From positions 310,001-374,000 of the forward strand of contig NZ_JACWZY010000001.1 in the NCBI RefSeq assembly GCF_014699005.1: a stretch of DNA of 64,000 nt, given 5' to 3'. The notes beneath the pieces are model-generated. The model saw nothing but the letters and a program-made list of their open reading frames with translations, was not told the DNA's origin and did no database searches. Origin of the DNA: Spirosoma profusum. Its GTDB lineage: Bacteria; Bacteroidota; Bacteroidia; Cytophagales; Spirosomataceae. The translations under genes and the position numbers were made by a program. This document shows, piece by piece, positions 1 to 64,000 of this stretch (position 1 is its first letter; each line of letters opens with the position of its first letter).

Positions 1-975
1 ACGTTCCGCATTGATGCCATACCGGGTGAAATAATTGGCAACCACGCGCGCCCGATTTTCCGATAGTGCTACGTTCAGTCGAGGATCGCCGACGTTATCG
101 GTATGGCCCGCTACATGAATATGCCACTGCGGATTGGCAGTCATGACCCGAACAACTTTGTTCAACTCATCGGCCGATTCGGGCAGCAGTACGTAGCTAC
201 TCTGCTCAAACTGAACATTACGTAATACAACTATCTGGCCGGGTTGCAATGCTGAAGGTGCTTCGGTAGGTGGTTTGGGGGCGGGTTTTGGCGCAGATGG
301 TAACGTATCAACAGGAATTAGCGTCCTGTTTGTCACAGGTGTAATCACTGGTTTTTTTAGATTGAGAGCCAGTCTTTTTGATGGAATTGTTTTCGGTGGT
401 ATCGAAACTGTAGTAGTCGATTTGGGGGGTGCGGGTTTTGGCGGAAGGGGAGGAGCTGGCGTTTTTTGAGAGAAATACTTCGCTGTAATCAATTCGTCAG
501 GATTACTGAATCGATCCCAAAAAGATCGTTTGGTATCTGGCCTTTGCCAGTACAGACGGATGTTGCCCCACTCGATATCGTTAAAATAATCTACTCGTAA
601 ATCGTAATAACGGCCTTCTTCCAGCGTGATACTTCCCGTATAATTCTTGTTACTGTTTAGGCGCCATGATTCAATTACTAGTTTGTTACCAATCCAAACG
701 CGGATACCATCATTGACATGGGCATAAAAACGATACTCACCGCTCACGGGTGCCAGTAGTTTACCTGTCCATCGAACGGAGTATTCTGAACGGGGAATCC
801 TTGGATCAGGACTGGTATATGCCCAGTCGAAACTAATCTGCGGGTCGATTCTGGATAAAACTTTTTGCTCGAAATTCACCCCCGTATAGTAGTCCCCCCG
901 CAATCCAGACTGCGCCAATGTCTGGCCCGTCAACAGCCAGAATAAGACAATTGATATGGTGGTCAATTGATACAT
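1..975 (-). CDS. Secreted PA14-domain / OmpA-family protein, C-terminus beyond window edge
   Basis: This open frame runs off the left edge of the window; 325 codons are present and no stop is reached. I chose the ATG at 973-975 because it opens a clear signal peptide (MYQLTTISIVLFWLLTGQTLAQ). Residues about 24-150 look like a PA14-type beta domain (YTGVNFEQKV, SGEYRFYAHVNDGIRVWIG, YYDLRVDYFND). A proline- and lysine-rich linker follows at about 160-225. From about 235 there is an OmpA-like peptidoglycan-binding domain with GHTDNVGDPRLN and LSENRARVVANYF. Family knowledge: OmpA-like domains bind peptidoglycan and PA14 domains often bind glycans, so a periplasmic or outer-membrane wall-linked protein is likely. 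The gene follows permease 1 by 116 nt on the same strand; no functional link is proven. Confidence 0.88.
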   Translation of the reverse strand, partial: MYQLTTISIVLFWLLTGQTLAQSGLRGDYYTGVNFEQKVLSRIDPQISFDWAYTSPDPRIPRSEYSVRWTGKLLAPVSGEYRFYAHVNDGIRVWIGNKLVIESWRLNSNKNYTGSITLEEGRYYDLRVDYFNDIEWGNIRLYWQRPDTKRSFWDRFSNPDELITAKYFSQKTPAPPLPPKPAPPKSTTTVSIPPKTIPSKRLALNLKKPVITPVTNRTLIPVDTLPSAPKPAPKPPTEAPSALQPGQIVVLRNVQFEQSSYVLLPESADELNKVVRVMTANPQWHIHVAGHTDNVGDPRLNVALSENRARVVANYFTRYGINAER

Positions 976-1041
976 TTTGAGCTATTTATGAGTACTAAGA
1001 ACGGAAAGTATTTGCTTGAAAAACAGCGTTTAAGATACTTT

Positions 1042-1081
1042 AACGTAACAGACAGTTGACATGAAAATTGCTTGTTACGTT
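1042..1081. terminator. Weak inverted repeat after permease 1
   Basis: The 9-bp arms aacgtaaca and tgttacgtt (1042-1050, 1073-1081) lie between the stop of permease 1 and the start of the OmpA-type gene. The loop is 22 nt and there is no strong T-tract, so terminator function is only possible. Confidence 0.3.
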
Positions 1082-1091
1082 GTCAGGCTTT

Positions 1092-3497
1092 TTATTCTGT
1101 GCGAATACTTTTTGCAGGGTCAGCCATTGCCGCCCGCAGGGATACCCGACCGACCGTCAACAACGTAATACCCGAAACTAATGCCAGCGTAAGCGCAAAT
1201 ACCCACCAGCCGAGATCAATGCGGTAGGCGTAACTTTGCAGCCAGCCATTCATCAGAAACCAGCCAACTGGAGCAGCGAGTACAAAGCCGATAACCAGAA
1301 GCCACGTAAACTCACGCCCGAAAAGCCAGATCAGTTGTTGAACACTGGCTCCCAGCACTTTCCGGACGCCGATTTCCTTCTGCCGGGTTTCGGCCATAAA
1401 CAGCACCAGACCATATAAACCCAGACAGCCGATCAGGATGGCTACCAGCGAGAAAATCTGTGCCAGAGAAAGTAGAATCCGTTCCGTTACATAAAAATTG
1501 TCCAGTTGTTCGTCCACAAACGAAGCTTTGAAAACGTATTCCGGAAAGAGTTCATTCCAGGTCTGATCGATGGTAGACATTGTGGCCGTTACGTTGGTGG
1601 GGTCGATACGTAGCGCGGCCATATCGTTCTCTTTGTAATAATTCAACAGCACCAGCGGCTGAAGACCGATACGTAGTTCGCCCATATAAAAATCATGCAC
1701 GACACCAACAACGGTTCGGTCGGCGCCCCAGATATTGAGTCGTTTGCCCAGCACGCTATTGGCAGACGGTACGCCTAATTGCTTCACCATCGTTTCGTTC
1801 ACAATCACCTCATTATTCGTGGTGTCGTTGTTGCGGAAATTTCGTCCGGTAAGCAGTTTTATGTCAAACACCGACAGGTAATTCATGTCGCCCACCTTCA
1901 CACGAGTCTGAAATTTCTCAGGCTGTGTGTGGGTGTCGAACGTAAACGGTAACGGCGGGCGATGGGGCGCAGCTGGTGGCTCAACCCCCAACGTAACATC
2001 TTCGACACCTGGTATTTGCCCTAATCTGGCACGTAGCGTTTGTTGTTTGATAGGACTATCAGTAGGAACGGGAATGGTAAGAATGGATTTTTTCTGGAAT
2101 CCCAGATTTGCTACCTGCATATAACCAACCTGGGCCATCATGACAATAACGCCGATACAGAATAATTGCGTGATAAAGAACTGCGTAACCACCAGACTAC
2201 GACGCACCCGCAAACCGCCTACCTGTTGCGTCGTCATCCGGCCATGCAGCGCCACTACCGGTTTGAAACGAGCCAGCACCAGCGACGGATATAGCCCCGC
2301 CAGTAAGATAACCCCGATAATCAGCCCCAAAAACCAAATCAGTGAACGTGGCAGGAAGAGGTCCAGGATTGATAAATCGGCGTTGAGCATGTGGAGGGCG
2401 TTGTTGAGCGCCGGTAAACCCAGTTGCGCCAGAAGCATGCCCAGCAGCACAGCCACGAGTGTCAGCAGGCTGGTTTCGGTCATGAACTGCCCAATCAATT
2501 GCCAGCGTGTACTGCCCACCGCTTTCCGAACGCCAACTTCCTTTGCCCGTTTTAAGGCATGAGCAGTTGCTACGTTGATGAAGTTGATGCAGGCACCGCC
2601 CACCAGAAACAACCCCACCGCGATGAGCACATAAAGAATCATGTAGGGTGACTCGCCCCCGTATTGTGGGTTATGGCTCAGGTCGCGGAGGGGCAATACG
2701 TGGAAATCAAGCGCTTTAGCTTCTTCAGTACGTAGGTATTTCTGGCGGATGGCGGGCAATACGTTCGTGAGCTGCGCGAGGGGCGTACCTTCGCGCAACG
2801 TAACGAAACAGACGGTTGTTACGTTGTCCCACGATTGCATGGCTTGCTGACCGTTAGTGCCTGATAATGTGGAAAGTGTACTATAGGAAATCAGACATTC
2901 GTAACGAAGCTTGGTATTTGACGGCGGATTTTTGATAATTCCCGTTACGGTCAGGTTAACCTGGTTATCGAAACGTAGCACGCGCCCAACTACCTGCGAT
3001 GTACCAAAATACTTCTGAGCGTATCGTTCGGAAAGCACCACCGTATTGGGAGAGGACAAAGCTATTTTCGGATCGCCCGCTATCCACGTTACGTCGAATA
3101 CGTCGAAAAACTGAGGTTCTGTGAAGCAGAGCGTGCGCGATTCTTCAAACTTTTTGCTCATACGGCCCTTCCCGTCGGGCACACCCACCACGCGTCGGAA
3201 AACATTCTCCAGCCGAACGGCGCTCTCCACAAATGGATAATTCCGACGTAGCACTTCGCCCAATGGCCGAGGGGTAGCATCGGTAGGTGTTACATTCTCG
3301 TGGCGAATATCCGTTACGATCCAGTAGGTACGTTTCGCTTTGGAATGGTACTGGTCGAAGCTGAACAAATAGCTGACCAGCAGAAAGATAACGATGCCAC
3401 AAGCCAGCCCAACAGATAATCCGACAATACTGATAAGGTTAACCCGGCGATACCGCCAGAGATTACGTAGCGCAATTTTGAAGTAGTTCTGGAGCAT
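1092..3497 (-). CDS. ABC transporter permease 1, MacB/FtsX type, duplicated (801 aa)
   Basis: This entry gives the architecture shared by the 19 paralogs. TM helix about residues 21-43; MacB-type periplasmic domain about 45-270; FtsX domain with three TM helices about 285-410, starting ACINFINVATA and RAKEVGVRKAVGS; TM helix about 434-456; second periplasmic domain about 465-665 with the LLTGRNF motif; second FtsX domain about 675-790 with KEIGVRKVLGAS. Family knowledge: MacB/FtsX (type VII) permeases act mechanically from the inner membrane with an ATPase and two 4-TM subunits. Here both halves are in one chain and no ATPase is encoded nearby. The tail DPAKSIRTE departs from the usual NPVKSLRSE, and the C-terminal half is less like the other paralogs. 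The ATG gives the typical MLxNYxKIAxRNL start. Substrate unknown. Confidence 0.95.
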   Translation of the reverse strand: MLQNYFKIALRNLWRYRRVNLISIVGLSVGLACGIVIFLLVSYLFSFDQYHSKAKRTYWIVTDIRHENVTPTDATPRPLGEVLRRNYPFVESAVRLENVFRRVVGVPDGKGRMSKKFEESRTLCFTEPQFFDVFDVTWIAGDPKIALSSPNTVVLSERYAQKYFGTSQVVGRVLRFDNQVNLTVTGIIKNPPSNTKLRYECLISYSTLSTLSGTNGQQAMQSWDNVTTVCFVTLREGTPLAQLTNVLPAIRQKYLRTEEAKALDFHVLPLRDLSHNPQYGGESPYMILYVLIAVGLFLVGGACINFINVATAHALKRAKEVGVRKAVGSTRWQLIGQFMTETSLLTLVAVLLGMLLAQLGLPALNNALHMLNADLSILDLFLPRSLIWFLGLIIGVILLAGLYPSLVLARFKPVVALHGRMTTQQVGGLRVRRSLVVTQFFITQLFCIGVIVMMAQVGYMQVANLGFQKKSILTIPVPTDSPIKQQTLRARLGQIPGVEDVTLGVEPPAAPHRPPLPFTFDTHTQPEKFQTRVKVGDMNYLSVFDIKLLTGRNFRNNDTTNNEVIVNETMVKQLGVPSANSVLGKRLNIWGADRTVVGVVHDFYMGELRIGLQPLVLLNYYKENDMAALRIDPTNVTATMSTIDQTWNELFPEYVFKASFVDEQLDNFYVTERILLSLAQIFSLVAILIGCLGLYGLVLFMAETRQKEIGVRKVLGASVQQLIWLFGREFTWLLVIGFVLAAPVGWFLMNGWLQSYAYRIDLGWWVFALTLALVSGITLLTVGRVSLRAAMADPAKSIRTE

Positions 3498-3525
3498 GGT
3501 TTAGGATGAATCGATTTATATTGAG

Positions 3526-3533
3526 CAAATATA
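3526..3533 (-). promoter_or_regulatory. Possible Bacteroidota -7 box for permease 1
   Basis: On the minus strand this reads TATATTTG, matching the TAnnTTTG -7 consensus. Transcription would start about 20 nt before the ATG at 3497. No good -33 TTTG was found, so this is tentative. Confidence 0.35.
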
Positions 3534-3613
3534 TAATTATCTTTTATATAAAAGAATTGAATAGGATATTTCTTCCCTTGACATTTTGAAATGCTATTAG
3601 GGCCTGAAAAAGA

Positions 3614-3649
3614 AGAAGCTCCTGTATCAAAAATGACACAAGAGCTTCT
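3614..3649 (-). terminator. Hairpin with T-rich tail downstream of the 97-aa gene
   Basis: Imperfect 16-nt arms (agaagctcctgtatca / tgacacaagagcttct) surround an aaaa loop. On the minus strand the stem is followed by TCTTTTTC, as in an intrinsic terminator. It is the second hairpin between the 97-aa gene and permease 1. Confidence 0.5.
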
Positions 3650-3706
3650 GTTCCTTTCGTAATAGGTAGGGCTACTCCCAAGGCATTGAGCTTGAGTTTA
3701 GACAAT

Positions 3707-3748
3707 AAGCCAGCCGCTGTAATGGTAAACCATTACAGCGGCTGGCTT
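3707..3748. terminator. Perfect 19-bp hairpin after the 97-aa gene
   Basis: Arms 3707-3725 and 3730-3748 are perfectly complementary with a 4-nt loop, 17 nt past the stop of the 97-aa gene. The T-run (tttt) lies on the plus-strand side. Termination or mRNA 3'-end protection is likely. Confidence 0.65.
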
Positions 3749-3764
3749 TTCTGTGAAGGTAGCT

Positions 3765-4058
3765 TTAGCTTGCCATCCGCAATTGACGCTGTATGGCAAG
3801 ATCTTCCTTCCTGACGAACGTAATGGGTACAAAATCATCGGTCGGTGAGCCGATGTAGTAGAGTGTCCAGTCCTGGTCGTAGCCAGCCAGCATCTGCCGG
3901 ATGCACTCGACCCGGTCGAAGGTGGGCACTACGCAGTCGCTCCAATAGAACAACTCCACGCGGTAATGGAGGGCCTGTTTTTGCCCGTTGATGGTTACGT
4001 CGATTTCGATTTCCTGCTTACCAGGCATCGAAGAAATGGGAATGGCGATGTACGACAT
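3765..4058 (-). CDS. Small hypothetical protein (97 aa)
   Basis: I do not recognise this protein. It has no signal peptide or TM segment and appears soluble: an N-terminal beta-like stretch (EIEIDVTINGQ) followed by WSDCVVPTFDR and YDQDWTLYYIGSP. The frame is full length, starts with ATG, and is followed by two strong hairpins, which supports a real gene. It lies 104 nt downstream of permease 2 on the same strand and may be read from the same transcript, although an imperfect inverted repeat (4107-4161) lies between them. It could equally be an unrelated gene caught between permeases 1 and 2. Confidence 0.7.
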   Translation of the reverse strand: MSYIAIPISSMPGKQEIEIDVTINGQKQALHYRVELFYWSDCVVPTFDRVECIRQMLAGYDQDWTLYYIGSPTDDFVPITFVRKEDLAIQRQLRMAS

Positions 4059-4106
4059 AGTTATAGGAAAAGGAAATTGTTAAAACTTATTTTTTGCATG
4101 GTACAT

Positions 4107-4161
4107 AGGGCTTTGGGCATAGGGTAAAAAATTAGTTATGACCCTCTACCCCGAGCCCTTT
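4107..4161. repeat. Degenerate GGGCATAGGGT-type inverted repeat
   Basis: The sequence agggctttgggcatagggt pairs imperfectly with accctctaccccgagccct. It is a decayed member of the family seen at 11309-11386, 18912-18993 and 24010-24067, placed just after the stop of permease 2. Confidence 0.5.
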
Positions 4162-4162
4162 G

Positions 4163-6526
4163 CTATTCTGACCGCAAACTATCGCTCGGATTCGCCAGCG
4201 CGGCTCGGTACGTTCGGAGGCCAATCGTGAGGCTACCGAGCACCAGCAAGACTGCGAAACAAAGGCCAAGCGTTTCAATACCGATGGATACATGATACGC
4301 GAAATGGACCAGAAACGCGTACCCTCCCAAATATCCGAGCGGCAAAGCAATGGCACCCGCAATGAGCAATAAACGCACAAAATCGCGGGACAGCAGCCAG
4401 ATGATCTGACGCACTTCGGCGCCCATAACCTTCCTGATTCCCACTTCTTTGACACGGCTTTGCGTTGTATAAGTTACCATACCCAGTAAGCCCATATAGG
4501 CGATGGAAAACGCCAGGCCAATCAGCAATCCCATAAAATCGGTATCGGTGCTATGGGTATGGAGCTCTTCCAGAAAATTGTTATACCATTGCCCGGTAAA
4601 GGGTTCGTAAGGGCTAAGTCGTTTCCATACTCGTTGAATGTCAGTCAGTACGGCGGTTTCGGCACCGGCGGCAATACTAACAGTCACGTAGCGAAACTGA
4701 CTCGGTACGCTACGTAGCATCAATGGCTTGATAGGTATGTGGAACGTAGTAAAGCGAAAATCTTTCACAACGCCTGCAATAGTTACTTCGGTGCTATCAT
4801 TAAGCCACAACGATTGCCCAACGGCTTCCTGGGGGCTACCCAGACGGAACACTTTAACCGCTTCTTCGTTGATAACCACCAGCCGCCCAGACGTATCGGT
4901 AGAAGAAACCGGTAGGTTCTGACCCGCCAGCAGGGTCAGATTCATGGCAGGAATAAACTGATGATTGACCGAAGACATAAAAGAGAGCGAAGAATCCATT
5001 TTCGACCGGTTCCGTTTTACCCATCGTAGATTTCCTCCTTGCGAACCCAATAACTCAGAAGAAGTAGCTACCCGCTCAACGCCCGCCAATCGGTTCAGCT
5101 CATTGGTTAAACGTTGAACCGGTACGTCATTAGTGGGAATAGTAAGGATACGCTCCCGCCGGAAACCGTAATCGCCCGTAGCCATATAATCCATCTGACG
5201 AATCATGGTTAATAGGCTAATCATAGCCACGAGTGAAATGGTAAACTGCGCAACAATCAGTGACTTACGTAACGAAATACCACGTAACGTGCGCAAACCC
5301 GTCTGACTACGTAGCACCTGCGCTGGTTCGAAACCCGACAATATCCGGGCTGGAACAATGCCTGCTAATAAGCCAGCTATAATGCTGAACAGAATAAACG
5401 TGATCCAGATCGTCCAGTCCCATTTAACACCGCCAATGAGCCATTGCTGCACAAACGGCATCGGTTTGACGAGTTCCAGCATCACGACGGCCAGACCTAG
5501 GGCCAGTAATGAAAAGGTCACGGATTCGCCCATAAACTGGCCGATCAATTGCCAGCGTACTGCCCCACTTACTTTGCGAATACCTACTTCGCGGGCACGG
5601 CTCAGCGAACGCGCCAGTGTCAGGTTAATGTAGTTGAAAGCCGCCAGCAACAGCGTCACCAGCCCCACGCCGAACTCAGCCAAAAGTCCGGCAATTTGGG
5701 GTTCATACGTACCATACATCAGCTCTTCGCGACCGGGTGAAATATGGTTGAGAGGCTGCGTACGGAAGCTATAACCTTTTATCTTTTTGAAGTGTAAATC
5801 CTGCGTTGCTCGGCTTACGATTGCAGGTAGCGCTTTATCCAAAGCATCGACAGGCGTGCCTTCTTTCAGCAGTACGTAGGTATGACCGGGAAAATAGTTT
5901 TCCCAGGCCGCGTTGGCCGGCTGCGATTGAGAAGACTCCTTCAACGCAATCAGCATATCGAATACCAGGTGCGATTTCGTGACCTGCTTTGCTAAAACGC
6001 CCGTTACGGTCAGACTGCCTAATTCTGTGTGCTGTAAAAGCTTCCCGATGGGATTAGCGGTTCCGAAGAATTTTTCGGCGGTTTCGGGAGTTAGAACAAC
6101 TGTATTTGGTTGCGTGGCGGGTAAACCTTTCGCCAGTTTGAAGCCGAAGATTCGGAAAAATCCCGGATCAACCGCGAACGACATTACGGTCAGTCGTTTG
6201 TGATTTCCCAAAAAATCCCCATACGTTCGAACAACGCGAGCGGTTTCATCAACAAAACCATACTGCTGTTTCAGTACGTTTCCGAGCGGCTGGGGCGTAG
6301 TGGCAAATGGTGATACGTTGTTTTCTAAACTGACTACGTCGGTCAGAATTCGATACGTTCGGTCGCGGTTGGGGTGGAACGTATCGTAATCGAAAGCCCC
6401 TTTGATATGGGCAAGCGCCAGCAGGCAGACGGTTAATCCCGATGCTAGCCCAAATACGTTGATCACTGAAAACAGCTTGTGCTTCCAAAGATTTCTTAGG
6501 GCGATATTGAGAAAATTACGTAGCAT
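4163..6526 (-). CDS. ABC transporter permease 2, MacB/FtsX type (787 aa)
   Basis: The frame is open from 6610, but I place the start at 6526, where MLRNFLNIALRNLW begins as in the paralogs. The upstream part overlaps a sigma-54-like promoter (6606-6621) and has no family counterpart. The first FtsX core is RAREVGIRKVSGA. The second periplasmic domain carries LLAGQNL. The second FtsX core is KEVGIRKVMGAEVRQIIW, with MGLLGMVTYT where most copies have CLGLFGLAAFT, making this one of the more divergent members. The tail is NPSDSLRSE. It has its own predicted promoter and TGTCCG-type operator, so it probably forms a transcription unit separate from the array further right. Substrate unknown. Confidence 0.94.
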   Translation of the reverse strand: MLRNFLNIALRNLWKHKLFSVINVFGLASGLTVCLLALAHIKGAFDYDTFHPNRDRTYRILTDVVSLENNVSPFATTPQPLGNVLKQQYGFVDETARVVRTYGDFLGNHKRLTVMSFAVDPGFFRIFGFKLAKGLPATQPNTVVLTPETAEKFFGTANPIGKLLQHTELGSLTVTGVLAKQVTKSHLVFDMLIALKESSQSQPANAAWENYFPGHTYVLLKEGTPVDALDKALPAIVSRATQDLHFKKIKGYSFRTQPLNHISPGREELMYGTYEPQIAGLLAEFGVGLVTLLLAAFNYINLTLARSLSRAREVGIRKVSGAVRWQLIGQFMGESVTFSLLALGLAVVMLELVKPMPFVQQWLIGGVKWDWTIWITFILFSIIAGLLAGIVPARILSGFEPAQVLRSQTGLRTLRGISLRKSLIVAQFTISLVAMISLLTMIRQMDYMATGDYGFRRERILTIPTNDVPVQRLTNELNRLAGVERVATSSELLGSQGGNLRWVKRNRSKMDSSLSFMSSVNHQFIPAMNLTLLAGQNLPVSSTDTSGRLVVINEEAVKVFRLGSPQEAVGQSLWLNDSTEVTIAGVVKDFRFTTFHIPIKPLMLRSVPSQFRYVTVSIAAGAETAVLTDIQRVWKRLSPYEPFTGQWYNNFLEELHTHSTDTDFMGLLIGLAFSIAYMGLLGMVTYTTQSRVKEVGIRKVMGAEVRQIIWLLSRDFVRLLLIAGAIALPLGYLGGYAFLVHFAYHVSIGIETLGLCFAVLLVLGSLTIGLRTYRAALANPSDSLRSE

Positions 6527-6605
6527 CGGGTTGCGGCACGGGGTTAGAAGGCATACGGATAAAACCCTGCTTATTATTCCTGATTTGTGTTGTATCTGGG
6601 CTACG

Positions 6606-6621
6606 CTCAAATATTATACCA
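6606..6621 (-). promoter_or_regulatory. Sigma-54-like -24/-12 promoter of permease 2
   Basis: The minus strand reads TGGTATAATATTTGAG. TGG and TTG keep the spacing of the sigma-54 consensus TGGCACG-N4-TTGCW; the -12 GC is not perfect. The start would be near 6595, leaving a leader of about 70 nt. The operator dyad is centred 64 bp upstream of the -24 GG, close to the other copies. Confidence 0.6.
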
Positions 6622-6663
6622 TTGCTTTTAACTACTTGATAATCAAAAAATTATAAAGAAAAA

Positions 6664-6712
6664 GTGAACGTAATACGTCCGGTTTCGGACGTATTACGTT
6701 CACTTGCGGACA
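6664..6712. promoter_or_regulatory. TGTCCG/CGGACA-type upstream operator of permease 2
   Basis: A perfect palindrome with 18-bp arms (6664-6681, 6686-6703; loop gttt) is centred on GTCCG-N4-CGGAC. A further half-site TGCGGACA lies at 6705-6712, centred 25 bp from the dyad. The same dyad-plus-half-site layout occurs at 21522-21560 and 45466-45502. It could also form an RNA hairpin if read through from the gene to its right. Confidence 0.65.
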
Positions 6713-6720
6713 AGCGAAAA

Positions 6721-6826
6721 AATAGGGCGTGAAGGTGGGGTGGAGCAAGGTGCAGGGAGCGTGGAGTAGGGATTCACTCTTCCCCGCAATCCCTGCCATC
6801 CACGCGACCCCACTCCCTGCCCGAAT
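6721..6826. repeat. Degenerate inverted repeat, GCAGGGA type
   Basis: This stretch after the stop of the serine hydrolase holds G-rich words (gcagggagcgtggagtaggg) pairing loosely with ccctgccatccacgcgacccc. Related words occur at 28676-28745. No coding potential is seen. Confidence 0.4.
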
Positions 6827-8005
6827 CTACCTGGGTAACAAGACAGCGCGTTCGTCGAGGGCTTTGGCGATTTGGTTGGTCATCGACGTAACACGTTGGG
6901 CCGTAGTGCGATCGCATTCATTGGTGAGCACGATGATACCCAGATTAAGTTCAGGATAATTGACGCATAAACTGCTGAAACCCGGAATGTTGCCGTCCTG
7001 CCAGATGACCCGGTTAGTACCCGATTGAATCATCTGCCAGTTTAGCCCGGCCGAATACGTAGCACCGTCGCTCCACGTTGGCTGGTGCGTCAACCGGACC
7101 GGTTTGCTCTGTTCTGCTACGTTCCAGTACACAAATTTTAGCATATCGTCAACGGTCGATTTCAGTGCACCCGCTGCCTGAAGTTCATCGGCATCCGAAG
7201 CTGTTACGTTGCCACAGACGTCGTAGCCCTTCGCCTGACGGGCTTGTTCGGCTGGCGTCAGTGAAATTTTGGTACTACTCATGTCCAGCGGTTGTGCAAT
7301 CTTCTGACGGACAAGCTCTTCGAACGGCATACTGTATACCTTTTCCAGAATATACCCCAGCAACTGAGCACCCGTATTGGAATAGCGGAAACGATGCCCC
7401 GGTATGGTATCGAGTTTGACCTGATGCAGTTCGGCGTAAAAATCGCTACGTGGGTTTATCCGTTCCTGCTGCATGGAAATCGCCGAGGCCGACGTATTAG
7501 CGTTCGTTGCTACGTCCGGGTGACTAGGCAACAAAAACGGCAGTCCTGATCGGTGATTCAGCAGATGATATAGCCGGATGGGATGGCCTTCATACGCCAG
7601 ATTCGGATAATTGCCATCGAGGTATTTCCGAACATCGTCGTCCAGATTCAGGCGTTTCTCCACAACTGCCTGAGCCAGTAGCGCACCCGTGAACGTCTTG
7701 GTGATCGACGCAATGGCATATAGCGTTTGGCTCGTTGGGAGTTGCGTCCGCCCTTTCTCGACCGTACCGTAATTGTAAACCTGCGTTTGCCCATTCTGGA
7801 CAATTCCCAGCGAGAGCCCAACCGCCTGTGGTGTTCCCATGAACTGCTGAATGGCCTGATCGACAAGGGAATCAACCCGGTTTTTCAACGAATTATCGGA
7901 AGATATTTTTGGCGGCTGGGTTGTCAGCTCAGCCAAAGCATTTGGCTGAGCTGGTTCTACCAACGTAGTGACGAGTAGCAGGGCGAGTGTGAACCAGGCA
8001 TTCAT
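6827..8005 (-). CDS. Exported serine hydrolase, beta-lactamase / PBP-like family (392 aa)
   Basis: The N-terminus is a signal peptide (about residues 1-23). The catalytic SxxK motif is S100-I-T-K103 within YAIASITKTFTG, and the second motif is Y208-S-N210 in RFRYSNTGAQLLGYIL. NHRSGLPFLLPSHP and a late QDGNIPGFSS segment are typical of the class C beta-lactamase-like (Pfam Beta-lactamase) fold. Family knowledge: members are D-aminopeptidases, esterases or peptidoglycan carboxypeptidases, and few are true beta-lactamases, so the substrate is open. It is last in a same-strand series starting with the ECF sigma factor and lies 109 nt after the second DUF4097 gene, so it may belong to that envelope-linked operon. 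Confidence 0.88.
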   Translation of the reverse strand: MNAWFTLALLLVTTLVEPAQPNALAELTTQPPKISSDNSLKNRVDSLVDQAIQQFMGTPQAVGLSLGIVQNGQTQVYNYGTVEKGRTQLPTSQTLYAIASITKTFTGALLAQAVVEKRLNLDDDVRKYLDGNYPNLAYEGHPIRLYHLLNHRSGLPFLLPSHPDVATNANTSASAISMQQERINPRSDFYAELHQVKLDTIPGHRFRYSNTGAQLLGYILEKVYSMPFEELVRQKIAQPLDMSSTKISLTPAEQARQAKGYDVCGNVTASDADELQAAGALKSTVDDMLKFVYWNVAEQSKPVRLTHQPTWSDGATYSAGLNWQMIQSGTNRVIWQDGNIPGFSSLCVNYPELNLGIIVLTNECDRTTAQRVTSMTNQIAKALDERAVLLPR

Positions 8006-8114
8006 GGGTAATCAGTGGGTTTGGAAGGGTACAGAATCTGAACTTCGATTCGCCAGTTGGCTGGCTCACCACGTAGTACTGACTGCCAGATGCTATTTGT
8101 CTGCGCAGGGTTGC

Positions 8115-8954
8115 TTACTTCGCTTTCCGGACGTAGATATTGCCGTTCATGTTTTTCATCATGATCTCCCGGCCACCTCCGTTCACTTTGCCCTGTACCC
8201 ATTCTTCGATAGCGACCCGGTACATACCGTTTTGATTGCTCTTGTTAACTTTCGAAGCCGTTTTATCGACGTCCAGATCGAAATCAGTGAACATATCGCC
8301 CCGGTCCGATTTGAGTTTCAGATTCATTTTGCTCGAAGCCGGAAACGTTACGTCGACATTACCGTTCAGGGTCGAGAATGCCATTGGCGCTTCGGCGTTT
8401 ACACTTTTGAACGTAGCAAGCACGCCACCATTTACGGTGTTGGCAACCGCCGAACCCGATACGTTGGTCAGTTCAATTGAACCGTTTACGTTATTGACTT
8501 CCAGCTCACCCGATACGTTATCGACCGTAATCTGGCCGTGATTGACCGTGCTGATACGTAGCGAAAAATTCTGAGGCACTTTGATATTTAGGTCAATCGT
8601 TTGATTTATGGAGTTTGACTCAATCGTAATCGTGTTACTTTTCTCGCGGGCGCTCACATCGAACGGGTTACCTGGGCTGATACGTTTCATGCCATTGGAT
8701 GGCCGATCGTCACTGTCATCGCGTCGACCCCGCCGTGAATTACCCGAAGCCGAAATATCGATGATCACATCTTTGCCTGTGTGTCCCGTTACGTGTATCG
8801 AGCCATTAACCAGACCAGCCCGTAACGTACCGGGTTTACCAGGATCGCTGAGCGGAACTACCAGTTGTTCCTTCACCTCGTTCTGGGCGAACAGTGAACC
8901 GGTAGAAATCAGGCTTATAATCAGAATTCCAATTGTCAATTTAATCGTTTTCAT
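8115..8954 (-). CDS. Secreted DUF4097 beta-repeat protein, second copy (279 aa)
   Basis: A signal peptide (residues 1-23, ending SLFAQ) is followed by a run of short beta-strand repeats carrying NG or SG turns: VNGSIHVTG, VSGELEVNNVNGSIEL, TVNGGVLATF, TLNGNVDVTF, MNGNIYVRK. This is the DUF4097 (putative adhesin) beta-helix pattern. Its ATG overlaps the stop of the preceding DUF4097 gene by one base (TGATG at 8952-8956), indicating translational coupling. The two proteins share layout and probably arose by duplication. Family knowledge: DUF4097 proteins often follow ECF sigma/anti-sigma pairs, as here, and their biochemical role is not established. An N-rich, charged patch (GNSRRGRRDDSDDRPSN, residues about 71-87) interrupts the repeats. 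Confidence 0.88.
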   Translation of the reverse strand: MKTIKLTIGILIISLISTGSLFAQNEVKEQLVVPLSDPGKPGTLRAGLVNGSIHVTGHTGKDVIIDISASGNSRRGRRDDSDDRPSNGMKRISPGNPFDVSAREKSNTITIESNSINQTIDLNIKVPQNFSLRISTVNHGQITVDNVSGELEVNNVNGSIELTNVSGSAVANTVNGGVLATFKSVNAEAPMAFSTLNGNVDVTFPASSKMNLKLKSDRGDMFTDFDLDVDKTASKVNKSNQNGMYRVAIEEWVQGKVNGGGREIMMKNMNGNIYVRKAK

Positions 8955-9820
8955 CAGGATTGTTTTTTAATGTAAATGCTGCCGTTTAGTGTTTCAAATT
9001 TGAAAGTCTTGCCGCCACTACCGATGCGAACGGCAGTGTTTTTGTTGAGTCTGTAGGTCATACCGCTGCCCGTTTTCTGTTCGGTTTTTGTCGGCTGCAT
9101 GGGGAGTGCTTCCGCATTGGGAAAGTCGGTGTAAAATCCTCCGTGCATGCTTTTAAATTGTAGATCTGCCGATAGGTTAGCGGGGTACGTTACCCGAATA
9201 TCCCCGTTGATGGTGTGATAATAGGAGTTTTCGGGTGGATTGGCGAGGTAAGTGATGTCGACGCCACCATTAACCGTATTGGCGTCTGTAGTGCCTTTCA
9301 TGTTTGTCAGCGTAATGGCTCCGTTAACATTTCGCGCTTTCACATAGCCACTTACATCTTTCACGACAACTTCGCCCCGATTGACAGTCGACACCACCAG
9401 ATTCATGTGATTAGGTACTTTTACCGTAAAATCGAGGTTGAAATCGTACTCAATATCGCGGTCGTTATTCCAGTCGTTACGTCGTTGCCGACGAGGACGT
9501 GAATCGAATGGCTGAGCGATGTAAACAGTTACGCTATCGCCTTTCTGGTCGAAGCCAAGTTGAAATTCCTTTTTGCCAATTTCCAGATCACCGTTGTTTT
9601 TAGCGGTAATGGATTTGTTAACTTCTACGATAATCTTATCGCCTGAATAGCCTTCGACTTTAACAAAGCCGTGGATATTGTAAAGAGCGAATACGTTGTT
9701 GGGGCCTTTCGAAACCGTAAATTCTTTACGGATATTCTCTTTGGCTTCCTGAGCATTTGCTGGCAATTGGGCACAAGAGATGGCCACCCCCGCCAGCGCG
9801 GAGATTAGTAACAGTCGCAT
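8954..9820 (-). CDS. Secreted DUF4097 beta-repeat protein, first copy (288 aa)
   Basis: A signal peptide of about 23 residues (RLLLISALAGVAISCAQLPANAQ) precedes a beta-repeat domain: HGFVKVEGYSGDKIIVEV, VNRGEVVVKDVSGYVKARN, VNGAITLTN, TVNGGVDITY, TINGDIRVTYPA, LNGSIYIKKQS. The charged insert SRPRRQRRNDWNNDRDIEYD (about residues 107-126) parallels the one in the neighbouring copy. The cysteine at residue 16 is a possible but poor lipobox. It starts 27 nt after the anti-sigma gene ends and its stop overlaps the next start, so the set reads as one operon. The protein probably sits in the periplasm or at the cell surface; function unproven. Confidence 0.88.
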   Translation of the reverse strand: MRLLLISALAGVAISCAQLPANAQEAKENIRKEFTVSKGPNNVFALYNIHGFVKVEGYSGDKIIVEVNKSITAKNNGDLEIGKKEFQLGFDQKGDSVTVYIAQPFDSRPRRQRRNDWNNDRDIEYDFNLDFTVKVPNHMNLVVSTVNRGEVVVKDVSGYVKARNVNGAITLTNMKGTTDANTVNGGVDITYLANPPENSYYHTINGDIRVTYPANLSADLQFKSMHGGFYTDFPNAEALPMQPTKTEQKTGSGMTYRLNKNTAVRIGSGGKTFKFETLNGSIYIKKQS

Positions 9821-9847
9821 AGGTGTATTGGGATTTACGTTTTAAAA

Positions 9848-10690
9848 TCAGGATAAGTCCCGGATGGTCTGTTCGATTTTACCCTTGACCATGTGGTTTG
9901 TATTGTCATCGTGGAGCAATTGCCGAAGTGGTTTGATGGACCGTTTTTCCTGCAATTTTACCATCACATCAGCCAGCGCCGATTGTACCAGGGGCGAATC
10001 CTGACGGGTAATCGACTGAACCAACCCTTCCCGAACCGTCGGGTTATCAGCCAGTTTGGCCAGCGCTTCCAGCGTTACCAGCCGGACGTTCACATTTGCA
10101 TCGTTGTTTAATGTTGTCAGCAGGGCATCAATTACTTTACTATCGACCTGGTTAATTTCTTCGGTATAACTCACCGCCCGAAGCCGCTCCGAAGCCGCCG
10201 GATTTTCCAGTAGCGAGAGCATCATCATCTGCCGCATTTCCTGTACCTGCGTCGATAACGTATCGATCTGCTGCTTGTACGCCACGTTAGGCCCAGTAGC
10301 GTGATTAAACCAGTAACCCGCAAGAATACCAACTCCCACCAGTGCTACGCTGTAAGCCAGTCGAACGGCCAGTTTCGGCGTAAAGAACTCCCGGAATTTT
10401 GTGAGCAGATTATCCAGGGCGCTCTCCGGTTTATCGGCAATTGTTTCTTTATACGTATCAAGCATCGTCTGGAACCGGATGCGGGCCATCGGACTCGGCT
10501 CGGGCGTGGGTAACTGACCCATCATTTGCCAAAGCTGCCGTACCGAATCGGCTTCTGCCTGACAGGCTGGGCACTGGGCAAGGTGCGCGTCCATAATAGC
10601 TCCTTCAGCATCGGGCAGCTGATTGCTGAGCCATTCGGTCAATTGCTCTTGCGTTTGTTCACAGTTTATAGGCAGTTTTCCCATTTTCAA
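9848..10690 (-). CDS. Membrane anti-sigma factor with zinc finger and HEAT-like repeats (280 aa)
   Basis: The N-terminal zinc-binding anti-sigma motif is visible: C10, H36, C40 and C43 (HLAQCPAC). A single TM helix spans about 109-127 (LAYSVALVGVGILAGYWF), followed by a short coiled coil (about 138-160) and a C-terminal helical region with HEAT-like repeats (about 180-278: LLTTLNNDANVNVRLVTLEALAKL). The zinc-finger part should hold the sigma factor in the cytoplasm; the HEAT-like part lies beyond the membrane and could sense or bind a partner. The start overlaps the end of the sigma gene by 32 nt (26 nt if Met3 at 10684 is used), which fits coupled synthesis of a sigma/anti-sigma pair. Confidence 0.9.
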   Translation of the reverse strand: MKMGKLPINCEQTQEQLTEWLSNQLPDAEGAIMDAHLAQCPACQAEADSVRQLWQMMGQLPTPEPSPMARIRFQTMLDTYKETIADKPESALDNLLTKFREFFTPKLAVRLAYSVALVGVGILAGYWFNHATGPNVAYKQQIDTLSTQVQEMRQMMMLSLLENPAASERLRAVSYTEEINQVDSKVIDALLTTLNNDANVNVRLVTLEALAKLADNPTVREGLVQSITRQDSPLVQSALADVMVKLQEKRSIKPLRQLLHDDNTNHMVKGKIEQTIRDLS

Positions 10691-11231
10691 TAGTCAAGTA
10701 AATTTTTTTTAACTCATTCATGGCGCGATGCACCCGTACTTTTATGGCACCTTCGGTCGTGTTGAGTACTCGTGCAATTTCTTCGTACTTCAATTCCTGA
10801 AACCGGCTCAGTACCAGTACTTCGCGATTTTCTTCACTTAATCTGGCCATCGCCCGGTGAAGGGTCTCCAGTTCCTGTTTTTTCTGAAACTGTTCGTCGG
10901 CGGTGGTTCCTCCGCCAATTTTCTCTGCTACATCGGCCAAATCATAATGCTGGGACGAACGCTTGTTTTGCTTGCTGTGATCGACTATTACGTTACGTGC
11001 CAGGTGATACATCCAACTTCTGAATTCACCGTCCCCAGTAAACGTATGGCGGTATTTCAACATGCGGTAGAAAACCGTCTGCACCATGTCCTCGCTGGCT
11101 TCACGCTGCCCCGTCATGTGAAACAGGAAACCGAAAAGCGGCCGATTGTAACGCTCGAATAACAAACCCATCGTATCGATACGACCGGCTTTTACCTGCA
11201 GCATAAGCGCGTTGTCTGTCAGAGCGTTCAA
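10659..11231 (-). CDS. ECF RNA polymerase sigma factor (190 aa)
   Basis: Region 2 lies at about residues 20-92 (LLFERYNRPLFGFLFHMTG, EDMVQTVFYRML, FRSWMYHLARNVIVDHSK). Region 4 lies at about 122-178 and contains a helix-turn-helix (ELKYEEIARVLNTTEGAIKVRVHRAM). There is no region 1.1 or 3, as expected for group 4 sigma factors. It overlaps the anti-sigma gene and heads a same-strand set with two DUF4097 genes and a serine hydrolase, so an envelope-stress role is a reasonable inference. No autoregulatory promoter copy was identified; the 77 nt upstream hold no clear box before the 33-bp inverted repeat. Confidence 0.93.
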   Translation of the reverse strand: MNALTDNALMLQVKAGRIDTMGLLFERYNRPLFGFLFHMTGQREASEDMVQTVFYRMLKYRHTFTGDGEFRSWMYHLARNVIVDHSKQNKRSSQHYDLADVAEKIGGGTTADEQFQKKQELETLHRAMARLSEENREVLVLSRFQELKYEEIARVLNTTEGAIKVRVHRAMNELKKIYLTIENGKTAYKL

Positions 11232-11308
11232 GCGAGAAAGAACTGGTTTAATGGATTTTGGACTGGAAACTTCGGAAGTTAGGGAAGGTTACAGAAAAAA
11301 GTGAAAAA

Positions 11309-11386
11309 TTTTTGGCATGGGGCAAAGCACATAGGGTGAAAGGGTAGAGCCGGTTTCACCCTATGTGCTTTGCCCCATGCCAAAAA
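11309..11386. repeat. Perfect 33-bp inverted repeat with 12-nt loop
   Basis: Arms 11309-11341 and 11354-11386 are fully complementary and contain GGCATGGGGCAAAGCACATA. It lies between the sigma factor start and the end of the 190-aa secreted protein gene. It is the least decayed member of the GGGCATAGGGT-type family here. Confidence 0.85.
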
Positions 11387-11387
11387 A

Positions 11388-11416
11388 CAAAAGCTGCCCC
11401 AAGTGAGCAGCTTTTG
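11388..11416 (-). terminator. Intrinsic terminator of the 190-aa secreted protein gene
   Basis: A 10-bp perfect stem (caaaagctgc / gcagcttttg) is followed on the minus strand by TTTTTT. It lies 55 nt past the stop at 11471 and has classic intrinsic terminator form. Confidence 0.8.
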
Positions 11417-11470
11417 TCTGGTAGAAATTAACGTGTAAATCAACTAACTTAATCTATAATCTTTTCTGGG

Positions 11471-12043
11471 TTATTGATTGCCCAGCTTAATGCCAAAACT
11501 GCGTTCGGTTTCTTTGATGATGGCCTGCTTCTCGCGCTCGCTCTTGCCTGTTACGTTGGCCGTGCGCTCAATGATCAACTCTTCGCCGTCTTTCTCAAAT
11601 GTATACTGCATCCAGAGACGACCGTTTTCTTTATCTTCCTGCACACGTACCGACGCTGGTGCTACGTCGCTCGGCGAAAAGGTGGGCGACGAATTTGCCT
11701 CTGTCGTGAATTCGTAGGAAAAATTGTTTTGCGCCGTTTTATCGGTGCAGGTGCTCTTCTTTTTCGAAATTTCAGGCTGAGGATCGTTGGAGGCAACCAT
11801 TGTCTGGGCAGCGGTTGCCTGCTCCAGCGAATCAACGATGCGGTATTCCAGTGCTTTTACGGCGCTGGCCTCCATCTCCGCTACGTTGAACGACGCATTG
11901 AAATGAACTGAACGACCGACGTCTTCAATATCAACGCGGATACGTAACTGCCGACCATCGGTCGTTACGTGCTTGCTCGACGACCGTTGGGCTATTGCAC
12001 CAAAGCTAACTGCGATTAGGAGGGCGGTAAATAGCGTTTTCAT
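11471..12043 (-). CDS. Small secreted protein, paralog of 29103-29684 (190 aa)
   Basis: The signal peptide is MKTLFTALLIAVSFGAIAQ. The mature part has an N-terminal beta-like segment (DGRQLRIRVDIEDVGRSVHFNASFNV), a low-complexity middle, and a C-terminal segment ENGRLWMQYTFEKDGEELI followed by REKQAIIKETERSFGIKL. The protein at 29103-29684 has the same order of elements and similar ends (ESGKLYLRYRFKKDGDEV, EDIEKSIGI), so I call them paralogs of an unrecognised periplasmic family. It has the same promoter layout as four permeases (sigma-54-like box at 12088-12103, TGTCCG dyad at 12156-12171), and its paralog directly follows permease 8. This suggests a shared function, still unknown. Confidence 0.85.
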   Translation of the reverse strand: MKTLFTALLIAVSFGAIAQRSSSKHVTTDGRQLRIRVDIEDVGRSVHFNASFNVAEMEASAVKALEYRIVDSLEQATAAQTMVASNDPQPEISKKKSTCTDKTAQNNFSYEFTTEANSSPTFSPSDVAPASVRVQEDKENGRLWMQYTFEKDGEELIIERTANVTGKSEREKQAIIKETERSFGIKLGNQ

Positions 12044-12087
12044 GAGCTGGCAGAGAGTTACTAAGTTAAGTAAGTAGAATTACTCTT

Positions 12088-12103
12088 ATCTATCATCGTG
12101 CCA
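12088..12103 (-). promoter_or_regulatory. Sigma-54-like promoter of the 190-aa secreted protein gene
   Basis: The minus strand reads TGGCACGATGATAGAT. The -24 half (TGGCACG) is perfect; the -12 half lacks TTGC. Support comes from position: the operator dyad is centred 62 bp upstream of the -24 GG, the same as for permeases 2, 5 and 13. Confidence 0.5.
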
Positions 12104-12155
12104 AGACTGCAACTGTTTGTATATCAGTATGTTTAGTATATATGAAGAAATGGAA

Positions 12156-12202
12156 TGTCCGATTTCGGACAAATTCGGACAAATTTTGTACGCCAGTGGA
12201 CA
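12156..12202. promoter_or_regulatory. TGTCCG-N4-CGGACA operator cluster
   Basis: A perfect dyad tgtccgatttcggaca (12156-12171) is followed by half-sites ttcggaca (12174-12181) and agtggaca (12195-12202). It lies between the minus-strand secreted protein gene and the plus-strand lipoprotein gene, so it might influence both. Confidence 0.65.
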
Positions 12203-12203
12203 G

Positions 12204-12432
12204 AACTGAATATACACTTAGAAAATATTAGTTGGGTTAGGGCAGGTTTATACCGTAAAATCATAACTAACACGAAAATCGATTCGTAGTGAAAAATACT
12301 GGTATATTGTTAGTTAGTTGTATTTAATAATGACCAATCTATTTTGTTGTTTTTGTCAGAACCGCAAATTCGGTACATAATTGTTTAATGTAACCATAAT
12401 ATAATTAGTCGAATACTCTTTTTTGAAAGCAA
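12204..12432. other. AT-rich intergenic stretch
   Basis: This is the rest of the 431-nt gap between divergent genes at 12043 and 12475. It is AT-rich, with no open frame, hairpin or repeat that I can support. Confidence 0.5.
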
Positions 12433-12440
12433 TACCTTTG
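12433..12440 (+). promoter_or_regulatory. Bacteroidota -7 box for the lipoprotein gene
   Basis: TACCTTTG matches TAnnTTTG exactly and would start transcription about 30 nt before the ATG at 12475. No clear -33 TTTG at 19-21 nt was found. Confidence 0.5.
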
Positions 12441-12474
12441 TTCTAACTATTTTCTCACAAACTATTCTATTTCT

Positions 12475-14064
12475 ATGCTCAGGTTCAATAACTCGAAAGG
12501 TATCTATGTTGCCTGTCTGGTAGCAAGTTTAGTAGTCGGTTGTAACTCTACAGACAATCTGACGCCCGCTGTCAATGATTTTTCAGCCAGAGGCTCGGCG
12601 AAACTTCAAGCCATCTCGCTAAACGAAGGATTTGAAGTCGGCTCGACCAGCCCCAAAACGGCGTATGACGTAGCACCGACAGGCTCATCGAGTGGCGACA
12701 ACGTAACACTACAGACAAAATCCTGGAATTTGTACGATGCATTAATTGGTAACTTGAGTGGTGATAAGAAAGCCGGTTCGTGGTCAGCACGCATTCGGAA
12801 TACGGGTAAAATTACCATGCTGTTCGATGTTACGTCGGGGGCTAGTACGGTGACGGTTAAACACGCTACGTATGGCACCGACGGTCCAAGCCAGTGGGGG
12901 CTGTGGTACTCAGGTAATGGTGGTGGTAGCTGGACGCAATCAGGATCGAACGTTACGTCGGGTTCTACGCTTCAGACACAGACCTTTACGCTGAACGTAA
13001 CGGGTAATGTTCGAATTGAAATCCGGAAACTGACGGGTGGCTCTGATCGTGTCAACTTCGATGACATCGTCATCAACGACAACGGCGGCACCAATCCCCC
13101 AACCGGAAAATCATTCCTGTTCGATGCTACTAAGCGTGAGAATGCGGGTAGTGCTGACTGGCAAATCGATGCCGACGGAACGGAGAGTGTCCCCATTTAT
13201 ACTGGTGGAACTACAGTGGAAACGAAGGCGCAACGCGTTCCAACCCCTTCGTATACGGGTATTACGGCCAGTACGTCCGAAACGTATTGGAAAGGCGCTA
13301 TTTCGGCCTGGGCTGTTGATCTGGTGAAGCGCGGCAATCTGGTCGAATCGCTGCCGAATGGTGCGTCCATTACGTATGGTAACGCATCGAACCCGCAGGA
13401 TTTGAGTAATTATGCCGTCTACGTAGTGGTAGAGCCAAACCGTTTATTTACAGCAGCGGAGAAAACAGCCATCATGAATTTTGTGTCGAATGGAGGTGGA
13501 CTGATGATGATTGCCGACCACACCGCACCATCGCTAACAGGTACCGATCCAAATGGTTACACACCCTCCGACCGCGATGGCGACGGCAACGATTCACCCC
13601 GCGTCTGGAATGATTTGATGTCGAACAATGGCATCAATAACAACAAGCCATTCGGTTTTGTAGTCGACTACATTGACATCGATGAGCAGCCAACTACGAA
13701 AGTTTATACGGGCGCTAATACGAATGCGCAGAAAGTGCTGGGCGGAATAGCTGGCACAGCGTCGAAACTGGCGTTCTATGCTGGCTGCACGGCTACGTTA
13801 TATCCTGCCAATAATGCTAACGTACAGGGTTTGTTCTGGCGAATGAGCAGTTCGGTGGGCAGCACTACAGGCGTCATGGCACTATTATCGACCTACGGCA
13901 ACGGACGTATCGTTTTTGTTGGCGACAGCTCTCCCGCCGACGACGGAACGGGCGACACCAACGATAACCTGTTCAACGGTTGGTCGGGCGATGCGCCATC
14001 GGGTTACACGTCGCACCCTGCCTTGCACATCAACGCATCGTTGTGGTTAGCGAAGATTCAATAG
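12475..14064 (+). CDS. Secreted lipoprotein with beta-sandwich and glutamine-amidotransferase-like domains (529 aa)
   Basis: The N-terminus is a lipoprotein signal with lipobox LVVGC (Cys23). Residues about 45-205 form a beta-rich domain (EGFEVGSTSPKTAYD, GSWSARIRNTGKITMLFDV, VRIEIRKLTGGSDRVNFDDIVI), resembling the beta-sandwich modules attached to secreted Bacteroidota enzymes. Residues about 213-529 contain YAVYVVVEPNRLFTAAEKTAIMNFV, SNGGGLMMIADHTAP and GNGRIVFVGDSSPADDGTG, which resemble the DUF4350/ThuA-like class I glutamine amidotransferase fold. No catalytic Cys nucleophile is evident, so an enzymatic role is uncertain. It is one of few plus-strand genes, converges with permease 3, and shares a perfect palindrome (14086-14117) as a likely two-way terminator. 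Confidence 0.8.
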   Translation: MLRFNNSKGIYVACLVASLVVGCNSTDNLTPAVNDFSARGSAKLQAISLNEGFEVGSTSPKTAYDVAPTGSSSGDNVTLQTKSWNLYDALIGNLSGDKKAGSWSARIRNTGKITMLFDVTSGASTVTVKHATYGTDGPSQWGLWYSGNGGGSWTQSGSNVTSGSTLQTQTFTLNVTGNVRIEIRKLTGGSDRVNFDDIVINDNGGTNPPTGKSFLFDATKRENAGSADWQIDADGTESVPIYTGGTTVETKAQRVPTPSYTGITASTSETYWKGAISAWAVDLVKRGNLVESLPNGASITYGNASNPQDLSNYAVYVVVEPNRLFTAAEKTAIMNFVSNGGGLMMIADHTAPSLTGTDPNGYTPSDRDGDGNDSPRVWNDLMSNNGINNNKPFGFVVDYIDIDEQPTTKVYTGANTNAQKVLGGIAGTASKLAFYAGCTATLYPANNANVQGLFWRMSSSVGSTTGVMALLSTYGNGRIVFVGDSSPADDGTGDTNDNLFNGWSGDAPSGYTSHPALHINASLWLAKIQ

Positions 14065-14085
14065 GATAGGGGTAAGGGCCTGGGG

Positions 14086-14117
14086 TTGTAGAGACAAGGC
14101 ATGCCTTGTCTCTACAA
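14086..14117. terminator. Perfect 32-nt palindrome (GTAGAGACAAGGCATGCC family), bidirectional terminator
   Basis: The two 16-nt halves are perfectly complementary without a loop. It sits between convergent genes, ending one base before the permease 3 stop. It equals one end of the composite repeats found between permeases 8 and 13. Confidence 0.75.
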
Positions 14118-16508
14118 CTATTCCGAACGTAGCGACTTCACCGGATTCGTCAGTGCCGCTTTGATACTTTGGAAGCTGATTGTGAGCAAAGCAATACCAA
14201 TTGCCAATAAACCCGCCAGTGCGAATAACCACCAGGGCATGTCGATTTTGTAGGCAAATCCGTTTAGCCAAAGATTCATACAGTAGTAGCCAACGGGAAC
14301 AGCTAGCAACAGAGCGATAAGTACCAGTTTTAGAAAATCTTTCGATAAGAGTGTTGTCAGGCTCATGACCGATGCGCCCAGCACTTTCCGAATACCGATT
14401 TCCTTGATACGCATTTCGGCGGTGAACGTAGCAAGGCCGAACAAACCAAGGCACGAAATCAGAATAGCTATAACCGCAAACGCATTGAACAACGTAGCAG
14501 TTCGGGCTTCAGTTTTGTACAATCGGTCGAACGTCTCATCCAGAAACTTATAGTCCAGCGGTCGGCTTGGAATCATATCAGTCCAGATTGACTGAATCGC
14601 TTTTAATGCTTCCGCTTCTTTGCCTGGAACAATTTTTACATAAACCCCACTTCGCCAGCCTGGGTTGTTGAACAGGACCAGTGGGGTTATTGCTTCGTGA
14701 AGGCTTTTGAAATGAAAATCTTTAACAACTCCAATCAGAACGCCCTTCATACCCTGAAAATGAAACCGTTGACCAACAATGGGTTTGCGTAGATTAAACT
14801 TGCGGACAGCGGTTTCGTTGAGCACTACATTTTGCTCATCAGCTGTATTATCTGGTTCAAACCAGCGACCCTGCGCCATTTTCAGATTGAATACTTTCTG
14901 ATACGTTGGCTCCACCGAAAGCTGGCCGACTGTAGGTTGAAAATCCGCCGGACGACCATCCCAATCAAGACTGCCGCTGTGCGAACTTTTGATTTCGACG
15001 ATATTCTGGCTGGCAAGGGTTGCGTCGGCAATGCTGGATTGCTCCAAAAGTCTGCTTTTAAAAACCGCCGGATCGACCTTCGGCTTGGCATTCCACGGAA
15101 TGGTGAGCGCCACAATATGGTCGCGATCATAACCGAGTTTAGTGGTCCGAATGAATCGAATCTGCTGGTAGACAACCAACGTAGCAATCAGGAAAATAAT
15201 GGAAATCGTAAACTGAACCACCACCAGACTCTTCCGAAAAACGCTGTTACTCGAACCTAATATGTTGAGGCCACGTATCGCGCGAACGGGCTGAAACGAC
15301 GACAGCAGCAACGCTGGATAAACGCCGGTAAGCACAACAGTGAGCAGGGCTGTTCCGCCTAGTACAAGCCAGATAGAGGGCGCTCCGAAACTAAGCGAAA
15401 ACGTCTTGTTGGTCAGGTTGTTGAAAACTGGTAGAAACCCATAAACAAGAAGAAGCGCCACGCCCAATGCCACCAGACACATGAGGATCGATTCAAGCAT
15501 AAACTGTCCAAAGAGCTGCGTGGAACCTGCGCCGATGATTTTTTTGACGCCAACTTCTTTGGCCCGGATACTGGCGCGGGCGGTTGTCAGATTCACGTAA
15601 TTGATACAGGCCATCAGCAGAATCGCCAGCGCAAGTCCTAAGAAAATGTATACAGTCCGCCGGTCGCCTTGCTCAACGTTGCTGCCGTAGCGGTCAATCG
15701 TGTCAAAATGAATGTCGGCCAGTGCTTCCAGCTCCAGCGTTATACTCGTCTCGGGTTTTCCCGTTTTTTCGTCTTTTTTGTCCTGGCGGATTATTTTGGT
15801 AATCTTCTGTTCGGCCTTTTTAACATCGGCATCTGGACGTAATACTACGTATGTTTCGTAGTTATAATTGTTCCAGTTGTAATCGTTTTTATACGTCTCT
15901 GGTTTCGCCAGATGAGCGGCAAGGGGTACCAGACAATCGTACTGAAAACTGGAATTAACCGGATTGTCTTTCATCACCGCCCGTACTACGTAGTCTAGCG
16001 TATCGATACGTATCAATTGGCCAACTGCTCTGGCCGAACCAAATAGTTGAGACGCTTTCGATTCGGTCAGGGCGATACTTCGGATATTTCGGTTAAAATC
16101 AGTGAAACTCCCATCGACAACAGTATAATCGAATACCGAAAACCAGTTTTCATCGACACAAGCCGCTTTTTCTATCCGGGTTAGCTGATCACCGATCTTC
16201 ACAGTTAGATCGGGATAAAAGGGTTTTGTGATCAATGTATGCTGTTCAATTTCAGGTACCTGTTGGAGATTTTTAGCTAATAGGAGAGGGGTTGTTGACC
16301 AGTGCCAGGTTTCTTCCTTATTGACCTGATTGTGCGTAATAATCAGCTTGGTACGTTCTGATTTCGCATGATACGTATCAAAACTCGACTCATTCTGTAC
16401 CCACAGCAAAATAAAAACCGCAGCGGCCATGCCAACCGCCAGACCTGTTACGTTCAACAAACCGAAAACTTTGGTTTTTAAGAGATTACGAATAGCAAAT
16501 CGAAGCAT
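14118..16508 (-). CDS. ABC transporter permease 3, MacB/FtsX type (796 aa)
   Basis: The start MLRFAIRNLLKTKVFG lacks the extra KIA residues of most copies, and the ATG at 16508 is the only suitable one. First FtsX core: ACINYVNLTTARASIRAKEV with GVKKIIGAGSTQLFGQ, where lysine replaces the usual arginine of VRK. The first periplasmic domain has an unusually charged stretch (IIRQDKKDEKTGKPETSI). The second periplasmic motif is MAQGRWF. The second FtsX core is KEIGIRKVLGASVMSLTTLL and the tail is NPVKSLRSE. It follows permease 4 by 58 nt with no promoter seen, so it is probably the last gene of the permease 5-4-3 run. Substrate unknown. Confidence 0.95.
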   Translation of the reverse strand: MLRFAIRNLLKTKVFGLLNVTGLAVGMAAAVFILLWVQNESSFDTYHAKSERTKLIITHNQVNKEETWHWSTTPLLLAKNLQQVPEIEQHTLITKPFYPDLTVKIGDQLTRIEKAACVDENWFSVFDYTVVDGSFTDFNRNIRSIALTESKASQLFGSARAVGQLIRIDTLDYVVRAVMKDNPVNSSFQYDCLVPLAAHLAKPETYKNDYNWNNYNYETYVVLRPDADVKKAEQKITKIIRQDKKDEKTGKPETSITLELEALADIHFDTIDRYGSNVEQGDRRTVYIFLGLALAILLMACINYVNLTTARASIRAKEVGVKKIIGAGSTQLFGQFMLESILMCLVALGVALLLVYGFLPVFNNLTNKTFSLSFGAPSIWLVLGGTALLTVVLTGVYPALLLSSFQPVRAIRGLNILGSSNSVFRKSLVVVQFTISIIFLIATLVVYQQIRFIRTTKLGYDRDHIVALTIPWNAKPKVDPAVFKSRLLEQSSIADATLASQNIVEIKSSHSGSLDWDGRPADFQPTVGQLSVEPTYQKVFNLKMAQGRWFEPDNTADEQNVVLNETAVRKFNLRKPIVGQRFHFQGMKGVLIGVVKDFHFKSLHEAITPLVLFNNPGWRSGVYVKIVPGKEAEALKAIQSIWTDMIPSRPLDYKFLDETFDRLYKTEARTATLFNAFAVIAILISCLGLFGLATFTAEMRIKEIGIRKVLGASVMSLTTLLSKDFLKLVLIALLLAVPVGYYCMNLWLNGFAYKIDMPWWLFALAGLLAIGIALLTISFQSIKAALTNPVKSLRSE

Positions 16509-16566
16509 AGGGGAGGAGGTTTGAGGTAGAAATTAATTGTTTCTCCGCGCATCGCTGCGTAATAAC

Positions 16567-18918
16567 CTAATCGGAACGTAGCGACTTCACTGGGTTCGCC
16601 AGCGCGGCTTTTACGCTTTGGAAACTTAACGTAGCGAACGCAATCAAAATGGCTAGTAAACCCGCCAGCACGAACATCCACCACTCCAATTTGACTCGAT
16701 AAGCAAAATCCTGGAGCCAACGATCAGCCGCCCAATAAATCAACGGACTGGCAATCAGAATAGCCAGCAGGACCAGTTTGAGGAATTCGCGCGAAAGCAG
16801 AACAAGGATACTACTTACCGATGCGCCCAACACTTTGCGAACGCCGATTTCTTTCGTTCGACGTTGAGTGGAGAAGGCCACCAGCCCAAACAATCCCAGA
16901 CAGGAAACCAGTACGGTTAAACCGGCAAAACCATTAAATACCGAGATCATCAAACGATCTTTCCGGTACTGTTCTGCAAACGAATCATCCAGAAATTTGT
17001 ACTCAAATGGATAAGCCGGGTAGTGCCGTTGCCAGATTGATTTTACAACGTCGAGATTTGCCGGCTTGATACGTACCATCACGTTACTAATCGGGAACGT
17101 ATTGTAAATCATGACCAGCGGCTCTACCGGATTGTGCAACGATTTGTAATTGAAGTTTTTAACCACGCCAACTACTTCGCCTTTGTGGCCAAATCCATCA
17201 ATTGTCTGACCAAGCCCGTTTTTCCAGCCCGCCAGCTTCATGAAGGCTTCGTTGACCAAAAAGCCTCCTTTCTGGTCAGATTTCGTACGTGACGATACGT
17301 TCCGTCCGGCTTTCAAACGAATATTCAGCAAGGGCAGGAACGTATCGTCGATGAATATGTAATTACACATCACCTCCCGCTTTTTGCCATACGACTGAAT
17401 ATTTGTAGAAGCCATTGCTGTGGGGCCATTCGCTAAACCCGATCCCAACGTAACGGCTCCTACTTCACTACGTTGCCGCAGACTATTGGCCATTGCTGTG
17501 GCGCCAGCTCGCGCTACAGAATCATCGGGCAGATAAACGCTGAGCACCTGATCGCGGGTGAAGCCAATGTCGTAGGTTTGCATGTAATCCATCTGCCGGT
17601 GAATAACCAACACGCCGGCAATCATGGTAACGGCCAGTACAAATTGAAAAACGATGATTGATCTCCGAAACCAGGGCGCGTGTCCATAGCCGCTCAACGT
17701 ACCTTTCAATACGGCCACAGGCTGATAACCTGATAGGACAAGTGCAGGATATAACCCGCCTAAAAACGTGACGATCAGCCAAAAACCAATGGCTAGCTGA
17801 AGCGATTCCAGCCAGGAAATCTGTAATTGAATAGTCAGTAATTGATTGAAAAACGGGATCGCTAACTGCGTTAACGTAACAGCAAAAAGCAGAGCTAAAC
17901 CGCTTAACAAAAATGACTCGAACAGAAACTGGCGAACCAACTGACCACGTTTCGCACCGTTAGCTTTGCGGATACCCACTTCTTTCGCACGTTCGGTAGC
18001 TTTGGCTGTCAACAGATTGATGTAGTTGAGTAGTGCAATTGCCAGCACAAATGCGGCCAGAAAGGCAAATAAATAACTGTACTGCTTATTCCCTTTTGGT
18101 GTGTCCTCTATCATGCCCTGACTATAGTGAACGTCGCGCAATGGCTCTGCCGGAAAACGTATTGAATAGCCTTCAGCGCCCATTTTCTTGAGTTCAGGAT
18201 TGACATATTTTGCAGCCAGGAAGTCTAGTTTTTTGGCGAAATCTGACAGATTGGGCTCATTCCGAAAAAGTACGAAAGTATACGCCGGAAAATCTTCGGC
18301 GAGCCACGCCTGACTTACTGGCGGTTTCTGGCTAAGCAATGCCCGAATCGGTAGATCTGAATTGCTCGGTGGATTCGCAATGACGCCCGTAATCTGATAC
18401 GTCTCCTTGTTGATTTCTATGGATTTGCCCAGTATATCGGTTCTTCCAAAATATGAACTGGCAAATCGCTCAGTGACCACCGCACTGTTGGGATTAAGCA
18501 GTGCTTTTGCCGGGCTGCCCGATAGAAAATTGAAAGCGAACACCGAAAAAACGTCATTGTCGGCGTAGTATACATCGGGTTCACTTATCAACTTGGTTGG
18601 CGTCCGGACAGTTGCTGAGGTAATGCGAAAACGAACGGCTGTCTCCACTTCTGGATAATCCCGTTTCAGTACTTCGGCCAGCAACATCGGCGCAGAAGCA
18701 ATCGACAACGGTGACTCCGGCGTTTTCATGTCGGTCGTTAGTCGGAAAATTCGGTCGGCTTTCGGATGAAACGTATCGTAGCTAAACTCGTGATTCACAT
18801 ATAGAACCATGATGAGACAAGCCGACAAGCCAATTGCCAATCCGCCAATGTTCAGCCCTGTGTAGAGCTTATTACGCCAAAGATTTCTGAATGCGATTTT
18901 GAGGTAGTTGAGTAGCAT
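16567..18918 (-). CDS. ABC transporter permease 4, MacB/FtsX type (783 aa)
   Basis: The frame is open from 18978, but I start at 18918, where MLLNYLKIAFRNLWRNKLYT matches the family. The upstream residues are translated intergenic repeat (18912-18993). First FtsX core: ALLNYINLLTAKATERAKEV with GIRKANGAKRGQLVRQ, differing from the common ACIN and VMG residues. Second periplasmic motif LKAGRNV. Second FtsX core KEIGVRKVLGASVSSILVLL. The tail SLRSD ends in Asp rather than Glu. It lies 78 nt after permease 5 and 58 nt before permease 3, consistent with co-transcription. Confidence 0.94.
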   Translation of the reverse strand: MLLNYLKIAFRNLWRNKLYTGLNIGGLAIGLSACLIMVLYVNHEFSYDTFHPKADRIFRLTTDMKTPESPLSIASAPMLLAEVLKRDYPEVETAVRFRITSATVRTPTKLISEPDVYYADNDVFSVFAFNFLSGSPAKALLNPNSAVVTERFASSYFGRTDILGKSIEINKETYQITGVIANPPSNSDLPIRALLSQKPPVSQAWLAEDFPAYTFVLFRNEPNLSDFAKKLDFLAAKYVNPELKKMGAEGYSIRFPAEPLRDVHYSQGMIEDTPKGNKQYSYLFAFLAAFVLAIALLNYINLLTAKATERAKEVGIRKANGAKRGQLVRQFLFESFLLSGLALLFAVTLTQLAIPFFNQLLTIQLQISWLESLQLAIGFWLIVTFLGGLYPALVLSGYQPVAVLKGTLSGYGHAPWFRRSIIVFQFVLAVTMIAGVLVIHRQMDYMQTYDIGFTRDQVLSVYLPDDSVARAGATAMANSLRQRSEVGAVTLGSGLANGPTAMASTNIQSYGKKREVMCNYIFIDDTFLPLLNIRLKAGRNVSSRTKSDQKGGFLVNEAFMKLAGWKNGLGQTIDGFGHKGEVVGVVKNFNYKSLHNPVEPLVMIYNTFPISNVMVRIKPANLDVVKSIWQRHYPAYPFEYKFLDDSFAEQYRKDRLMISVFNGFAGLTVLVSCLGLFGLVAFSTQRRTKEIGVRKVLGASVSSILVLLSREFLKLVLLAILIASPLIYWAADRWLQDFAYRVKLEWWMFVLAGLLAILIAFATLSFQSVKAALANPVKSLRSD

Positions 18919-18993
18919 AGGGTTTAGGGCTAAGGGCATAGGGTTCGGACTAGCAGTTTTTTTACCCCACGCCCCCAACCCTATGCCCTATGC
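18912..18993. repeat. Degenerate GGGCATAGGGT-type inverted repeat
   Basis: The sequence gcatagggtttagggctaag on one side pairs imperfectly with cccaaccctatgccctatgc on the other. It fills the gap between permeases 5 and 4 and overlaps the first codons of permease 4. Confidence 0.6.
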
Positions 18994-18996
18994 TAT

Positions 18997-21384
18997 TTAT
19001 TCAGAACGTAGTGACTTCACGGGATTCGCCAGCGCGGCTTTCAGGCTTTGGAAACTGACGGTGGCCAGCGCAATAATCATCGCCAATAGACCCGCCAGCG
19101 CGAAGACCCACCATGAAATGGGTTGCTTATACGCGAAATCATGCAACCATTGGCTCATGGCGTACCAGGCAATGGGCGTAGCGATGACAATGGCAATAAC
19201 AACCAGTTTTAGGAAATCCTTAGACAGCAACGTAACGATGCTAATGACCGATGCGCCCAGCACTTTCCGGACACCAATTTCTTTGGTACGTTGTTCGGCG
19301 GCAAAAGCGGCCAGTCCAAACAGACCCAGACACGCAATCAGAACGGCCAGAATCGTGAATGTCAACAATACCTCGCCCTGCTTCTGTTCAGCTTTATACT
19401 GCTTCGAAAAGTTCTCATCCAGAAAATGGAAATCGAGTGTGCTGGCGGGGTCGAAGGTGCGGTAAACCGACTGGATATAGCCCATTGCTTCACTTGCTTT
19501 TTCTGGCTGAATTCGGACATAAACGTTGTCTTTTTCGGCAGGAAGGGGCATTTGCAGCACCAGTGGCTCGATTTTATGCTGAAGCGAATACGTATGAAAA
19601 TCCTTAACAACGCCCACAACGCGAGCGTCGGCGGTATGTTTCTCGTTATCGATGTAGTACCGTACGCGTTTGCCAACGGGCTGCGTCCAGCCGAGTTGTT
19701 TCACCAGCGTTTCATTCACCAATACAGCACTTTGCAGGTCACTTTTGAACGATTCCGAGAAATTACGGCCACCCAACAACTTGATCTGCATGGTGTTAAT
19801 AAAGTCGGAATCCACGGAGAATTTCTGAACGACCTGTGATGTGGCCGATATAGCTCCGTTTTGTTCAAAAAACATCCCGTTGCCGCCGATATTGTTATTG
19901 CCAATTGGGTTGCTGGCTCCCGAAGCTCCCTGAACAACCGGGTTTCGGAGCAGCGCTTCTTTCAGCGCATCGACCCGCTGCCGAACATCTTCGCTGTTGA
20001 TGTGAAAGGTCAATACCTGTTCTTTATTGAACCCTAAGTCCTTGCTCATCACAAACCGCATCTGTCGGTACACAATGCCCGAGCAGGCAATCAGCGCAAT
20101 CGTGGCTACAAACTGAAAAACCACAAGCCCCTGCTTAAACACAATACTCCCCGCCTGACTACCAAGCTGTCCCTGCAAAGCCGCCACGGGTCGGAAGCTG
20201 GATAATCGCAGGGCCGGATAAAGCCCACTCAGTACGCCAATAACCAGCGAGAACACCAGCACCGTGAGCAACGTAGTAGGCAAACCTCCCAGCGACAGCG
20301 ATTTGTCGGCAATTTGATTGAAATACGGTAAAGCTACCTTAGCTAGCAGCGCACTGACGAAACCAGCCAGCAACGTCATCAACATCGATTCGGTCAGGAA
20401 TTGTCCAACCAGTTGCCCCCGATGCGAACCAATAGCTTTTCGCACGCCCACTTCACGAGTACGTTTCAGCGCACGAGCGGTGTACAAATTCACGTAGTTG
20501 ATGCAGGCAATAATGAGGATAAGAAGGGCAACTACCGCAAAAATGTACACGGTATTGGCATTGCCATTCGCGCTGAGTTCATAATCAAGGTGCGAGTGAA
20601 GGTGGATGGACGTAATGGGCTGAAACTCCATCCGATAATCGACACCCTCACCGATCTCCTTTTTTACGTACTTCTGGAAAAAGCCGGGCATTTTGGCCTC
20701 AAGCGTTTTGTAATTACTGCCTTCCGTCAGAAGCAGGTACGTATAAAGTTCGAAAGCCTGCCACCCGTTGGTGTAATTCTCCGGAAGGGAACGTAGCGCC
20801 CGAAACTGCAAATGCGAGTTGGTTGGTACGTCTTCGATAACGCCCGTAACGGTATTTGGAAAGTGATTACTGAGTTCAATAACCTTCCCAATCGCCTTAC
20901 TCGCATCACCAAAAAGGGTTGCGGCCAGGCTTTTAGACACAACAATGCTTTGCGGTTTGCTCAGCGCTGTAGCTGGGTCACCATACAGAAAAGGGAAAGT
21001 AAATACATCAAATACAGACTTATCGGCGAAGTAAATGTCGTTCACCTCAATTTTCTTGTCCTGAAACGTTAAAACGTCACCTCCTTCGGGATTTAAGCGA
21101 ACGGCTTTTTCGACTTCTGGATAGTCATTTTTCAGGGCCTGCGCATACGGTGCCGACGTAGGGGCGAGTTTCAGATTGCCACCCGGCCACTGCGCGTAGT
21201 GAACAACCCGGACAATACGGTCGGCGTTAGTGTGAAACCGGTCGTAGCTTACCTCATTCAGGACATAGAGCACCATCAGCCAGACAGCTGCCATGCCAAT
21301 TCCTAAACCTACTACGTTCAATCCGCTGAATAGCTTGTTTTTCCAGAATGTCCGAACCGTGATTTTTATGTGATTGCTAAGCAT
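18997..21384 (-). CDS. ABC transporter permease 5, MacB/FtsX type (795 aa)
   Basis: Starts MLSNHIKITVRTFWKNKLFS at the only suitable ATG. First FtsX core: ACINYVNLYTARALKRTREV with GVRKAIGSHRGQLVGQ. Second periplasmic motif LLGGRNF, then QLGW and VGVVKDFHTYSLQHKIEPL. Second FtsX core KEIGVRKVLGASVISIVTLL, tail NPVKSLRSE. It has its own sigma-54-like promoter and operator (21454-21560), so it is probably the first gene of a unit that continues into permeases 4 and 3. Phe-rich membrane segments and the WWVFALAGLLA signature near the C-terminus match the array consensus. Substrate unknown. Confidence 0.95.
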   Translation of the reverse strand: MLSNHIKITVRTFWKNKLFSGLNVVGLGIGMAAVWLMVLYVLNEVSYDRFHTNADRIVRVVHYAQWPGGNLKLAPTSAPYAQALKNDYPEVEKAVRLNPEGGDVLTFQDKKIEVNDIYFADKSVFDVFTFPFLYGDPATALSKPQSIVVSKSLAATLFGDASKAIGKVIELSNHFPNTVTGVIEDVPTNSHLQFRALRSLPENYTNGWQAFELYTYLLLTEGSNYKTLEAKMPGFFQKYVKKEIGEGVDYRMEFQPITSIHLHSHLDYELSANGNANTVYIFAVVALLILIIACINYVNLYTARALKRTREVGVRKAIGSHRGQLVGQFLTESMLMTLLAGFVSALLAKVALPYFNQIADKSLSLGGLPTTLLTVLVFSLVIGVLSGLYPALRLSSFRPVAALQGQLGSQAGSIVFKQGLVVFQFVATIALIACSGIVYRQMRFVMSKDLGFNKEQVLTFHINSEDVRQRVDALKEALLRNPVVQGASGASNPIGNNNIGGNGMFFEQNGAISATSQVVQKFSVDSDFINTMQIKLLGGRNFSESFKSDLQSAVLVNETLVKQLGWTQPVGKRVRYYIDNEKHTADARVVGVVKDFHTYSLQHKIEPLVLQMPLPAEKDNVYVRIQPEKASEAMGYIQSVYRTFDPASTLDFHFLDENFSKQYKAEQKQGEVLLTFTILAVLIACLGLFGLAAFAAEQRTKEIGVRKVLGASVISIVTLLSKDFLKLVVIAIVIATPIAWYAMSQWLHDFAYKQPISWWVFALAGLLAMIIALATVSFQSLKAALANPVKSLRSE

Positions 21385-21453
21385 GACGGGTAACTAGTTG
21401 AGGTTAAGAAAGGAGCGCCCGCGAAGGTACGTAACGCTTTCATTCTATAGATA

Positions 21454-21469
21454 CCCAAATGCCATACCA
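21454..21469 (-). promoter_or_regulatory. Sigma-54-like promoter of permease 5
   Basis: The minus strand reads TGGTATGGCATTTGGG, nearly identical to the boxes of permeases 6 and 13. The dyad at 21522-21536 is centred 62 bp upstream of the -24 GG. The leader would be about 58 nt. Confidence 0.7.
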
Positions 21470-21521
21470 AACCGCTAAATGATTGATTATTAAGGAAATT
21501 TAAGAATTATATGAAAGATTA

Positions 21522-21560
21522 TGTCCGCAAACGGACGTAGCAGCCGACCATTTGCGGACA
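21522..21560. promoter_or_regulatory. TGTCCG dyad plus half-site, operator of permease 5
   Basis: tgtccgcaaacggac (21522-21536) is followed by half-site tgcggaca (21553-21560), centred 27 bp away. This is the same core as the permease 13 operator (tgtccgcaaacggacg). Confidence 0.7.
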
Positions 21561-21567
21561 ATTATTC

Positions 21568-21600
21568 TGAACCGCTCCGCCGGGCCGCCGGAGCGGTTCA
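21568..21600. terminator. GC-rich hairpin after permease 6
   Basis: 12-bp perfect arms (tgaaccgctccg / cggagcggttca) lie 3 nt past the stop of permease 6. There is no T-tract, so it may terminate or merely stabilise the transcript end. Confidence 0.55.
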
Positions 21601-21602
21601 AA

Positions 21603-23990
21603 CTATTCACTACGTAATGATTTTACAGGATTCACTAACGCGGCTTTTACACTCTGATAAACCACTGTTGCCCAGCAAATAAACAGCGTGAGCAGGCAGG
21701 CTGCTATAAAAACCCAGACACCAATGTCAGTTTTGTAGGGGAAGTTTTGCAGCCACGTATACATCGAATACCAGGCAATTGGAATGGCGATAGGGAACGA
21801 GAATAGTACTAGTTTCGTGAAGTCTTTCGAAAGCAGCAGCACTACGCTACCAACCGATGCGCCCAGCACTTTGCGAACACCGATCTCTTTGATACGTTGC
21901 TCGGTTGTGAACGTAGCGAGACCAAAAAGTCCCAGACAGGCAATCAGAATGGTCATTCCCGAAAAGGCAGTGAAAATTCGACCACGGAGTTCGTCGGCCT
22001 TGTACGCCGATTCAAAATCCTGATCCAGAAAACGGTATTCAAAAAGCCGGTCGGGATAAGCATCGTGCCATTTCTGACCGATAAAGGCTACTGTTTTCTC
22101 GACGTTTTGGGGCAGGATTTTAATGTGTGTAACCGGAAGCGCCCGACCACATAGCATAATCAGTGGCTCAATAGGGCTATACAGCGATTGCTGATGGAAA
22201 TCCTTCACAACACCGATAACCTGCGCCGTTGGTGGACCTTGTTCACCATTTTGCGGTAAGCTACCCAGAATTATTTTTTTGCCGAGTGGCTGTTTCCAAC
22301 CCATCCGGGTTACAACTGCCTGATTGATAATGACCGAATTAAGTGTATCGGCTGGGATTTTCTCGGAGAAGTCACGGCCACTCACGAGTTTCATACCCAT
22401 CGTTTTCAGGTAGTCGTAATCAACGCGCATAGGCCTGAATCCCATTTCTTTCAACCCGGTATTCGACTCGACCGTGAAAATGACCCGTCCGCCGATGTTG
22501 CTGGTAGGAGACGAGGCCGAAGCAACCTGACGAACGTTCGGATTAGCCAGTAGCTCATTTCTGAATGCGTTGTACGCAGCACGAGGTTGTCTGTCCTCAT
22601 AATTTATTGTTAACACCTGCTCCTGATCATAGCCAAGGTCGTGATTACGCATGAAATTCAATTGCTTATACACAATCCAGGTGCAGATGAGCATCGTCAG
22701 CGAAATCGTAAACTGCGCAACGACCAACGCTTTCCGGAAGAAACTTCCGCCTTTCACGTTGAATGCGCCTTTAAGTACGGTAGCCGGTTCGAATGCCGAT
22801 AAATAGAAGGCGGGATAACTGCCGCTGATGAAGCCTGTAAAGACAATTATAGCCAGCGCAATCAGCAGAAACTGAGGACGTAGTAACTCCCGAAATTCAA
22901 TTTCTTTACCCGAAACGGTATTGAAAAAAGGCAGCAGCGCAACGACCAGAATCAAACTAGCAGCCAGCGCTATGACCGTCATCAACACAGATTCGGTCAG
23001 AAACTGCGCCATCAACCGACTACGTAGCGAACCCATTACTTTTCGAAGCCCAACTTCTTTCGCTCGTTTAGCTGATCGGGCAGTCGCCAGATTCATATAG
23101 TTGATGCTGGCAATTAGCAACATAAAAAAAGCCACCGCGCTAAACGTGTACACGTACCCAATATTGCCGTTCGATTCGCCTTCCATACTCGAGTAGAGAT
23201 GGATACGTGTCAGCGGTTGTAATTCGTAGGTGACTTTAATGCCCATTCGCTTGAAAATGGGGCCGATGTATTTATCGTACACCTCCGGAAATTTGCTTTC
23301 GAGAACTTTCGTGTCGAAGTTTTCGGGCAAAACCAGATACGAGTAGAGGTAAAAACCGCCGAAGTTACCAGCCTGGCTACGTTCGTTTTGGCCGATGGAC
23401 ATTAGCCCGTTAAACGTGAGATGGGAATTCTTCGGGACGTCTTCCAGCACCGCCGTTACTTTATAGAACGTAGTATCATTGGTTTGCAGCGATTGCCCAA
23501 CTGCGCTCTTTGAACCGAAGAATTTCTGTGCCGCTTTCTGCGTCAGTACTACGCTGCCGGGTTGTGCCAGTGCCGTTTTAGGATCGCCTTCGATAAATTT
23601 ATAGCTGAACACATCGAACACGGTGGAGTCGGCGGCATAGATATCCTCTTCGTAAAACCGCTTTTCGCCCTGCCGAAACATCACCCGACCATACGGGAAA
23701 AGCCGAACATAATTTTTAACGAACGGATAATCTTTCTTTAACGTCGGAGCTATGGCAGGTTGCGTACTGCTCCAGCGATTCACTTTATCCGGCTCGGTGA
23801 TGTGAGAAACGATTCGATAAATCTGGGAGCCATTTGCATGATAGCGATCGTAACTCAATTCATCCGTTACGTAGAGCAACAGAAGCAATCCACAGGTAAC
23901 GCCGATTGTCAGCCCCAGAATGTTAATTAAACTGTAGAATTTGTCTTTGCGCAGATTTCGCCAGGCAATTTTTAGATAGTTAAGCAGCAT
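21603..23990 (-). CDS. ABC transporter permease 6, MacB/FtsX type (795 aa)
   Basis: Starts MLLNYLKIAWRNLRKDKFYS. First FtsX core: ASINYMNLATARSAKRAKEV with GLRKVMGSLRSRLMAQ. Second periplasmic motif LVSGRDF, then RMGW and IGVVKDFHQQSLYSPIEPL. Second FtsX core KEIGVRKVLGASVGSVVLLL; the last TM helix (VWVFIAACLLTLFICWATVV) differs from the usual WWMFVLAGLLA. Tail NPVKSLRSE. It has the best sigma-54 box in the window (24086-24101), but an inverted repeat (24010-24067) lies in its leader. A hairpin follows the stop, so it may be a single-gene unit. Confidence 0.95.
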   Translation of the reverse strand: MLLNYLKIAWRNLRKDKFYSLINILGLTIGVTCGLLLLLYVTDELSYDRYHANGSQIYRIVSHITEPDKVNRWSSTQPAIAPTLKKDYPFVKNYVRLFPYGRVMFRQGEKRFYEEDIYAADSTVFDVFSYKFIEGDPKTALAQPGSVVLTQKAAQKFFGSKSAVGQSLQTNDTTFYKVTAVLEDVPKNSHLTFNGLMSIGQNERSQAGNFGGFYLYSYLVLPENFDTKVLESKFPEVYDKYIGPIFKRMGIKVTYELQPLTRIHLYSSMEGESNGNIGYVYTFSAVAFFMLLIASINYMNLATARSAKRAKEVGLRKVMGSLRSRLMAQFLTESVLMTVIALAASLILVVALLPFFNTVSGKEIEFRELLRPQFLLIALAIIVFTGFISGSYPAFYLSAFEPATVLKGAFNVKGGSFFRKALVVAQFTISLTMLICTWIVYKQLNFMRNHDLGYDQEQVLTINYEDRQPRAAYNAFRNELLANPNVRQVASASSPTSNIGGRVIFTVESNTGLKEMGFRPMRVDYDYLKTMGMKLVSGRDFSEKIPADTLNSVIINQAVVTRMGWKQPLGKKIILGSLPQNGEQGPPTAQVIGVVKDFHQQSLYSPIEPLIMLCGRALPVTHIKILPQNVEKTVAFIGQKWHDAYPDRLFEYRFLDQDFESAYKADELRGRIFTAFSGMTILIACLGLFGLATFTTEQRIKEIGVRKVLGASVGSVVLLLSKDFTKLVLFSFPIAIPIAWYSMYTWLQNFPYKTDIGVWVFIAACLLTLFICWATVVYQSVKAALVNPVKSLRSE

Positions 23991-24009
23991 ATAGGTAGGG
24001 GTTTAGGGC

Positions 24010-24067
24010 ATAGAGGTAAGGGCATAGGGTAACACATCGTCAGTTTACCCTATACCCTTACCTCTAT
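24010..24067. repeat. Inverted repeat in the leader of permease 6
   Basis: 23-nt arms (24010-24032, 24045-24067) differ at one position and enclose 12 nt. The repeat lies between the sigma-54 box and the ATG at 23990, so the permease 6 mRNA should begin with this hairpin. It is a GGGCATAGGGT-type member. Confidence 0.75.
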
Positions 24068-24085
24068 TATCCGCTCTAAAACCGG

Positions 24086-24101
24086 CGCAAATGCCTTGCC
24101 A
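24086..24101 (-). promoter_or_regulatory. Sigma-54 promoter of permease 6 (best match)
   Basis: The minus strand reads TGGCAAGGCATTTGCG, matching TGGCACG-N4-TTGC with one change. Predicted start is near 24075. The operator dyad is centred 73 bp upstream of the -24 GG. Confidence 0.8.
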
Positions 24102-24164
24102 GAACGTAGCGGGGCTTTTCTGAGAATACCGAAGCCATTTTTGATAAATGTACCTCTGAGTAAA

Positions 24165-24200
24165 TGTCCGATACTGGACAATCACTGTCCCCAGTCGGAC
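24165..24200. promoter_or_regulatory. Double TGTCC/GGACA operator of permease 6
   Basis: Two dyads lie side by side: tgtccgatactggaca (24165-24180) and tgtccccagtcggac (24186-24200). This is the expected position for a sigma-54 enhancer-binding protein. Confidence 0.7.
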
Positions 24201-24216
24201 GGCCATTTCAACGCAA

Positions 24217-24257
24217 AAATCCCGTAGTCTGACGGAATCCATCGAACTACGGGATTT
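24217..24257 (-). terminator. Intrinsic terminator of the fdhA unit
   Basis: A perfect 12-bp stem (aaatcccgtagt / actacgggattt) lies 43 nt past the fdhA stop and is followed on the minus strand by TTTTT. It separates fdhA from the permease 6 operator. Confidence 0.75.
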
Positions 24258-24299
24258 ACTACGTATCAAAACTAACGTATTTGTGCTGATACGATCCGT

Positions 24300-25490
24300 T
24301 TAATTTGGAATCATGCCGTGCGGGTCGATCACAAATTTCTTGGCGGCCCCCTTGTCAAAATCCTGATACCCTTTTGGAGCCTGATTCAAACTAATGACCT
24401 CTACGTTAACAGCTTTTGCAATCTGGATTTTGTCGTACAAAATGGCATTCATCAACTGCCGATGGTATTTCATTACCGGGCACTGACCCGTATAAAATGC
24501 ATGAGATTTTGCCCAGCCCAAACCAATTCGGATGTTCAGACTTCCTTCCTTGGCTGCGTCGGTACGTGCGCCGGGATCGCCCGTTACGTATAAGCCTGGA
24601 ATCCCGATAGCACCCCCGGCGCGGGTTATGCTCATGGCGGCATTCAGTACGGTAGCCGGATGCTCGGTGCCTGATTCAGAGCCATGTCCTCTGGCTTCAA
24701 AACCCACGCAGTCGACCGCCGAATCGACCTCGGGCGTACCGACGATGGCGGCAATCTGGTCGGCCAGTGGCGTGTCTTTTCGCAGATCAACCACCTCGCA
24801 GCCGAAGCTTTTCGCCTGCTCCAGCCGTTCAGGAATCATGTCGCCCACGATAACGACAGCCGCACCCAGCAAATGACAGGAAGCCGCGCTGGCCAGACCA
24901 ACGGGGCCAGCCCCGGCGATGTACACAATAGATCCTGGTCCAACACCAGCCGAAACGGCACCATGATAACCCGTCGGGAAAATGTCGGAGAGGAGTGTCA
25001 GGTCGCGGATTTTGGCCATCGCCTGATCTTTATCCGGAAATTTCAGCAGGTTAAAATCAGCGTAAGGCACCATTACGTACTCGGCCTGTCCGCCAACCCA
25101 GCCACCCATATCTACGTACCCATAAGCTGCGCCGGGACGGGACGGATTGACATTTAGGCAAATACCCGTTTGTCCTACCTTGCAGTTCCGACAGCGTCCA
25201 CAGGCAATGTTGAATGGCACTGATACCAAATCGCCAACCTTGATGAACTCAACGTCACGCCCGGCTTCAATAACCAGTCCCGTAATTTCGTGCCCTAATA
25301 CCAGCCCGGCCGGAGCCGTTGTTCGGCCACGTACCATGTGCTGGTCGCTGCCGCAGATGTTCGTCGAAACGATTTGCAGAATAACCCCATGATGACACTG
25401 CCGGTCGCCCAGTGCCAGTTTAGGATACTCAATTGACTGTACTTCAACTACACCGGGTTCGATGTAGGCTACACCATGGTTTTGACACAT
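24300..25490 (-). CDS. fdhA: Zinc-dependent formaldehyde dehydrogenase, glutathione-independent (396 aa)
   Basis: A zinc-containing medium-chain dehydrogenase that oxidises formaldehyde to formate with NAD+. Catalytic zinc ligands C46 (ICGSDQH), H67 (LGHE) and D169 (LSDIF) and structural zinc cysteines C97, C100, C103 and C111 are all visible; from memory these match the positions in the Pseudomonas putida enzyme. The NAD-binding Rossmann motif is GAGPVGLA (about 193-200). The length equals the usual size of about 398. The insert GHGSESGTEHPA is typical of this subfamily. It lies 96 nt after the GlcG-like gene on the same strand and ends at a good terminator, so the two probably form a small detoxification unit inserted in the permease array. 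The cytoplasm is the expected site. Confidence 0.92.
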   Translation of the reverse strand: MCQNHGVAYIEPGVVEVQSIEYPKLALGDRQCHHGVILQIVSTNICGSDQHMVRGRTTAPAGLVLGHEITGLVIEAGRDVEFIKVGDLVSVPFNIACGRCRNCKVGQTGICLNVNPSRPGAAYGYVDMGGWVGGQAEYVMVPYADFNLLKFPDKDQAMAKIRDLTLLSDIFPTGYHGAVSAGVGPGSIVYIAGAGPVGLASAASCHLLGAAVVIVGDMIPERLEQAKSFGCEVVDLRKDTPLADQIAAIVGTPEVDSAVDCVGFEARGHGSESGTEHPATVLNAAMSITRAGGAIGIPGLYVTGDPGARTDAAKEGSLNIRIGLGWAKSHAFYTGQCPVMKYHRQLMNAILYDKIQIAKAVNVEVISLNQAPKGYQDFDKGAAKKFVIDPHGMIPN

Positions 25491-25556
25491 AAGAATAGGG
25501 TTTAGAAGTTATTGAGAGTAAGGCCGTAACGTATCGAATTTACTTTGCTACGTTGC

Positions 25557-25583
25557 AGGGTAGGAGCGCGGAGCAGGGATGGC
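25557..25583. other. G-rich spacer between GlcG-like gene and fdhA
   Basis: The spacer contains gtaggagcgcggagcagggatggc, a fragment of the GCAGGGATGGC-type repeat seen at 28676-28745. It forms no clear hairpin here. Confidence 0.3.
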
Positions 25584-25586
25584 TGG

Positions 25587-25988
25587 CTAGCTCAGGGCGT
25601 CAACACCAGCTTGGGCAACGGTATGGTCGTTATCGACGGTACTGCCCGAAACGCCAATGGCTCCGATGATTTCGCCGGAATTATTTTTGATGGGAATGCC
25701 ACCCGGAAATGTGATGAGCCCACCGTTGGAGTGCTCAATATTATAGAGTGGGCCTCCGGGTTGTGATAGTTTCCCGATTTCGCCCGTGGGCATGTCGAAA
25801 TAGCGGGCGGTTCGGGCTTTTTTCTGGGAAATATCAAGCGAGCCCAGCCAGGCACCATCCATTCGGACAAAAGCGGTGAGGTTTGCGCCTGAATCAACTA
25901 CAGCGATATTCATCAGCGTACCAATTTCTGTGGCTTTCGCTTTAGCGGCCTGTACGGCTTTCTCAGCCTGTTCGAGGGTGATAGACAT
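25587..25988 (-). CDS. GlcG/HbpS-family (DUF336) small protein (133 aa)
   Basis: Full-length DUF336 domain: [91 protein letters not shown]. Family knowledge: GlcG is linked to glycolate use and HbpS binds haem, while most members have no assigned role. There is no signal peptide, so it is cytoplasmic. It stands directly upstream of fdhA on the same strand, and GlcG-like genes commonly sit beside C1 and alcohol oxidation genes, so a link to aldehyde metabolism is plausible but not shown. Confidence 0.88.
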
Positions 25989-26023
25989 AATGCAAATTGT
26001 TGAGTTGTAGAATTAAATAAATG

Positions 26024-26068
26024 AAGCTTCAGCGTATCGGCGGTAAACCCATCGATATGCTGAAGCTT
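26024..26068. repeat. Inverted repeat upstream of the GlcG-like gene
   Basis: 16-nt arms (aagcttcagcgtatcg / cgatatgctgaagctt) with one mismatch enclose 13 nt. The repeat starts 36 nt before the ATG at 25988 and could shape its leader. Confidence 0.55.
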
Positions 26069-26106
26069 GCCTTTGTTCTATACTACCAACAGATACTGCA
26101 ATTGTT

Positions 26107-26143
26107 CAGAATTTAGTGCGGTATTCGACTGCACCAAATTCTG
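26107..26143. repeat. Short inverted repeat
   Basis: 13-nt arms (cagaatttagtgc / gcaccaaattctg) with one mismatch and an 11-nt loop lie in the gap between permease 7 and the GlcG-like gene. Confidence 0.45.
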
Positions 26144-26169
26144 ATTTTCCTCATGCCCTTTATCCTAAA

Positions 26170-26268
26170 CCCTAATCTTGTAGGGGTTTTCGTTTTGTCG
26201 CGTAGCGACCTAACAACAAGTGCTGTTTGGTCGCTACGCGACGGAAGGTGAATCTTACAAGACTAGGG
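26170..26268. repeat. Two-tier inverted repeat with GTCGCGTAGCGACC core
   Basis: Outer 13-nt arms (26170-26182, 26256-26268; one mismatch) flank a perfect 14-bp inner inverted repeat (26197-26210, 26229-26242) whose arm is itself nearly palindromic. It ends 6 nt before the stop of permease 7 and may terminate that unit. Confidence 0.7.
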
Positions 26269-26274
26269 TAGGAG

Positions 26275-28644
26275 CTATTCACTACGTAGTGATTTTACGG
26301 GATTCATTAACGCGGCTTTGATACTTTGGAAACTCACTGTTACCAGGGCAATACCAACGGCCAGCAGGCCCGCCAGCACGAACATCCACCACTCTAGCTC
26401 AATTTTGTAGGCAAATCCCTGTAACCAGCCCCTGGTCGCGTACCAGGCGATGGGCGAAGCAATGACGATGGCAACCAACACCAGTTTCAGGAAATCGCCG
26501 GAAAGCAACGTAACGATGCTGCCGACCGACGCGCCCAGCACTTTTCGGATGCCAATTTCCTTGTTACGTTGCTCGGCGGTGAAGGCGGCCAGCCCGAACA
26601 GACCCAGACACGCAATGAAAATGGCTAAGCCCGCAAATACGTTGGTCAACGTACCAACAATACTTTCACTTTTATACAGAGCCTGAAAATCAGTATCGAC
26701 GAACGAATACGTAAAGGGGTATTTTGGGTTGAACTTGCGATATAGAGCTTCAACACTAGCCAGCGCCTGCTTCGTCTGACCGGGTGCTGTTCGAATCAGA
26801 ATGTTGTCGTAATTCCAGGTTTCGGCAAGTCGGATAATGAGCGGCCTGACTGCTACGTGTAACGAATTGAAATGGTAATCTTCGAGCACACCGACAATCT
26901 TTCCAGCTGTTCTGCCAAATGTGAGCGGTTGCCCAACGGGGTCTTTATAACCGATACGTTTCGCAGCGGCTTCGTTGATGAGGTAATTTGCCGAATCCAT
27001 ACCGAAACTCGGTGAAAAATCGCGTCCACGGAGGATCTTGATTTTCATGGTTTTCGTGAAATCGTACCCTACCCACGTATTGTTGAATTGAATGGCCGAC
27101 GTCGGGTCTTTCCCAACCCAATGGACGCCATCGGTCGTATTGCCGTTCTCCAGCGGATTGGTCTGAATGTGTGTTACGTTCTGAATACCGGGCAGTTGAA
27201 GAAGCTCCTGTTTGAATGTGCGGTAGTTCTGAGCCAGCCCCCCTTCGCCGGAAATTTTAATCAGATTTTCGCGGTCATAACCCAGGTTTTTGTTTTGTAT
27301 GTATTGAAGCTGGCGGTATACGACGATCGTACCAACAAGCAGTAGCATTGTCAGCACAAACTGAAATACGACCAGTCCACGTCGGAATACCTGTGTTCCT
27401 GCACTAAAACGTAGCGTTCCTTTCAGCACACGTATCGGGCTGAGCGACGACAGAAAAAGGGCCGGATAGCTACCTGCCAGCGCGCTGGTTAACACGAGTA
27501 GTCCCAGCAGTAGCATCCAGAAAAGCGGATTGTTTAGCGGCAGGATAAGTTGTTTTTCGGTCAGTAGATTAAAACTAGGCAGCAGCATATTGACTAGCAC
27601 AAGTGCCAGACAGAGTGCCAGCAACGTAACGAGCAACGCTTCGCCCATAAACTGCCAGATAAGCGATGCACGATTTGCACCCACCACCTTACGCACTCCC
27701 ACTTCGCGCGCCCGTCTGAATGAACGCGCGGTGGCCAGGTTCATGAAATTTATGCCTGCAATTAGCAGCAAAAACGCAGCTACTACGACAAACAAACGAA
27801 CGTAGTCGATACGTCCCCCGTCGCGGTGACCATTGCTAAAATTGGAATACAGATACGCTTCGGTTTCGGGTTGCAGAAACAACTGAATGTTGAAATGGGC
27901 GTCGATGTCTTTGTTACGTCCCTTCAGAAATGTCAGGAGTTTCGCGTTGACTTTAGCGGGATCGGCATCGGGACGGAGTTGTAAGCGCGTGCCGGGTCCA
28001 CCATTTTCCCATTGTTGAAGCCAGGGCTCACGTTCAAGATATAAAGGCCAGTTCAGCAGAAATTCGTATTTGTCGGGAGCGTTGGCAGGTAAGTTTTCAA
28101 ATACCGCCGTTACCTGAAAATCAAGATAATTATCAAACCGAACCGACTTGCCAACGGCCTTTTGATACGTACCAAAAAGTGCATCGGCCAATCTTCGTGA
28201 GATAGCCAGGTTGTTGGGCGAACGTAGAGCAGTAGCACGCGTTCCGGCTAACAGCGGAGTGTCGTACATGGTTAACCAATCGGCTCCTACGTAATTCCCC
28301 GTTTGCTTCACTACGTTGTTGCCAACGCTAAACAGATGCTGTTCAGGTGATGAAAAACCCGCTGCATACACGACTTCTGGGATCTGTTTTTTGAGTTCCT
28401 CAGCCAGTACGCCCGGTGTGTCTTCATCGGTCACGATACGTCCATCCGCGATTTCATGCTCCATCACCCGATACAGATAAGGCGCGTTCGGGTACTGCGT
28501 CCCTATGGTCAACTCGTCCTGAATCCAAAGCAGAATCAGCAGGCTCGAAGCCAGTCCGAGGGCAAGCCCCAGTACATTGATGGCTGAGAACGTTTTGTTT
28601 TGAATGAAATTCCGCCAGGCGATTTTGAAGTGATTACGTAGCAT
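26275..28644 (-). CDS. ABC transporter permease 7, MacB/FtsX type (789 aa)
   Basis: Starts MLRNHFKIAWRNFIQNKTFS. First FtsX core: AGINFMNLATARSFRRAREV with GVRKVVGANRASLIWQ; the position after A is Gly instead of Cys. The first periplasmic domain is distinctive (YAAGFSSPEQHLFSVGNN). Second periplasmic motif ILRGRDF, followed by RIGY and VGVLEDYHFNSLHVAVRPL. Second FtsX core KEIGIRKVLGASVGSIVTLL with SGDFLKLV in place of SKDFLKLV. Tail NPVKSLRSE. It lies 103 nt after the 86-residue gene; a loose inverted repeat lies between them. No sigma-54 box was found upstream. Confidence 0.95.
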   Translation of the reverse strand: MLRNHFKIAWRNFIQNKTFSAINVLGLALGLASSLLILLWIQDELTIGTQYPNAPYLYRVMEHEIADGRIVTDEDTPGVLAEELKKQIPEVVYAAGFSSPEQHLFSVGNNVVKQTGNYVGADWLTMYDTPLLAGTRATALRSPNNLAISRRLADALFGTYQKAVGKSVRFDNYLDFQVTAVFENLPANAPDKYEFLLNWPLYLEREPWLQQWENGGPGTRLQLRPDADPAKVNAKLLTFLKGRNKDIDAHFNIQLFLQPETEAYLYSNFSNGHRDGGRIDYVRLFVVVAAFLLLIAGINFMNLATARSFRRAREVGVRKVVGANRASLIWQFMGEALLVTLLALCLALVLVNMLLPSFNLLTEKQLILPLNNPLFWMLLLGLLVLTSALAGSYPALFLSSLSPIRVLKGTLRFSAGTQVFRRGLVVFQFVLTMLLLVGTIVVYRQLQYIQNKNLGYDRENLIKISGEGGLAQNYRTFKQELLQLPGIQNVTHIQTNPLENGNTTDGVHWVGKDPTSAIQFNNTWVGYDFTKTMKIKILRGRDFSPSFGMDSANYLINEAAAKRIGYKDPVGQPLTFGRTAGKIVGVLEDYHFNSLHVAVRPLIIRLAETWNYDNILIRTAPGQTKQALASVEALYRKFNPKYPFTYSFVDTDFQALYKSESIVGTLTNVFAGLAIFIACLGLFGLAAFTAEQRNKEIGIRKVLGASVGSIVTLLSGDFLKLVLVAIVIASPIAWYATRGWLQGFAYKIELEWWMFVLAGLLAVGIALVTVSFQSIKAALMNPVKSLRSE

Positions 28645-28675
28645 AGGACTTTGGGGTTAAGAAAGGGTGGCACGT

Positions 28676-28745
28676 AGCAGGGATAGCAGTGGCAGGGATG
28701 GCAGGGAACGCGGAGCAACAATCCCTGCTCCCCGCCATCCCTGCT
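28676..28745. repeat. Degenerate GCAGGGATGGC-type inverted repeat
   Basis: agcagggatagcagtggcag pairs imperfectly with ctccccgccatccctgct. It fills the gap between the 86-aa gene and permease 7; related words occur at 6721-6826 and 25557-25583. Confidence 0.5.
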
Positions 28746-28747
28746 AT

Positions 28748-29008
28748 TCAAAACGTAGTGACCTGTTGGAGAAACGACGTAGTGGCTTTGGTAAAGACGG
28801 CTTTATCCAGGGCTAAAATGGGGTTTGCCGGAATGCACTGGCGAATAATCCGAAGTCGCTTGTTAATATCGCGAAGTTCTTTCCGATACCGTTCATAACT
28901 GGTAGGGTCGCTTGATTTAAGCGATTGATCAGCCAGAAAATGCTGACTGATAGCGTCTCGTCGGGTGCACATCTGGTGATAGACTTGTTCGAGTGTTTTA
29001 GCGTTCAT
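28748..29008 (-). CDS. Small hypothetical protein (86 aa)
   Basis: I do not recognise this protein. It is mainly helical, charged and probably cytoplasmic: LEQVYHQMCTRRDAISQHF, then SYERYRKELRDINKRLRIIRQC, then a hydrophobic end. There is no signal peptide or TM helix. The ATG at 29008 is the first in frame. It lies between the small secreted protein gene (94 nt upstream) and permease 7 on the same strand; inverted repeats occupy both gaps. Size and helical charge pattern would suit a small adaptor or regulatory protein, but this is a guess. Confidence 0.65.
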   Translation of the reverse strand: MNAKTLEQVYHQMCTRRDAISQHFLADQSLKSSDPTSYERYRKELRDINKRLRIIRQCIPANPILALDKAVFTKATTSFLQQVTTF

Positions 29009-29038
29009 GGTCGTATTTGTGTTTAAGAGGTAAGGGAA

Positions 29039-29100
29039 AGAGCATGGAGTAGAGGGTTGGGGCAGGTTTTACCTTTGCCTAAAGCCCTATGCTCCATGCT
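29039..29100. repeat. Inverted repeat after the 193-aa secreted protein gene
   Basis: Arms agcatggagtagaggg and ccctatgctccatgct (about 29041-29056 and 29085-29100) differ at two positions. It ends next to the stop of the secreted protein and may terminate the permease 8 unit. Confidence 0.55.
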
Positions 29101-29102
29101 AG

Positions 29103-29684
29103 TTACTTCGCCGGAATGCCGATTGATTTTTCAATATCTTCAATCATTGTCTCCCGTTCTTCCTGCGATTTATTCGGAGCGTCAATTGTGCGTTCATAAG
29201 TAACCTCGTCACCATCTTTCTTAAAGCGGTAGCGCAGGTACAATTTTCCAGATTCGGAATTGTACCGTACTACTTTTGTAAACGGTTTTTCTCCACCTGC
29301 TGTAACTGTCATTGCCTGATTATCAGAACTATTGATCGATACGGTCGAGCCGTCGCTACTGCTACTGATTGAAACTGACTCACTGTGTCGAGGGGCTCTG
29401 GGTGCGCGTGGCGCTCGGGGTGCTCTGGGCGCTCGTGGTGGCTCAGGCATACTTACGTTTAGCGAATCCAGAACCCGTTCAGTGAGCGCCGTTCGCTCTT
29501 CCTTTGTCAAATTCGTTACGTCAAATGTGCGGTCATAATCGACGTCCTTACCGTCGACAGTACCGTTTACCTGAATCGATAAGGAGTTGCCATCATGGCG
29601 TATACTACGGCTGACGGAGTTGTGATGCTGAGCAATGGCGAATGAACTGGTCAGTACGAGGGCACTAAGGAGGAGTGTTTTCAT
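29103..29684 (-). CDS. Small secreted protein with PRA repeats, paralog of 11471-12043 (193 aa)
   Basis: Signal peptide MKTLLLSALVLTSSFAIAQ, then a beta-like segment (DGNSLSIQVNGTVDGKDVDYDRTFDV), a proline-rich stretch of five near-identical PRA units (residues about 82-98), a serine-rich segment and a C-terminal segment ESGKLYLRYRFKKDGDEV followed by EERETMIEDIEKSIGI. The order and both ends match the 190-aa protein at 11471-12043; the middle differs and only this copy has the PRA repeat. It begins 14 nt after the permease 8 stop on the same strand, so the two are very probably co-transcribed. A periplasmic partner of the permeases is a reasonable hypothesis. Confidence 0.85.
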   Translation of the reverse strand: MKTLLLSALVLTSSFAIAQHHNSVSRSIRHDGNSLSIQVNGTVDGKDVDYDRTFDVTNLTKEERTALTERVLDSLNVSMPEPPRAPRAPRAPRAPRAPRHSESVSISSSSDGSTVSINSSDNQAMTVTAGGEKPFTKVVRYNSESGKLYLRYRFKKDGDEVTYERTIDAPNKSQEERETMIEDIEKSIGIPAK

Positions 29685-29698
29685 GTCTATAGTTATGT

Positions 29699-32146
29699 TT
29701 ATTCTGACCGTAAGGACGTAACAGGATTGCGTAACGCTGCTTTGATGCTCTGAAAACTTACAGTAATGAGGCTAATTCCAATCACCAGCAATGCCGCCAG
29801 CACGAACAGACTCCAGGATAGGTCGATACGATACGTAAAACCTTCCAGCCATTTCGTAGTACCCCACCAGGCCAGGGGTGAAGCAATCAGTACGGCAATC
29901 AGAATAAGAACCAGGAAATCTTTGGAGAGCAACGTAACGATATTGCTCACCGACGCACCCAGTACTTTCCGCACACCGATTTCCTTGGTTCGGCGTTCGG
30001 CGGAGAACGTAACGAGGCCAAACAGCCCAAGGCAGCTAATCAGGACGGCGATACCCGTAGCCAGATTAATCAGCTTGCCGAGGTTTCGTTCATTTGAGTA
30101 GAGTTCGACTATCGCTTCGTCGAAAAACTTAGCTTCGAAAGGCTCGCCCGGATACGTAGTGGCCCAGAGTTTTTTGATTTGTGCCAGTGTCTGATCGAAC
30201 GTAGCGGCTCCGCTACGTCTGAACCGTACATTAAACATATGGAGATTGCCTTTTTGGGACATCAGCGCCGTTGGCTGAATGGTATTGTGGAGCGAACGGT
30301 GGTTAAAATCACGAATGATACCAACAATAGGTTTTTTGCCCAGCAAATGACCAATCGCCCTGGCGGGTTGTTGAAAACCCATGTAGCGGGCAAGCGTTTC
30401 GTTGATTACGTATTCCCGGGTGGTGTCGTTCTCGATCAGATTACGTCCGGCCAGTAGTTTCAGGCCATACAACGCGACGAAATTGGTATCGACCTGTTTG
30501 CGATAGACATTGACTTCTGACTTGCCTTTTTTGCCCGTAAACTCCAACGTAGAGGTAGACCAACTGCCCGAAAGTGGCGTTTGATTTGCCATACTGACCC
30601 GTTCAACGCCCGATAGTTTGCGAATACGTTCGGCCAGCGTAAAACGAACGTCATTATGATCGCTGTTGAAAAAAGAACTCATTGGGGTAGAGAAGGTCAC
30701 GATGGCTTCGCGCTGAAAACCCTGATCCGAATTAATCATGTACCGAATTTGCTGCCCTACCAGCAGCGCCCCGATAATAAACATCTGCGCTATCGTAAAC
30801 TGCCCCACAATGAGCCCTTTCCGTAACGTAGCAATACCAGCTGCCTGCCCCGTCTGATTTCGTAACGTAGCAACGGGCGAAAGTCGGGCGAGTAACGTAC
30901 CGGGATAAAAGCCAGCCAATAGCGCCGTGATGAACGACGTAGCGAGCAGAAACAAATACAGTGTTGGGTTAGTAAGATCGAGGGTTACGCCTTTCGGAAC
31001 AATTTCGCCCAGGTAGGTTAAAGCGCCATTAGCCAGCAGGAGCGATGCACTGGCTGCTAAAATCGTGAGCAGTAAGGTTTCGCCTAAAAACTGTACTATC
31101 AATTGCTTCCGTTCGCTGCCCAGCGATTTACGTATGCCAATTTCCTTGGCCCGCCGGGTCGATTGAGCCGTGGCCAGATTGATGAAGTTGATACAGGCCA
31201 ATAGTAGTAAAAAGCCACCGACCAGACCCAGTATTAATAAGGTTGGCCGATGCGCTACGTGCTGCCCACCCGCAAAATCAGCATTGAAATGAACGTCGCT
31301 GAGGGGTTGTAACAATAACCAGCGATCACCTGTTTTTTCGCCGGCAGGTACGTTTGCATCCGCCAGCTTAGTAATCTGATCGCCAAGCCGTTTCGGATCG
31401 GTGCCGGGAGCCAGTTTAAGCAGACACTGCGACGAAGAATTCGTGTTATTCCATTGATCGATTCCTAGATTATCCCGGCGTTTTTTACTGGTTGTTTGAG
31501 TCGCCAGCGATACAAAGGCTTGAAAATCGAAGTTGCTGGGTTCAGCAAGGTCACTTAGCAATCCCGAAACGGTCAGCATAAGGGTATCTTTATACTGCCT
31601 TCCAATCAGCCGACGGCCCACAATAGCTGGACTGGCTTCGCCAAAATACTTCCGGGCCTGTTTTTCAGTCAGGACAATTTGATCGGGTTTGGAGAGTGCG
31701 GTTTCAGGATTTCCGGCGATCCATTGCCGCGGTAAAATGTCGAAAAACGCCCCGTTTGTGCTGACAAACTCGTCCTTTTCATCTTTGGAAGCTCGAAACT
31801 GAATTGGTTCTTTACCCGGACACGGTATTTCAACGATTTGAAAGCTGCCACTGTGAAAAGGCGCAACCGTTTTTACACCCGTCAATTTTGCCCGTACGGC
31901 GTCTGGAATGGGAGCCGCCAAACCAGGGTTATGATAGAATTCATCCCCAAACTTAAATTTCGACACCAGCCGATAAACATGCTCACTATCCGGTACTCGC
32001 TTGTCGAAATGGAGTTCATACTGCACAATCAGGTAAATAACCAGACACGAAGCAATACCAACCGATAAACCTGTTACGTTAAGCAGCGTCGTCAGTCGAT
32101 TCCGGCTGAGGCTGCGCAGAGCGATTTTGAGATAGTTACGTAGCAT
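29699..32146 (-). CDS. ABC transporter permease 8, MacB/FtsX type (815 aa)
   Basis: Starts MLRNYLKIALRSLSRNRLTT. First FtsX core: ACINFINLATAQSTRRAKEI with GIRKSLGSERKQLIVQ. The first periplasmic domain is longer than usual (IEIPCPGKEPIQFRASKDEK-like insert, about residues 108-130). Second periplasmic motif LLAGRNL, with YVINETLARYMGF and VGIIRDFNHRSLHNTIQPT. Second FtsX core KEIGVRKVLGASVSNIVTLL. Tail NPVTSLRSE. It is followed after 14 nt by the small secreted protein, the only permease here with such a close non-permease partner. The 115 nt upstream hold a composite repeat and no promoter I can support. Confidence 0.95.
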   Translation of the reverse strand: MLRNYLKIALRSLSRNRLTTLLNVTGLSVGIASCLVIYLIVQYELHFDKRVPDSEHVYRLVSKFKFGDEFYHNPGLAAPIPDAVRAKLTGVKTVAPFHSGSFQIVEIPCPGKEPIQFRASKDEKDEFVSTNGAFFDILPRQWIAGNPETALSKPDQIVLTEKQARKYFGEASPAIVGRRLIGRQYKDTLMLTVSGLLSDLAEPSNFDFQAFVSLATQTTSKKRRDNLGIDQWNNTNSSSQCLLKLAPGTDPKRLGDQITKLADANVPAGEKTGDRWLLLQPLSDVHFNADFAGGQHVAHRPTLLILGLVGGFLLLLACINFINLATAQSTRRAKEIGIRKSLGSERKQLIVQFLGETLLLTILAASASLLLANGALTYLGEIVPKGVTLDLTNPTLYLFLLATSFITALLAGFYPGTLLARLSPVATLRNQTGQAAGIATLRKGLIVGQFTIAQMFIIGALLVGQQIRYMINSDQGFQREAIVTFSTPMSSFFNSDHNDVRFTLAERIRKLSGVERVSMANQTPLSGSWSTSTLEFTGKKGKSEVNVYRKQVDTNFVALYGLKLLAGRNLIENDTTREYVINETLARYMGFQQPARAIGHLLGKKPIVGIIRDFNHRSLHNTIQPTALMSQKGNLHMFNVRFRRSGAATFDQTLAQIKKLWATTYPGEPFEAKFFDEAIVELYSNERNLGKLINLATGIAVLISCLGLFGLVTFSAERRTKEIGVRKVLGASVSNIVTLLSKDFLVLILIAVLIASPLAWWGTTKWLEGFTYRIDLSWSLFVLAALLVIGISLITVSFQSIKAALRNPVTSLRSE

Positions 32147-32164
32147 AGGGCAGAGGTTTTTTTA

Positions 32165-32261
32165 TGTAGAGACAAGGCATGCCTTATCTCCTGACCGGAT
32201 GGTTTTCATTGCCTTGGTTTATTGCTGACGCACAGGAGACAAGAGATGTCTTGTCTCTACA
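32165..32261. repeat. Composite repeat A1 with palindromic ends
   Basis: Each end carries a GTAGAGACAAGGCATGCC-type palindrome (decayed at the left end) around a core with ctgaccggatggtt and attgctgacgc. It fills the gap between permeases 9 and 8. Same orientation as A2 and A5, opposite to A3 and A4. Confidence 0.75.
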
Positions 32262-34670
32262 TTATTCGGAACGTAACGATTTAACCGGATTCATCAACGC
32301 AGCTTTGATACTTTGGAAACTCACCGTAAGTAGGGCAATACTCAATACAGTTAGACCAACCAAACCGAAAATCCAGCCAGTAAGCTCTATTCGATATACA
32401 AACGTATCGAGCCAGAAACGAGCAGCATACCAGCCGATAGGCGCACCAATCACGAAAGCTAATGCAATCAGTTTTAGGAAATTGACAGATAGTGCTTGAG
32501 TAACCTCCAGTAAACTGGCGCCCAGTACTTTCCGAATGCCGATTTCCTTAATTCGCTGTTCGATGGTTAAGGAAACCAGACCGAATAAACCTAACCCGGC
32601 GATCAGAATGGCCAGCAACGTAGCATAGGTAATGAGCTGTTTCCAACGGGCGTCGTCGGCGTAATCCTCTAAACGGTCGTCTTCCATAAAATGATAGGAA
32701 AACGGTTGGTAGGGAATCAATCGTTTAAAGGTGCGCTCAATCGTTTGTAGCCCTGTTTGCGCCTGGCTGGGCGTTAGTTTGACGTATAACTGATTCATTT
32801 GCTCGGGCTTGCCAAGCTGAAACAAAACAGGCTCCGGTTTGTCGCGTAGCGAGCGGTACTGATAGTCGCGAACTACGCCAACTATGGTTAGATCAGAGCG
32901 AGTATTGTCATCCGTTTGCCGTTGAATGATCTGTCCGACAGCCGATCGATTCGCTGCCAGAAATTGCCTGGCAAACGTTTCATTGACCAGAATGTTGGAT
33001 ACACTATCTGTAGGATTAGCAGCACTTAGTCCTCTGCCCTCCAGAATAGGAATATTTACAAAGTTTAGATATTGGTCGTCAATCCACTCATTTCCTGATT
33101 TGACCGGTTTATTATGAACGTAATACGTACCGGCCCGATGCCCCCCCGACTTTCGGGCAACCGACTCAATACCGATTTGTTGCCGGAGCGTCTGCTTTAC
33201 CAATTCGCCCTGTTGTTCACGGCCCCAGGGGACGTAGACTCGTACACGGTTGGCGCGTTCGTATCCCACATTTGCCGTTTGAATGTACTCGAATTGTTCA
33301 TGCAGCACGACCGCTCCAATCATTAGAATGATAGCAATTGAGAACTGAAACACAAGCAGGCCCTTTCCTATTTGATTACTTCCGGCTAATCGAAGGCGAC
33401 TGGATAGAACCTGCGTAGGGTTAAAACGAGATAGCACTCGTGCAGGATAAAAACCTGCCAGTAAGGTAACCAGTACGACTAAGCCAGTAAATAAACCAAG
33501 AGTTTGCGGATTAGTGAGATACGTTATTTCTAATATTTTATTGGTTAGAGATGAAAACTTAGGAAGTAGGAGATAGACCAATCCGATTGCTGGAATTAAA
33601 GCTAATAGTGTGAGTAGAAACGTTTCGCTCACAAACTGCCCGATGAGTTGCCAACGGGTGCTGCCCGTTACTTTACGAACACCGATCTCTTTCGTTCGAC
33701 GTAACGACCGGGCCAGTGTCAGGTTAACAAAGTTTATACTGGCGAGCAACAGAATCAGCCCGGCAATACCACTCAGTATGTACGAGTACACTGACGATGA
33801 ACCACGTTGCAGTCCATTGCCCATGTCGTAACGGGCATCAAGATGCATAGCCGTAAACGGTTGCAGATGATACGTCAGGGTAAATGAGTTATGTTCTTTA
33901 CGAAGTTGAGAGAGTTGCTGGCTGGCATATTTTTCAAACACCGTTGCCAGTTTTCGTTCCGACCTAGCGAGATTGGCGTCGGGACGTAGTAGCAAAAATG
34001 TATTCAGAAATCCATCCGACCAGTCCTGCTCGTGCCAGTCTTTGCGGTCGGGTGGGAGCGAGGCTACAAAAGGACGTAGTACGTCGAATCGAATGCTTGA
34101 GTTGACGGGTGGCGTTTTAACAACACCAGTTATACGATACTTTTCGAAACTACCTCCTGCGTCGATAGTCAGAAGCTGATTTAATACGTCTGTTGTAGCA
34201 AAATAATTACGGGCCATCTCTTCGGTAATAACAACGCTCCTTGGATCGTTCAGGAGAGTATTAGGATTGCCAGCCAGTAACTCGAAACTAAACAGGCGTA
34301 AAAAGGAAGGATCGACATACATCACCTGCTTATACGCTACGTCTTCTTTCTGGCGAATCAGCATCTCATAACCTTGTACCCGGCAAAATTCAGTTACTTC
34401 TGGCAACTCAGCCGCAAAGGCTGGCCCCTGAGGAAGACCCGTTGCGCTTGTTAAGACCTCGTTGCCATCCGGAGTGATTGTGTTCAATACGACCCGATAC
34501 AGTTGATCACGTCTCGTATGAAAGCGGTCATACGAAACCTCATCCTGCACAAAAAGCAGAATAAACATGACTGCGGCCAGGCCAGCACTCAGACCAACGA
34601 TGTTGATCGTACTGATTGCGCGATTACGAATCAGGTTTCGCCAGGTGATTTTTAGATAGTTGGTTAGCAT
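32262..34670 (-). CDS. ABC transporter permease 9, MacB/FtsX type (802 aa)
   Basis: Starts MLTNYLKITWRNLIRNRAIS. First FtsX core: ASINFVNLTLARSLRRTKEI with GVRKVTGSTRWQLIGQ, closest to permeases 1 and 2 in this segment (WQLIGQF). Second periplasmic motif ILEGRGL, then VGVVRDYQYRSLRDKPEPV. The second FtsX domain diverges: IAGLGLFGLVSLTIEQRIKE and KVLGASLLEVTQALSVNFLK where other copies have SIVTLLSKDFLK. Despite this, the last 18 residues (FQSIKAALMNPVKSLRSE) equal the consensus, which hints at recent replacement of the 3' end. It is bracketed by composite repeats A1 and A2. Confidence 0.95.
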   Translation of the reverse strand: MLTNYLKITWRNLIRNRAISTINIVGLSAGLAAVMFILLFVQDEVSYDRFHTRRDQLYRVVLNTITPDGNEVLTSATGLPQGPAFAAELPEVTEFCRVQGYEMLIRQKEDVAYKQVMYVDPSFLRLFSFELLAGNPNTLLNDPRSVVITEEMARNYFATTDVLNQLLTIDAGGSFEKYRITGVVKTPPVNSSIRFDVLRPFVASLPPDRKDWHEQDWSDGFLNTFLLLRPDANLARSERKLATVFEKYASQQLSQLRKEHNSFTLTYHLQPFTAMHLDARYDMGNGLQRGSSSVYSYILSGIAGLILLLASINFVNLTLARSLRRTKEIGVRKVTGSTRWQLIGQFVSETFLLTLLALIPAIGLVYLLLPKFSSLTNKILEITYLTNPQTLGLFTGLVVLVTLLAGFYPARVLSRFNPTQVLSSRLRLAGSNQIGKGLLVFQFSIAIILMIGAVVLHEQFEYIQTANVGYERANRVRVYVPWGREQQGELVKQTLRQQIGIESVARKSGGHRAGTYYVHNKPVKSGNEWIDDQYLNFVNIPILEGRGLSAANPTDSVSNILVNETFARQFLAANRSAVGQIIQRQTDDNTRSDLTIVGVVRDYQYRSLRDKPEPVLFQLGKPEQMNQLYVKLTPSQAQTGLQTIERTFKRLIPYQPFSYHFMEDDRLEDYADDARWKQLITYATLLAILIAGLGLFGLVSLTIEQRIKEIGIRKVLGASLLEVTQALSVNFLKLIALAFVIGAPIGWYAARFWLDTFVYRIELTGWIFGLVGLTVLSIALLTVSFQSIKAALMNPVKSLRSE

Positions 34671-34676
34671 AAGCTT

Positions 34677-34791
34677 TTGTAGAGACAGGGCATGCCCTGT
34701 CTCATGACCGGATGGTTGTTGACCTTGATGGTATTAATGATACGTTATTATTGCTGACGCCAATTAGACAGGGCATGCCCTGTCTCTACAA
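34677..34791. repeat. Composite repeat A2 with palindromic ends
   Basis: Both ends are GTAGAGACAGGGCATGCCCTGTCTC palindromes. The core holds ctgaccggatggtt-like and attgctgacgc words. It fills the gap between permeases 10 and 9 and ends one base before the permease 10 stop codon. Confidence 0.8.
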
Positions 34792-37215
34792 TTATTCAGA
34801 ACGTAGTGACTTCACCGGATTCATCAACGCAGCTTTGATACTTTGGAAACTCACTGTCAGTAGGGCAATACCGACAGCTAACAGAGCCGCCAGAACAAAC
34901 ATCCACCATTGGATATCGATTTTATAGGCAAATTCCCGCAACCACCGGCTCATGACGTACCATGCAACCGGACTCGCCAGAACAATGGCGATGGCCACCA
35001 GCCGGAGAAAATCTTTGGAGAGCAACGTAACGATACTACCGACCGAGGCACCCAGTACCTTGCGAACGCCGATTTCTTTGGTACGTTGTTCGGCCGTGAA
35101 CGTAGCAAGCCCAAACAAACCCAGACAGGCCACAAAAATCGTCAGCCCCGCAAATAGTCCCAGAATACGGCCAGTCTTTTGCTCGGCCAGATACGTATCG
35201 TTGAACCGTTTGTCGAGGAACGAATACATAAAGGGTGCATCCGTGGTAAGTTTTTTCCATTCTTTCTCCAGGGACGTCAGCAGACCAGACATATCTGTAG
35301 TTTTCGCCTTGATAATCACTGCTCCAGAGTTCTGACCGAGCGTCATCACCAGCGGAGAAATCGACTCGTGCAGCGACCGGAAATGGAAATCTTTCACAAC
35401 GCCAATAACTTTGTATGTTTTCCTTGTTCCTTCATTCTCGGCATGACCAATGGGTTTGCCAATGGCATTATTCTGCCAACCAAGCGTTCGGGCGGCTGTT
35501 TCGTTGATTATCGCACTCGACGAATCGGTGCTATATTCTTTAGAAAAATTTCGTCCAAGCGCCATCTGCATCCCTAAAGTCGGGATGTAGTCGTAATCAA
35601 CATTGTACCGAATTCCCTTCACAAACTGTGTCGGATTGCTTTCCGGATACATCATGTAATTGTTGTTATAGCTTGGCCCCGCTGGCAGATATCCCGACAT
35701 ACTGACGTTCACCACACGAGTATCCTGCATAATCTGGTTGCGGAAAACCTCTTCATTTTTGGCCAGTTGCCACGTATCGGGCAATACCAAAACCTGTTCT
35801 TTGGAATAGCCCAACTTCTTGTTTTGAATGTAATTCAACTGCTGATAAACAACGGTAGTCCCAACCATCAGGATGATGGAAATGAAAAACTGAACCACAA
35901 CCAGACCACTACGTAGTCCGATACTTTTCCGATCGCCCGTAAATTTGGCGCCTTTCAATACGGCGATTGGCTTGAACGAAGACAGGAAAAAAGCGGGGTA
36001 ACTTCCGGCCAGAATACCCACGAATACGCCCAGCAAAAGCAGACTCGGTACTATCCAGATACTATCGCCAAGATTCAGCGTCAGCGCCTTACCAGACAGT
36101 TCATTGAAGAGGGGTAACGCCATATAAACAAAGCCAATCGCCAGCACCAGCGCAATCATTGTCAGGAGTAACGATTCGATCAGAAACTGATTGGTCAGGC
36201 TTTGCCGTACTGAACCCATTACTTTGCGAATACCAACTTCCTTAGCCCGTTTCGAAGCTCCGGCCGTGCTGAGATTCATAAAATTGATGCAGGCAATCAG
36301 CAGCATAAACAGCGCAATAGCTCCAAAGATGTACACGTACTGAATATCACCATTAGCTTCCAGTTCGCCCGTCAGATTTGAGTTGAGATGTATATCAGTT
36401 AAGGGTTGTATTACAAAACCAACGTCGTTCCCTTTTTGCCGGAACTGAGCCATACTCATACCAAACGCCTGTTGCAGTTGAGGTCCCATGTACTTGCTGG
36501 TCATCTGCGAGAGTTTGGCTTCCAGTTGTTTTGGATTGTAGCCCTTGGCCAGAACCAGATACGTATAGTAAGACGATGTCATCCACGAAGGTGATTTCGC
36601 ATCCGAAACGCCCGCCATCGACAGAAACATGTCGAAATGAAAGTGGGAATTGACGGGCACTTTGTCGATGACACCGGTTACTTTAAAGAGCGCGTTCCAG
36701 CTTTTAATCGTGATAAACTTGCCGATGGGATTTTCATTACCGAAATATTTCCGCGCCATTGCCTGCGTAATAACGGCCGCATTGGGTTGAATCAACGCCG
36801 TTTTGGCATCGCCCTGAATAAATGGCAATGTGAATACCTGAAAGAAATTGGAATCGACTTGAGCCAGTTGATCATCCCGGAACGTTTTATCCCCAACTGT
36901 AATACTTGGCGATCCGGCAGTACGAATTCGTGTTGCCGCTTCGACTTCCGGATAATCTGCCTTCATTGTCTGCGCAACGGGCGGCATGACAATCGCTTCA
37001 TTAATCTCTCCACCATTCATGACGGCGTGAAACACAACACGTACCATCCGATTGGCTTTCTCATTGTATCGGTCGTAGCTCAGTTCGTCGAGCAGAAACA
37101 GGCTGATGAGCAGACACGTAGCAAGTCCGAGGGCCAGCCCGACGATGTTAATGGCCGAAAAAGCCTTATTACGTAGCAGATTCCGCCAGGCGATTTTTAT
37201 GTAGTTTGTCAGCAT
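34792..37215 (-). CDS. ABC transporter permease 10, MacB/FtsX type (807 aa)
   Basis: Starts MLTNYIKIAWRNLLRNKAFS. First FtsX core: ACINFMNLSTAGASKRAKEV with GIRKVMGSVRQSLTNQ; AGAS replaces the usual ARS. Second periplasmic motif MALGRNF, with TLGW and IGVVKDFHFRSLHESISPL. Second FtsX core KEIGVRKVLGASVGSIVTLL, tail NPVKSLRSE. It is divergent from the plus-strand Uma2 gene at 37258, with only 42 nt between the two ATGs. Any promoter for permease 10 must therefore lie in this short gap or in the Uma2 gene. It is one of the copies closest to the array consensus. Confidence 0.95.
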   Translation of the reverse strand: MLTNYIKIAWRNLLRNKAFSAINIVGLALGLATCLLISLFLLDELSYDRYNEKANRMVRVVFHAVMNGGEINEAIVMPPVAQTMKADYPEVEAATRIRTAGSPSITVGDKTFRDDQLAQVDSNFFQVFTLPFIQGDAKTALIQPNAAVITQAMARKYFGNENPIGKFITIKSWNALFKVTGVIDKVPVNSHFHFDMFLSMAGVSDAKSPSWMTSSYYTYLVLAKGYNPKQLEAKLSQMTSKYMGPQLQQAFGMSMAQFRQKGNDVGFVIQPLTDIHLNSNLTGELEANGDIQYVYIFGAIALFMLLIACINFMNLSTAGASKRAKEVGIRKVMGSVRQSLTNQFLIESLLLTMIALVLAIGFVYMALPLFNELSGKALTLNLGDSIWIVPSLLLLGVFVGILAGSYPAFFLSSFKPIAVLKGAKFTGDRKSIGLRSGLVVVQFFISIILMVGTTVVYQQLNYIQNKKLGYSKEQVLVLPDTWQLAKNEEVFRNQIMQDTRVVNVSMSGYLPAGPSYNNNYMMYPESNPTQFVKGIRYNVDYDYIPTLGMQMALGRNFSKEYSTDSSSAIINETAARTLGWQNNAIGKPIGHAENEGTRKTYKVIGVVKDFHFRSLHESISPLVMTLGQNSGAVIIKAKTTDMSGLLTSLEKEWKKLTTDAPFMYSFLDKRFNDTYLAEQKTGRILGLFAGLTIFVACLGLFGLATFTAEQRTKEIGVRKVLGASVGSIVTLLSKDFLRLVAIAIVLASPVAWYVMSRWLREFAYKIDIQWWMFVLAALLAVGIALLTVSFQSIKAALMNPVKSLRSE

Positions 37216-37230
37216 AATACACCGTTTTTG

Positions 37231-37238
37231 TATCTTTA
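37231..37238 (+). promoter_or_regulatory. Possible -7 box for the Uma2 gene at 37258
   Basis: TATCTTTA is one base from TAnnTTTG, with TTTTTG just before it. The leader would be about 12 nt. It lies in the 42-nt gap shared with permease 10. Confidence 0.3.
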
Positions 37239-37257
37239 TTGAAAACTTCGTTGCGCT

Positions 37258-37728
37258 ATGGGGACTCTAATTGAGCTTGCCTCCGACTTTGAAGACGAAA
37301 AAATGTCGAGCCTTAATCGTTCAGCATTACAGAGTCAATTTGCCTATTTATTGATGCTGGCTTATCGAACTCAGTACAGTATTCTCACCGAACTTGATTT
37401 CAATTTTGCATCTGGTAAAACTCGCCCCGACCTAGCTATCATGCCGAAACGTCGGGCCAATTGGTTAGCTGATGAAATTATTGTGCAGGACGTACCGCTT
37501 ACCACCATCGAAATTCTTTCTCCCGAGCAAAGCCTGAACAGCCTGACCGACCGCATCTATAAAAAGCACTTTCCAGCAGGTGTAAAATCAGTATGGTTAG
37601 TTGTGCCAACTGTACAAACCGTTTCTATTCTGCTCCCCGACCGTCAACAACTCAACTTCTCATCAGGAATTGTCGCCGACCCAATAACAGGCATTCAGCT
37701 TAACCTAAACGAAATCTTCGAGGGCTAA
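37258..37728 (+). CDS. Uma2-family PD-(D/E)XK nuclease-like protein (156 aa)
   Basis: The fold motif is visible: P57-D58 (TRPDLAI), E85 (TTIEILSPEQS), and lysines K102-K103 followed by GVKSVWLVVP, which is the Uma2 pattern (PD, then E-I-L-S-P, then a hydrophobic strand). There is no signal peptide. Uma2 proteins are very numerous in some Bacteroidota and cyanobacteria, and their biological role is not settled. It is head-to-head with permease 10 (42 nt) and is followed by composite repeat A3, which probably ends its transcript. A second Uma2-like gene at 50825 is placed in the same way beside permease 14. Confidence 0.85.
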   Translation: MGTLIELASDFEDEKMSSLNRSALQSQFAYLLMLAYRTQYSILTELDFNFASGKTRPDLAIMPKRRANWLADEIIVQDVPLTTIEILSPEQSLNSLTDRIYKKHFPAGVKSVWLVVPTVQTVSILLPDRQQLNFSSGIVADPITGIQLNLNEIFEG

Positions 37729-37744
37729 TATGAATCTGTCAGAT

Positions 37745-37839
37745 GTAGAGACAAGGCATGCCTTGTCTCCTGTGCGTCAGCAATATCAGCCAGTAAATAA
37801 AACCATCCGGTCATGAGACAAGGCATGCCTTGTCTCTAC
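37745..37839. repeat. Composite repeat A3 with palindromic ends
   Basis: Both ends are intact GTAGAGACAAGGCATGCC-type palindromes around a 45-nt core (gtgcgtcagcaat, aaccatccggtcatga), reversed relative to A1, A2 and A5. It lies between the convergent Uma2 gene and permease 11. Confidence 0.8.
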
Positions 37840-37843
37840 GTAA

Positions 37844-40276
37844 TTATTCCGAACGTAACGATTTCACTGGATTCACCAGCGCGGCTTTGATGCTCTGAAA
37901 ACTCACCGTTAGTAGGGCAATAACAATAGCCAGTAGACCGGCCAGCGCAAACACCCACCATTCAATTCCTATTCTATATTGAAAATCCTGTAACCAGGAC
38001 TGCATTAAGTACCAGGCAATTGGGGAGGCAATGAGAATAGCCACAACAACCAGCTTCAGGAAGTCTTTTGACAGCAGTGAAACAATACTGACGACCGATG
38101 CCCCTAGCACCTTGCGAACGCCAATCTCTTTGGTACGGGCTTCGGCTGTGAAAGCGGCTAATCCAAACAGACCCAGACAGGCAATAAAGATGGTCAGACC
38201 AGCGAATACCTGATAAAGCAGGCCCATCTGGCGTTCGGCTTTATAATAATTGTTGATGCTTTCGTCGTAGAATTTACCGTTAAAAGCTACTTCCGGAAAT
38301 GTTTTCTCGTAGACCGACTTAATCCGGTCAACGGTTTGTGGCAAATTCTTCGACTGGATTTTGATACCTCCATCCCAGTAAAATTTATCGGCAATCGTAA
38401 TTAGCATTGGATTGATCGCTTCCTTGGCCGATTGCGTATGGAAATCTTTCACAACTCCAACAATCGAAGTAGGTTCCGAGCCGCCCACACGAAGTTTCTT
38501 ACCAATTACAGATTCTGGATTTTTGATGTTTAACTTTTTGAGTAGCGTCTCATTCACTACTAACTTGTTGATTGTATCATTGACGGCATAAGGTCCGCCA
38601 GCCAGAAACTTCATTCCATACGTAGTGAAATAATCACCATCCGCGTACTTCATCGAAATTTCGAAATCTTCTTCTTTCGAGAGGTTGGTGAATGCAAAAC
38701 TACTTCGCCAGTTATTTTCAGAAGAAGGGTGATCAGACGAAAATGACACGGCTTTTACCTCCGGCAAACGTAACAGCTCATTGCGGAACGTATTATATCG
38801 TGTACGATACTCAGTATCCATGTTGAGCGTAAATACGCCTTCTTTTTCAAATCCAAGGTTAAGCCGACTCACATAATTCATCTGCCGCAGATTGATAACC
38901 GTACTGATTATCAGTACGAGCGCGGTAGCAAATTGAAATACAATCAGTCCCTGACGTAGTGAGACGCCCCGCATCCAGCCTTTCGACAAACTCTTGCGAA
39001 ATACCTCCAGGGGTGAAAATGACGACAGAATTAACGATGGATATGCGCCCGAAAGCAGCGTGAGCACCAACAACAATCCGATCAGGTAAAGGCCTATGGC
39101 TGGTGTAAAATACAGTGATGGGTCGGTTGGTATGTCAAATACTTGTTCAATTAATGGGAGTGCCCAGTACGCCAGCATGACGCCCAGACTAACCGACGCC
39201 AGCACTACCAGAAACGTTTCGATCAGAAACTGGAACACCAGCTGCCATTTCTGGCTTCCCAGCACTTTCCGAACACCCACTTCTTTGGCTCGTCGGGTAG
39301 CCAGCGCCGAATAAATATTGATAAAATTGATGCAGGCCATCAACAGAATCAGAATGCCAACTACCGCAATATTCTGAATACGTTGTTTGGGTACTGTTTT
39401 GCTGGTGAAATTGGACAGGCGATCATCATAGTGCATATCGGCCAGCGGACTTAGAAAATGCGTTTTTCGGTCGTTGGATTTCCGATTCTCGTAATGTTTG
39501 TTGGCGAATTTATCGAGCAGGACATTAGCCGAAGCCACCGAAAATTTTTCCGGCATCAGCACAAAAATCTGGTCATTGCTGCTCGTGCTGCCCCAGTTGT
39601 TGAAGTCGCCAAAACCAAACAGATCCGGTCGGGCGCGTTTGGAGGCATAAGAAATCACCAGATTTGTCGGGAAATCAGTGGGCTTCGGAGCGTCTTCCAA
39701 TACGCCGACCACCTGCATGGTCGTCTGGTTATTGATACGTATATATTTCCCGATAGCCTGCTGATAATCATTGAAATATTTCTCCGCGTAAGTCTTCGAT
39801 AAAACCACTACGTTTGGGCGGCTCAATACGTCGGGCCGACCAAGAATCCAGTGGAAATCGAAAAGGTTGAAAAAGTCCGGTTCAACCAGAAGCCCTTCAT
39901 TTCGCTCGATAAACTTTGAATTTGAATTGGTCGCTTTGGAATCACTCCCCAAAACCGTAACCTGCGGATCGAGTGTACCATAAACGGGCACAACTTTTTC
40001 AAACTGTAGGATATCGGTTTTTAGGGCTGCGGCAACCGGAAGCGCACTGCCCGGCGTGAAACTTTCGTTGCCGTTCGGATAAATATCGTGGCGTGCTACC
40101 CGATAAATCCGGTCGTAATGCGTATGGAACGTATCGAAACTCAGTTCATAACGTACCACCAGAAACAATAACAGCGCAGCCGCTACGCCCACACTCAGCC
40201 CCAACGTATTAAGCAACGTAAAGGCGCGTTTGCGGACCAGATTCCGCCAGGCGATTTTGATATAGTTAAGAAGCAT
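37844..40276 (-). CDS. ABC transporter permease 11, MacB/FtsX type (810 aa)
   Basis: Starts MLLNYIKIAWRNLVRKRAFT. First FtsX core: ACINFINIYSALATRRAKEV with GVRKVLGSQKWQLVFQ, an unusual IYSALAT in place of LATARS. The second periplasmic motif is FLAGGPYAVN, where the Arg of GRxF is lost. VGVVKDFHTQSAKEAINPM also departs from the common SLHxxIxPL. Second FtsX core KEIGVRKVLGASVVSIVSLL, tail NPVKSLRSE. It is bracketed by composite repeats A3 and A4, which carry the same core in the same orientation. Substrate unknown; the changed motif suggests a diverged periplasmic specificity. Confidence 0.95.
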   Translation of the reverse strand: MLLNYIKIAWRNLVRKRAFTLLNTLGLSVGVAAALLLFLVVRYELSFDTFHTHYDRIYRVARHDIYPNGNESFTPGSALPVAAALKTDILQFEKVVPVYGTLDPQVTVLGSDSKATNSNSKFIERNEGLLVEPDFFNLFDFHWILGRPDVLSRPNVVVLSKTYAEKYFNDYQQAIGKYIRINNQTTMQVVGVLEDAPKPTDFPTNLVISYASKRARPDLFGFGDFNNWGSTSSNDQIFVLMPEKFSVASANVLLDKFANKHYENRKSNDRKTHFLSPLADMHYDDRLSNFTSKTVPKQRIQNIAVVGILILLMACINFINIYSALATRRAKEVGVRKVLGSQKWQLVFQFLIETFLVVLASVSLGVMLAYWALPLIEQVFDIPTDPSLYFTPAIGLYLIGLLLVLTLLSGAYPSLILSSFSPLEVFRKSLSKGWMRGVSLRQGLIVFQFATALVLIISTVINLRQMNYVSRLNLGFEKEGVFTLNMDTEYRTRYNTFRNELLRLPEVKAVSFSSDHPSSENNWRSSFAFTNLSKEEDFEISMKYADGDYFTTYGMKFLAGGPYAVNDTINKLVVNETLLKKLNIKNPESVIGKKLRVGGSEPTSIVGVVKDFHTQSAKEAINPMLITIADKFYWDGGIKIQSKNLPQTVDRIKSVYEKTFPEVAFNGKFYDESINNYYKAERQMGLLYQVFAGLTIFIACLGLFGLAAFTAEARTKEIGVRKVLGASVVSIVSLLSKDFLKLVVVAILIASPIAWYLMQSWLQDFQYRIGIEWWVFALAGLLAIVIALLTVSFQSIKAALVNPVKSLRSE

Positions 40277-40293
40277 AATCGTTGCTTAAATTT

Positions 40294-40388
40294 GTAGAGA
40301 CAAGGCATGCCTTGTCTCCTGTGCGTCAGCAATATCAGCCAGTAAATGAAACCATTCGGTCATGAGACAAGGCATGCCTTGTCTCTAC
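40294..40388. repeat. Composite repeat A4 with palindromic ends
   Basis: Nearly identical to A3 (core gtgcgtcagcaatatcagcc then gtaaatgaaaccattcggtc), same orientation, between permeases 12 and 11. The close match of A3 and A4 suggests recent copying. Confidence 0.8.
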
Positions 40389-40392
40389 GTAA

Positions 40393-42858
40393 TTATTCAC
40401 TACGCAAACTCTTCACCGGGTTCATCAGCGCGGCTTTGATACTTTGGAAACTCACCGTAATAAACGCAATGCCCAGCGCCAATAATCCAGCCACTACGAA
40501 TATCCACCACGGAATATCAATCTTGTAGGCGAAATTCTGCAACCATTTGTCCATCGCATACCACGCCACCGGCGAAGCGATCAGGATGGCGATAACGACC
40601 AGCGTCAGAAAATCCTTGGAAAGCAGCAGGACGATGTTCGTAACGGATGCGCCAAGCACTTTGCGAACCCCAATTTCTTTGGTACGTTGCTGAGCCGCAA
40701 AAGCCGCCAGACCAAATAAACCGAGGCACGAAATCAGAATCGAGATAGCTGTAAAATAGCTTACAATACGTGATGTGCGGGCTTCGGCTTCGTAATTCTT
40801 CTGAAAATCTTCGTTCAGAAAGGTGTACTGAAAAGGCTCGTCGGGACGTAGCGCTTTCCATTTTGCTTCCATAAAACTCAGTACGTTCGCCATATTAGAC
40901 GTATTGACGTGCGCAATAATGTAATTGTATTCGGGCTGGCTGTTCAGTAGGAACGTAAACGGCTCGATGGTTTGATGAAGGTTCTCATAGTGGAAATCCT
41001 TAAGAACGCCCACAATCTCGAAATGGTGAGTTTCGCCCTGCCAATCGAAATTCAGTTTTTGCCCAACGGCTTTATTCAGCGGAATCTGAAATTTACGTAG
41101 CGTCGCTTCGTTCACCACGAGCCGGTTGGCCGTATCGCCCGGAAACTGGCGGGAGAACATCCGCCCCGTAGCCAGTTTAAACCCCATTGTTTGCAGGTAA
41201 TCATAATCGACCCGATTCGTTTTGACACTTTGGCCGTTCAGCGCCGTTTGTTCAGGTTTGTACAAAAGAAAATCAGTCGCATTATTTATGCCTGGATAGT
41301 ACTGGGTTCCGGCTGCGCCAACTACCTGACTATTTTGCAGAATTTCGTTTCGATAGGCTGTATAAATTTCGTGAGCCTCCCGGCTACTTAGCGGAATAGC
41401 AATCTGTTGATCCTGCATAAATCCAAGCGATGTGTTTCGCAGGAAACTCATTTGTTCCTGAATCACGAACGTAGCAAGTACCAAGCCCACCGAAATCACG
41501 AACTGAAACACCACCAGTCCACGACGTAACGCGACCGCCGATAACGTATTATTGAACTTACCTTTCAACACCTGCGCCGGATTGAACAACGACAGATAAA
41601 AAGCCGGGTAGCTTCCAGCCAGTATACCTGTCAGCAGCGCCAGGCCAATAAACGTAGCTAAAATACGTGGCTCGAATAATTCAAATATGTTTAATGACTT
41701 AGCTGTCAGTTGATTGAATACGGATAAGGATGCTAAAACCAGCCCCATCGCAATGACCAGCGCCAGTAAGGACAAGACAATCGATTCGCCCAGAAACTGC
41801 CCAATGAGCGAGCCACGTTCAGCGCCCATCACTTTCCGAACCCCAACTTCAGCCGCCCGTTTCGCTGAGCGGGCCGTGGATAGGTTCATGAAATTTATAC
41901 AGGCAATCAGCAACGTAAACAGCGCAATCGAGGCAAGAATGTACAGATACGTAGTGGTGTTGGTGGGTGTAACGATGGTATTTATTTCGTCGAAAAGATG
42001 CAGCTCGGGCACCCGGACAAGAAACAGTTTTTTGTCGAAACCCACCGCTTTCAGATCATTGCTGGCGTACTTCTCCATAAAGGCTGGAAACTTTTGCCGC
42101 AACTTGCCTGCATCTGCACCGGAACGTAGTTTCAGGTACGTAACGAACATATTGTTGCAGCAGAAATCCAGTTTACCCTCACGCAGAAAATTGCCGACCC
42201 AGCCTGACGACATTGGTAAAAAGAACTTGGCATCGATGTGTGAACGAGCACTTTCGTCACGGTAAACGCCCGTTACTTTAAATTCTTCGCCGTTGCCGGT
42301 TGTGCCGCTGATACGTATCAGTTTGTTCAGCGCCGACGTAGTACCAAATAGTTTGCGGGCAATTTCTTCCGATAATACTACCGAATTGCGGTCGGCTAAA
42401 GCAGTACGTGAATTTCCTTCTGTGAACTGATACGAAAACAGGTCAAAAAAGGTAGAATCGACCTGGTATCCTTTGGTTTCGTAGAATGATTTGATGGCTT
42501 TGCCTCCTTCCCGAACCTGGAGCAGTGCTTTATCGTCGATTAGATTGATCCATAATCGGGACACCTGCTCAATTTCCGGGAACTCGGATTTCAGGGCAAA
42601 CGCATAGGGAGCCGATGCGGTGGCGTTCTTTTCGCTGCCTGCCCCTTTATTACCCCTCCCAATAATGGTTTCCTGGCCTAACAGGTACAGTCGATCAGCA
42701 TACTGATGGTGTTTATCGAACGACAATTCGCTACGTATATAAAGCAACAGTAGCATGCAGCAGGTCATGCCAACCGACAAACCGAAAATATTAATGGCTG
42801 AGAACGATTTGCTACGTAGCAGATTCCTAACAGCGATTTTGAGATAGTTAAGAAGCAT
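40393..42858 (-). CDS. ABC transporter permease 12, MacB/FtsX type (821 aa)
   Basis: The longest member of the array. Starts MLLNYLKIAVRNLLRSKSFS. The first TM helix has adjacent cysteines (TCCMLLLLY), and the first periplasmic domain has another pair (LDFCCNNMF). First FtsX core: ACINFMNLSTARSAKRAAEV with GVRKVMGAERGSLIGQ. Second periplasmic motif LATGRMF, followed by VGVLKDFHYENLHQTIEPF. Second FtsX core KEIGVRKVLGASVTNIVLLL, tail NPVKSLRSE. Composite repeats A4 and A5 flank it. The Cys pair in the periplasmic domain could form a disulfide. No promoter was found in the 101 nt upstream. Confidence 0.95.
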   Translation of the reverse strand: MLLNYLKIAVRNLLRSKSFSAINIFGLSVGMTCCMLLLLYIRSELSFDKHHQYADRLYLLGQETIIGRGNKGAGSEKNATASAPYAFALKSEFPEIEQVSRLWINLIDDKALLQVREGGKAIKSFYETKGYQVDSTFFDLFSYQFTEGNSRTALADRNSVVLSEEIARKLFGTTSALNKLIRISGTTGNGEEFKVTGVYRDESARSHIDAKFFLPMSSGWVGNFLREGKLDFCCNNMFVTYLKLRSGADAGKLRQKFPAFMEKYASNDLKAVGFDKKLFLVRVPELHLFDEINTIVTPTNTTTYLYILASIALFTLLIACINFMNLSTARSAKRAAEVGVRKVMGAERGSLIGQFLGESIVLSLLALVIAMGLVLASLSVFNQLTAKSLNIFELFEPRILATFIGLALLTGILAGSYPAFYLSLFNPAQVLKGKFNNTLSAVALRRGLVVFQFVISVGLVLATFVIQEQMSFLRNTSLGFMQDQQIAIPLSSREAHEIYTAYRNEILQNSQVVGAAGTQYYPGINNATDFLLYKPEQTALNGQSVKTNRVDYDYLQTMGFKLATGRMFSRQFPGDTANRLVVNEATLRKFQIPLNKAVGQKLNFDWQGETHHFEIVGVLKDFHYENLHQTIEPFTFLLNSQPEYNYIIAHVNTSNMANVLSFMEAKWKALRPDEPFQYTFLNEDFQKNYEAEARTSRIVSYFTAISILISCLGLFGLAAFAAQQRTKEIGVRKVLGASVTNIVLLLSKDFLTLVVIAILIASPVAWYAMDKWLQNFAYKIDIPWWIFVVAGLLALGIAFITVSFQSIKAALMNPVKSLRSE

Positions 42859-42872
42859 GGAAGTTTGATTAT

Positions 42873-42956
42873 GTAGAGACAGGGCATGCCCTGCTCCTGA
42901 CCGGATGGTTATATTATATTGCTGACGCGTTCGAGACAGGGCATGCCCTGTCTCTA
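42873..42956. repeat. Composite repeat A5, shortened
   Basis: The GTAGAGACAGGGCATGCCCTG ends are present but the core is reduced to about 35 nt (ctgaccggatggtt, attgctgacgc). Same orientation as A1 and A2, between permeases 13 and 12. Confidence 0.75.
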
Positions 42957-42959
42957 GAA

Positions 42960-45365
42960 TTATTCGCTTCGTAAACTCTTAATTGGATTCGTAAGCGCGG
43001 CTTTCACGCTTTGGAAACTTACTGTTAACAGAGCAATCAGGACCGTCAGACCGCCCGCCAGCACGAATACCCACCAATGAATGTCGGTGCGGTAGGCGAA
43101 ATCGTTCAGCCAGTTGTGCATGGCGTACCAGGCAACGGGCGAGGCAATAACCAGCGCGACCAGCACAAGTTTCATGAAATCTTTAGAGAAAAGCGCCACC
43201 AGACTGATTTCCGATGCACCAAGGACTTTCCGAATGCCAATCTCTTTGGTACGTTGCTCGGCCATGAACATCGACAAACCGAACAGCCCCAGACACGAAA
43301 TCAGAATGGCAATACCGGCGAAAACACTGAATAGCGTTTGCTGCGTCTGCTCGCGGGCGTAGAGCCGACCAAAACGTTCATCCAGAAACTGGTAGTCGAA
43401 AGGACGACCTGGGAAAAAGCGTTTCCAAACCGATTCTACGTTTTTCACCGCCGTCGGTACGTCGCCTTTTAGCGGAATCGACAGCCAGTTGAAATCTTCC
43501 GTCGACATGACCATGGCCAGAGCCGCCATTTGCTGGTGCAGCGATTCGAAGTGAAAGTCTTTCGTTACGCCAATAATCTGCCCTTTGGCCCGGCCATACT
43601 GGAAGGGTTTGCCAATGGCCTGCTCGGGTGTCCAGCCCAACTGACGTACCGCCGTTTCGTTCAGCACAACCATCGATGTATCAGTCGAATAATTGCGGGA
43701 AAAGTTACGACCAGCGGCCATTTGGATTTGATACGCCGGAATGAAATCGTAATCGACACGTAGCCCGCGCAGGTTGATTTTTACGGGAGCCATCGTATCG
43801 CCTTTCATCGCCATCGCCCCCTGCGAATCGAGTAGCCGACCAGATGGTATCCGCGACGAGCGACCTACGTCACGTACTGAACCGGTTTGTATCAATTGCT
43901 CTTTCAGCGTCTCATGATTCGTTGTCGAATCGCTCACATCGTAGATAATCAGCACCTGATCTTTAGCGTAGCCCAGTCGATAATCCTGAATGTATTTCAT
44001 CTGATTATATACAATGGCGGTGCTGATAATGAGTGCAATAGCAATAGCAAATTGCGTCACCACCAATACCTGCCGCAGTTTACCGCTACGTAGGTTCGAT
44101 GCGATCTGCCCTTTTAATACGCCCAATGGCCGGAACGATGTCAGGAAGAAAGCCGGATAACTACCTGCTACTAACCCCGTTAGCAACGTAATACTGAGCA
44201 GGATGGTAAGAAAAACCGGATCGAGTAATTGATGAAGCGCCAGCTTCTTATTCGTGAAATCGTTAAGCGCTGGCAGTCCGAGTACCACCAGCAGTATGGC
44301 TATTACCAGTGCGAAAACGACTAGTACAAACGACTCACTCAAAAACTGACTAATGAGCTGGGTGCGCAAAGCCCCTACAACTTTGCGCATTCCCACCTCT
44401 TTGGCTCGCCCCGCTGACCGGGCCGTTGCCAGATTCATGTAATTGATGCAGGCAATCAGCAAAATGAACAAGCCGATGGCCGAAAAGAGATAAATATAAC
44501 TGATGTCGCCAGTAGGTTCTACCTCCGAATCCGTGTGGGAGTAAAGGTGAATATCTGCTACGTTTTGCAAGTTCAGCACCGACCAGGTCGACGGCTTTGA
44601 GCCGTCTCCGGCGGGTATATGTTTGTTCTGAAAGGCTGGGAAAGCCGCTTCGATACGTTTCGGGTCGATGCCGGGCTTCAGCAGCATATACGTATTGAAT
44701 GAGTTATTACCCCAGTTGGTACGTAGCTGTTCGGCTCCGTAAATGCGGTTGTCGTTGAACGTACTGAACGAAACCAGAAAGTTGGGGTGAAAGTGTGCCT
44801 GGTTCGGCAAGGGTTCAAAAACGCCCGTTACGGTCAGGTCGAACTGGTCGTTAATCCGAACTATTTTCCCCATCGGATTTTCCTTACCGAAATATTTCTC
44901 AGCCATAGGCCGGGAAAACATAATCGAAAATGGATTGACCAGCGCATAATTCGGATTACCGCTAGTAAGCTTAAAATCAAAGACTTTGAATAGATTAGCT
45001 TCCGCAAAAAAAACTTCGTCTTCATTGAAGGAATGCTCTCCATACCGAATCAGCCCACCGTTGTCGATAGTTCGCACCACTTCTTCTGCTTCCGGAAAAT
45101 CCTGCTTGATCAACGGCCCAAACGGCGGTGCGGCTTGCGCTAACTTCAGCGAGGCTGTTCCTTCCGATGAGAGAAAAGTTCGGGTAACCCGATAAATACG
45201 GTCGGCTTTGGTGTTATAGCGGTCGTAGCTGAGTTCGTCTTTAACGTAGAGCGCAATGAGCAGGAAACACGCCAGCCCAACGGCAACGCCTACAATGTTA
45301 ATGAAGCTGAACGCTTTGTGTTTCCGCAGATTGCGAAAGGCGATGAGCAGATAATTTCGTAGCAT
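42960..45365 (-). CDS. ABC transporter permease 13, MacB/FtsX type (801 aa)
   Basis: Starts MLRNYLLIAFRNLRKHKAFS. First FtsX core: ACINYMNLATARSAGRAKEV with GMRKVVGALRTQLISQ. Second periplasmic motif MAAGRNF, then QLGW and IGVTKDFHFESLHQQMAAL. Second FtsX core KEIGIRKVLGASEISLVALF, tail NPIKSLRSE. It has a sigma-54-like promoter (45397-45412) with a predicted leader of only about 20 nt and a dyad operator at 45466-45502. As the rightmost gene of the 29699-45365 run it could be the first gene of a long unit, although composite repeats lie between the genes. Confidence 0.95.
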   Translation of the reverse strand: MLRNYLLIAFRNLRKHKAFSFINIVGVAVGLACFLLIALYVKDELSYDRYNTKADRIYRVTRTFLSSEGTASLKLAQAAPPFGPLIKQDFPEAEEVVRTIDNGGLIRYGEHSFNEDEVFFAEANLFKVFDFKLTSGNPNYALVNPFSIMFSRPMAEKYFGKENPMGKIVRINDQFDLTVTGVFEPLPNQAHFHPNFLVSFSTFNDNRIYGAEQLRTNWGNNSFNTYMLLKPGIDPKRIEAAFPAFQNKHIPAGDGSKPSTWSVLNLQNVADIHLYSHTDSEVEPTGDISYIYLFSAIGLFILLIACINYMNLATARSAGRAKEVGMRKVVGALRTQLISQFLSESFVLVVFALVIAILLVVLGLPALNDFTNKKLALHQLLDPVFLTILLSITLLTGLVAGSYPAFFLTSFRPLGVLKGQIASNLRSGKLRQVLVVTQFAIAIALIISTAIVYNQMKYIQDYRLGYAKDQVLIIYDVSDSTTNHETLKEQLIQTGSVRDVGRSSRIPSGRLLDSQGAMAMKGDTMAPVKINLRGLRVDYDFIPAYQIQMAAGRNFSRNYSTDTSMVVLNETAVRQLGWTPEQAIGKPFQYGRAKGQIIGVTKDFHFESLHQQMAALAMVMSTEDFNWLSIPLKGDVPTAVKNVESVWKRFFPGRPFDYQFLDERFGRLYAREQTQQTLFSVFAGIAILISCLGLFGLSMFMAEQRTKEIGIRKVLGASEISLVALFSKDFMKLVLVALVIASPVAWYAMHNWLNDFAYRTDIHWWVFVLAGGLTVLIALLTVSFQSVKAALTNPIKSLRSE

Positions 45366-45396
45366 AACAACTTGAAGCAGGGTTCCCTGCTAACTG

Positions 45397-45412
45397 CCCA
45401 AATGCCGTACCA
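45397..45412 (-). promoter_or_regulatory. Sigma-54-like promoter of permease 13
   Basis: The minus strand reads TGGTACGGCATTTGGG, differing from the permease 5 box at one base. The dyad is centred 63 bp upstream of the -24 GG. Confidence 0.7.
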
Positions 45413-45465
45413 GAAAATTAACTAACTGATTATCAGTAACTATTTTGATGTTTATTAACCCCTGT

Positions 45466-45502
45466 TGTCCGCAAACGGACGTAAATCGGACGGTTACGGA
45501 CA
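45466..45502. promoter_or_regulatory. TGTCCG dyad plus half-sites, operator of permease 13
   Basis: tgtccgcaaacggac (45466-45480) is followed by tcggacgg and the half-site tacggaca (45495-45502), the latter centred 25 bp from the dyad as at 6664-6712. Confidence 0.7.
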
Positions 45503-45506
45503 TGAG

Positions 45507-45608
45507 TTTTTATGCAGAGATGCCCAGAGGAACACAGAGATACGCGGAGGATATATAGAAATTTTCTCTTCGTATCTCTGTGTTCCTCTGGGCATCTCTG
45601 CGTAAAAA
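45507..45608. repeat. Long inverted repeat B1 (GCAGAGATGC type, 38-bp arms)
   Basis: Arms 45507-45544 and 45571-45608 differ at one position; the loop is 26 nt. It lies between the permease 13 operator and the end of the DUF5020 gene. The same family recurs at 53890-53994. Confidence 0.85.
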
Positions 45609-45622
45609 CCTCCTTTACCCTT

Positions 45623-46339
45623 TTAAAACTGATTCTTCAGTGCCAACGTAGGATAAACCTGCACCTGATTGGCGTTGGTCAGGACGTGGTAGAATAGATT
45701 TATTCGGGTGCCAACCGAAACTGTTTTCCCCACTTTGACCCAGCACTGCGGATCACCGAAAAAGGCTATTTTCTTGCCGTTCAGGTCTTTCGTGAATTCA
45801 TTACCCTGATTGCGGTTTTCACTCCAAGCCACCAGACTTCCCGCGATCATAATCCGGTAATTGAAAAATCCCCGCCCGAAGTAAAATGTAAGCTGTGGAT
45901 CGTAACTGGGTTTCGGAAAGGCATTATAGCGATAAACCAGACTTGTGCTGAACCAGGCACCCCGCCATTGCCACGGATACGCTATGCCAGCACCAAACGT
46001 ATTGGTCAGGTAATAGCCATAGAAAGGGGGTGCAACACCCAGCCCACCACTATAGGTTAAAGCCAGATATACTTTTGGTTTCCAGAAGCGTATGTTTTTT
46101 GACAGCTGCAAAAAAAGCTGCCCAACATTATTATTTTCGCCCGAGAAGTCGGTTTGCATTTTCAGCAGAAATGATCCCGTTGAATCGTTGCTTTTGAAAT
46201 ATTCGTACGACAGCGACGCGAAATTTCTTCGATTCAGACTGGGATCGATGGAATGCCTGAAATCGTAATGAAACTGGAGTTGTTGGGCCTGAACGGGCCA
46301 GTAAATAAGGCAAATTATTGCCGGCAGTAGGATTTTCAT
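45623..46339 (-). CDS. DUF5020-family outer-membrane beta-barrel-like protein (238 aa)
   Basis: Signal peptide MKILLPAIICLIYWPVQAQ. The rest alternates beta strands with aromatic girdles (LQFHYDFRHSIDP, FASLSYEYFKS, VYLALTYSGGLGV, WFSTSLVYRYNAF, PQLTFYFGRGFFNYRIMIAGS) and ends in phenylalanine (ALKNQF), as outer-membrane barrels do. This resembles DUF5020, which is related to Tsx-like nucleoside channels. A role as a small outer-membrane channel is an inference. It precedes the B1 inverted repeat on the minus strand and is divergent from the plus-strand gene at 46465. No promoter could be assigned in the 125-nt gap. Confidence 0.75.
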   Translation of the reverse strand: MKILLPAIICLIYWPVQAQQLQFHYDFRHSIDPSLNRRNFASLSYEYFKSNDSTGSFLLKMQTDFSGENNNVGQLFLQLSKNIRFWKPKVYLALTYSGGLGVAPPFYGYYLTNTFGAGIAYPWQWRGAWFSTSLVYRYNAFPKPSYDPQLTFYFGRGFFNYRIMIAGSLVAWSENRNQGNEFTKDLNGKKIAFFGDPQCWVKVGKTVSVGTRINLFYHVLTNANQVQVYPTLALKNQF

Positions 46340-46464
46340 GGACGGCGTTTTTTTAGCAAAACTTCGTCGTAGAGCGTAAAACAGGCGGAATTCGGGCGGA
46401 AACGTAACGGAATTATAAATACCGGCCAGCGATTGGCGTTAAGGCTAGACAGAACCCTCAGTCT

Positions 46465-47637
46465 ATGGATGATTTTGACCGGCGAACCTTTACCAGTCTG
46501 ATGAATGCGGTGGTGATGAAATGTTTCGGCCACCCGCTAGAGAGTCCATTGTCGGAGCCGGAAAGCAAACACCTGAGCAACATAATTGAAGAACGAACTG
46601 GCCTGGTTATCGGCTGGCGTAGCTTAAAAAACTATGCTACGTTCGTACTTAATCCAATAGCAGAAAAGCAGGAAAATCCGTCAACTGCTACGTTCGATAC
46701 GTTGTCCCGCTACGTATTCGACGCTCCTGCTACGTCGGAAGCCGATCGAAAAAAGACGGGCGAACATTTTCCGTATTGGTTTCGCTACCGCGACCAAAAT
46801 CTTGTTTCGCCTAAGCACGAGCGTGCTACGTCTCAGTCGGCAAAGAATGACACAGTTTGGTACGTAGTGGCTTTGGTCGTAATCGGAATGGTTCTCGGTT
46901 TTTTGTTTCTACAACAGACCAATCTGGAACAAATTCAGGACGATTTTCGAGCTGTAGATGAGGCTTCTTTGACACGTAACGGCTGGTTTCTGAAAGATAA
47001 AAATGCTACGTATTGGGATAAGCGGGGACAAAATGCTGGTTTTCTGACCTTATTTACCCTTCAAGGCGACAACTGGCCAAAAGCTGGCGAAACGCCCCGT
47101 GTCCAGAATTTACTGCTACGTCCTATTCAATCGGAATGCTTCCGTACGGAGGTGCATTTCAATAATTTTGTTCCGGGCGGTAATTGGCAGCAGGCGGGCA
47201 TTCTATTGCTGGAAGATACCCTGTTTACCCGGAAAAGTATTCGGCTGTCGCTCGCCTACAACAACTTTTTCGGTGGTCTGAAGCAGCCGGCCGAAATTCT
47301 GATTCAGGCAACGGCATCTTACGGAAAAGGCGACCGAAATCTGGAAGAATTCATTCATCAACATTTGTTTCGAATTGGCAACGTCAACGACCAACGTATC
47401 GCCGTGACTAATCTGTAGAACGTAGCGTTCAGAATCGAAAAGCAAGGACAGAAATTTCGCGTTTTATACTCCGCCAGCCCTGTCGATAATTTCTCGTTTA
47501 AGGAAGTTACTACGTATACATTTGGCATGACTCCCAACTATATTGGCCTGTTTGCGCTGAAGGGCTACGTCGATTCAACGGCGATAATGCCGGTTACGGT
47601 TAAGTACTTTCGTCTGGATGGGCAACGCTGTGAATGA
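46465..47637 (+). pseudogene. Membrane-anchored beta-sandwich protein gene interrupted by an in-frame TAG
   Basis: The frame opens with ATG at 46465 and reads 317 codons to TAG at 47416-47418. The same frame then continues for 72 codons without a stop (NVAFRIEKQGQKFRVLYSAS, then SFKEVTTYTFG) to TGA at 47635-47637. Residues 1-88 form a cytoplasmic, possibly DNA-binding-like domain (LSNIIEERTGLVIGWRSLKNY), residues 131-149 a TM helix, and residues about 165 onward a beta-sandwich domain resembling concanavalin-like folds, which the TAG would truncate by several strands. The continuation looks like the expected end of the domain, so a nonsense mutation is the simplest reading; stop readthrough or a sequencing error remain possible. 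Confidence 0.75.
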
Positions 47638-47638
47638 G

Positions 47639-48178
47639 CTATTTATCCGGCAATAAAGCAATGTCCATAACCTTTCGATAAAAATCAGCGAACTGTTCGG
47701 CGCTGTACGTTGACCGCATCGCGCACAATACGTCGAACGCGCCCAGATGCACCCATTCCCACAGCATCGTACCAAAATTATAGGCATACAGTTGCTTTCC
47801 CACTTCATCCCGAATCGACGTAATGATTTCTTCCGTCAGGCCGTACGTAGCGAGCCAGGAAACAATGCGCTGATGCGTTACGTCGGTGTATTCGGTATCC
47901 AGAAAAGGCTCCAGCAGCCCATCCCAAACATCATCCCGCCTGACGATGGGAATCTGGTTGGCCTCTGCAAACAGAACTAAATCATCTTTGTGTTTGGCTG
48001 AAATAAAAATCAGTTCATTGTTTACACGTATTGCTGGAGGGGCGGCCGATACGTCGATATTCATTACGTCCGTAGCAATAAATCGATCCTGCCGACAGGC
48101 GATGGACGGCTTGAAGGGGTAAGAGGGAATGATAAGGCTAGTCCCTTCGATTAGAATATCAGGTATGGAAATGAGCAT
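47639..48178 (-). CDS. Hypothetical protein (179 aa)
   Basis: I do not recognise the family. The frame is open from 48316, but the first 46 residues there are translated inverted repeat, so I start at 48178 (MLISIPDILIEG). The protein is soluble: a beta-rich N-terminal half (AIRVNNELIFISAKHKDDLVLFAEANQIPIVRRDDVWDGLLEPFLD) and a helical C-terminal half (TEEIITSIRDEVGKQLYAYNF, YSAEQFADFYRKVMDIALL). It has no signal peptide or TM helix. Its stop is one base from the end of the reading frame of the broken plus-strand gene (47637), so the two converge tightly. The ATG lies at the very edge of repeat C1. Confidence 0.75.
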   Translation of the reverse strand: MLISIPDILIEGTSLIIPSYPFKPSIACRQDRFIATDVMNIDVSAAPPAIRVNNELIFISAKHKDDLVLFAEANQIPIVRRDDVWDGLLEPFLDTEYTDVTHQRIVSWLATYGLTEEIITSIRDEVGKQLYAYNFGTMLWEWVHLGAFDVLCAMRSTYSAEQFADFYRKVMDIALLPDK

Positions 48179-48360
48179 CTGAATTGCACCGGCAACCCGG
48201 CGGGATTTAACAGAGTTAAAGATTGGCAGGATTTTGTTTTCTGAACCGGGGTTATAAGATCGAAAGAATTCACAAGACGAAGCGCTTCGAAGAAGCGAAA
48301 AACAAAATCCTGCCAATCCTTAACTCTGTTAAATCCCGCCGGTTGCCGGTGCAATTCAGA
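48178..48360. repeat. Long inverted repeat C1 (AAACAAAATCCTG type, about 62-bp arms)
   Basis: Arms 48178-48240 and 48299-48360 match except for one extra base and one mismatch; the loop is 58 nt and holds gaagcgcttcgaagaagcg. It fills the gap between permease 14 and the 179-aa gene, overlapping the start codon of the latter. Confidence 0.85.
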
Positions 48361-48367
48361 CGGCAGC

Positions 48368-50791
48368 TCAATCCTGGTTCAGACTTTTCACCGGATTCAC
48401 CAGCGCGGCCTTAACACTCTGATAGCTAACAGTTAGTAAAGCGATTCCAATAGCCAGCAGACTCGCCAGCACAAACACCCACCAGGGAATGCTGATGCGA
48501 TACGCGAAGTCCTGAAGCCACTGATTCATAAAATACCAGGCAAGTGGACTGGCTAGAATGATAGCGATCAGTACTAGCTTCAAAAAATCTTTCGAAAGTA
48601 ACGTAACGATGCTGGAGACTGATGCTCCCAATACTTTACGTATGCCAATTTCTTTGGTGCGCTGAGTAACAATAAATGATACGAGTCCATATAAGCCAAG
48701 GCAGCAAATCAGAATAGCGATGCCCGTAAATGTATTGACCAGCCGGAACAGCAGATTTTCATTTTCGTAGAATTGCGCCAGTTGATCGTCCAGATACGTG
48801 TATTCGAACACGTCGTTTGGGTATAATTTCTGCCAGACTTGCCGGATATATTGAAGCGTTTTGGCAGGATTCTTTCCAGATACCCGAATGCCCGCCTGCT
48901 TAAACGATGGCGAATGGCTCGCGATGAAACAGGGGCCAATTTCTTCGTGTAACGAACGTTGGTGAAAATCTTTCACTACGCCAACAATCGGTAACAGAAC
49001 CGGCGATAAATAGTACTGAATCTTTAGCCCGATTGCCTGCTTTGGGGCGCGAATGTTCAGTTTCTTCAGAAAAGTTTCGTTGATCAGGTATTCCCGGATC
49101 GTATCGCTGGCAATGATGTTACGTCCGGCAATAAGTTGTAAACCATAGGTTTGCAGGTAATCTTCATCGCCGATACGTTCCCGGAGCGAGTATTTTTCCC
49201 AGTCACCACGTCCTTCTACTTTTACCGAACCGCCGTACAGAGACTGATTCGAGGGAGGTCGTTGACTCGCACTCACCGATTTAATGTCAGGATACTGCAT
49301 TAACTCGTTTTTGAGCGCTTCGCGTTGGCTCTTCTGCGATGTCGGCAGATTCACCATAATGACATTGTCTTTGTTAAAGCCCAATTCGGCTTCGCGCAGA
49401 TAGCGAACCTGCGAGGCTACGACCAATGCACCGACAATCAATGTCTGACAAACTACAAACTGCACCACAATCAGCGAATGACGTAGCGAAAAACTCCCCC
49501 GACGACTCACCGAAAGTTTACCAGTCAAAGCCGCCCACGGACTAAAACCCGATAACACAACCGCTGGATAAACACCTGCCAGCACAATTCCCACGCCGTT
49601 GAGCAAGGCAATAAAACCAATCGTCACTACGTCCAGACATAGCGATAGATAGGTAGATAACCACGTATTGAGCAGGGGTAACGTAACGATAGCCAGCAGA
49701 ATGGCAAGGCCAGATGCAGTGAGTACAATGAGGGACGTTTCGAGCAGAAACTGCCGAACCAATTGCCCACGGCTACTACCCAGCGTTTTACGGATGCCTA
49801 CTTCTTTACTTCGACGTATCGCCTGAGCAGTGGCCAGATTGACGAAATTGATGCAGGCCGTGAGCACCAGAAAGAGACCAATAAGCCCCAACGACCAGAG
49901 TAATGATGGTCGAATTGAGCCACCGACAACCCGTTTTACGTCGAAATGAACATCGGCTAACGGTTGAATATGAAACTTATAGTATTTGGCCAGCTCGCCA
50001 TAATGCTTCCTGGCGAGGGCAGGCAGGGCTGCATCCATACCAACGACTGATTGCGGATGTTTGAGTGTAATGAACAGGCGATCAGAACTGTTCAGGTTGC
50101 TCCACTCATTCAGGTCGTAGGTAGGGTCGAGTTGAGGCAGAGTAGCGATTGAAATGAATAAATTGATATCGGTATCGGTCGTTTTGGGCGGATCAGCTAG
50201 CAGACCCGTCACTTTTGCGCTGACCGTATGATTCAGTTGAAGCGTCCGACCAATGGGGTCGCTGTCACCGAAATACTTCTTTGCCCACGATTCGGTAAGC
50301 ACAACGCTGGCTGGTTCGCGAAGTGCCGTTTTCGGATTACCCCGTAGCCATTTGTAATCAAAAATGTCAAATAATTCAGGCTCTACCAGGGCTGTACTTC
50401 TGTGTTCCAGAAACCGCAGGAGCTGTTGTGAACCATTAGCCGTTACGTTCTGCGGCACCGGTGCACCGACTTCTACGGTTAACTCACGATTCATTTTCAG
50501 GTAGGCCGCCTGTTCCACTTGTGGGTAATCGGTACGTAATGCTTTCGCCATCGGGAGTGGCGCTTCAGGAAAGTATTGTACCGAACCATCGTCGAGGTGT
50601 AAATTAACCACGGCACGGAAAATTCGGTCGAATTTGGCGTGGTGTCGGTCGGTGCTGAGGTGGTAACGAATAAACAAAAAAATGAGCAGTCCGCCGGCCA
50701 TTCCGACGGTTAGTCCTGTTACGTTGAGAAGCGTATAAACTCGCTGTGAGCGAAGATTTCGGAAGGCCGTTTTGTAATACGAACGTAGCAT
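48368..50791 (-). CDS. ABC transporter permease 14, MacB/FtsX type, altered C-terminus (807 aa)
   Basis: The frame is open from 50812; I start at 50791 (MLRSYYKTAFRNLRSQRVYT). First FtsX core: ACINFVNLATAQAIRRSKEV with GIRKTLGSSRGQLVRQ. Second periplasmic motif LIAGRNI, then VGVVKDFHQRSLHEEIGPC. Second FtsX core KEIGIRKVLGASVSSIVTLL preceded by ICCLGLYGLVSFIV. The tail is NPVKSLNQD, not SLRSE. The last codons (TCTGAACCAGGATTGA) match the end sequence of the repeat C family, so repeat DNA seems to have replaced the original end. It is divergent from the Uma2-like gene at 50825 with 33 nt between the ATGs. Confidence 0.95.
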   Translation of the reverse strand: MLRSYYKTAFRNLRSQRVYTLLNVTGLTVGMAGGLLIFLFIRYHLSTDRHHAKFDRIFRAVVNLHLDDGSVQYFPEAPLPMAKALRTDYPQVEQAAYLKMNRELTVEVGAPVPQNVTANGSQQLLRFLEHRSTALVEPELFDIFDYKWLRGNPKTALREPASVVLTESWAKKYFGDSDPIGRTLQLNHTVSAKVTGLLADPPKTTDTDINLFISIATLPQLDPTYDLNEWSNLNSSDRLFITLKHPQSVVGMDAALPALARKHYGELAKYYKFHIQPLADVHFDVKRVVGGSIRPSLLWSLGLIGLFLVLTACINFVNLATAQAIRRSKEVGIRKTLGSSRGQLVRQFLLETSLIVLTASGLAILLAIVTLPLLNTWLSTYLSLCLDVVTIGFIALLNGVGIVLAGVYPAVVLSGFSPWAALTGKLSVSRRGSFSLRHSLIVVQFVVCQTLIVGALVVASQVRYLREAELGFNKDNVIMVNLPTSQKSQREALKNELMQYPDIKSVSASQRPPSNQSLYGGSVKVEGRGDWEKYSLRERIGDEDYLQTYGLQLIAGRNIIASDTIREYLINETFLKKLNIRAPKQAIGLKIQYYLSPVLLPIVGVVKDFHQRSLHEEIGPCFIASHSPSFKQAGIRVSGKNPAKTLQYIRQVWQKLYPNDVFEYTYLDDQLAQFYENENLLFRLVNTFTGIAILICCLGLYGLVSFIVTQRTKEIGIRKVLGASVSSIVTLLSKDFLKLVLIAIILASPLAWYFMNQWLQDFAYRISIPWWVFVLASLLAIGIALLTVSYQSVKAALVNPVKSLNQD

Positions 50792-50824
50792 GATTTCTAG
50801 TAAATTTGCCAAAATCGAAAAAGT

Positions 50825-51271
50825 ATGTACTTCCCTTCTACTGTAGAGCCATCATTGATTGCTGAAGATCTAGGCGTATGGGCTCCCATTGACCATCAAC
50901 GTGTTATCTCCTTGTTGACCATCGGTTTAGGGGTTTTATATCATCGCGAAAAGACGATTTCACTAGAGCCGCTACCTGAAACGATGCTCGATGAAGGTAA
51001 GGCAAGTCAGGTTCCCGATTTATCCCTGCGAGACAACCAAGCGTTTCAAACGCCCATCATTATTGAAGTCTGTCATACAAATGGCTTAAAGGGCGATCTG
51101 CATAAACTGATTCGGTTGATTGATGAAGATATATATGGCATTCGCGAAGGTTTTATCTACGACTACCGAACATTCCAATGGCTCCGGTACCGCTTCGGTG
51201 ACGGTGGATTAACGACCGAATCATCATTCTCCGAAATTCTGCAACTCGATCTTAATCAATTTCTCGTCTGA
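50825..51271 (+). CDS. Uma2-like PD-(D/E)XK protein (148 aa)
   Basis: Motifs: P64-D65 (SQVPDLSLRDN), E81 (PIIIEVCHTNG), K94 (GDLHKLIRLI) and a final strand (EGFIYDYRTFQW). This suits a Uma2-like restriction-endonuclease fold. The sequence is only distantly like the Uma2 gene at 37258, so they are probably not a recent duplicate pair. The protein is cytoplasmic and its function unknown. It is head-to-head with permease 14 (33 nt) and runs into the first arm of repeat C2, whose left arm covers the last codon and the stop. Confidence 0.75.
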   Translation: MYFPSTVEPSLIAEDLGVWAPIDHQRVISLLTIGLGVLYHREKTISLEPLPETMLDEGKASQVPDLSLRDNQAFQTPIIIEVCHTNGLKGDLHKLIRLIDEDIYGIREGFIYDYRTFQWLRYRFGDGGLTTESSFSEILQLDLNQFLV

Positions 51272-51385
51272 ATCGGGATTGAGCAGATTTAGGGATTTAC
51301 TGGATTTTGCTTTTAATTCAGCGCTTCGAAGAAGCGAAAAACAAAATCCAGTAAATCCCTAAATCTGCTCAATCCTGGTTCAGAC
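51266..51385. repeat. Long inverted repeat C2 (44-bp arms) overlapping two gene ends
   Basis: Arms 51266-51309 and 51342-51385 differ at two positions and flank gcgcttcgaagaagcg. The left arm starts in the last codons of the Uma2-like gene; the right arm contains the last five codons and stop of permease 15. Confidence 0.85.
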
Positions 51386-53789
51386 TTTGCACCGGATTGG
51401 CCAGCGCGGCCCGGATGGCCTGCGTACTCACAACGAAGCCAGTCAGCAAGGCTAATACCAGCGCGACTACCGCAAATGGCGTCCACGAAAGCGTTGTCCG
51501 ATAAGCGAAATGCGTTAACCAGTTTTGCAGCAGATAGTAGGCAAGTGGCCCGGCAATGACATTGGCGATAAGCAGAATCAGCACAAATTCTTTCAGGAAT
51601 AAGTTGACAATACCGGCTGTCGAAGCGCCTAACGTTTTGCGAATCCCAATCTCTTTGGTACGGCGTGTTACGTTCAGCGATACTAGACCAAGCACGCCCA
51701 GCAGCACAATCACCAGTGCCAATACTGTAGCCAGTCGAGCCGCTTTTTGAAGCTGAATTTCGGTCTGGTACAATTTCTGGAGCGTATCATCCATAAACGA
51801 ATACTCGAACGGGGCTTCCGGAAACAGCCGCGACCACTCCTTATTGATAGCGGTTACGGTTTCAGGTAAATTGCCCGAAGAAGCTAGTTTAAACGTGACA
51901 TAGCGATAAATAGGATTAGCCCTTGTATGCAGAAAAATGAGCGGACCGATTGTTTCGTGTAAAGAGCCAAAGTGAAAATTCTTTAATACGCCATCCACCC
52001 TGTAGGCTCGATTACTACCCTGAAATCGAACCGTTTGTCCAAGTGCTTTGGCGGGGTCATTCCAGCCTAGGGCCTTTACTGCCGATTCGTTCAGAACCAC
52101 CCGCGTCGAATCATAGCCACCGCCATCGGCGTGGAAAAACTTACCTTCCTGCATATGAAGTCCATAAGTCTGTGCAAAGCGCTCGTCCGTAGTCATGACC
52201 ATTGCAACGGATGCGCTGCTACTGTCGCGCCCTTGCTGAAAGATTCGACCACTACCACTGGTTTTGCCGTCTGGAATTTCAAATGAATAACTGACATCGC
52301 TCACACCTGGAATACGGGCCAATTGATTACGGATACCTTCCATACGTAGCACGCCCGCTGGCGACCAATCGCGCGGGACCGAAGCCACCGTCATGATCTG
52401 ACTTTTTTGATAGCCAAGATCTTTTGTGAAAAAATAAGATACCTGTCGACTAATGACCACAGCGCCCACAAACACGAGAATCGCGACCGTAAACTGAAAG
52501 ACAATCAACGCCCGACGGAAGCCTATTCCCTTCTGCACCGATGGCGTTAGTTTACCTTTTAGAGACTCAACCGAGGGCAATCTTGACAGTATAAAAGCCG
52601 GATAACCGCCCGCCAGTAAGCCAATACACAAAATCAAGCCGAGCAACCCGAAGTAAGCTGCCGCCGACCACGTACTAAGCGACGGAATCGGTCGTTCCAG
52701 TACGTTGGCGAATAGCGGTCGGAACAGCTCATGGAAACCTAGCGCCAGCAACGTAGCAACTGTAGACAACAGAAGACTTTCGGCCAGAAACTGGCCAATG
52801 AGTTGCTTTTTGAGCCCGCCCAGCACCTTTCTGACGCCAATTTCGCGGAGTCGGGTTGCCGACATACCAATAGTGATGTTTACAAAATTGACAACTGCCA
52901 TCAGCAGAATAAACAGTCCGATGAGCGTCAGCGTCAACACCATTTTCTCGACCAGTCCATTTTGAGCTTTTAAGTAATACGTTGTCAGCGGACTTAAGTA
53001 GGCATGCAAATTTTCTTTAAAACCAGGTGGCGCATACGTAGCAAGTACCTGCTCAATTGGCTTGGTGAGCTGGTCGGCTTTGACTCCCGGTTGGAGTTCC
53101 AGGTAGTTAGGAATGTATTGGTTTTGCCATGAATTTATGCTGGCAAGCGGTGAAAAATAACCAACGTCACGCATTGGAATGAACATATGGTCGCGATTAG
53201 GCAACAGATCGGTTACACTATTTTTAGGAGGATTGTCCAGTACGCCGGTTATCGTGAACAACTGCTTGCCGCCGATGGGTGTCTGGACAGTTAATTGTTG
53301 ACGTAGCACATCGGTTCGCCCGAAGAATTTCTGCGCCATTTCCGACGTAATGACAATAGAGTTTGGGGCCAGCATCGCCGTTTTGGGATCGCCGTACAGC
53401 AAAGGAAAGCCAAACATCGAAAGCAGCGTCGAATCACCAATTTCGATCCCTTCCCGAAAGTGCTTCTGGTCTTTAGAGACGATGGCTGTTACCCCATAAA
53501 ATCGGTAATAATTAGCGACCAGATTTGGATATAACTGCTTGAGTGTAGGCCCAATAAGCCCCAACGTAGTGATGTCCATCCCCATCGTTTCTTCCTTCCA
53601 TCGACTCTGGACTAAGTACTGCCGATCGGCGTGACGTAGCGTTTTGTTAACGGCCAGTTCGCCCTGAATGTAGTTGCCGATGAGTAGGAGAAATGTAATA
53701 CCAACCGTTAGGCCGAACAACGTAACAAGGGCGTAAAACTTTCGACGTAGCAGATTTCGAATGGCGATTTTAACGTAATTCCGAAGCAT
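51369..53789 (-). CDS. ABC transporter permease 15, MacB/FtsX type, most divergent member (806 aa)
   Basis: Starts MLRNYVKIAIRNLLRRKFYA. The first FtsX core is AVVNFVNITIGMSATRLREI with GVRKVLGGLKKQLIGQ; the second is TKEIGIRKTLGASTAGIVNLF with LLGVLGLVSLNVTRR before it, unlike the CLGLFGL consensus. Second periplasmic motif MQEGKFF. The last helices lack WWVFALAG (SWTPFAVVALVLALLTGFVV). The tail NPVQSLNQD is encoded inside the right arm of repeat C2, so this copy, like permease 14, carries a repeat-derived end. It probably belongs to a separate subfamily of the array. No promoter was identified in the 204 nt upstream, which hold repeat B2. Confidence 0.94.
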   Translation of the reverse strand: MLRNYVKIAIRNLLRRKFYALVTLFGLTVGITFLLLIGNYIQGELAVNKTLRHADRQYLVQSRWKEETMGMDITTLGLIGPTLKQLYPNLVANYYRFYGVTAIVSKDQKHFREGIEIGDSTLLSMFGFPLLYGDPKTAMLAPNSIVITSEMAQKFFGRTDVLRQQLTVQTPIGGKQLFTITGVLDNPPKNSVTDLLPNRDHMFIPMRDVGYFSPLASINSWQNQYIPNYLELQPGVKADQLTKPIEQVLATYAPPGFKENLHAYLSPLTTYYLKAQNGLVEKMVLTLTLIGLFILLMAVVNFVNITIGMSATRLREIGVRKVLGGLKKQLIGQFLAESLLLSTVATLLALGFHELFRPLFANVLERPIPSLSTWSAAAYFGLLGLILCIGLLAGGYPAFILSRLPSVESLKGKLTPSVQKGIGFRRALIVFQFTVAILVFVGAVVISRQVSYFFTKDLGYQKSQIMTVASVPRDWSPAGVLRMEGIRNQLARIPGVSDVSYSFEIPDGKTSGSGRIFQQGRDSSSASVAMVMTTDERFAQTYGLHMQEGKFFHADGGGYDSTRVVLNESAVKALGWNDPAKALGQTVRFQGSNRAYRVDGVLKNFHFGSLHETIGPLIFLHTRANPIYRYVTFKLASSGNLPETVTAINKEWSRLFPEAPFEYSFMDDTLQKLYQTEIQLQKAARLATVLALVIVLLGVLGLVSLNVTRRTKEIGIRKTLGASTAGIVNLFLKEFVLILLIANVIAGPLAYYLLQNWLTHFAYRTTLSWTPFAVVALVLALLTGFVVSTQAIRAALANPVQSLNQD

Positions 53790-53889
53790 AGGATAACCGT
53801 TTAGCGATACGTTCGTTTGTCGCCGTGAAGGTATTTACGTTTGTTCTATGAGTTGATTTTTAGTACGTTAAAAGATGTTAAGGGACAAG

Positions 53890-53994
53890 GGTTGTAATGC
53901 AGAGATGCACGGAAGAGTACAGAGATTCACAGAGGTATTCTATTATTTTCTCTGCGAATCTCTGTACTCTTCCGTGCATCTCTGCATCACAACC
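53890..53994. repeat. Long inverted repeat B2 (GCAGAGATGC type, 39-bp arms)
   Basis: Arms 53890-53928 and 53956-53994 differ at one position, and pairing continues inward (cacagag / ctctgcg). It sits between permeases 16 and 15 and its last base touches the stop of permease 16. It shares the gcagagatgc and acagagat words with B1. Confidence 0.85.
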
Positions 53995-56429
53995 TATTCG
54001 GAACGTAGTGATTTCACTGGATTCATGAGCGCGGCCCGGATGCTCTGAAAACTGACTGTGAACAGGGCAATGCCAACTGCCAACAGTCCTGCCAGTACGA
54101 ATACCCACCATTCGATGTCGATCTTATAAGCAAAATCGGTTAGCCAGTTGTTCATCGCCCACCAGGCAATGGGAGAGGCAATAATAATGGCAATGAAAAC
54201 CAGCTTCAGGAAATCTCTGGAAAGTAACGTAACGATGCTGGCCACACTGGCTCCCAATACCTTACGAACGCCGATCTCTTTGGTACGTTGCTGCGCGCTG
54301 AACGTAGCAAGGCCGAACAAACCCAGACAGGCAATGAAAATGGCAAGGGCTGAAAAGATACTGAACAACAAGCCATACTGTTTGTCGGACTGGTATTGTT
54401 TGCCATAAAATTCATCAAGAAAGAAGTAATCCAGCGATGATTCTGGAAAGGTATTTTCCCAGATAGTAGATACCTGACTTAGTAGGTTTTGCGGATCATC
54501 GGTACGGAATTTAATGGAATAATATTCTATCGGAATCCAGCCGAATTTTGGGTCCATAAACAGAATAATGGGCGTAAACGGTTGATGGAGTGAGCGTTGG
54601 TGATAATCTTTGATGACGCCAATAATTTCGTTAGCTCGATCGGGTGTAGTTTCCAGCGCGATTTTCTGCCCAATCGCCTGCTCGGGCGACGTAAAGCCAA
54701 GCTGCTTGACAGCCGATTCATTGAGAACCAATGCTGTAGAATCGGAAGGGCGAGTTTTATCAAATGCGCGTCCGGCCAGTAGTTGCAGTCCATAAGTCGG
54801 CATGAAATCAAAATCGACGGTTAACATTTCGAAAAGTCGGTTGCTGGCGTCCGGGGCTTCAAACCGCCGATTAGCCAGAAATTGCCCAACCTCTTCGCCG
54901 GGAATCGCTCCCGAACCGGTTACGTTCGATACGTTGGCCAGCGTCCTAACCTGCTTTTTGAAAAGCTCTACCCGCTCAGCATGATTAGGCGAATTGACAG
55001 GCGCTTTGATAGCAATAACCTGATCGGTCAAAACGCCTGGCCGCTGATTCATCATATAGGCCGTTTGTCGGTATACCACCAACGTACTGATAATCAAAAT
55101 GACAGAGATTACAAACTGAATCACTACCAACCCTTGACGTACCGTTCGTTCCGATCCCGAAAACAGAAATCGGCCTTTCAGCACCGACACTGGCGAAATC
55201 CGAAGCAGTGAAAAAGCGGGATATAGGCCTGTAACCAAAATACCGACGCTCCATAGCAGGAACATGCCGAATAGCATAATCGGATCTGTCCAGACAGCCT
55301 GTGCCGAATGCAGATGTAGCGACTCGGGAAGTACCTGAGTAGAAAGCAAAAGCAACGGTACGGCTACCACTAACGCTAGCGTATGTAACAGCATCGACTC
55401 AATCACAAACTGTGTCAATAACATCCTGCGCGACGAGCCAATCATGCGCCGTACGCCCGCTTCTTTCGCCCGGTAAAGCACCCGCGCTGTTGTCAAATTG
55501 CTGTAATTGAACCAGCTAATCAGCAAAATAACAAGCGCAATAATCGACAGAAACCGCACCACCATTCGGTTGCCTTTTGCTTCAATTTCGTTGGGTGTGG
55601 CCGGGTTGAGGTGAAGGTTGTGGAGCGGAATAAGTTTAATCCCCCACGTAACATCTTTCATGGCCTGCTCAGTTTTGTGCTGCTCGGCAAGGGCTGGAAA
55701 TTTGGCTTCTACCCGACTGGGGTCGGTATGCGGTTTTAGTTGCACGAACGTATAACTCGCGTGCTGATACCAGAAATTCCAGAACTTGGACGTAGCGGAT
55801 TTTCCCGAAATCAGCATGTCGAACTGCATGGTCGAGTTGACAGGTAAATCGGCAAAAATGCCCGTTACTTGATACGTCTGGGTTTTGTATAACGTACTGA
55901 TTTCGAGTGTTTTTCCTAGCGGATTCTGCGTGCCGAAATATTTCTTTGCTGTTGCTTCTGACAAAACAACTGTGTTCGGTTCATTCAGAAACGTTTTTCG
56001 GTCGCCCTGCCGAACGGGGTAATCGAAGAAGGTAAAGAAATTGGAATCGACCAGGCAAACGTGCGGTTCCCGAAACTTCTGGTTTTCGTAACGTACCACT
56101 CGCTCGGAGTTACGCCAGAAAATCCGGGTAAAGCTTTCCACCTCCGGAAAGTTCGCTTTCATGGCTGGCGCATAGCCGTTTGTACTCGTTGCCCAGTGTT
56201 CACTTTTATGGCCCGCTCCGTAAAACAGGCTTTCAACCCGATAGATGGGTTTATCGCCTGCTACGTTCCTGTCAACCGCGATCCGGTCATAACTCTGTTC
56301 AAATCGAACGTATTGAATCAGCAGTCCGCAGGTGGCCATTCCCAGAGCGAGGCCAGTGATATTGAGCAGACTATACAGGCGTTGCTGACGTATCGTTCGC
56401 CAGGCGATTTTGATGTAGTTTTTTAGCAT
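53994..56429 (-). CDS. ABC transporter permease 16, MacB/FtsX type (811 aa)
   Basis: Starts MLKNYIKIAWRTIRQQRLYS. The first FtsX core diverges: ISWFNYSNLTTARVLYRAKE with AGVRRMIGSSRRMLLTQ; V-R-R replaces V-R-K and Trp-Phe replaces Cys-Ile. The second half is close to consensus: motif LLAGRAF, QLGF, IGVIKDYHQRSLHQPFTPI, core KEIGVRKVLGASVASIVTLL, tail NPVKSLRSE. The two halves therefore seem to have different histories, which suits 3'-end exchange among paralogs. It follows permease 17 by 23 nt, the tightest permease spacing here, so the two are surely co-transcribed. Confidence 0.95.
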   Translation of the reverse strand: MLKNYIKIAWRTIRQQRLYSLLNITGLALGMATCGLLIQYVRFEQSYDRIAVDRNVAGDKPIYRVESLFYGAGHKSEHWATSTNGYAPAMKANFPEVESFTRIFWRNSERVVRYENQKFREPHVCLVDSNFFTFFDYPVRQGDRKTFLNEPNTVVLSEATAKKYFGTQNPLGKTLEISTLYKTQTYQVTGIFADLPVNSTMQFDMLISGKSATSKFWNFWYQHASYTFVQLKPHTDPSRVEAKFPALAEQHKTEQAMKDVTWGIKLIPLHNLHLNPATPNEIEAKGNRMVVRFLSIIALVILLISWFNYSNLTTARVLYRAKEAGVRRMIGSSRRMLLTQFVIESMLLHTLALVVAVPLLLLSTQVLPESLHLHSAQAVWTDPIMLFGMFLLWSVGILVTGLYPAFSLLRISPVSVLKGRFLFSGSERTVRQGLVVIQFVISVILIISTLVVYRQTAYMMNQRPGVLTDQVIAIKAPVNSPNHAERVELFKKQVRTLANVSNVTGSGAIPGEEVGQFLANRRFEAPDASNRLFEMLTVDFDFMPTYGLQLLAGRAFDKTRPSDSTALVLNESAVKQLGFTSPEQAIGQKIALETTPDRANEIIGVIKDYHQRSLHQPFTPIILFMDPKFGWIPIEYYSIKFRTDDPQNLLSQVSTIWENTFPESSLDYFFLDEFYGKQYQSDKQYGLLFSIFSALAIFIACLGLFGLATFSAQQRTKEIGVRKVLGASVASIVTLLSRDFLKLVFIAIIIASPIAWWAMNNWLTDFAYKIDIEWWVFVLAGLLAVGIALFTVSFQSIRAALMNPVKSLRSE

Positions 56430-56452
56430 AGGGGTAAAAATCCCGGTTCAGA

Positions 56453-58879
56453 TTATTCGCTACGTAGTGATTTTATCGGATTCATCAACGCGGCTTTGAT
56501 GCTCTGAAAACTCACGGTCGCTAACGCAATTCCTATTGCCAGTAGACCCGCGAGGGCGAACATCCACCACTCAATCTCAATTTTATAGGCGAAATCGGCC
56601 AGCCACTGGTTCATCATATACCAGGCGATGGGTGTGGCAATGAGAATGGCAATCAGTACCAGTTTCAGAAAATCTTTCGAGAGCAAACCAATCAAGTTGG
56701 GAATCGATGCGCCCAGCACTTTACGGATACCGATTTCTTTGGTACGTTGCTCGGCCATAAACGCAGCCAATCCAAATAAACCCAGGCAGGCAATCAGAAT
56801 CGCCAATACCGCAAATGTCAGCGCAATGGTACCGATACGTTGTTCAGCTCGATATAATTGATTGAAGCTATCGTCCATAAATTGATAGCTGAAGGCCTGA
56901 CCAGGTGCAACCTGCCGCCATTTCGCTTCAATTTGTTTGATGAGTGCGGGCAAATCGTTGCTACTCAGCCGGAATGAAGCGGCTCCCGAATTGGAGTCGA
57001 GAAACATCGATAAAGCGCCAATGTTACGTCGGAGCGACTCGAAATGAAAATTCTTAACGACCCCAACCACGGTAAACGTTTTGCGTTCTTTTAGTTGAGC
57101 ATCATTATAACGCCAGACGCGCTTGCCAATAGGGTTTTTAAACCCAAATACCTGCACGGCCGCTTCATTCAGAATAATACCCGACGAATCTGAGCCAAAA
57201 TTCCTTGAAAAATCGCGACCCTGGACGAGTTTCATTCCCATTGTCTTGACATAGTTATGATCGACCGCCCAGCTCTGCATACTAACGCCTTTGTTCATAT
57301 CTGACTGACCTTCAGCAAAGAACGAATTATCACTACGATTAGAGGGCGTCGGTAAGTAACCTGAGATGCTACCATTCACAACGCCCGGCAGTTTCAGAAC
57401 TTCCTGCCGAAAACTTTCGGCCTGATTACCAATGCTATATACGCCATAAATGGTGAGCATTTTGTCGCGGTTGAAACCCAGACTTTTGCTCTGGATATAG
57501 GTGATCTGCCGGTAGACAATGATGGTACCGACAATCAGAATTACCGACATCATAAACTGAAAAACGACCAGGCCACTACGTAGTCCAGCGCTTCGAAAAC
57601 TTACGTTGACTTTGCCTTTCAGCACCGTAATTGGCTGAAATGATGATAGAAACAGAGCCGGATAACTACCTGCCAATAAGCCAACGACGATCGGTAACAA
57701 AATTAAAAGGGGCACGTAATAGGGCGATGCTAATTGGCTAATTGACAGCTCTTTAGCTGCAATCGAATTGAAGCCCGGAAGAGCCAAACCAACCATAAAC
57801 AGGGCCAGCAACATTGCCAGTATGGTTGTCAGCACCGACTCCGTCATAAATTGCCCGATCAGTTGCTGACGTTCCGATCCCATTACTTTCCGGACGCCTA
57901 CTTCGCGCGCCCGATTGGCCGAGCGAGCTGTTGCCAGATTCATGAAGTTGATGCAGGCAATCAGTAGAATAAACAGAGCCACCGCCGAGAAAATATAGAC
58001 GTACTGAATATCGCCATTCGGTGCCAGTTCGACCTGTTGTTTGGAATGTAAGTGAATGTCTGTCAGTGGAATAAGCCAAAACCCAATGCTATTCCCTGCC
58101 TTACGAAACTGATCCATAGATGAACCGATAAATTGCAACGCCTGCGGGCCAACGTATTTCTCAATAACTGTATCGAAGTTTTTGGCAAATGCCTGTGCGT
58201 CCGTTCCGGGTTTCATCAGAATATACGTATGGTGATTATTGCTGAGCCACTGCCCCCAGGTATAATCATCGTTCAGCATACTCAGAAAGAAATTGCTCTG
58301 AAAATGCGCATTCTTCGGCATATCACGCATTACCCCCGTGACTTTAAACGTTCGCCTATCGTTGAATACCAGCGTCTTGCCCATTGGGTTTTGATTGCCA
58401 AAGTGCCGTTTCGCAGCCGATTCGCTGATGACTACAGAATTGGGTTCGGCCAGTGCCCGTTTGGAATCGCCGGATACGAGCGGCAACGTAAAGACCTCAA
58501 ACAGCGTCGAGTCAGCAAAGGTAATGTTGTCTTCACGCAGATTTGTCGGCTCACCCGTCCGTTTTACGGACCAGGTTCCCTCCTGATGTAGACGCGCAAA
58601 CTGCTCTACCTGTGGATAATCTTTCTTGAGAGTTGGGCCGATGGGGTCGGGCGAAACAGCGAAGTGCATATCGTTTCCGCCAAACTTGATGTCTGACTGT
58701 ACTCGGTAAATCCGGTCGGCCTTTTCGTTGTAACGGTCAAAACTAAGTTCATCCAGTACGTAAAGCATGATGAGCATGCAGCAGGCTAGACCCGTAGCCA
58801 GCCCAAAAATGTTGATAAAGGTGAATCCCTTCTGTTTCCGAAGTGTCCGCCAGGCGATTTTGAGATAATTAAGTAGCAT
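56453..58879 (-). CDS. ABC transporter permease 17, MacB/FtsX type (808 aa)
   Basis: Starts MLLNYLKIAWRTLRKQKGFT. First FtsX core: ACINFMNLATARSANRAREV with GVRKVMGSERQQLIGQ. Second periplasmic motif LVQGRDF, then VGVVKNFHFESLRRNIGAL, where Asn replaces the usual Asp. Second FtsX core KEIGIRKVLGASIPNLIGLL, tail NPIKSLRSE. It is close in sequence to permease 10, including YMGPQ/YVGPQ followed by a QFRxxGN segment before the first FtsX domain. It lies 50 nt after the DUF2911 gene with a decayed palindrome between, and 23 nt before permease 16. Confidence 0.95.
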   Translation of the reverse strand: MLLNYLKIAWRTLRKQKGFTFINIFGLATGLACCMLIMLYVLDELSFDRYNEKADRIYRVQSDIKFGGNDMHFAVSPDPIGPTLKKDYPQVEQFARLHQEGTWSVKRTGEPTNLREDNITFADSTLFEVFTLPLVSGDSKRALAEPNSVVISESAAKRHFGNQNPMGKTLVFNDRRTFKVTGVMRDMPKNAHFQSNFFLSMLNDDYTWGQWLSNNHHTYILMKPGTDAQAFAKNFDTVIEKYVGPQALQFIGSSMDQFRKAGNSIGFWLIPLTDIHLHSKQQVELAPNGDIQYVYIFSAVALFILLIACINFMNLATARSANRAREVGVRKVMGSERQQLIGQFMTESVLTTILAMLLALFMVGLALPGFNSIAAKELSISQLASPYYVPLLILLPIVVGLLAGSYPALFLSSFQPITVLKGKVNVSFRSAGLRSGLVVFQFMMSVILIVGTIIVYRQITYIQSKSLGFNRDKMLTIYGVYSIGNQAESFRQEVLKLPGVVNGSISGYLPTPSNRSDNSFFAEGQSDMNKGVSMQSWAVDHNYVKTMGMKLVQGRDFSRNFGSDSSGIILNEAAVQVFGFKNPIGKRVWRYNDAQLKERKTFTVVGVVKNFHFESLRRNIGALSMFLDSNSGAASFRLSSNDLPALIKQIEAKWRQVAPGQAFSYQFMDDSFNQLYRAEQRIGTIALTFAVLAILIACLGLFGLAAFMAEQRTKEIGIRKVLGASIPNLIGLLSKDFLKLVLIAILIATPIAWYMMNQWLADFAYKIEIEWWMFALAGLLAIGIALATVSFQSIKAALMNPIKSLRSE

Positions 58880-58894
58880 AGTATTGAGGATTGA

Positions 58895-58923
58895 TGTAGA
58901 GACAGGGTATGCCTTGTTTCTAC
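58895..58923. repeat. Decayed GTAGAGACAGGG-type palindrome
   Basis: gtagagacagggtatgccttgtttctac is an imperfect palindrome equal to one end of a composite A repeat. It lies between the DUF2911 gene and permease 17. Confidence 0.6.
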
Positions 58924-58929
58924 GTAGGC

Positions 58930-60036
58930 TTAATTGATGACAGGCTTGCCTTCTGAGATGGCTTTTATCATGGCTTCTACGTTACTCTTGTTCAGCGGAT
59001 TTGGTGCCTGTGGCAGAGCTGCCTGTAAATAAGGAAGAGCATCTTTAGATTTGCCAATAGCTACCAGTGCCCGACTCATTCCCAGGTTCGTCGTAAACTG
59101 ATTCGGGTTTTTGTCATAGTTGGTTTTAAATACTACGTAGGCCTCCTGATTTTGTTTTCGATTCAGCAGACTGCGACCGTATTGGTGCAGTTCATTCATG
59201 TTTCCTAACGGCATGGCTTCGGCCATAAGAACTCTGGCCTCGTCGGGTTTATTAAGGGCAGTAAGTACAGCTGCTTTGGTGCTGAGCGTCTGAAAATTTT
59301 TCTGACCAACGTAGCGGGCATTGATGGCCTGGTCGGCCCAGATGAGTCCTTGTTTGAGATCGTGACTGGTTTCCAGACAGTACGTAGCAGCCTGCACGAG
59401 TGATGGCCACGTAAAGCCCGGTTTCGAGAGCAATTCACGACGGAACGAGGCCATTTGCTGATCAACCAAATCAACGCTCACTCTAAACGGAATCATGCGC
59501 TTTTCCCAACTCAGTGCTACGTTCGCTGAGCTATCGGTCTGATTCACGAACGAATACGTCAACAACTCCACAGACCTGTCGAGCGGCTGATTTTTCACCG
59601 TAACACGTAGCACGTCCATCGCCGGGTCGTAATAAAAGCTGCCCCAGGAAACGACGATTTTAGAGAAGATAACGGTCGTTTCCTGTTCGCCGAGATTCAT
59701 AAACAGGCCATATGTACCAGCGTCTAACGACTTCCCTTCCACGTATACGTCGTCAGAGAACGTAATGTATGTGGTTTCATTGGCCCCTGCCCGCCAGGGC
59801 GCCGGCTGTCCTGGACCGTAACCGAGATCCTGAAAGCCATAATGGGCAATTGGCGTTCCCCAAATTTTTCCTTCGCGCCCTTTCACGCCGGGTCGGTCGT
59901 AGTGAATGGTAACGGTCGTCAGGCCAATCTGCTCGGATACCGACGCTTTTTTATTGCCACCCCCAGGAACTGTAGTAAGTTGAGCCTGGCCAACTATTGA
60001 ATTGATTACTAAACTAATAAGTAGAACGTAACGCAT
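58930..60036 (-). CDS. Secreted DUF2911 protein with TPR-like C-terminus (368 aa)
   Basis: Signal peptide MRYVLLISLVINSIVGQAQ. Residues about 30-190 are a DUF2911 domain (QIGLTTVTIHYDRPGVKGREGKIWG, PAPWRAGANETTYITFSDDVYVEGKSLDAGTYGLFM). Residues about 210-360 are helical TPR-like repeats (AATYCLETSHDLKQGLIWADQAI, LNKPDEARVLMAEAMPLGN, VFKTNYDKNPNQFTTNLGMSRALVAIGKSKDALPYLQAAL). DUF2911 is widespread in Bacteroidota without a known function; a periplasmic location is expected. It lies between permeases 18 and 17 on the same strand but is separated from permease 18 by a 315-nt gap holding the nested repeat. Confidence 0.88.
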   Translation of the reverse strand: MRYVLLISLVINSIVGQAQLTTVPGGGNKKASVSEQIGLTTVTIHYDRPGVKGREGKIWGTPIAHYGFQDLGYGPGQPAPWRAGANETTYITFSDDVYVEGKSLDAGTYGLFMNLGEQETTVIFSKIVVSWGSFYYDPAMDVLRVTVKNQPLDRSVELLTYSFVNQTDSSANVALSWEKRMIPFRVSVDLVDQQMASFRRELLSKPGFTWPSLVQAATYCLETSHDLKQGLIWADQAINARYVGQKNFQTLSTKAAVLTALNKPDEARVLMAEAMPLGNMNELHQYGRSLLNRKQNQEAYVVFKTNYDKNPNQFTTNLGMSRALVAIGKSKDALPYLQAALPQAPNPLNKSNVEAMIKAISEGKPVIN

Positions 60037-60074
60037 AGAGATATTGGTTTGAATCAGGATTTAACTGATGTCTG

Positions 60075-60347
60075 AACCAGGATTTAACGGATTTATGGAT
60101 TTTCAGGATTTTGTTTAGCTTCTTCGAAGCGCTTATTCTGAAGTTGTTTAAACTTTTATTCGAACGTGCTTTTGTCATTCTGACGAAGGAAGAATCTTAA
60201 AGTATCCTCGCTTATTGGTAAGGAATCTTTAAGATTCTTCCTTCGTCAGAATGACAAAAGCAGCCAATTAGAATCTATTTTCAAAAGTTTAAACAGGTTC
60301 TCTGAAAACAAAATCCTGAAAATCCCTAAATCCGTTAAATCCAGGTT
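60075..60347. repeat. Nested inverted repeat C3 containing repeat D
   Basis: Outer C-type arms (60075-60117, 60305-60347) are alike apart from a few mismatches. Inside are gtttaaactttt / aaaagtttaaac arms (about 60145 and 60285), and inside those a perfect 35-bp inverted repeat (60168-60202, 60227-60261) with the CATTCTGACGAAGGAAGAAT word. It fills most of the 315-nt gap between permease 18 and the DUF2911 gene; no open frame is seen there. Confidence 0.85.
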
Positions 60348-60351
60348 CGGA

Positions 60352-62805
60352 TTATTCACTTCGTAAACTTTTAACCGGGTTCACTAACGCGGCTTTGATA
60401 GACTGAAAACTCACCGTCAGTAGCGCAACAAGCACGGTCAGTAAGCCTGCGAGGGCAAACATCCACCATTCAATATTAATCTTAAAGGCGAATCCTTCCA
60501 GCCATTTGTTCATGGCCCACCAGGCAAGTGGGCTGGCAATGATCAGAGCAATCAGCACGAGCACCACAAAATCTTTAGAAAGTAGCCCTACAATACTCGA
60601 AACCGACGCACCCAGCACTTTCCGGATGCCAATTTCTTTGGTTTTCTGTTGAGTTACCAGCGATACAAGTCCATACAAGCCCAGGCAGGAAATCAGCACG
60701 GTTAGTATAGCAAAGTAGCTGATGAGTCGGCTGAGCCGCTGCTCGCGTTCGTAAAGCTGAGCAAGACGTTGATCAACAAACTGGTAACTGAATCCTTTTT
60801 CCGGGAAATACCGATCCCATTCCTGCTGTATGAATTTCAGCGTTTCGGCTTTATTCTGGGCCTGGATTTTGATGGAAAACAACGACAGTCGGGGCTGGTC
60901 GATGGTCAGCATCATGCTGGCAATTGGGTTTTGCAGCGACTGATTATGGAAATCATGCAATACACCAACAATCTTGCCTTCCTTGCCCTCCAGATTTACC
61001 GATTTACCAATGGCTTCCGCTGGCGATTTCCATCCGAACTGCTTCACGCCGGTTTCGTTAATTAGAAAAGCAGAGGTTCGGTCGGTCGGGTAGGTTTCGG
61101 AAAAATCCCGCCCTGCCACAAACTTCAGCCCGTACGTTTGGGCAAAGTTGTGGTCGACGCCCATCGCACCAATAAACAGATTGTCTTCGGGTTTGTGGCC
61201 TTCCGGTACTACGTTCCGTCGGACGGCTCCTTCGCCCATTTGTCGGGTGGAAAGTGTAACCTGCTGAATCTGTGGGTTTTTGAGCAGAATTTCCCGGAAT
61301 GTACGGAGCCGCTGATACGTACTGTCGTTGCGGTCAGCGAATACATTCGTGATACGTTCATTGCGTGTATTGGCCGTAATGATAAGATCTTTATCAAATC
61401 CCAGCGACTGATTCTGCATATACCGGAGCTGTTGAAACGCTACTACCGTGCCGATAATCAGCGCAATAGACGCTACGAACTGCACACCCAGTAACACCTG
61501 ACGTATCGCTCCTCCTTTGGCTTTCCCACCAACAAAACTACCTTTTAACGTAGCAATAGGCTGAAACTGCGACACAAAAAAGGCCGGATAACTGCCCGAT
61601 AATAAACCAGTTAGCAGTGCAATCGCTATAAATCCTACGAATAACGAGCCATCCGAAAATAGATACCTAATGGTCAGATGCTTCCCGGTCAGATTGTTCA
61701 GGATGGGTAGTAAAAGCCCAATAAATACAAATGAAAAGGCTAAAGCAATCACACTCAGCAGCAACGATTCGCCCAAAAACTGGGCAATCAATTGTTGTTT
61801 TTCACTGCCCAATACTTTTCGAATGCCCACTTCTTTCGCTCGTTTCAGGGAGCGGGCCGTCGATAGGTTCACAAAATTGATACAGGCAATCAGCAGGGTC
61901 ATCAGCGCAATGCCGATAAACACATACAGATACGTAATACTTCCGGCAGGCTCTGGTGGTACCTGGGCATCTGAACGTAGATGAAAGTCACGCATTGGCT
62001 CCAGTTTGTAGACGATGTCTTTGGCAAACTGCTTGTTAGCGTATGTCAACAGAAATCGCGGAAAGCGGGCGTTTACCGTCTCGGGCGACTTGCCGGGACG
62101 TAGCAATACGTAGGTGTATCCGTGTGAAATCACCCAATTCTGTGGCAGATTCTGCCGAACAGTTTCGCTTTCGGTGGCAAACATTGTATCGTAGTTGGCC
62201 AGCAGGTCGATGTGAATGTGCGAGTTATCCGGGAACGCATCGACCACGCCCGTCACACGTAGCGGATAACGCCCTTCATATAGCAGCGTTTTGCCGAGCG
62301 GATTTTGCTGGCCGAAATATTTAGTGGCTATTTCGTCCGTAATTACTACGGTAAACTTATCACGTAGCGCCGTAGCCGGATTCCCTTGCCGAAAATGAAA
62401 CGTGAAAATGTTGAGCAGGGATGGGTCGCCGAAGAAAAAACGTTCTTCATCGTATTTAATCGTTTGATCGCCCGCCTGACGGTTGGTTACTTCAAGTGTC
62501 GTGCGGCTCTGAAAGAGTCTCGCCGATGTTTCAATCTCCGAGAAATTAGCAGGTAGTAGCAGAGAAGGCGGAGGTGGCGTCAGGGCCAAAGGCTGTTCAA
62601 CACCGGCGAATTTAGGCAGGTACGTAACGCGATAAATCCGGTCGGCCTTCTGCTGGAACGTATCGTAGCTAAGTTCGTGTCGCACAAACAGCAGGATCAG
62701 AAAACAGCATGTTAACCCGACTGTCAGTCCAATAATGTTGATAAGTGAAAAGGCTTTCTGACGTAGCAGATTTCTCCAGGCGATTTTAAGGTAGTTTGTG
62801 AGCAT
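60352..62805 (-). CDS. ABC transporter permease 18, MacB/FtsX type (817 aa)
   Basis: Starts MLTNYLKIAWRNLLRQKAFS. First FtsX core: ACINFVNLSTARSLKRAKEV with GIRKVLGSEKQQLIAQ. The second periplasmic domain is longer than usual (insert around NERITNVFADRNDSTYQRL) with motif FVAGRDF, then QFGW and VGVLHDFHNQSLQNPIASM. Second FtsX core KEIGIRKVLGASVSSIVGLL preceded by SCLGLYGLVSLVTQQK. Tail NPVKSLRSE. It is 33 nt downstream of permease 19 on the same strand, so they are probably one unit. The end of nested repeat C3 lies 5 nt past its stop. Confidence 0.95.
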   Translation of the reverse strand: MLTNYLKIAWRNLLRQKAFSLINIIGLTVGLTCCFLILLFVRHELSYDTFQQKADRIYRVTYLPKFAGVEQPLALTPPPPSLLLPANFSEIETSARLFQSRTTLEVTNRQAGDQTIKYDEERFFFGDPSLLNIFTFHFRQGNPATALRDKFTVVITDEIATKYFGQQNPLGKTLLYEGRYPLRVTGVVDAFPDNSHIHIDLLANYDTMFATESETVRQNLPQNWVISHGYTYVLLRPGKSPETVNARFPRFLLTYANKQFAKDIVYKLEPMRDFHLRSDAQVPPEPAGSITYLYVFIGIALMTLLIACINFVNLSTARSLKRAKEVGIRKVLGSEKQQLIAQFLGESLLLSVIALAFSFVFIGLLLPILNNLTGKHLTIRYLFSDGSLFVGFIAIALLTGLLSGSYPAFFVSQFQPIATLKGSFVGGKAKGGAIRQVLLGVQFVASIALIIGTVVAFQQLRYMQNQSLGFDKDLIITANTRNERITNVFADRNDSTYQRLRTFREILLKNPQIQQVTLSTRQMGEGAVRRNVVPEGHKPEDNLFIGAMGVDHNFAQTYGLKFVAGRDFSETYPTDRTSAFLINETGVKQFGWKSPAEAIGKSVNLEGKEGKIVGVLHDFHNQSLQNPIASMMLTIDQPRLSLFSIKIQAQNKAETLKFIQQEWDRYFPEKGFSYQFVDQRLAQLYEREQRLSRLISYFAILTVLISCLGLYGLVSLVTQQKTKEIGIRKVLGASVSSIVGLLSKDFVVLVLIALIIASPLAWWAMNKWLEGFAFKINIEWWMFALAGLLTVLVALLTVSFQSIKAALVNPVKSLRSE

Positions 62806-62838
62806 AGGAGTAAGGGTAGGGAAGTGCTTTATAAAACT

Positions 62839-64000
62839 TCACTCACTACGTAACGATTTGACCGGATTCGTTAACGCGGCTTTGATGCTCTGAAAACTGA
62901 CGGTGAGCAAGGCTACACCGACCGCTACTAAACCAGCCACTAAGAATACCCACCATTGGATGTCGATCTTATAGGCGAAATCGCTCAGCCATTGATGCAT
63001 AGCCCACCAGGCAATCGGCGAGGCAATAATAATAGCGACCACGACCAGTTTCAGGAAATCTCTAGAAAGCAACGTAACGATACTGCCTACCGACGCGCCT
63101 AACACTTTCCGAACGCCAATTTCTTTGGTACGTTGCTCTGCTGTGAAGGCCGCCAAGCCAAACAGACCCAGGCAGGCAATCAGAATCGCCAAAGCCGAAA
63201 AGACCAGAACAACCTGAGCAGTACGTTGTTCGGAGCGATAAAGCGTGTTCAGGAAATCATCCAGAAATGTGAACTCGAACGCTGAATTGGGCAAGTCTTT
63301 CTGGAAGATACGTTCCAGTTGACGCATGGTTTCGGGGAGTTGTGCCGTTCGGGTCTTGACCAATAGATACGGACGCCATTCGGAATCGTTGTTATGAAAA
63401 CCATACGCACCAATGGGCGTGTGCAATGACTGGAAGTGGAAATCGTCAACCACCCCTACAATTTCGGCTCGGTCCCAGCCAAACACATTATGCGCTTTCT
63501 GGCCAATGGCTTTTTCAGGTGTATAGCCTAAGTAATCAACCGCCGTTTTGTTCAGCACGATTTGCACGGTGGTATCTTTCGCATCTTTCACGGCGGGTAA
63601 CGACTTGCCAGCGAGCAGTTTTAATCCCAATGTCTCAATCACCTGCTGATCGGCTCGGTTGGTTGTAATAGCCATGCCTGAGGTCGGGTTCGCTGCATTT
63701 TGAACATCGGGTTTAGCGAGCGTTCGGCCACTGCCACCGTTGCCCGGATACGCCTGAACGCGCGACACCTCCACGACGCTGCTCATGGCGCGATAGTCAT
63801 TCATCAGGGCGTCAAGCTGTTTGTTGTCGCGCGTTCCGGCTGTTGTTATGGATACTACCTGTGTCGGTTCGTAGCCTAATTTTTGTGTCTGAATGAATGT
63901 CAATTGCTGGTAGAAAATGGCTGTGCAAACGATTAATATCACCGAAGCCGCAAATTGAATCACCACCAGCGACCGCCGGAACAAACCCGCTCCCGACTGA
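62839..64000 (-). CDS. ABC transporter permease 19, C-terminal half only (cut by window edge)
   Basis: The frame has no stop up to 64000 and reads QSGAGLFRRSLVVIQFAASV at the edge, which is the middle TM helix of the paralogs. The N-terminal half therefore lies beyond the window, and the in-frame TTG at 63984 is not the real start. What is present is the second half: TM helix, periplasmic domain with LLAGKSL (Lys replacing Arg) and VGVVDDFHFQSLHTPIGAY, then FtsX core KEIGVRKVLGASVGSIVTLL and tail NPVKSLRSE. It is the likely upstream partner of permease 18. The array clearly continues past this edge. Confidence 0.93.
   Translation of the reverse strand, partial: QSGAGLFRRSLVVIQFAASVILIVCTAIFYQQLTFIQTQKLGYEPTQVVSITTAGTRDNKQLDALMNDYRAMSSVVEVSRVQAYPGNGGSGRTLAKPDVQNAANPTSGMAITTNRADQQVIETLGLKLLAGKSLPAVKDAKDTTVQIVLNKTAVDYLGYTPEKAIGQKAHNVFGWDRAEIVGVVDDFHFQSLHTPIGAYGFHNNDSEWRPYLLVKTRTAQLPETMRQLERIFQKDLPNSAFEFTFLDDFLNTLYRSEQRTAQVVLVFSALAILIACLGLFGLAAFTAEQRTKEIGVRKVLGASVGSIVTLLSRDFLKLVVVAIIIASPIAWWAMHQWLSDFAYKIDIQWWVFLVAGLVAVGVALLTVSFQSIKAALTNPVKSLRSE

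Follow-up and report, generated by a model that had tools for sequence, protein, structure and literature searches.

The window analysed here is a stretch of 64,000 nt of Spirosoma profusum (assembly GCF_014699005.1, contig NZ_JACWZY010000001.1, positions 310,001-374,000, forward strand), which harbours 18 complete permease genes. Predicted sigma-54 promoters with upstream dyads precede permease 2, permease 6 and two probable operons of three permeases each, and a fifth, less canonical site heads an operon coding for an ECF sigma factor and toastrack proteins (Table 1). The longest ORF of permease 2 would start within the promoter, and the gene start was re-assigned accordingly. A Pfam scan of 21 window ORFs, including 7 of the 18 complete permeases, gave no match to ABC_tran. 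ATPases similar to that of the MacA operon described below (E <= 1e-25) are encoded at 15 places in the genome, none of them in the window. The window permeases have no ATPase of their own alongside, as a MacB-type exporter would.

Table 1. Sites, genes and candidate regulators. Positions are those of the window, except for those prefixed C11, which lie on the same contig beyond it.
Feature	Position	Strand	Remarks
Permease 2	4163..6526	-	Duplicated MacB_PCD/FtsX (Pfam); start re-read at MLRNFLN
Predicted sigma-54 promoter (-24/-12) of permease 2	6606..6621	-	TGGTATAATATTTGAG; composite score 43.4
Predicted proximal activator dyad, permease 2	6676..6691	-	CGTCCGAAACCGGACG; gap to box 54 bp
Distal dyad, permease 2	6697..6712	-	TGTCCGCAAGTGAACG; 21 bp upstream of proximal
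Toastrack DUF4097 protein	8115..8954	-	Pfam
Toastrack-like DUF4097 protein	8954..9820	-	Pfam, 21.5 bits, under cut-off of 22.9
zf-HC2/HEAT anti-sigma-like protein	9848..10690	-	Pfam
ECF sigma factor	10659..11231	-	Pfam
190-aa secreted-looking protein	11471..12043	-	First gene after fifth site
Fifth promoter candidate	12088..12103	-	TGGCACGATGATAGAT; -12 triplet TAG, not TTG (non-canonical)
Fifth proximal dyad	12156..12171	-	TGTCCGAAATCGGACA; perfect
Fifth distal dyad	12187..12202	-	TGTCCACTGGCGTACA; 31 bp upstream in own genome
Permeases 5, 4, 3 (probable operon)	14118..21384	-	Gaps of 19 and 59 bp
Predicted sigma-54 promoter (-24/-12) of permease 5	21454..21469	-	TGGTATGGCATTTGGG
Predicted proximal dyad, permease 5	21522..21537	-	CGTCCGTTTGCGGACA; gap to box 52 bp
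Distal dyad, permease 5	21545..21560	-	TGTCCGCAAATGGTCG; 23 bp upstream of proximal
Permease 6	21603..23990	-	Pfam
Predicted sigma-54 promoter (-24/-12) of permease 6	24086..24101	-	TGGCAAGGCATTTGCG; composite score 53.0
Predicted proximal dyad, permease 6	24165..24180	-	TGTCCAGTATCGGACA; gap to box 63 bp, one turn beyond the other three
Distal dyad, permease 6	24186..24201	-	CGTCCGACTGGGGACA; 21 bp upstream of proximal
Permeases 13, 12, 11 (probable operon)	37844..45365	-	Gaps of 102 and 117 bp
Predicted sigma-54 promoter (-24/-12) of permease 13	45397..45412	-	TGGTACGGCATTTGGG
Predicted proximal dyad, permease 13	45466..45481	-	CGTCCGTTTGCGGACA; gap to box 53 bp
Distal dyad, permease 13	45487..45502	-	TGTCCGTAACCGTCCG; 21 bp upstream of proximal
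NtrC-type response regulator, candidate activator	C11:394959-396344		21 kb beyond the end of the window
Histidine kinase	C11:398647-400002		

Boxes and paired dyads in the window

A sequence-only reading of this DNA had placed boxes before permeases 2, 5, 6 and 13, with dyads centred 64, 62, 73 and 63 bp from the GG of the -24 element. All four boxes, with their dyads, were located there, and the distances agree with the gaps in Table 1, a gap being the number of bases between the end of the 16-bp dyad and the TGG of the box. The same reading had noted a half-site 25-27 bp beyond three of the dyads. There is indeed a further element upstream, but it is a second, weaker dyad, and it is found at all four sites, with centres 21, 23, 21 and 21 bp upstream. 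The textbook -12 element of sigma-54 promoters is GC. The corresponding elements in the window are TTGAG, TTGGG, TTGCG and TTGGG, so that TTGC occurs in one of four boxes; the C is mostly lost, which counts against a sigma-54 reading.

Neither part of the site is informative by itself. With up to two mismatches, the box pattern was found 4 times in the window against 1.97 expected, a number equalled or exceeded in 12 of 100 shuffles; with up to three mismatches the dyad was found 29 times against 24.1 expected, as many or more being seen in 22 of 100 shuffles. Box alone and dyad alone were thus dropped as evidence, as neither exceeds the shuffles. Together they are significant. In a scan of 519,836 bases with matrices built from 22 sites that lie elsewhere than in the window, the four window sites score 53.0, 45.7, 43.4 and 34.8, against a best score of 15.5 for the same bases read backwards, on both strands. 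No weaker sites were detected ahead of the remaining 14 permeases of the window; the best leftover candidate is a box scoring 14.0, approximately 300 bp upstream of permease 15 and inside the next permease gene, where the best dyad scores 5.0. Overall, 31 of 77 permease ORFs, 10 of the 18 in the window among them, lack a site both directly ahead of them and ahead of a closely preceding permease, which counts against the proposed regulon; under this counting rule, the permease behind MacA falls among the 31.

The fifth site was absent from the earlier reading. It is conserved in 19 congeneric loci, and TGGCA[CT]G followed by T[AG]G at the -12 place is present in all 20 loci examined, including that of S. 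profusum. Its boxes reach matrix scores of only -1.3 to 11.1, which counts against it. The 190-aa protein encoded first in this operon has no Pfam or NCBIfam match; within the genus, 35 of the 36 genomes contain matches to it at E <= 0.001, some of them weak.

Recurrence in the genome and in related bacteria

Near-perfect dyads, picked genome-wide without regard to promoters, occur at 30 places, versus 25 in the backwards control. This count itself proves little; their link to the box does more. TGG-N8-TTG is found at 40-75 bp on one side of 25 of these 30 dyads, whereas each of the other TGG/TTG spacers in the range of 4 to 16 is found for only 0-2 of them. Among the five remaining dyads, three are in ORFs, one is the distal partner of another dyad, and one belongs to the fifth window site, with its TAG. 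In this way the -24/-12 geometry is predicted by the dyad independently. Gaps are of 52-55 and 63-64 bp, with one of 67 bp, for 27 sites of S. profusum, and of 52-55 and 62-65 bp for 30 sites of relatives. No gap of 56-61 bp was found among these 57 sites, and two classes approximately 10 bp apart are as expected for a dyad and a box on one face of the DNA.

The earlier reading would have been weakened by random occurrences of the composite elsewhere. With a strict composite pattern these were not seen, the S. profusum genome giving 12 matches and its backwards control none. Only the 24165 site is recovered by this pattern among the four of the window, because the dyads of the other three have CGTCCG halves. 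A looser composite with half a dyad gave 24 matches versus 5 in the control, some of them without a dyad. Across 291 genomes of the order, the strict composite is present in 23, with 75 occurrences among the matches listed and none in the control. All 23 are among the 163 genomes that encode a relative of the candidate activator (E <= 1e-130) and none among the 128 that do not, in raw counts that ignore relatedness and genome size. The pattern is absent from 140 of the 163, which says little, since it is narrow. At 30 loci of relatives, a permease gene lies downstream in 26 cases and the gene for the 124-aa protein in three, and one locus has no ORF of 90 aa within reach.

Within the genus, the composite is kept at all 25 permease-5 loci (that of S. 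profusum included), although three of them, L258-L260, have no TTG at the -12 place, which counts against the sigma-54 reading. It is kept at 18 of 25 permease-13 loci, also including that of S. profusum, with none found within 320 bp upstream at the other seven. Six of them have a 98-aa gene ahead of the permease, so that the permease may be internal to an operon; no composite was found in the sequence examined there. The seventh, L282, carries a composite scoring 34.3 on the other strand.

Candidate activator and alternative readings

The genome harbours one match to the RpoN family PF04552 (E 3.2e-54). On the same contig as the window, we identified an NtrC-type response regulator composed of a receiver, a Sigma54_activat domain and a Fis helix-turn-helix, in that order. 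A TGTCCG-type dyad at C11:392988 precedes the MacA operon adjoining its gene, and similar dyads are found beside many of its relatives. The sequence-only reading had called for a regulator with the dyad at its own promoter: in 36 of 80 relatives, TGTNCG-N4-CGNACA with at most one mismatch occurs within 350 bp upstream of the activator gene, versus 32 of 1600 random windows, which were not confined to intergenic DNA. A MacA homologue is encoded divergently within 1.5 kb in 50 of the 80, and 71 of them encode a kinase homologue no more than 6 kb away. In the loop that contacts sigma-54, the candidate has GAFTDA rather than GAFTGA, which counts against it; Asp is found there in 79 of the 80 relatives. 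PMC12316311 terms GAFTGA invariant in sigma-54 activators, and PMC4641369 includes both GAFTDA and GAYTDA in the variants expected to remain active. RpoN was not recovered by pull-down with the GAFTDA protein VfmH (PMC10714721), and Asp in this loop makes NorR constitutive (PMC2941729).

Based on these features, the window sites very probably represent sigma-54 promoters with paired upstream activator sites that form one regulon, most likely under this response regulator. The earlier proposal of one regulon under one enhancer-binding activator thus gains from the boxes next to 25 of 30 dyads, the composite in 23 of 291 genomes with none in the control, and the NtrC-type gene on the same contig. 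Control of all sites by a single activator appears well supported but is not proven, because on contig C35 there is a paralogous sigma-54 regulator whose recognition helix is similar (TRFALYRR, versus SRQALYRR), whose own operon is preceded by a related dyad, and which might bind overlapping sites. That this paralogue, 44% identical to the candidate, is the actual activator, or that sites are common to both, appears unlikely. The site before its HlyD/TolC/ATPase/permease operon, TGTGCGATTTTGCACA, has a gap of 53 bp and a score of 31.9, but neither half agrees with the consensus (TGTGCG in place of TGTCCG, TGCACA in place of CGGACA), and it is the TGTCCG-type dyad that sits by the MacA operon next to the candidate and alongside many relatives of the latter.

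At many sites a PadR-like gene comes next (both of those tested, L050 and L064, match Pfam PadR), and the dyad might accordingly be the operator of a repressor such as these proteins, with another activator acting at the box. This is very unlikely: no PadR gene comes first behind the dyad in the MacA operon, in the 124-aa operons or in any of the four window operons, the dyad is linked to the activator gene, and its location more than 50 bp upstream of the -24 element, in two gap classes approximately 10 bp apart, is that of an activator site and not of a blocking repressor's. Less probable still is that the TTTG in which the boxes end is an ordinary housekeeping -7 element, whose consensus in Bacteroidota is TAnnTTTG, and that the TGG is incidental. 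Only one of 25 box regions contains TAnnTTTG, whereas the TGG lies 8 bp before the TTG in 25 of 30 dyad neighbourhoods and is kept in the footprints.

In the favoured model of an NtrC-type activator, an envelope signal would lead activator dimers to occupy both dyads, usually 21 bp, i.e. two helical turns, apart. The AAA+ ring built there would reach the polymerase and its sigma-54 at a box lying on the same side of the helix, at a gap of about 53 or 63 bp. Predicted targets are the MacA-ATPase-permease operon, ECF-sigma/toastrack operons, genes for small secreted-looking proteins, and many ATPase-less permeases, which often come after a PadR-like gene. These orphan permeases would probably partner with an ATPase encoded elsewhere.

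Relation to known systems and implications

The candidate resembles NtrC, ZraR and AtoC in domain order, and the upstream dyads, -24/-12 box and rpoN are also alike, but it differs by its GAFTDA loop and by predicted targets that are mostly ATPase-less ABC permeases. The best 25 of its 66 NCBIfam matches, among them the PEP-CTERM response regulator, ZraR, AtoC and NtrC, all score under the model cut-offs, and it is therefore none of these named regulators. A link of sigma-54 to COG0577 (FtsX-like permease) in Bacteroidia has already been inferred statistically (PMC12316311), and sigma-54 promoters before FtsX-type permeases in Bacteroidota are thus common to both systems. In its available text that study assigns no operator and no activator, and its main text does not contain 'upstream activat', 'UAS' or 'Spirosoma'. 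We did not find the operator, this activator or the extent of the regulon in searches of the open-licence PMC literature.

The duplicated MacB_PCD/FtsX permeases of approximately 800 residues, many of them behind a PadR-like gene, are reminiscent of ADOP systems with PadR (TIGR03434, TIGR03433), of which RAST reports 28 and 33 copies in two Dyadobacter (PMC11573002). The two permeases tested with TIGR03434 score 292.8 (window 42960-45365) and 334 (L064) for a cut-off of 622.3, making them ADOP-like but not classed as ADOP, and the one PadR protein tested scores 36.4 for a cut-off of 101.8 with the PadR model of these systems. Proteobacterial Psp also runs on a sigma-54 activator, PspF. The toastrack proteins and PadR are shared with PSP/Lia envelope-stress modules and with toastrack and HAAS-PadR systems, from which the present one differs by having a response regulator of the two-component type. 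Fusions of HAAS domains to MacB/FtsX permeases are described in PMC11237479, and the prefix domain of the one long permease tested is NCBIfam permease prefix domain 2.

We tentatively propose, as a possibility that is short of probable, that a response-regulator subfamily found across Bacteroidota, with a natural Asp in the loop that contacts sigma-54, serves as a dedicated activator for envelope stress, and that in Spirosoma and its kin it commands an expanded set of orphan ABC permeases that dock onto a single shared ATPase/MacA hub or a small number of such hubs. If so, one phosphorylation event would deploy export or sensing complexes in a combinatorial array. The subfamily also offers a natural setting for asking how Asp in the GAFTGA loop can stay under control. 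More generally, an operator and a probable activator are supplied for a large transporter family of unknown function. The regulon tells which genes are likely to be switched on together, and the role of orphan duplicated permeases becomes testable via one regulator.

Composite sites of dyad and sigma-54 box

All four sigma-54 boxes (TGG-N8-TTG) and all four TGTCCG-N4-CGGACA-type dyads that the sequence-only reading had placed before permeases 2, 5, 6 and 13 were confirmed at their positions, with gaps of 54, 52, 63 and 53 bp from dyad end to TGG. The half-site proposed farther upstream does correspond to an element, but this element belongs to an additional, weaker dyad, whose centre lies farther upstream by 21, 23, 21 and 21 bp at the four sites. 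The longest ORF of permease 2 begins within its promoter, and the conserved N-terminus of this permease starts downstream of the box (see table).

Neither the box alone nor the dyad alone is significant in the window. The composite is significant as a whole, by matrix scores, by the link between dyad and box and by its recurrence across the order. Using matrices built from 22 out-of-window sites, the four window sites score 53.0, 45.7, 43.4 and 34.8, and reading these 519,836 bases backwards yields at most 15.5. Thirty dyads with no more than one mismatch were picked across the genome without regard to the box; 25 of them show TGG-N8-TTG 40-75 bp away on one side, and spacers other than 8 (range 4 to 16) were found for 0-2 of the 30. 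Of the five dyads without TGG-N8-TTG, three lie within ORFs, one is the distal member of a pair with a nearby dyad, and the last is that of the fifth window site, described below. Random recurrence of the composite, which the sequence-only reading had named as a refuting outcome, is not seen with a strict pattern, found in 23 of the 291 genomes of the order and 0 times in the backwards control; this pattern is narrow and catches one of the four window sites, that at 24165.

The gaps of the 27 S. profusum sites scoring at least 40 fall into classes of 52-55 (16 sites) and 63-64 bp (10), with a single one at 67 bp, and those of 30 sites in relatives into classes of 52-55 (13) and 62-65 bp (17), with no gap of 56-61 bp in any of these 57 sites. 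The two classes are ~10 bp apart, i.e. one helical turn, which would fit the requirement of a looped activator. As the 57 sites are not independent by descent, we give no weight to a p-value.

All 25 permease 5 loci examined from the genus, that of S. profusum among them, carry the composite upstream (score >20, a threshold of our choosing), at gaps of 51-53 or 65 bp; three of these loci (L258-L260) have a -12 triplet other than TTG. The composite is present in 18/25 permease 13 loci, and six of the other seven harbour a 98-aa gene ahead of the permease. These loci are those kept by the search rather than every match, permeases 5 and 13 having matched in 34 and 27 of 36 genomes. This architecture also stands before genes of other genomes that best match window permeases 5, 2 and 10 (loci L208, L212 and L204).

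Coordinates of the features in the 8.73-Mb draft genome of S. profusum
Feature	Position	Remark
Window	C11:310001-374000	
97-98-aa protein	window 3765-4058	directly before a permease
Permease 2 conserved N-terminus	window 6526	MLRNFLNIALRN
Fifth site, perfect dyad	window 12156-12171	TGGCACGATGATAGAT 52 bp downstream
529-aa lipoprotein-like protein	window 12475-14064 (+)	divergent from fifth site
190-aa family member	window 29103-29684	amid permeases
190-aa family member	C11:387666-388205	amid permeases
MacA-ATPase-permease operon	C11:388240-392808	
MacA-operon ATPase	C11:390750-391427	
One-mismatch dyad	C11:392988	before MacA operon
NtrC-type regulator	C11:394959-396344	adjoins MacA operon; beyond the window (84959-86344 in window numbering)
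Site before ABC ATPase	C4:82864	
Site of paralogous activator	C35:38789 (-)	dyad TGTGCGATTTTGCACA

Permeases and other predicted regulon members

The window contains 18 complete permeases of ~800 residues each, all on the - strand, seven recognized by Pfam, most of these with duplicated MacB_PCD and FtsX domains, and the others through mutual similarity. This array continues to the MacA operon. Genome regions picked from a genome-wide MacB_PCD search (146 matches) contain 77 permease ORFs of at least 300 residues, 73 of which have at least 700. A site is found at most 1200 bp before 23 of the 77; another 23 begin no more than 150 bp behind such a gene, and the remaining 31 fall in neither group. 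The corresponding numbers for the 18 window permeases are 4, 4 and 10.

Sites also precede the MacA operon, permeases alone, and PadR-like genes followed by permeases (contigs C5, C13, C44, C67, C77 and C81; Pfam PadR confirmed in both genes tested). Others precede 124-aa proteins, one then followed by genes for an ECF sigma factor and a HEAT protein; the single 124-aa protein tested matches DUF3244 (26.0 bits, cut-off 25). One site precedes a 351-aa protein whose weak similarity to LiaG is far under the cut-off, and the ABC ATPase gene on C4 is ~500 bp from its box, an uncertain assignment. In relatives (30 loci kept out of 36 matches in ten genomes), a permease is downstream of the site in 26 loci, a 124-aa protein in three, and no ORF of at least 90 residues within reach in one.

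Longer permeases (~870-920 residues) on C5, C13, C44, C77 and C81 have an N-terminal extension; the single one tested (locus L064), preceded by a PadR gene, matches NCBIfam permease prefix domain 2. Proteins of 97-98 residues, alike at their start by eye (IAIPI...GKQ.IEI), are encoded directly before permeases in several genomes (window; loci L218, L275, L276, L278, L279, L288 and L289).

ATPases of the MacA-operon type are encoded at 15 places of the genome (E <= 1e-25), none of the 15 inside the window; the closest four are 55%, 51%, 47% and 44% identical to the MacA-operon ATPase. Given 77 permease ORFs for 15 ATPase places, sharing of the ATPase among permeases is a reasonable inference. 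The MacA-operon ATPase is 98-99% identical in Spirosoma loci and 83-92% in loci L111-L126 where found, and much better conserved than the best adjoining permease match (L109-L126, L152), as expected if it were a shared partner.

The fifth site faces genes for a 190-aa protein, an ECF sigma factor, a zf-HC2/HEAT anti-sigma-like protein and two toastrack-type proteins. At all 20 such loci (19 congeneric, one own), the box reads TGGCA(C/T)G and has T(A/G)G as its -12 triplet. The best dyad lies 52 bp upstream of the box in nine loci and 73-74 bp upstream in 11, where it is probably the distal dyad. Because of the -12 element, matrix scores of these boxes are low (-1.3 to 11.1), and we regard the site as a candidate sigma-54 promoter whose -12 element deviates. 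The divergently encoded lipoprotein-like protein has similarity to DUF4350 slightly under the cut-off. The two further members of the secreted-looking 190-aa family each show 29% identity, the C11:387666-388205 match being partial and weak.

The candidate activator and its predicted regulon

The genome encodes one RpoN and has six strong and four weak Sigma54_activat matches. One strong match is the C11 activator, composed of receiver, AAA+ and Fis-type HTH domains, the nearest fetched relatives of which are from Spirosoma telluris, S. fluviale and S. arboris (86-87% identity). In S. profusum the dyad is 2 kb from this gene, before the neighbouring MacA operon, with a PMT_2 gene between activator and operon, as in the Spirosoma loci. 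Among the best 80 of 578 activator relatives, from Bacteroidota and a few other phyla, a MacA homologue is divergent within 1.5 kb in 50 cases and a kinase homologue lies within 6 kb in 71. TGTNCG-N4-CGNACA (at most one mismatch) occurs in the 350 bp upstream in 36 of these 80, versus 32 of 1600 windows drawn at random from these loci and not confined to intergenic DNA. All 23 strict-composite genomes are among the 163 with an activator relative at E <= 1e-130, and none among the 128 without (Fisher p 8.5e-7 over 291 genomes, ignoring relatedness and genome size); the strict pattern is absent from 140 of the 163.

The sigma-54-contacting loop is GAFTDA in the C11 activator and GAYTDA in its C35 paralogue, and GAFTGA or GSFTGA in the other four strong Sigma54_activat proteins. 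Of the best 80 of 578 relatives (L109-L188), 79 carry Asp where GAFTGA has its second Gly. This change renders NorR fully constitutive (PMC2941729), such variants of Desulfovibrio vulgaris are counted as activation-capable (PMC4641369), and the effect of the VfmH variant is given as unknown (PMC10714721). The C35 site, with a related yet different dyad and a sigma-54 box at a gap of 53 bp, lies before the paralogous activator's HlyD/TolC/ATPase/permease operon.

Enrichment of sigma-54 promoters before FtsX-like permeases (COG0577) in Bacteroidia was reported in 2025 and termed first evidence (PMC12316311). We found no account of the operator, the C11 activator or the regulon in targeted searches of open-licence PMC papers. 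The loop and the target set are unusual. Thus, the regulon is well supported as a new example of a known regulon type.
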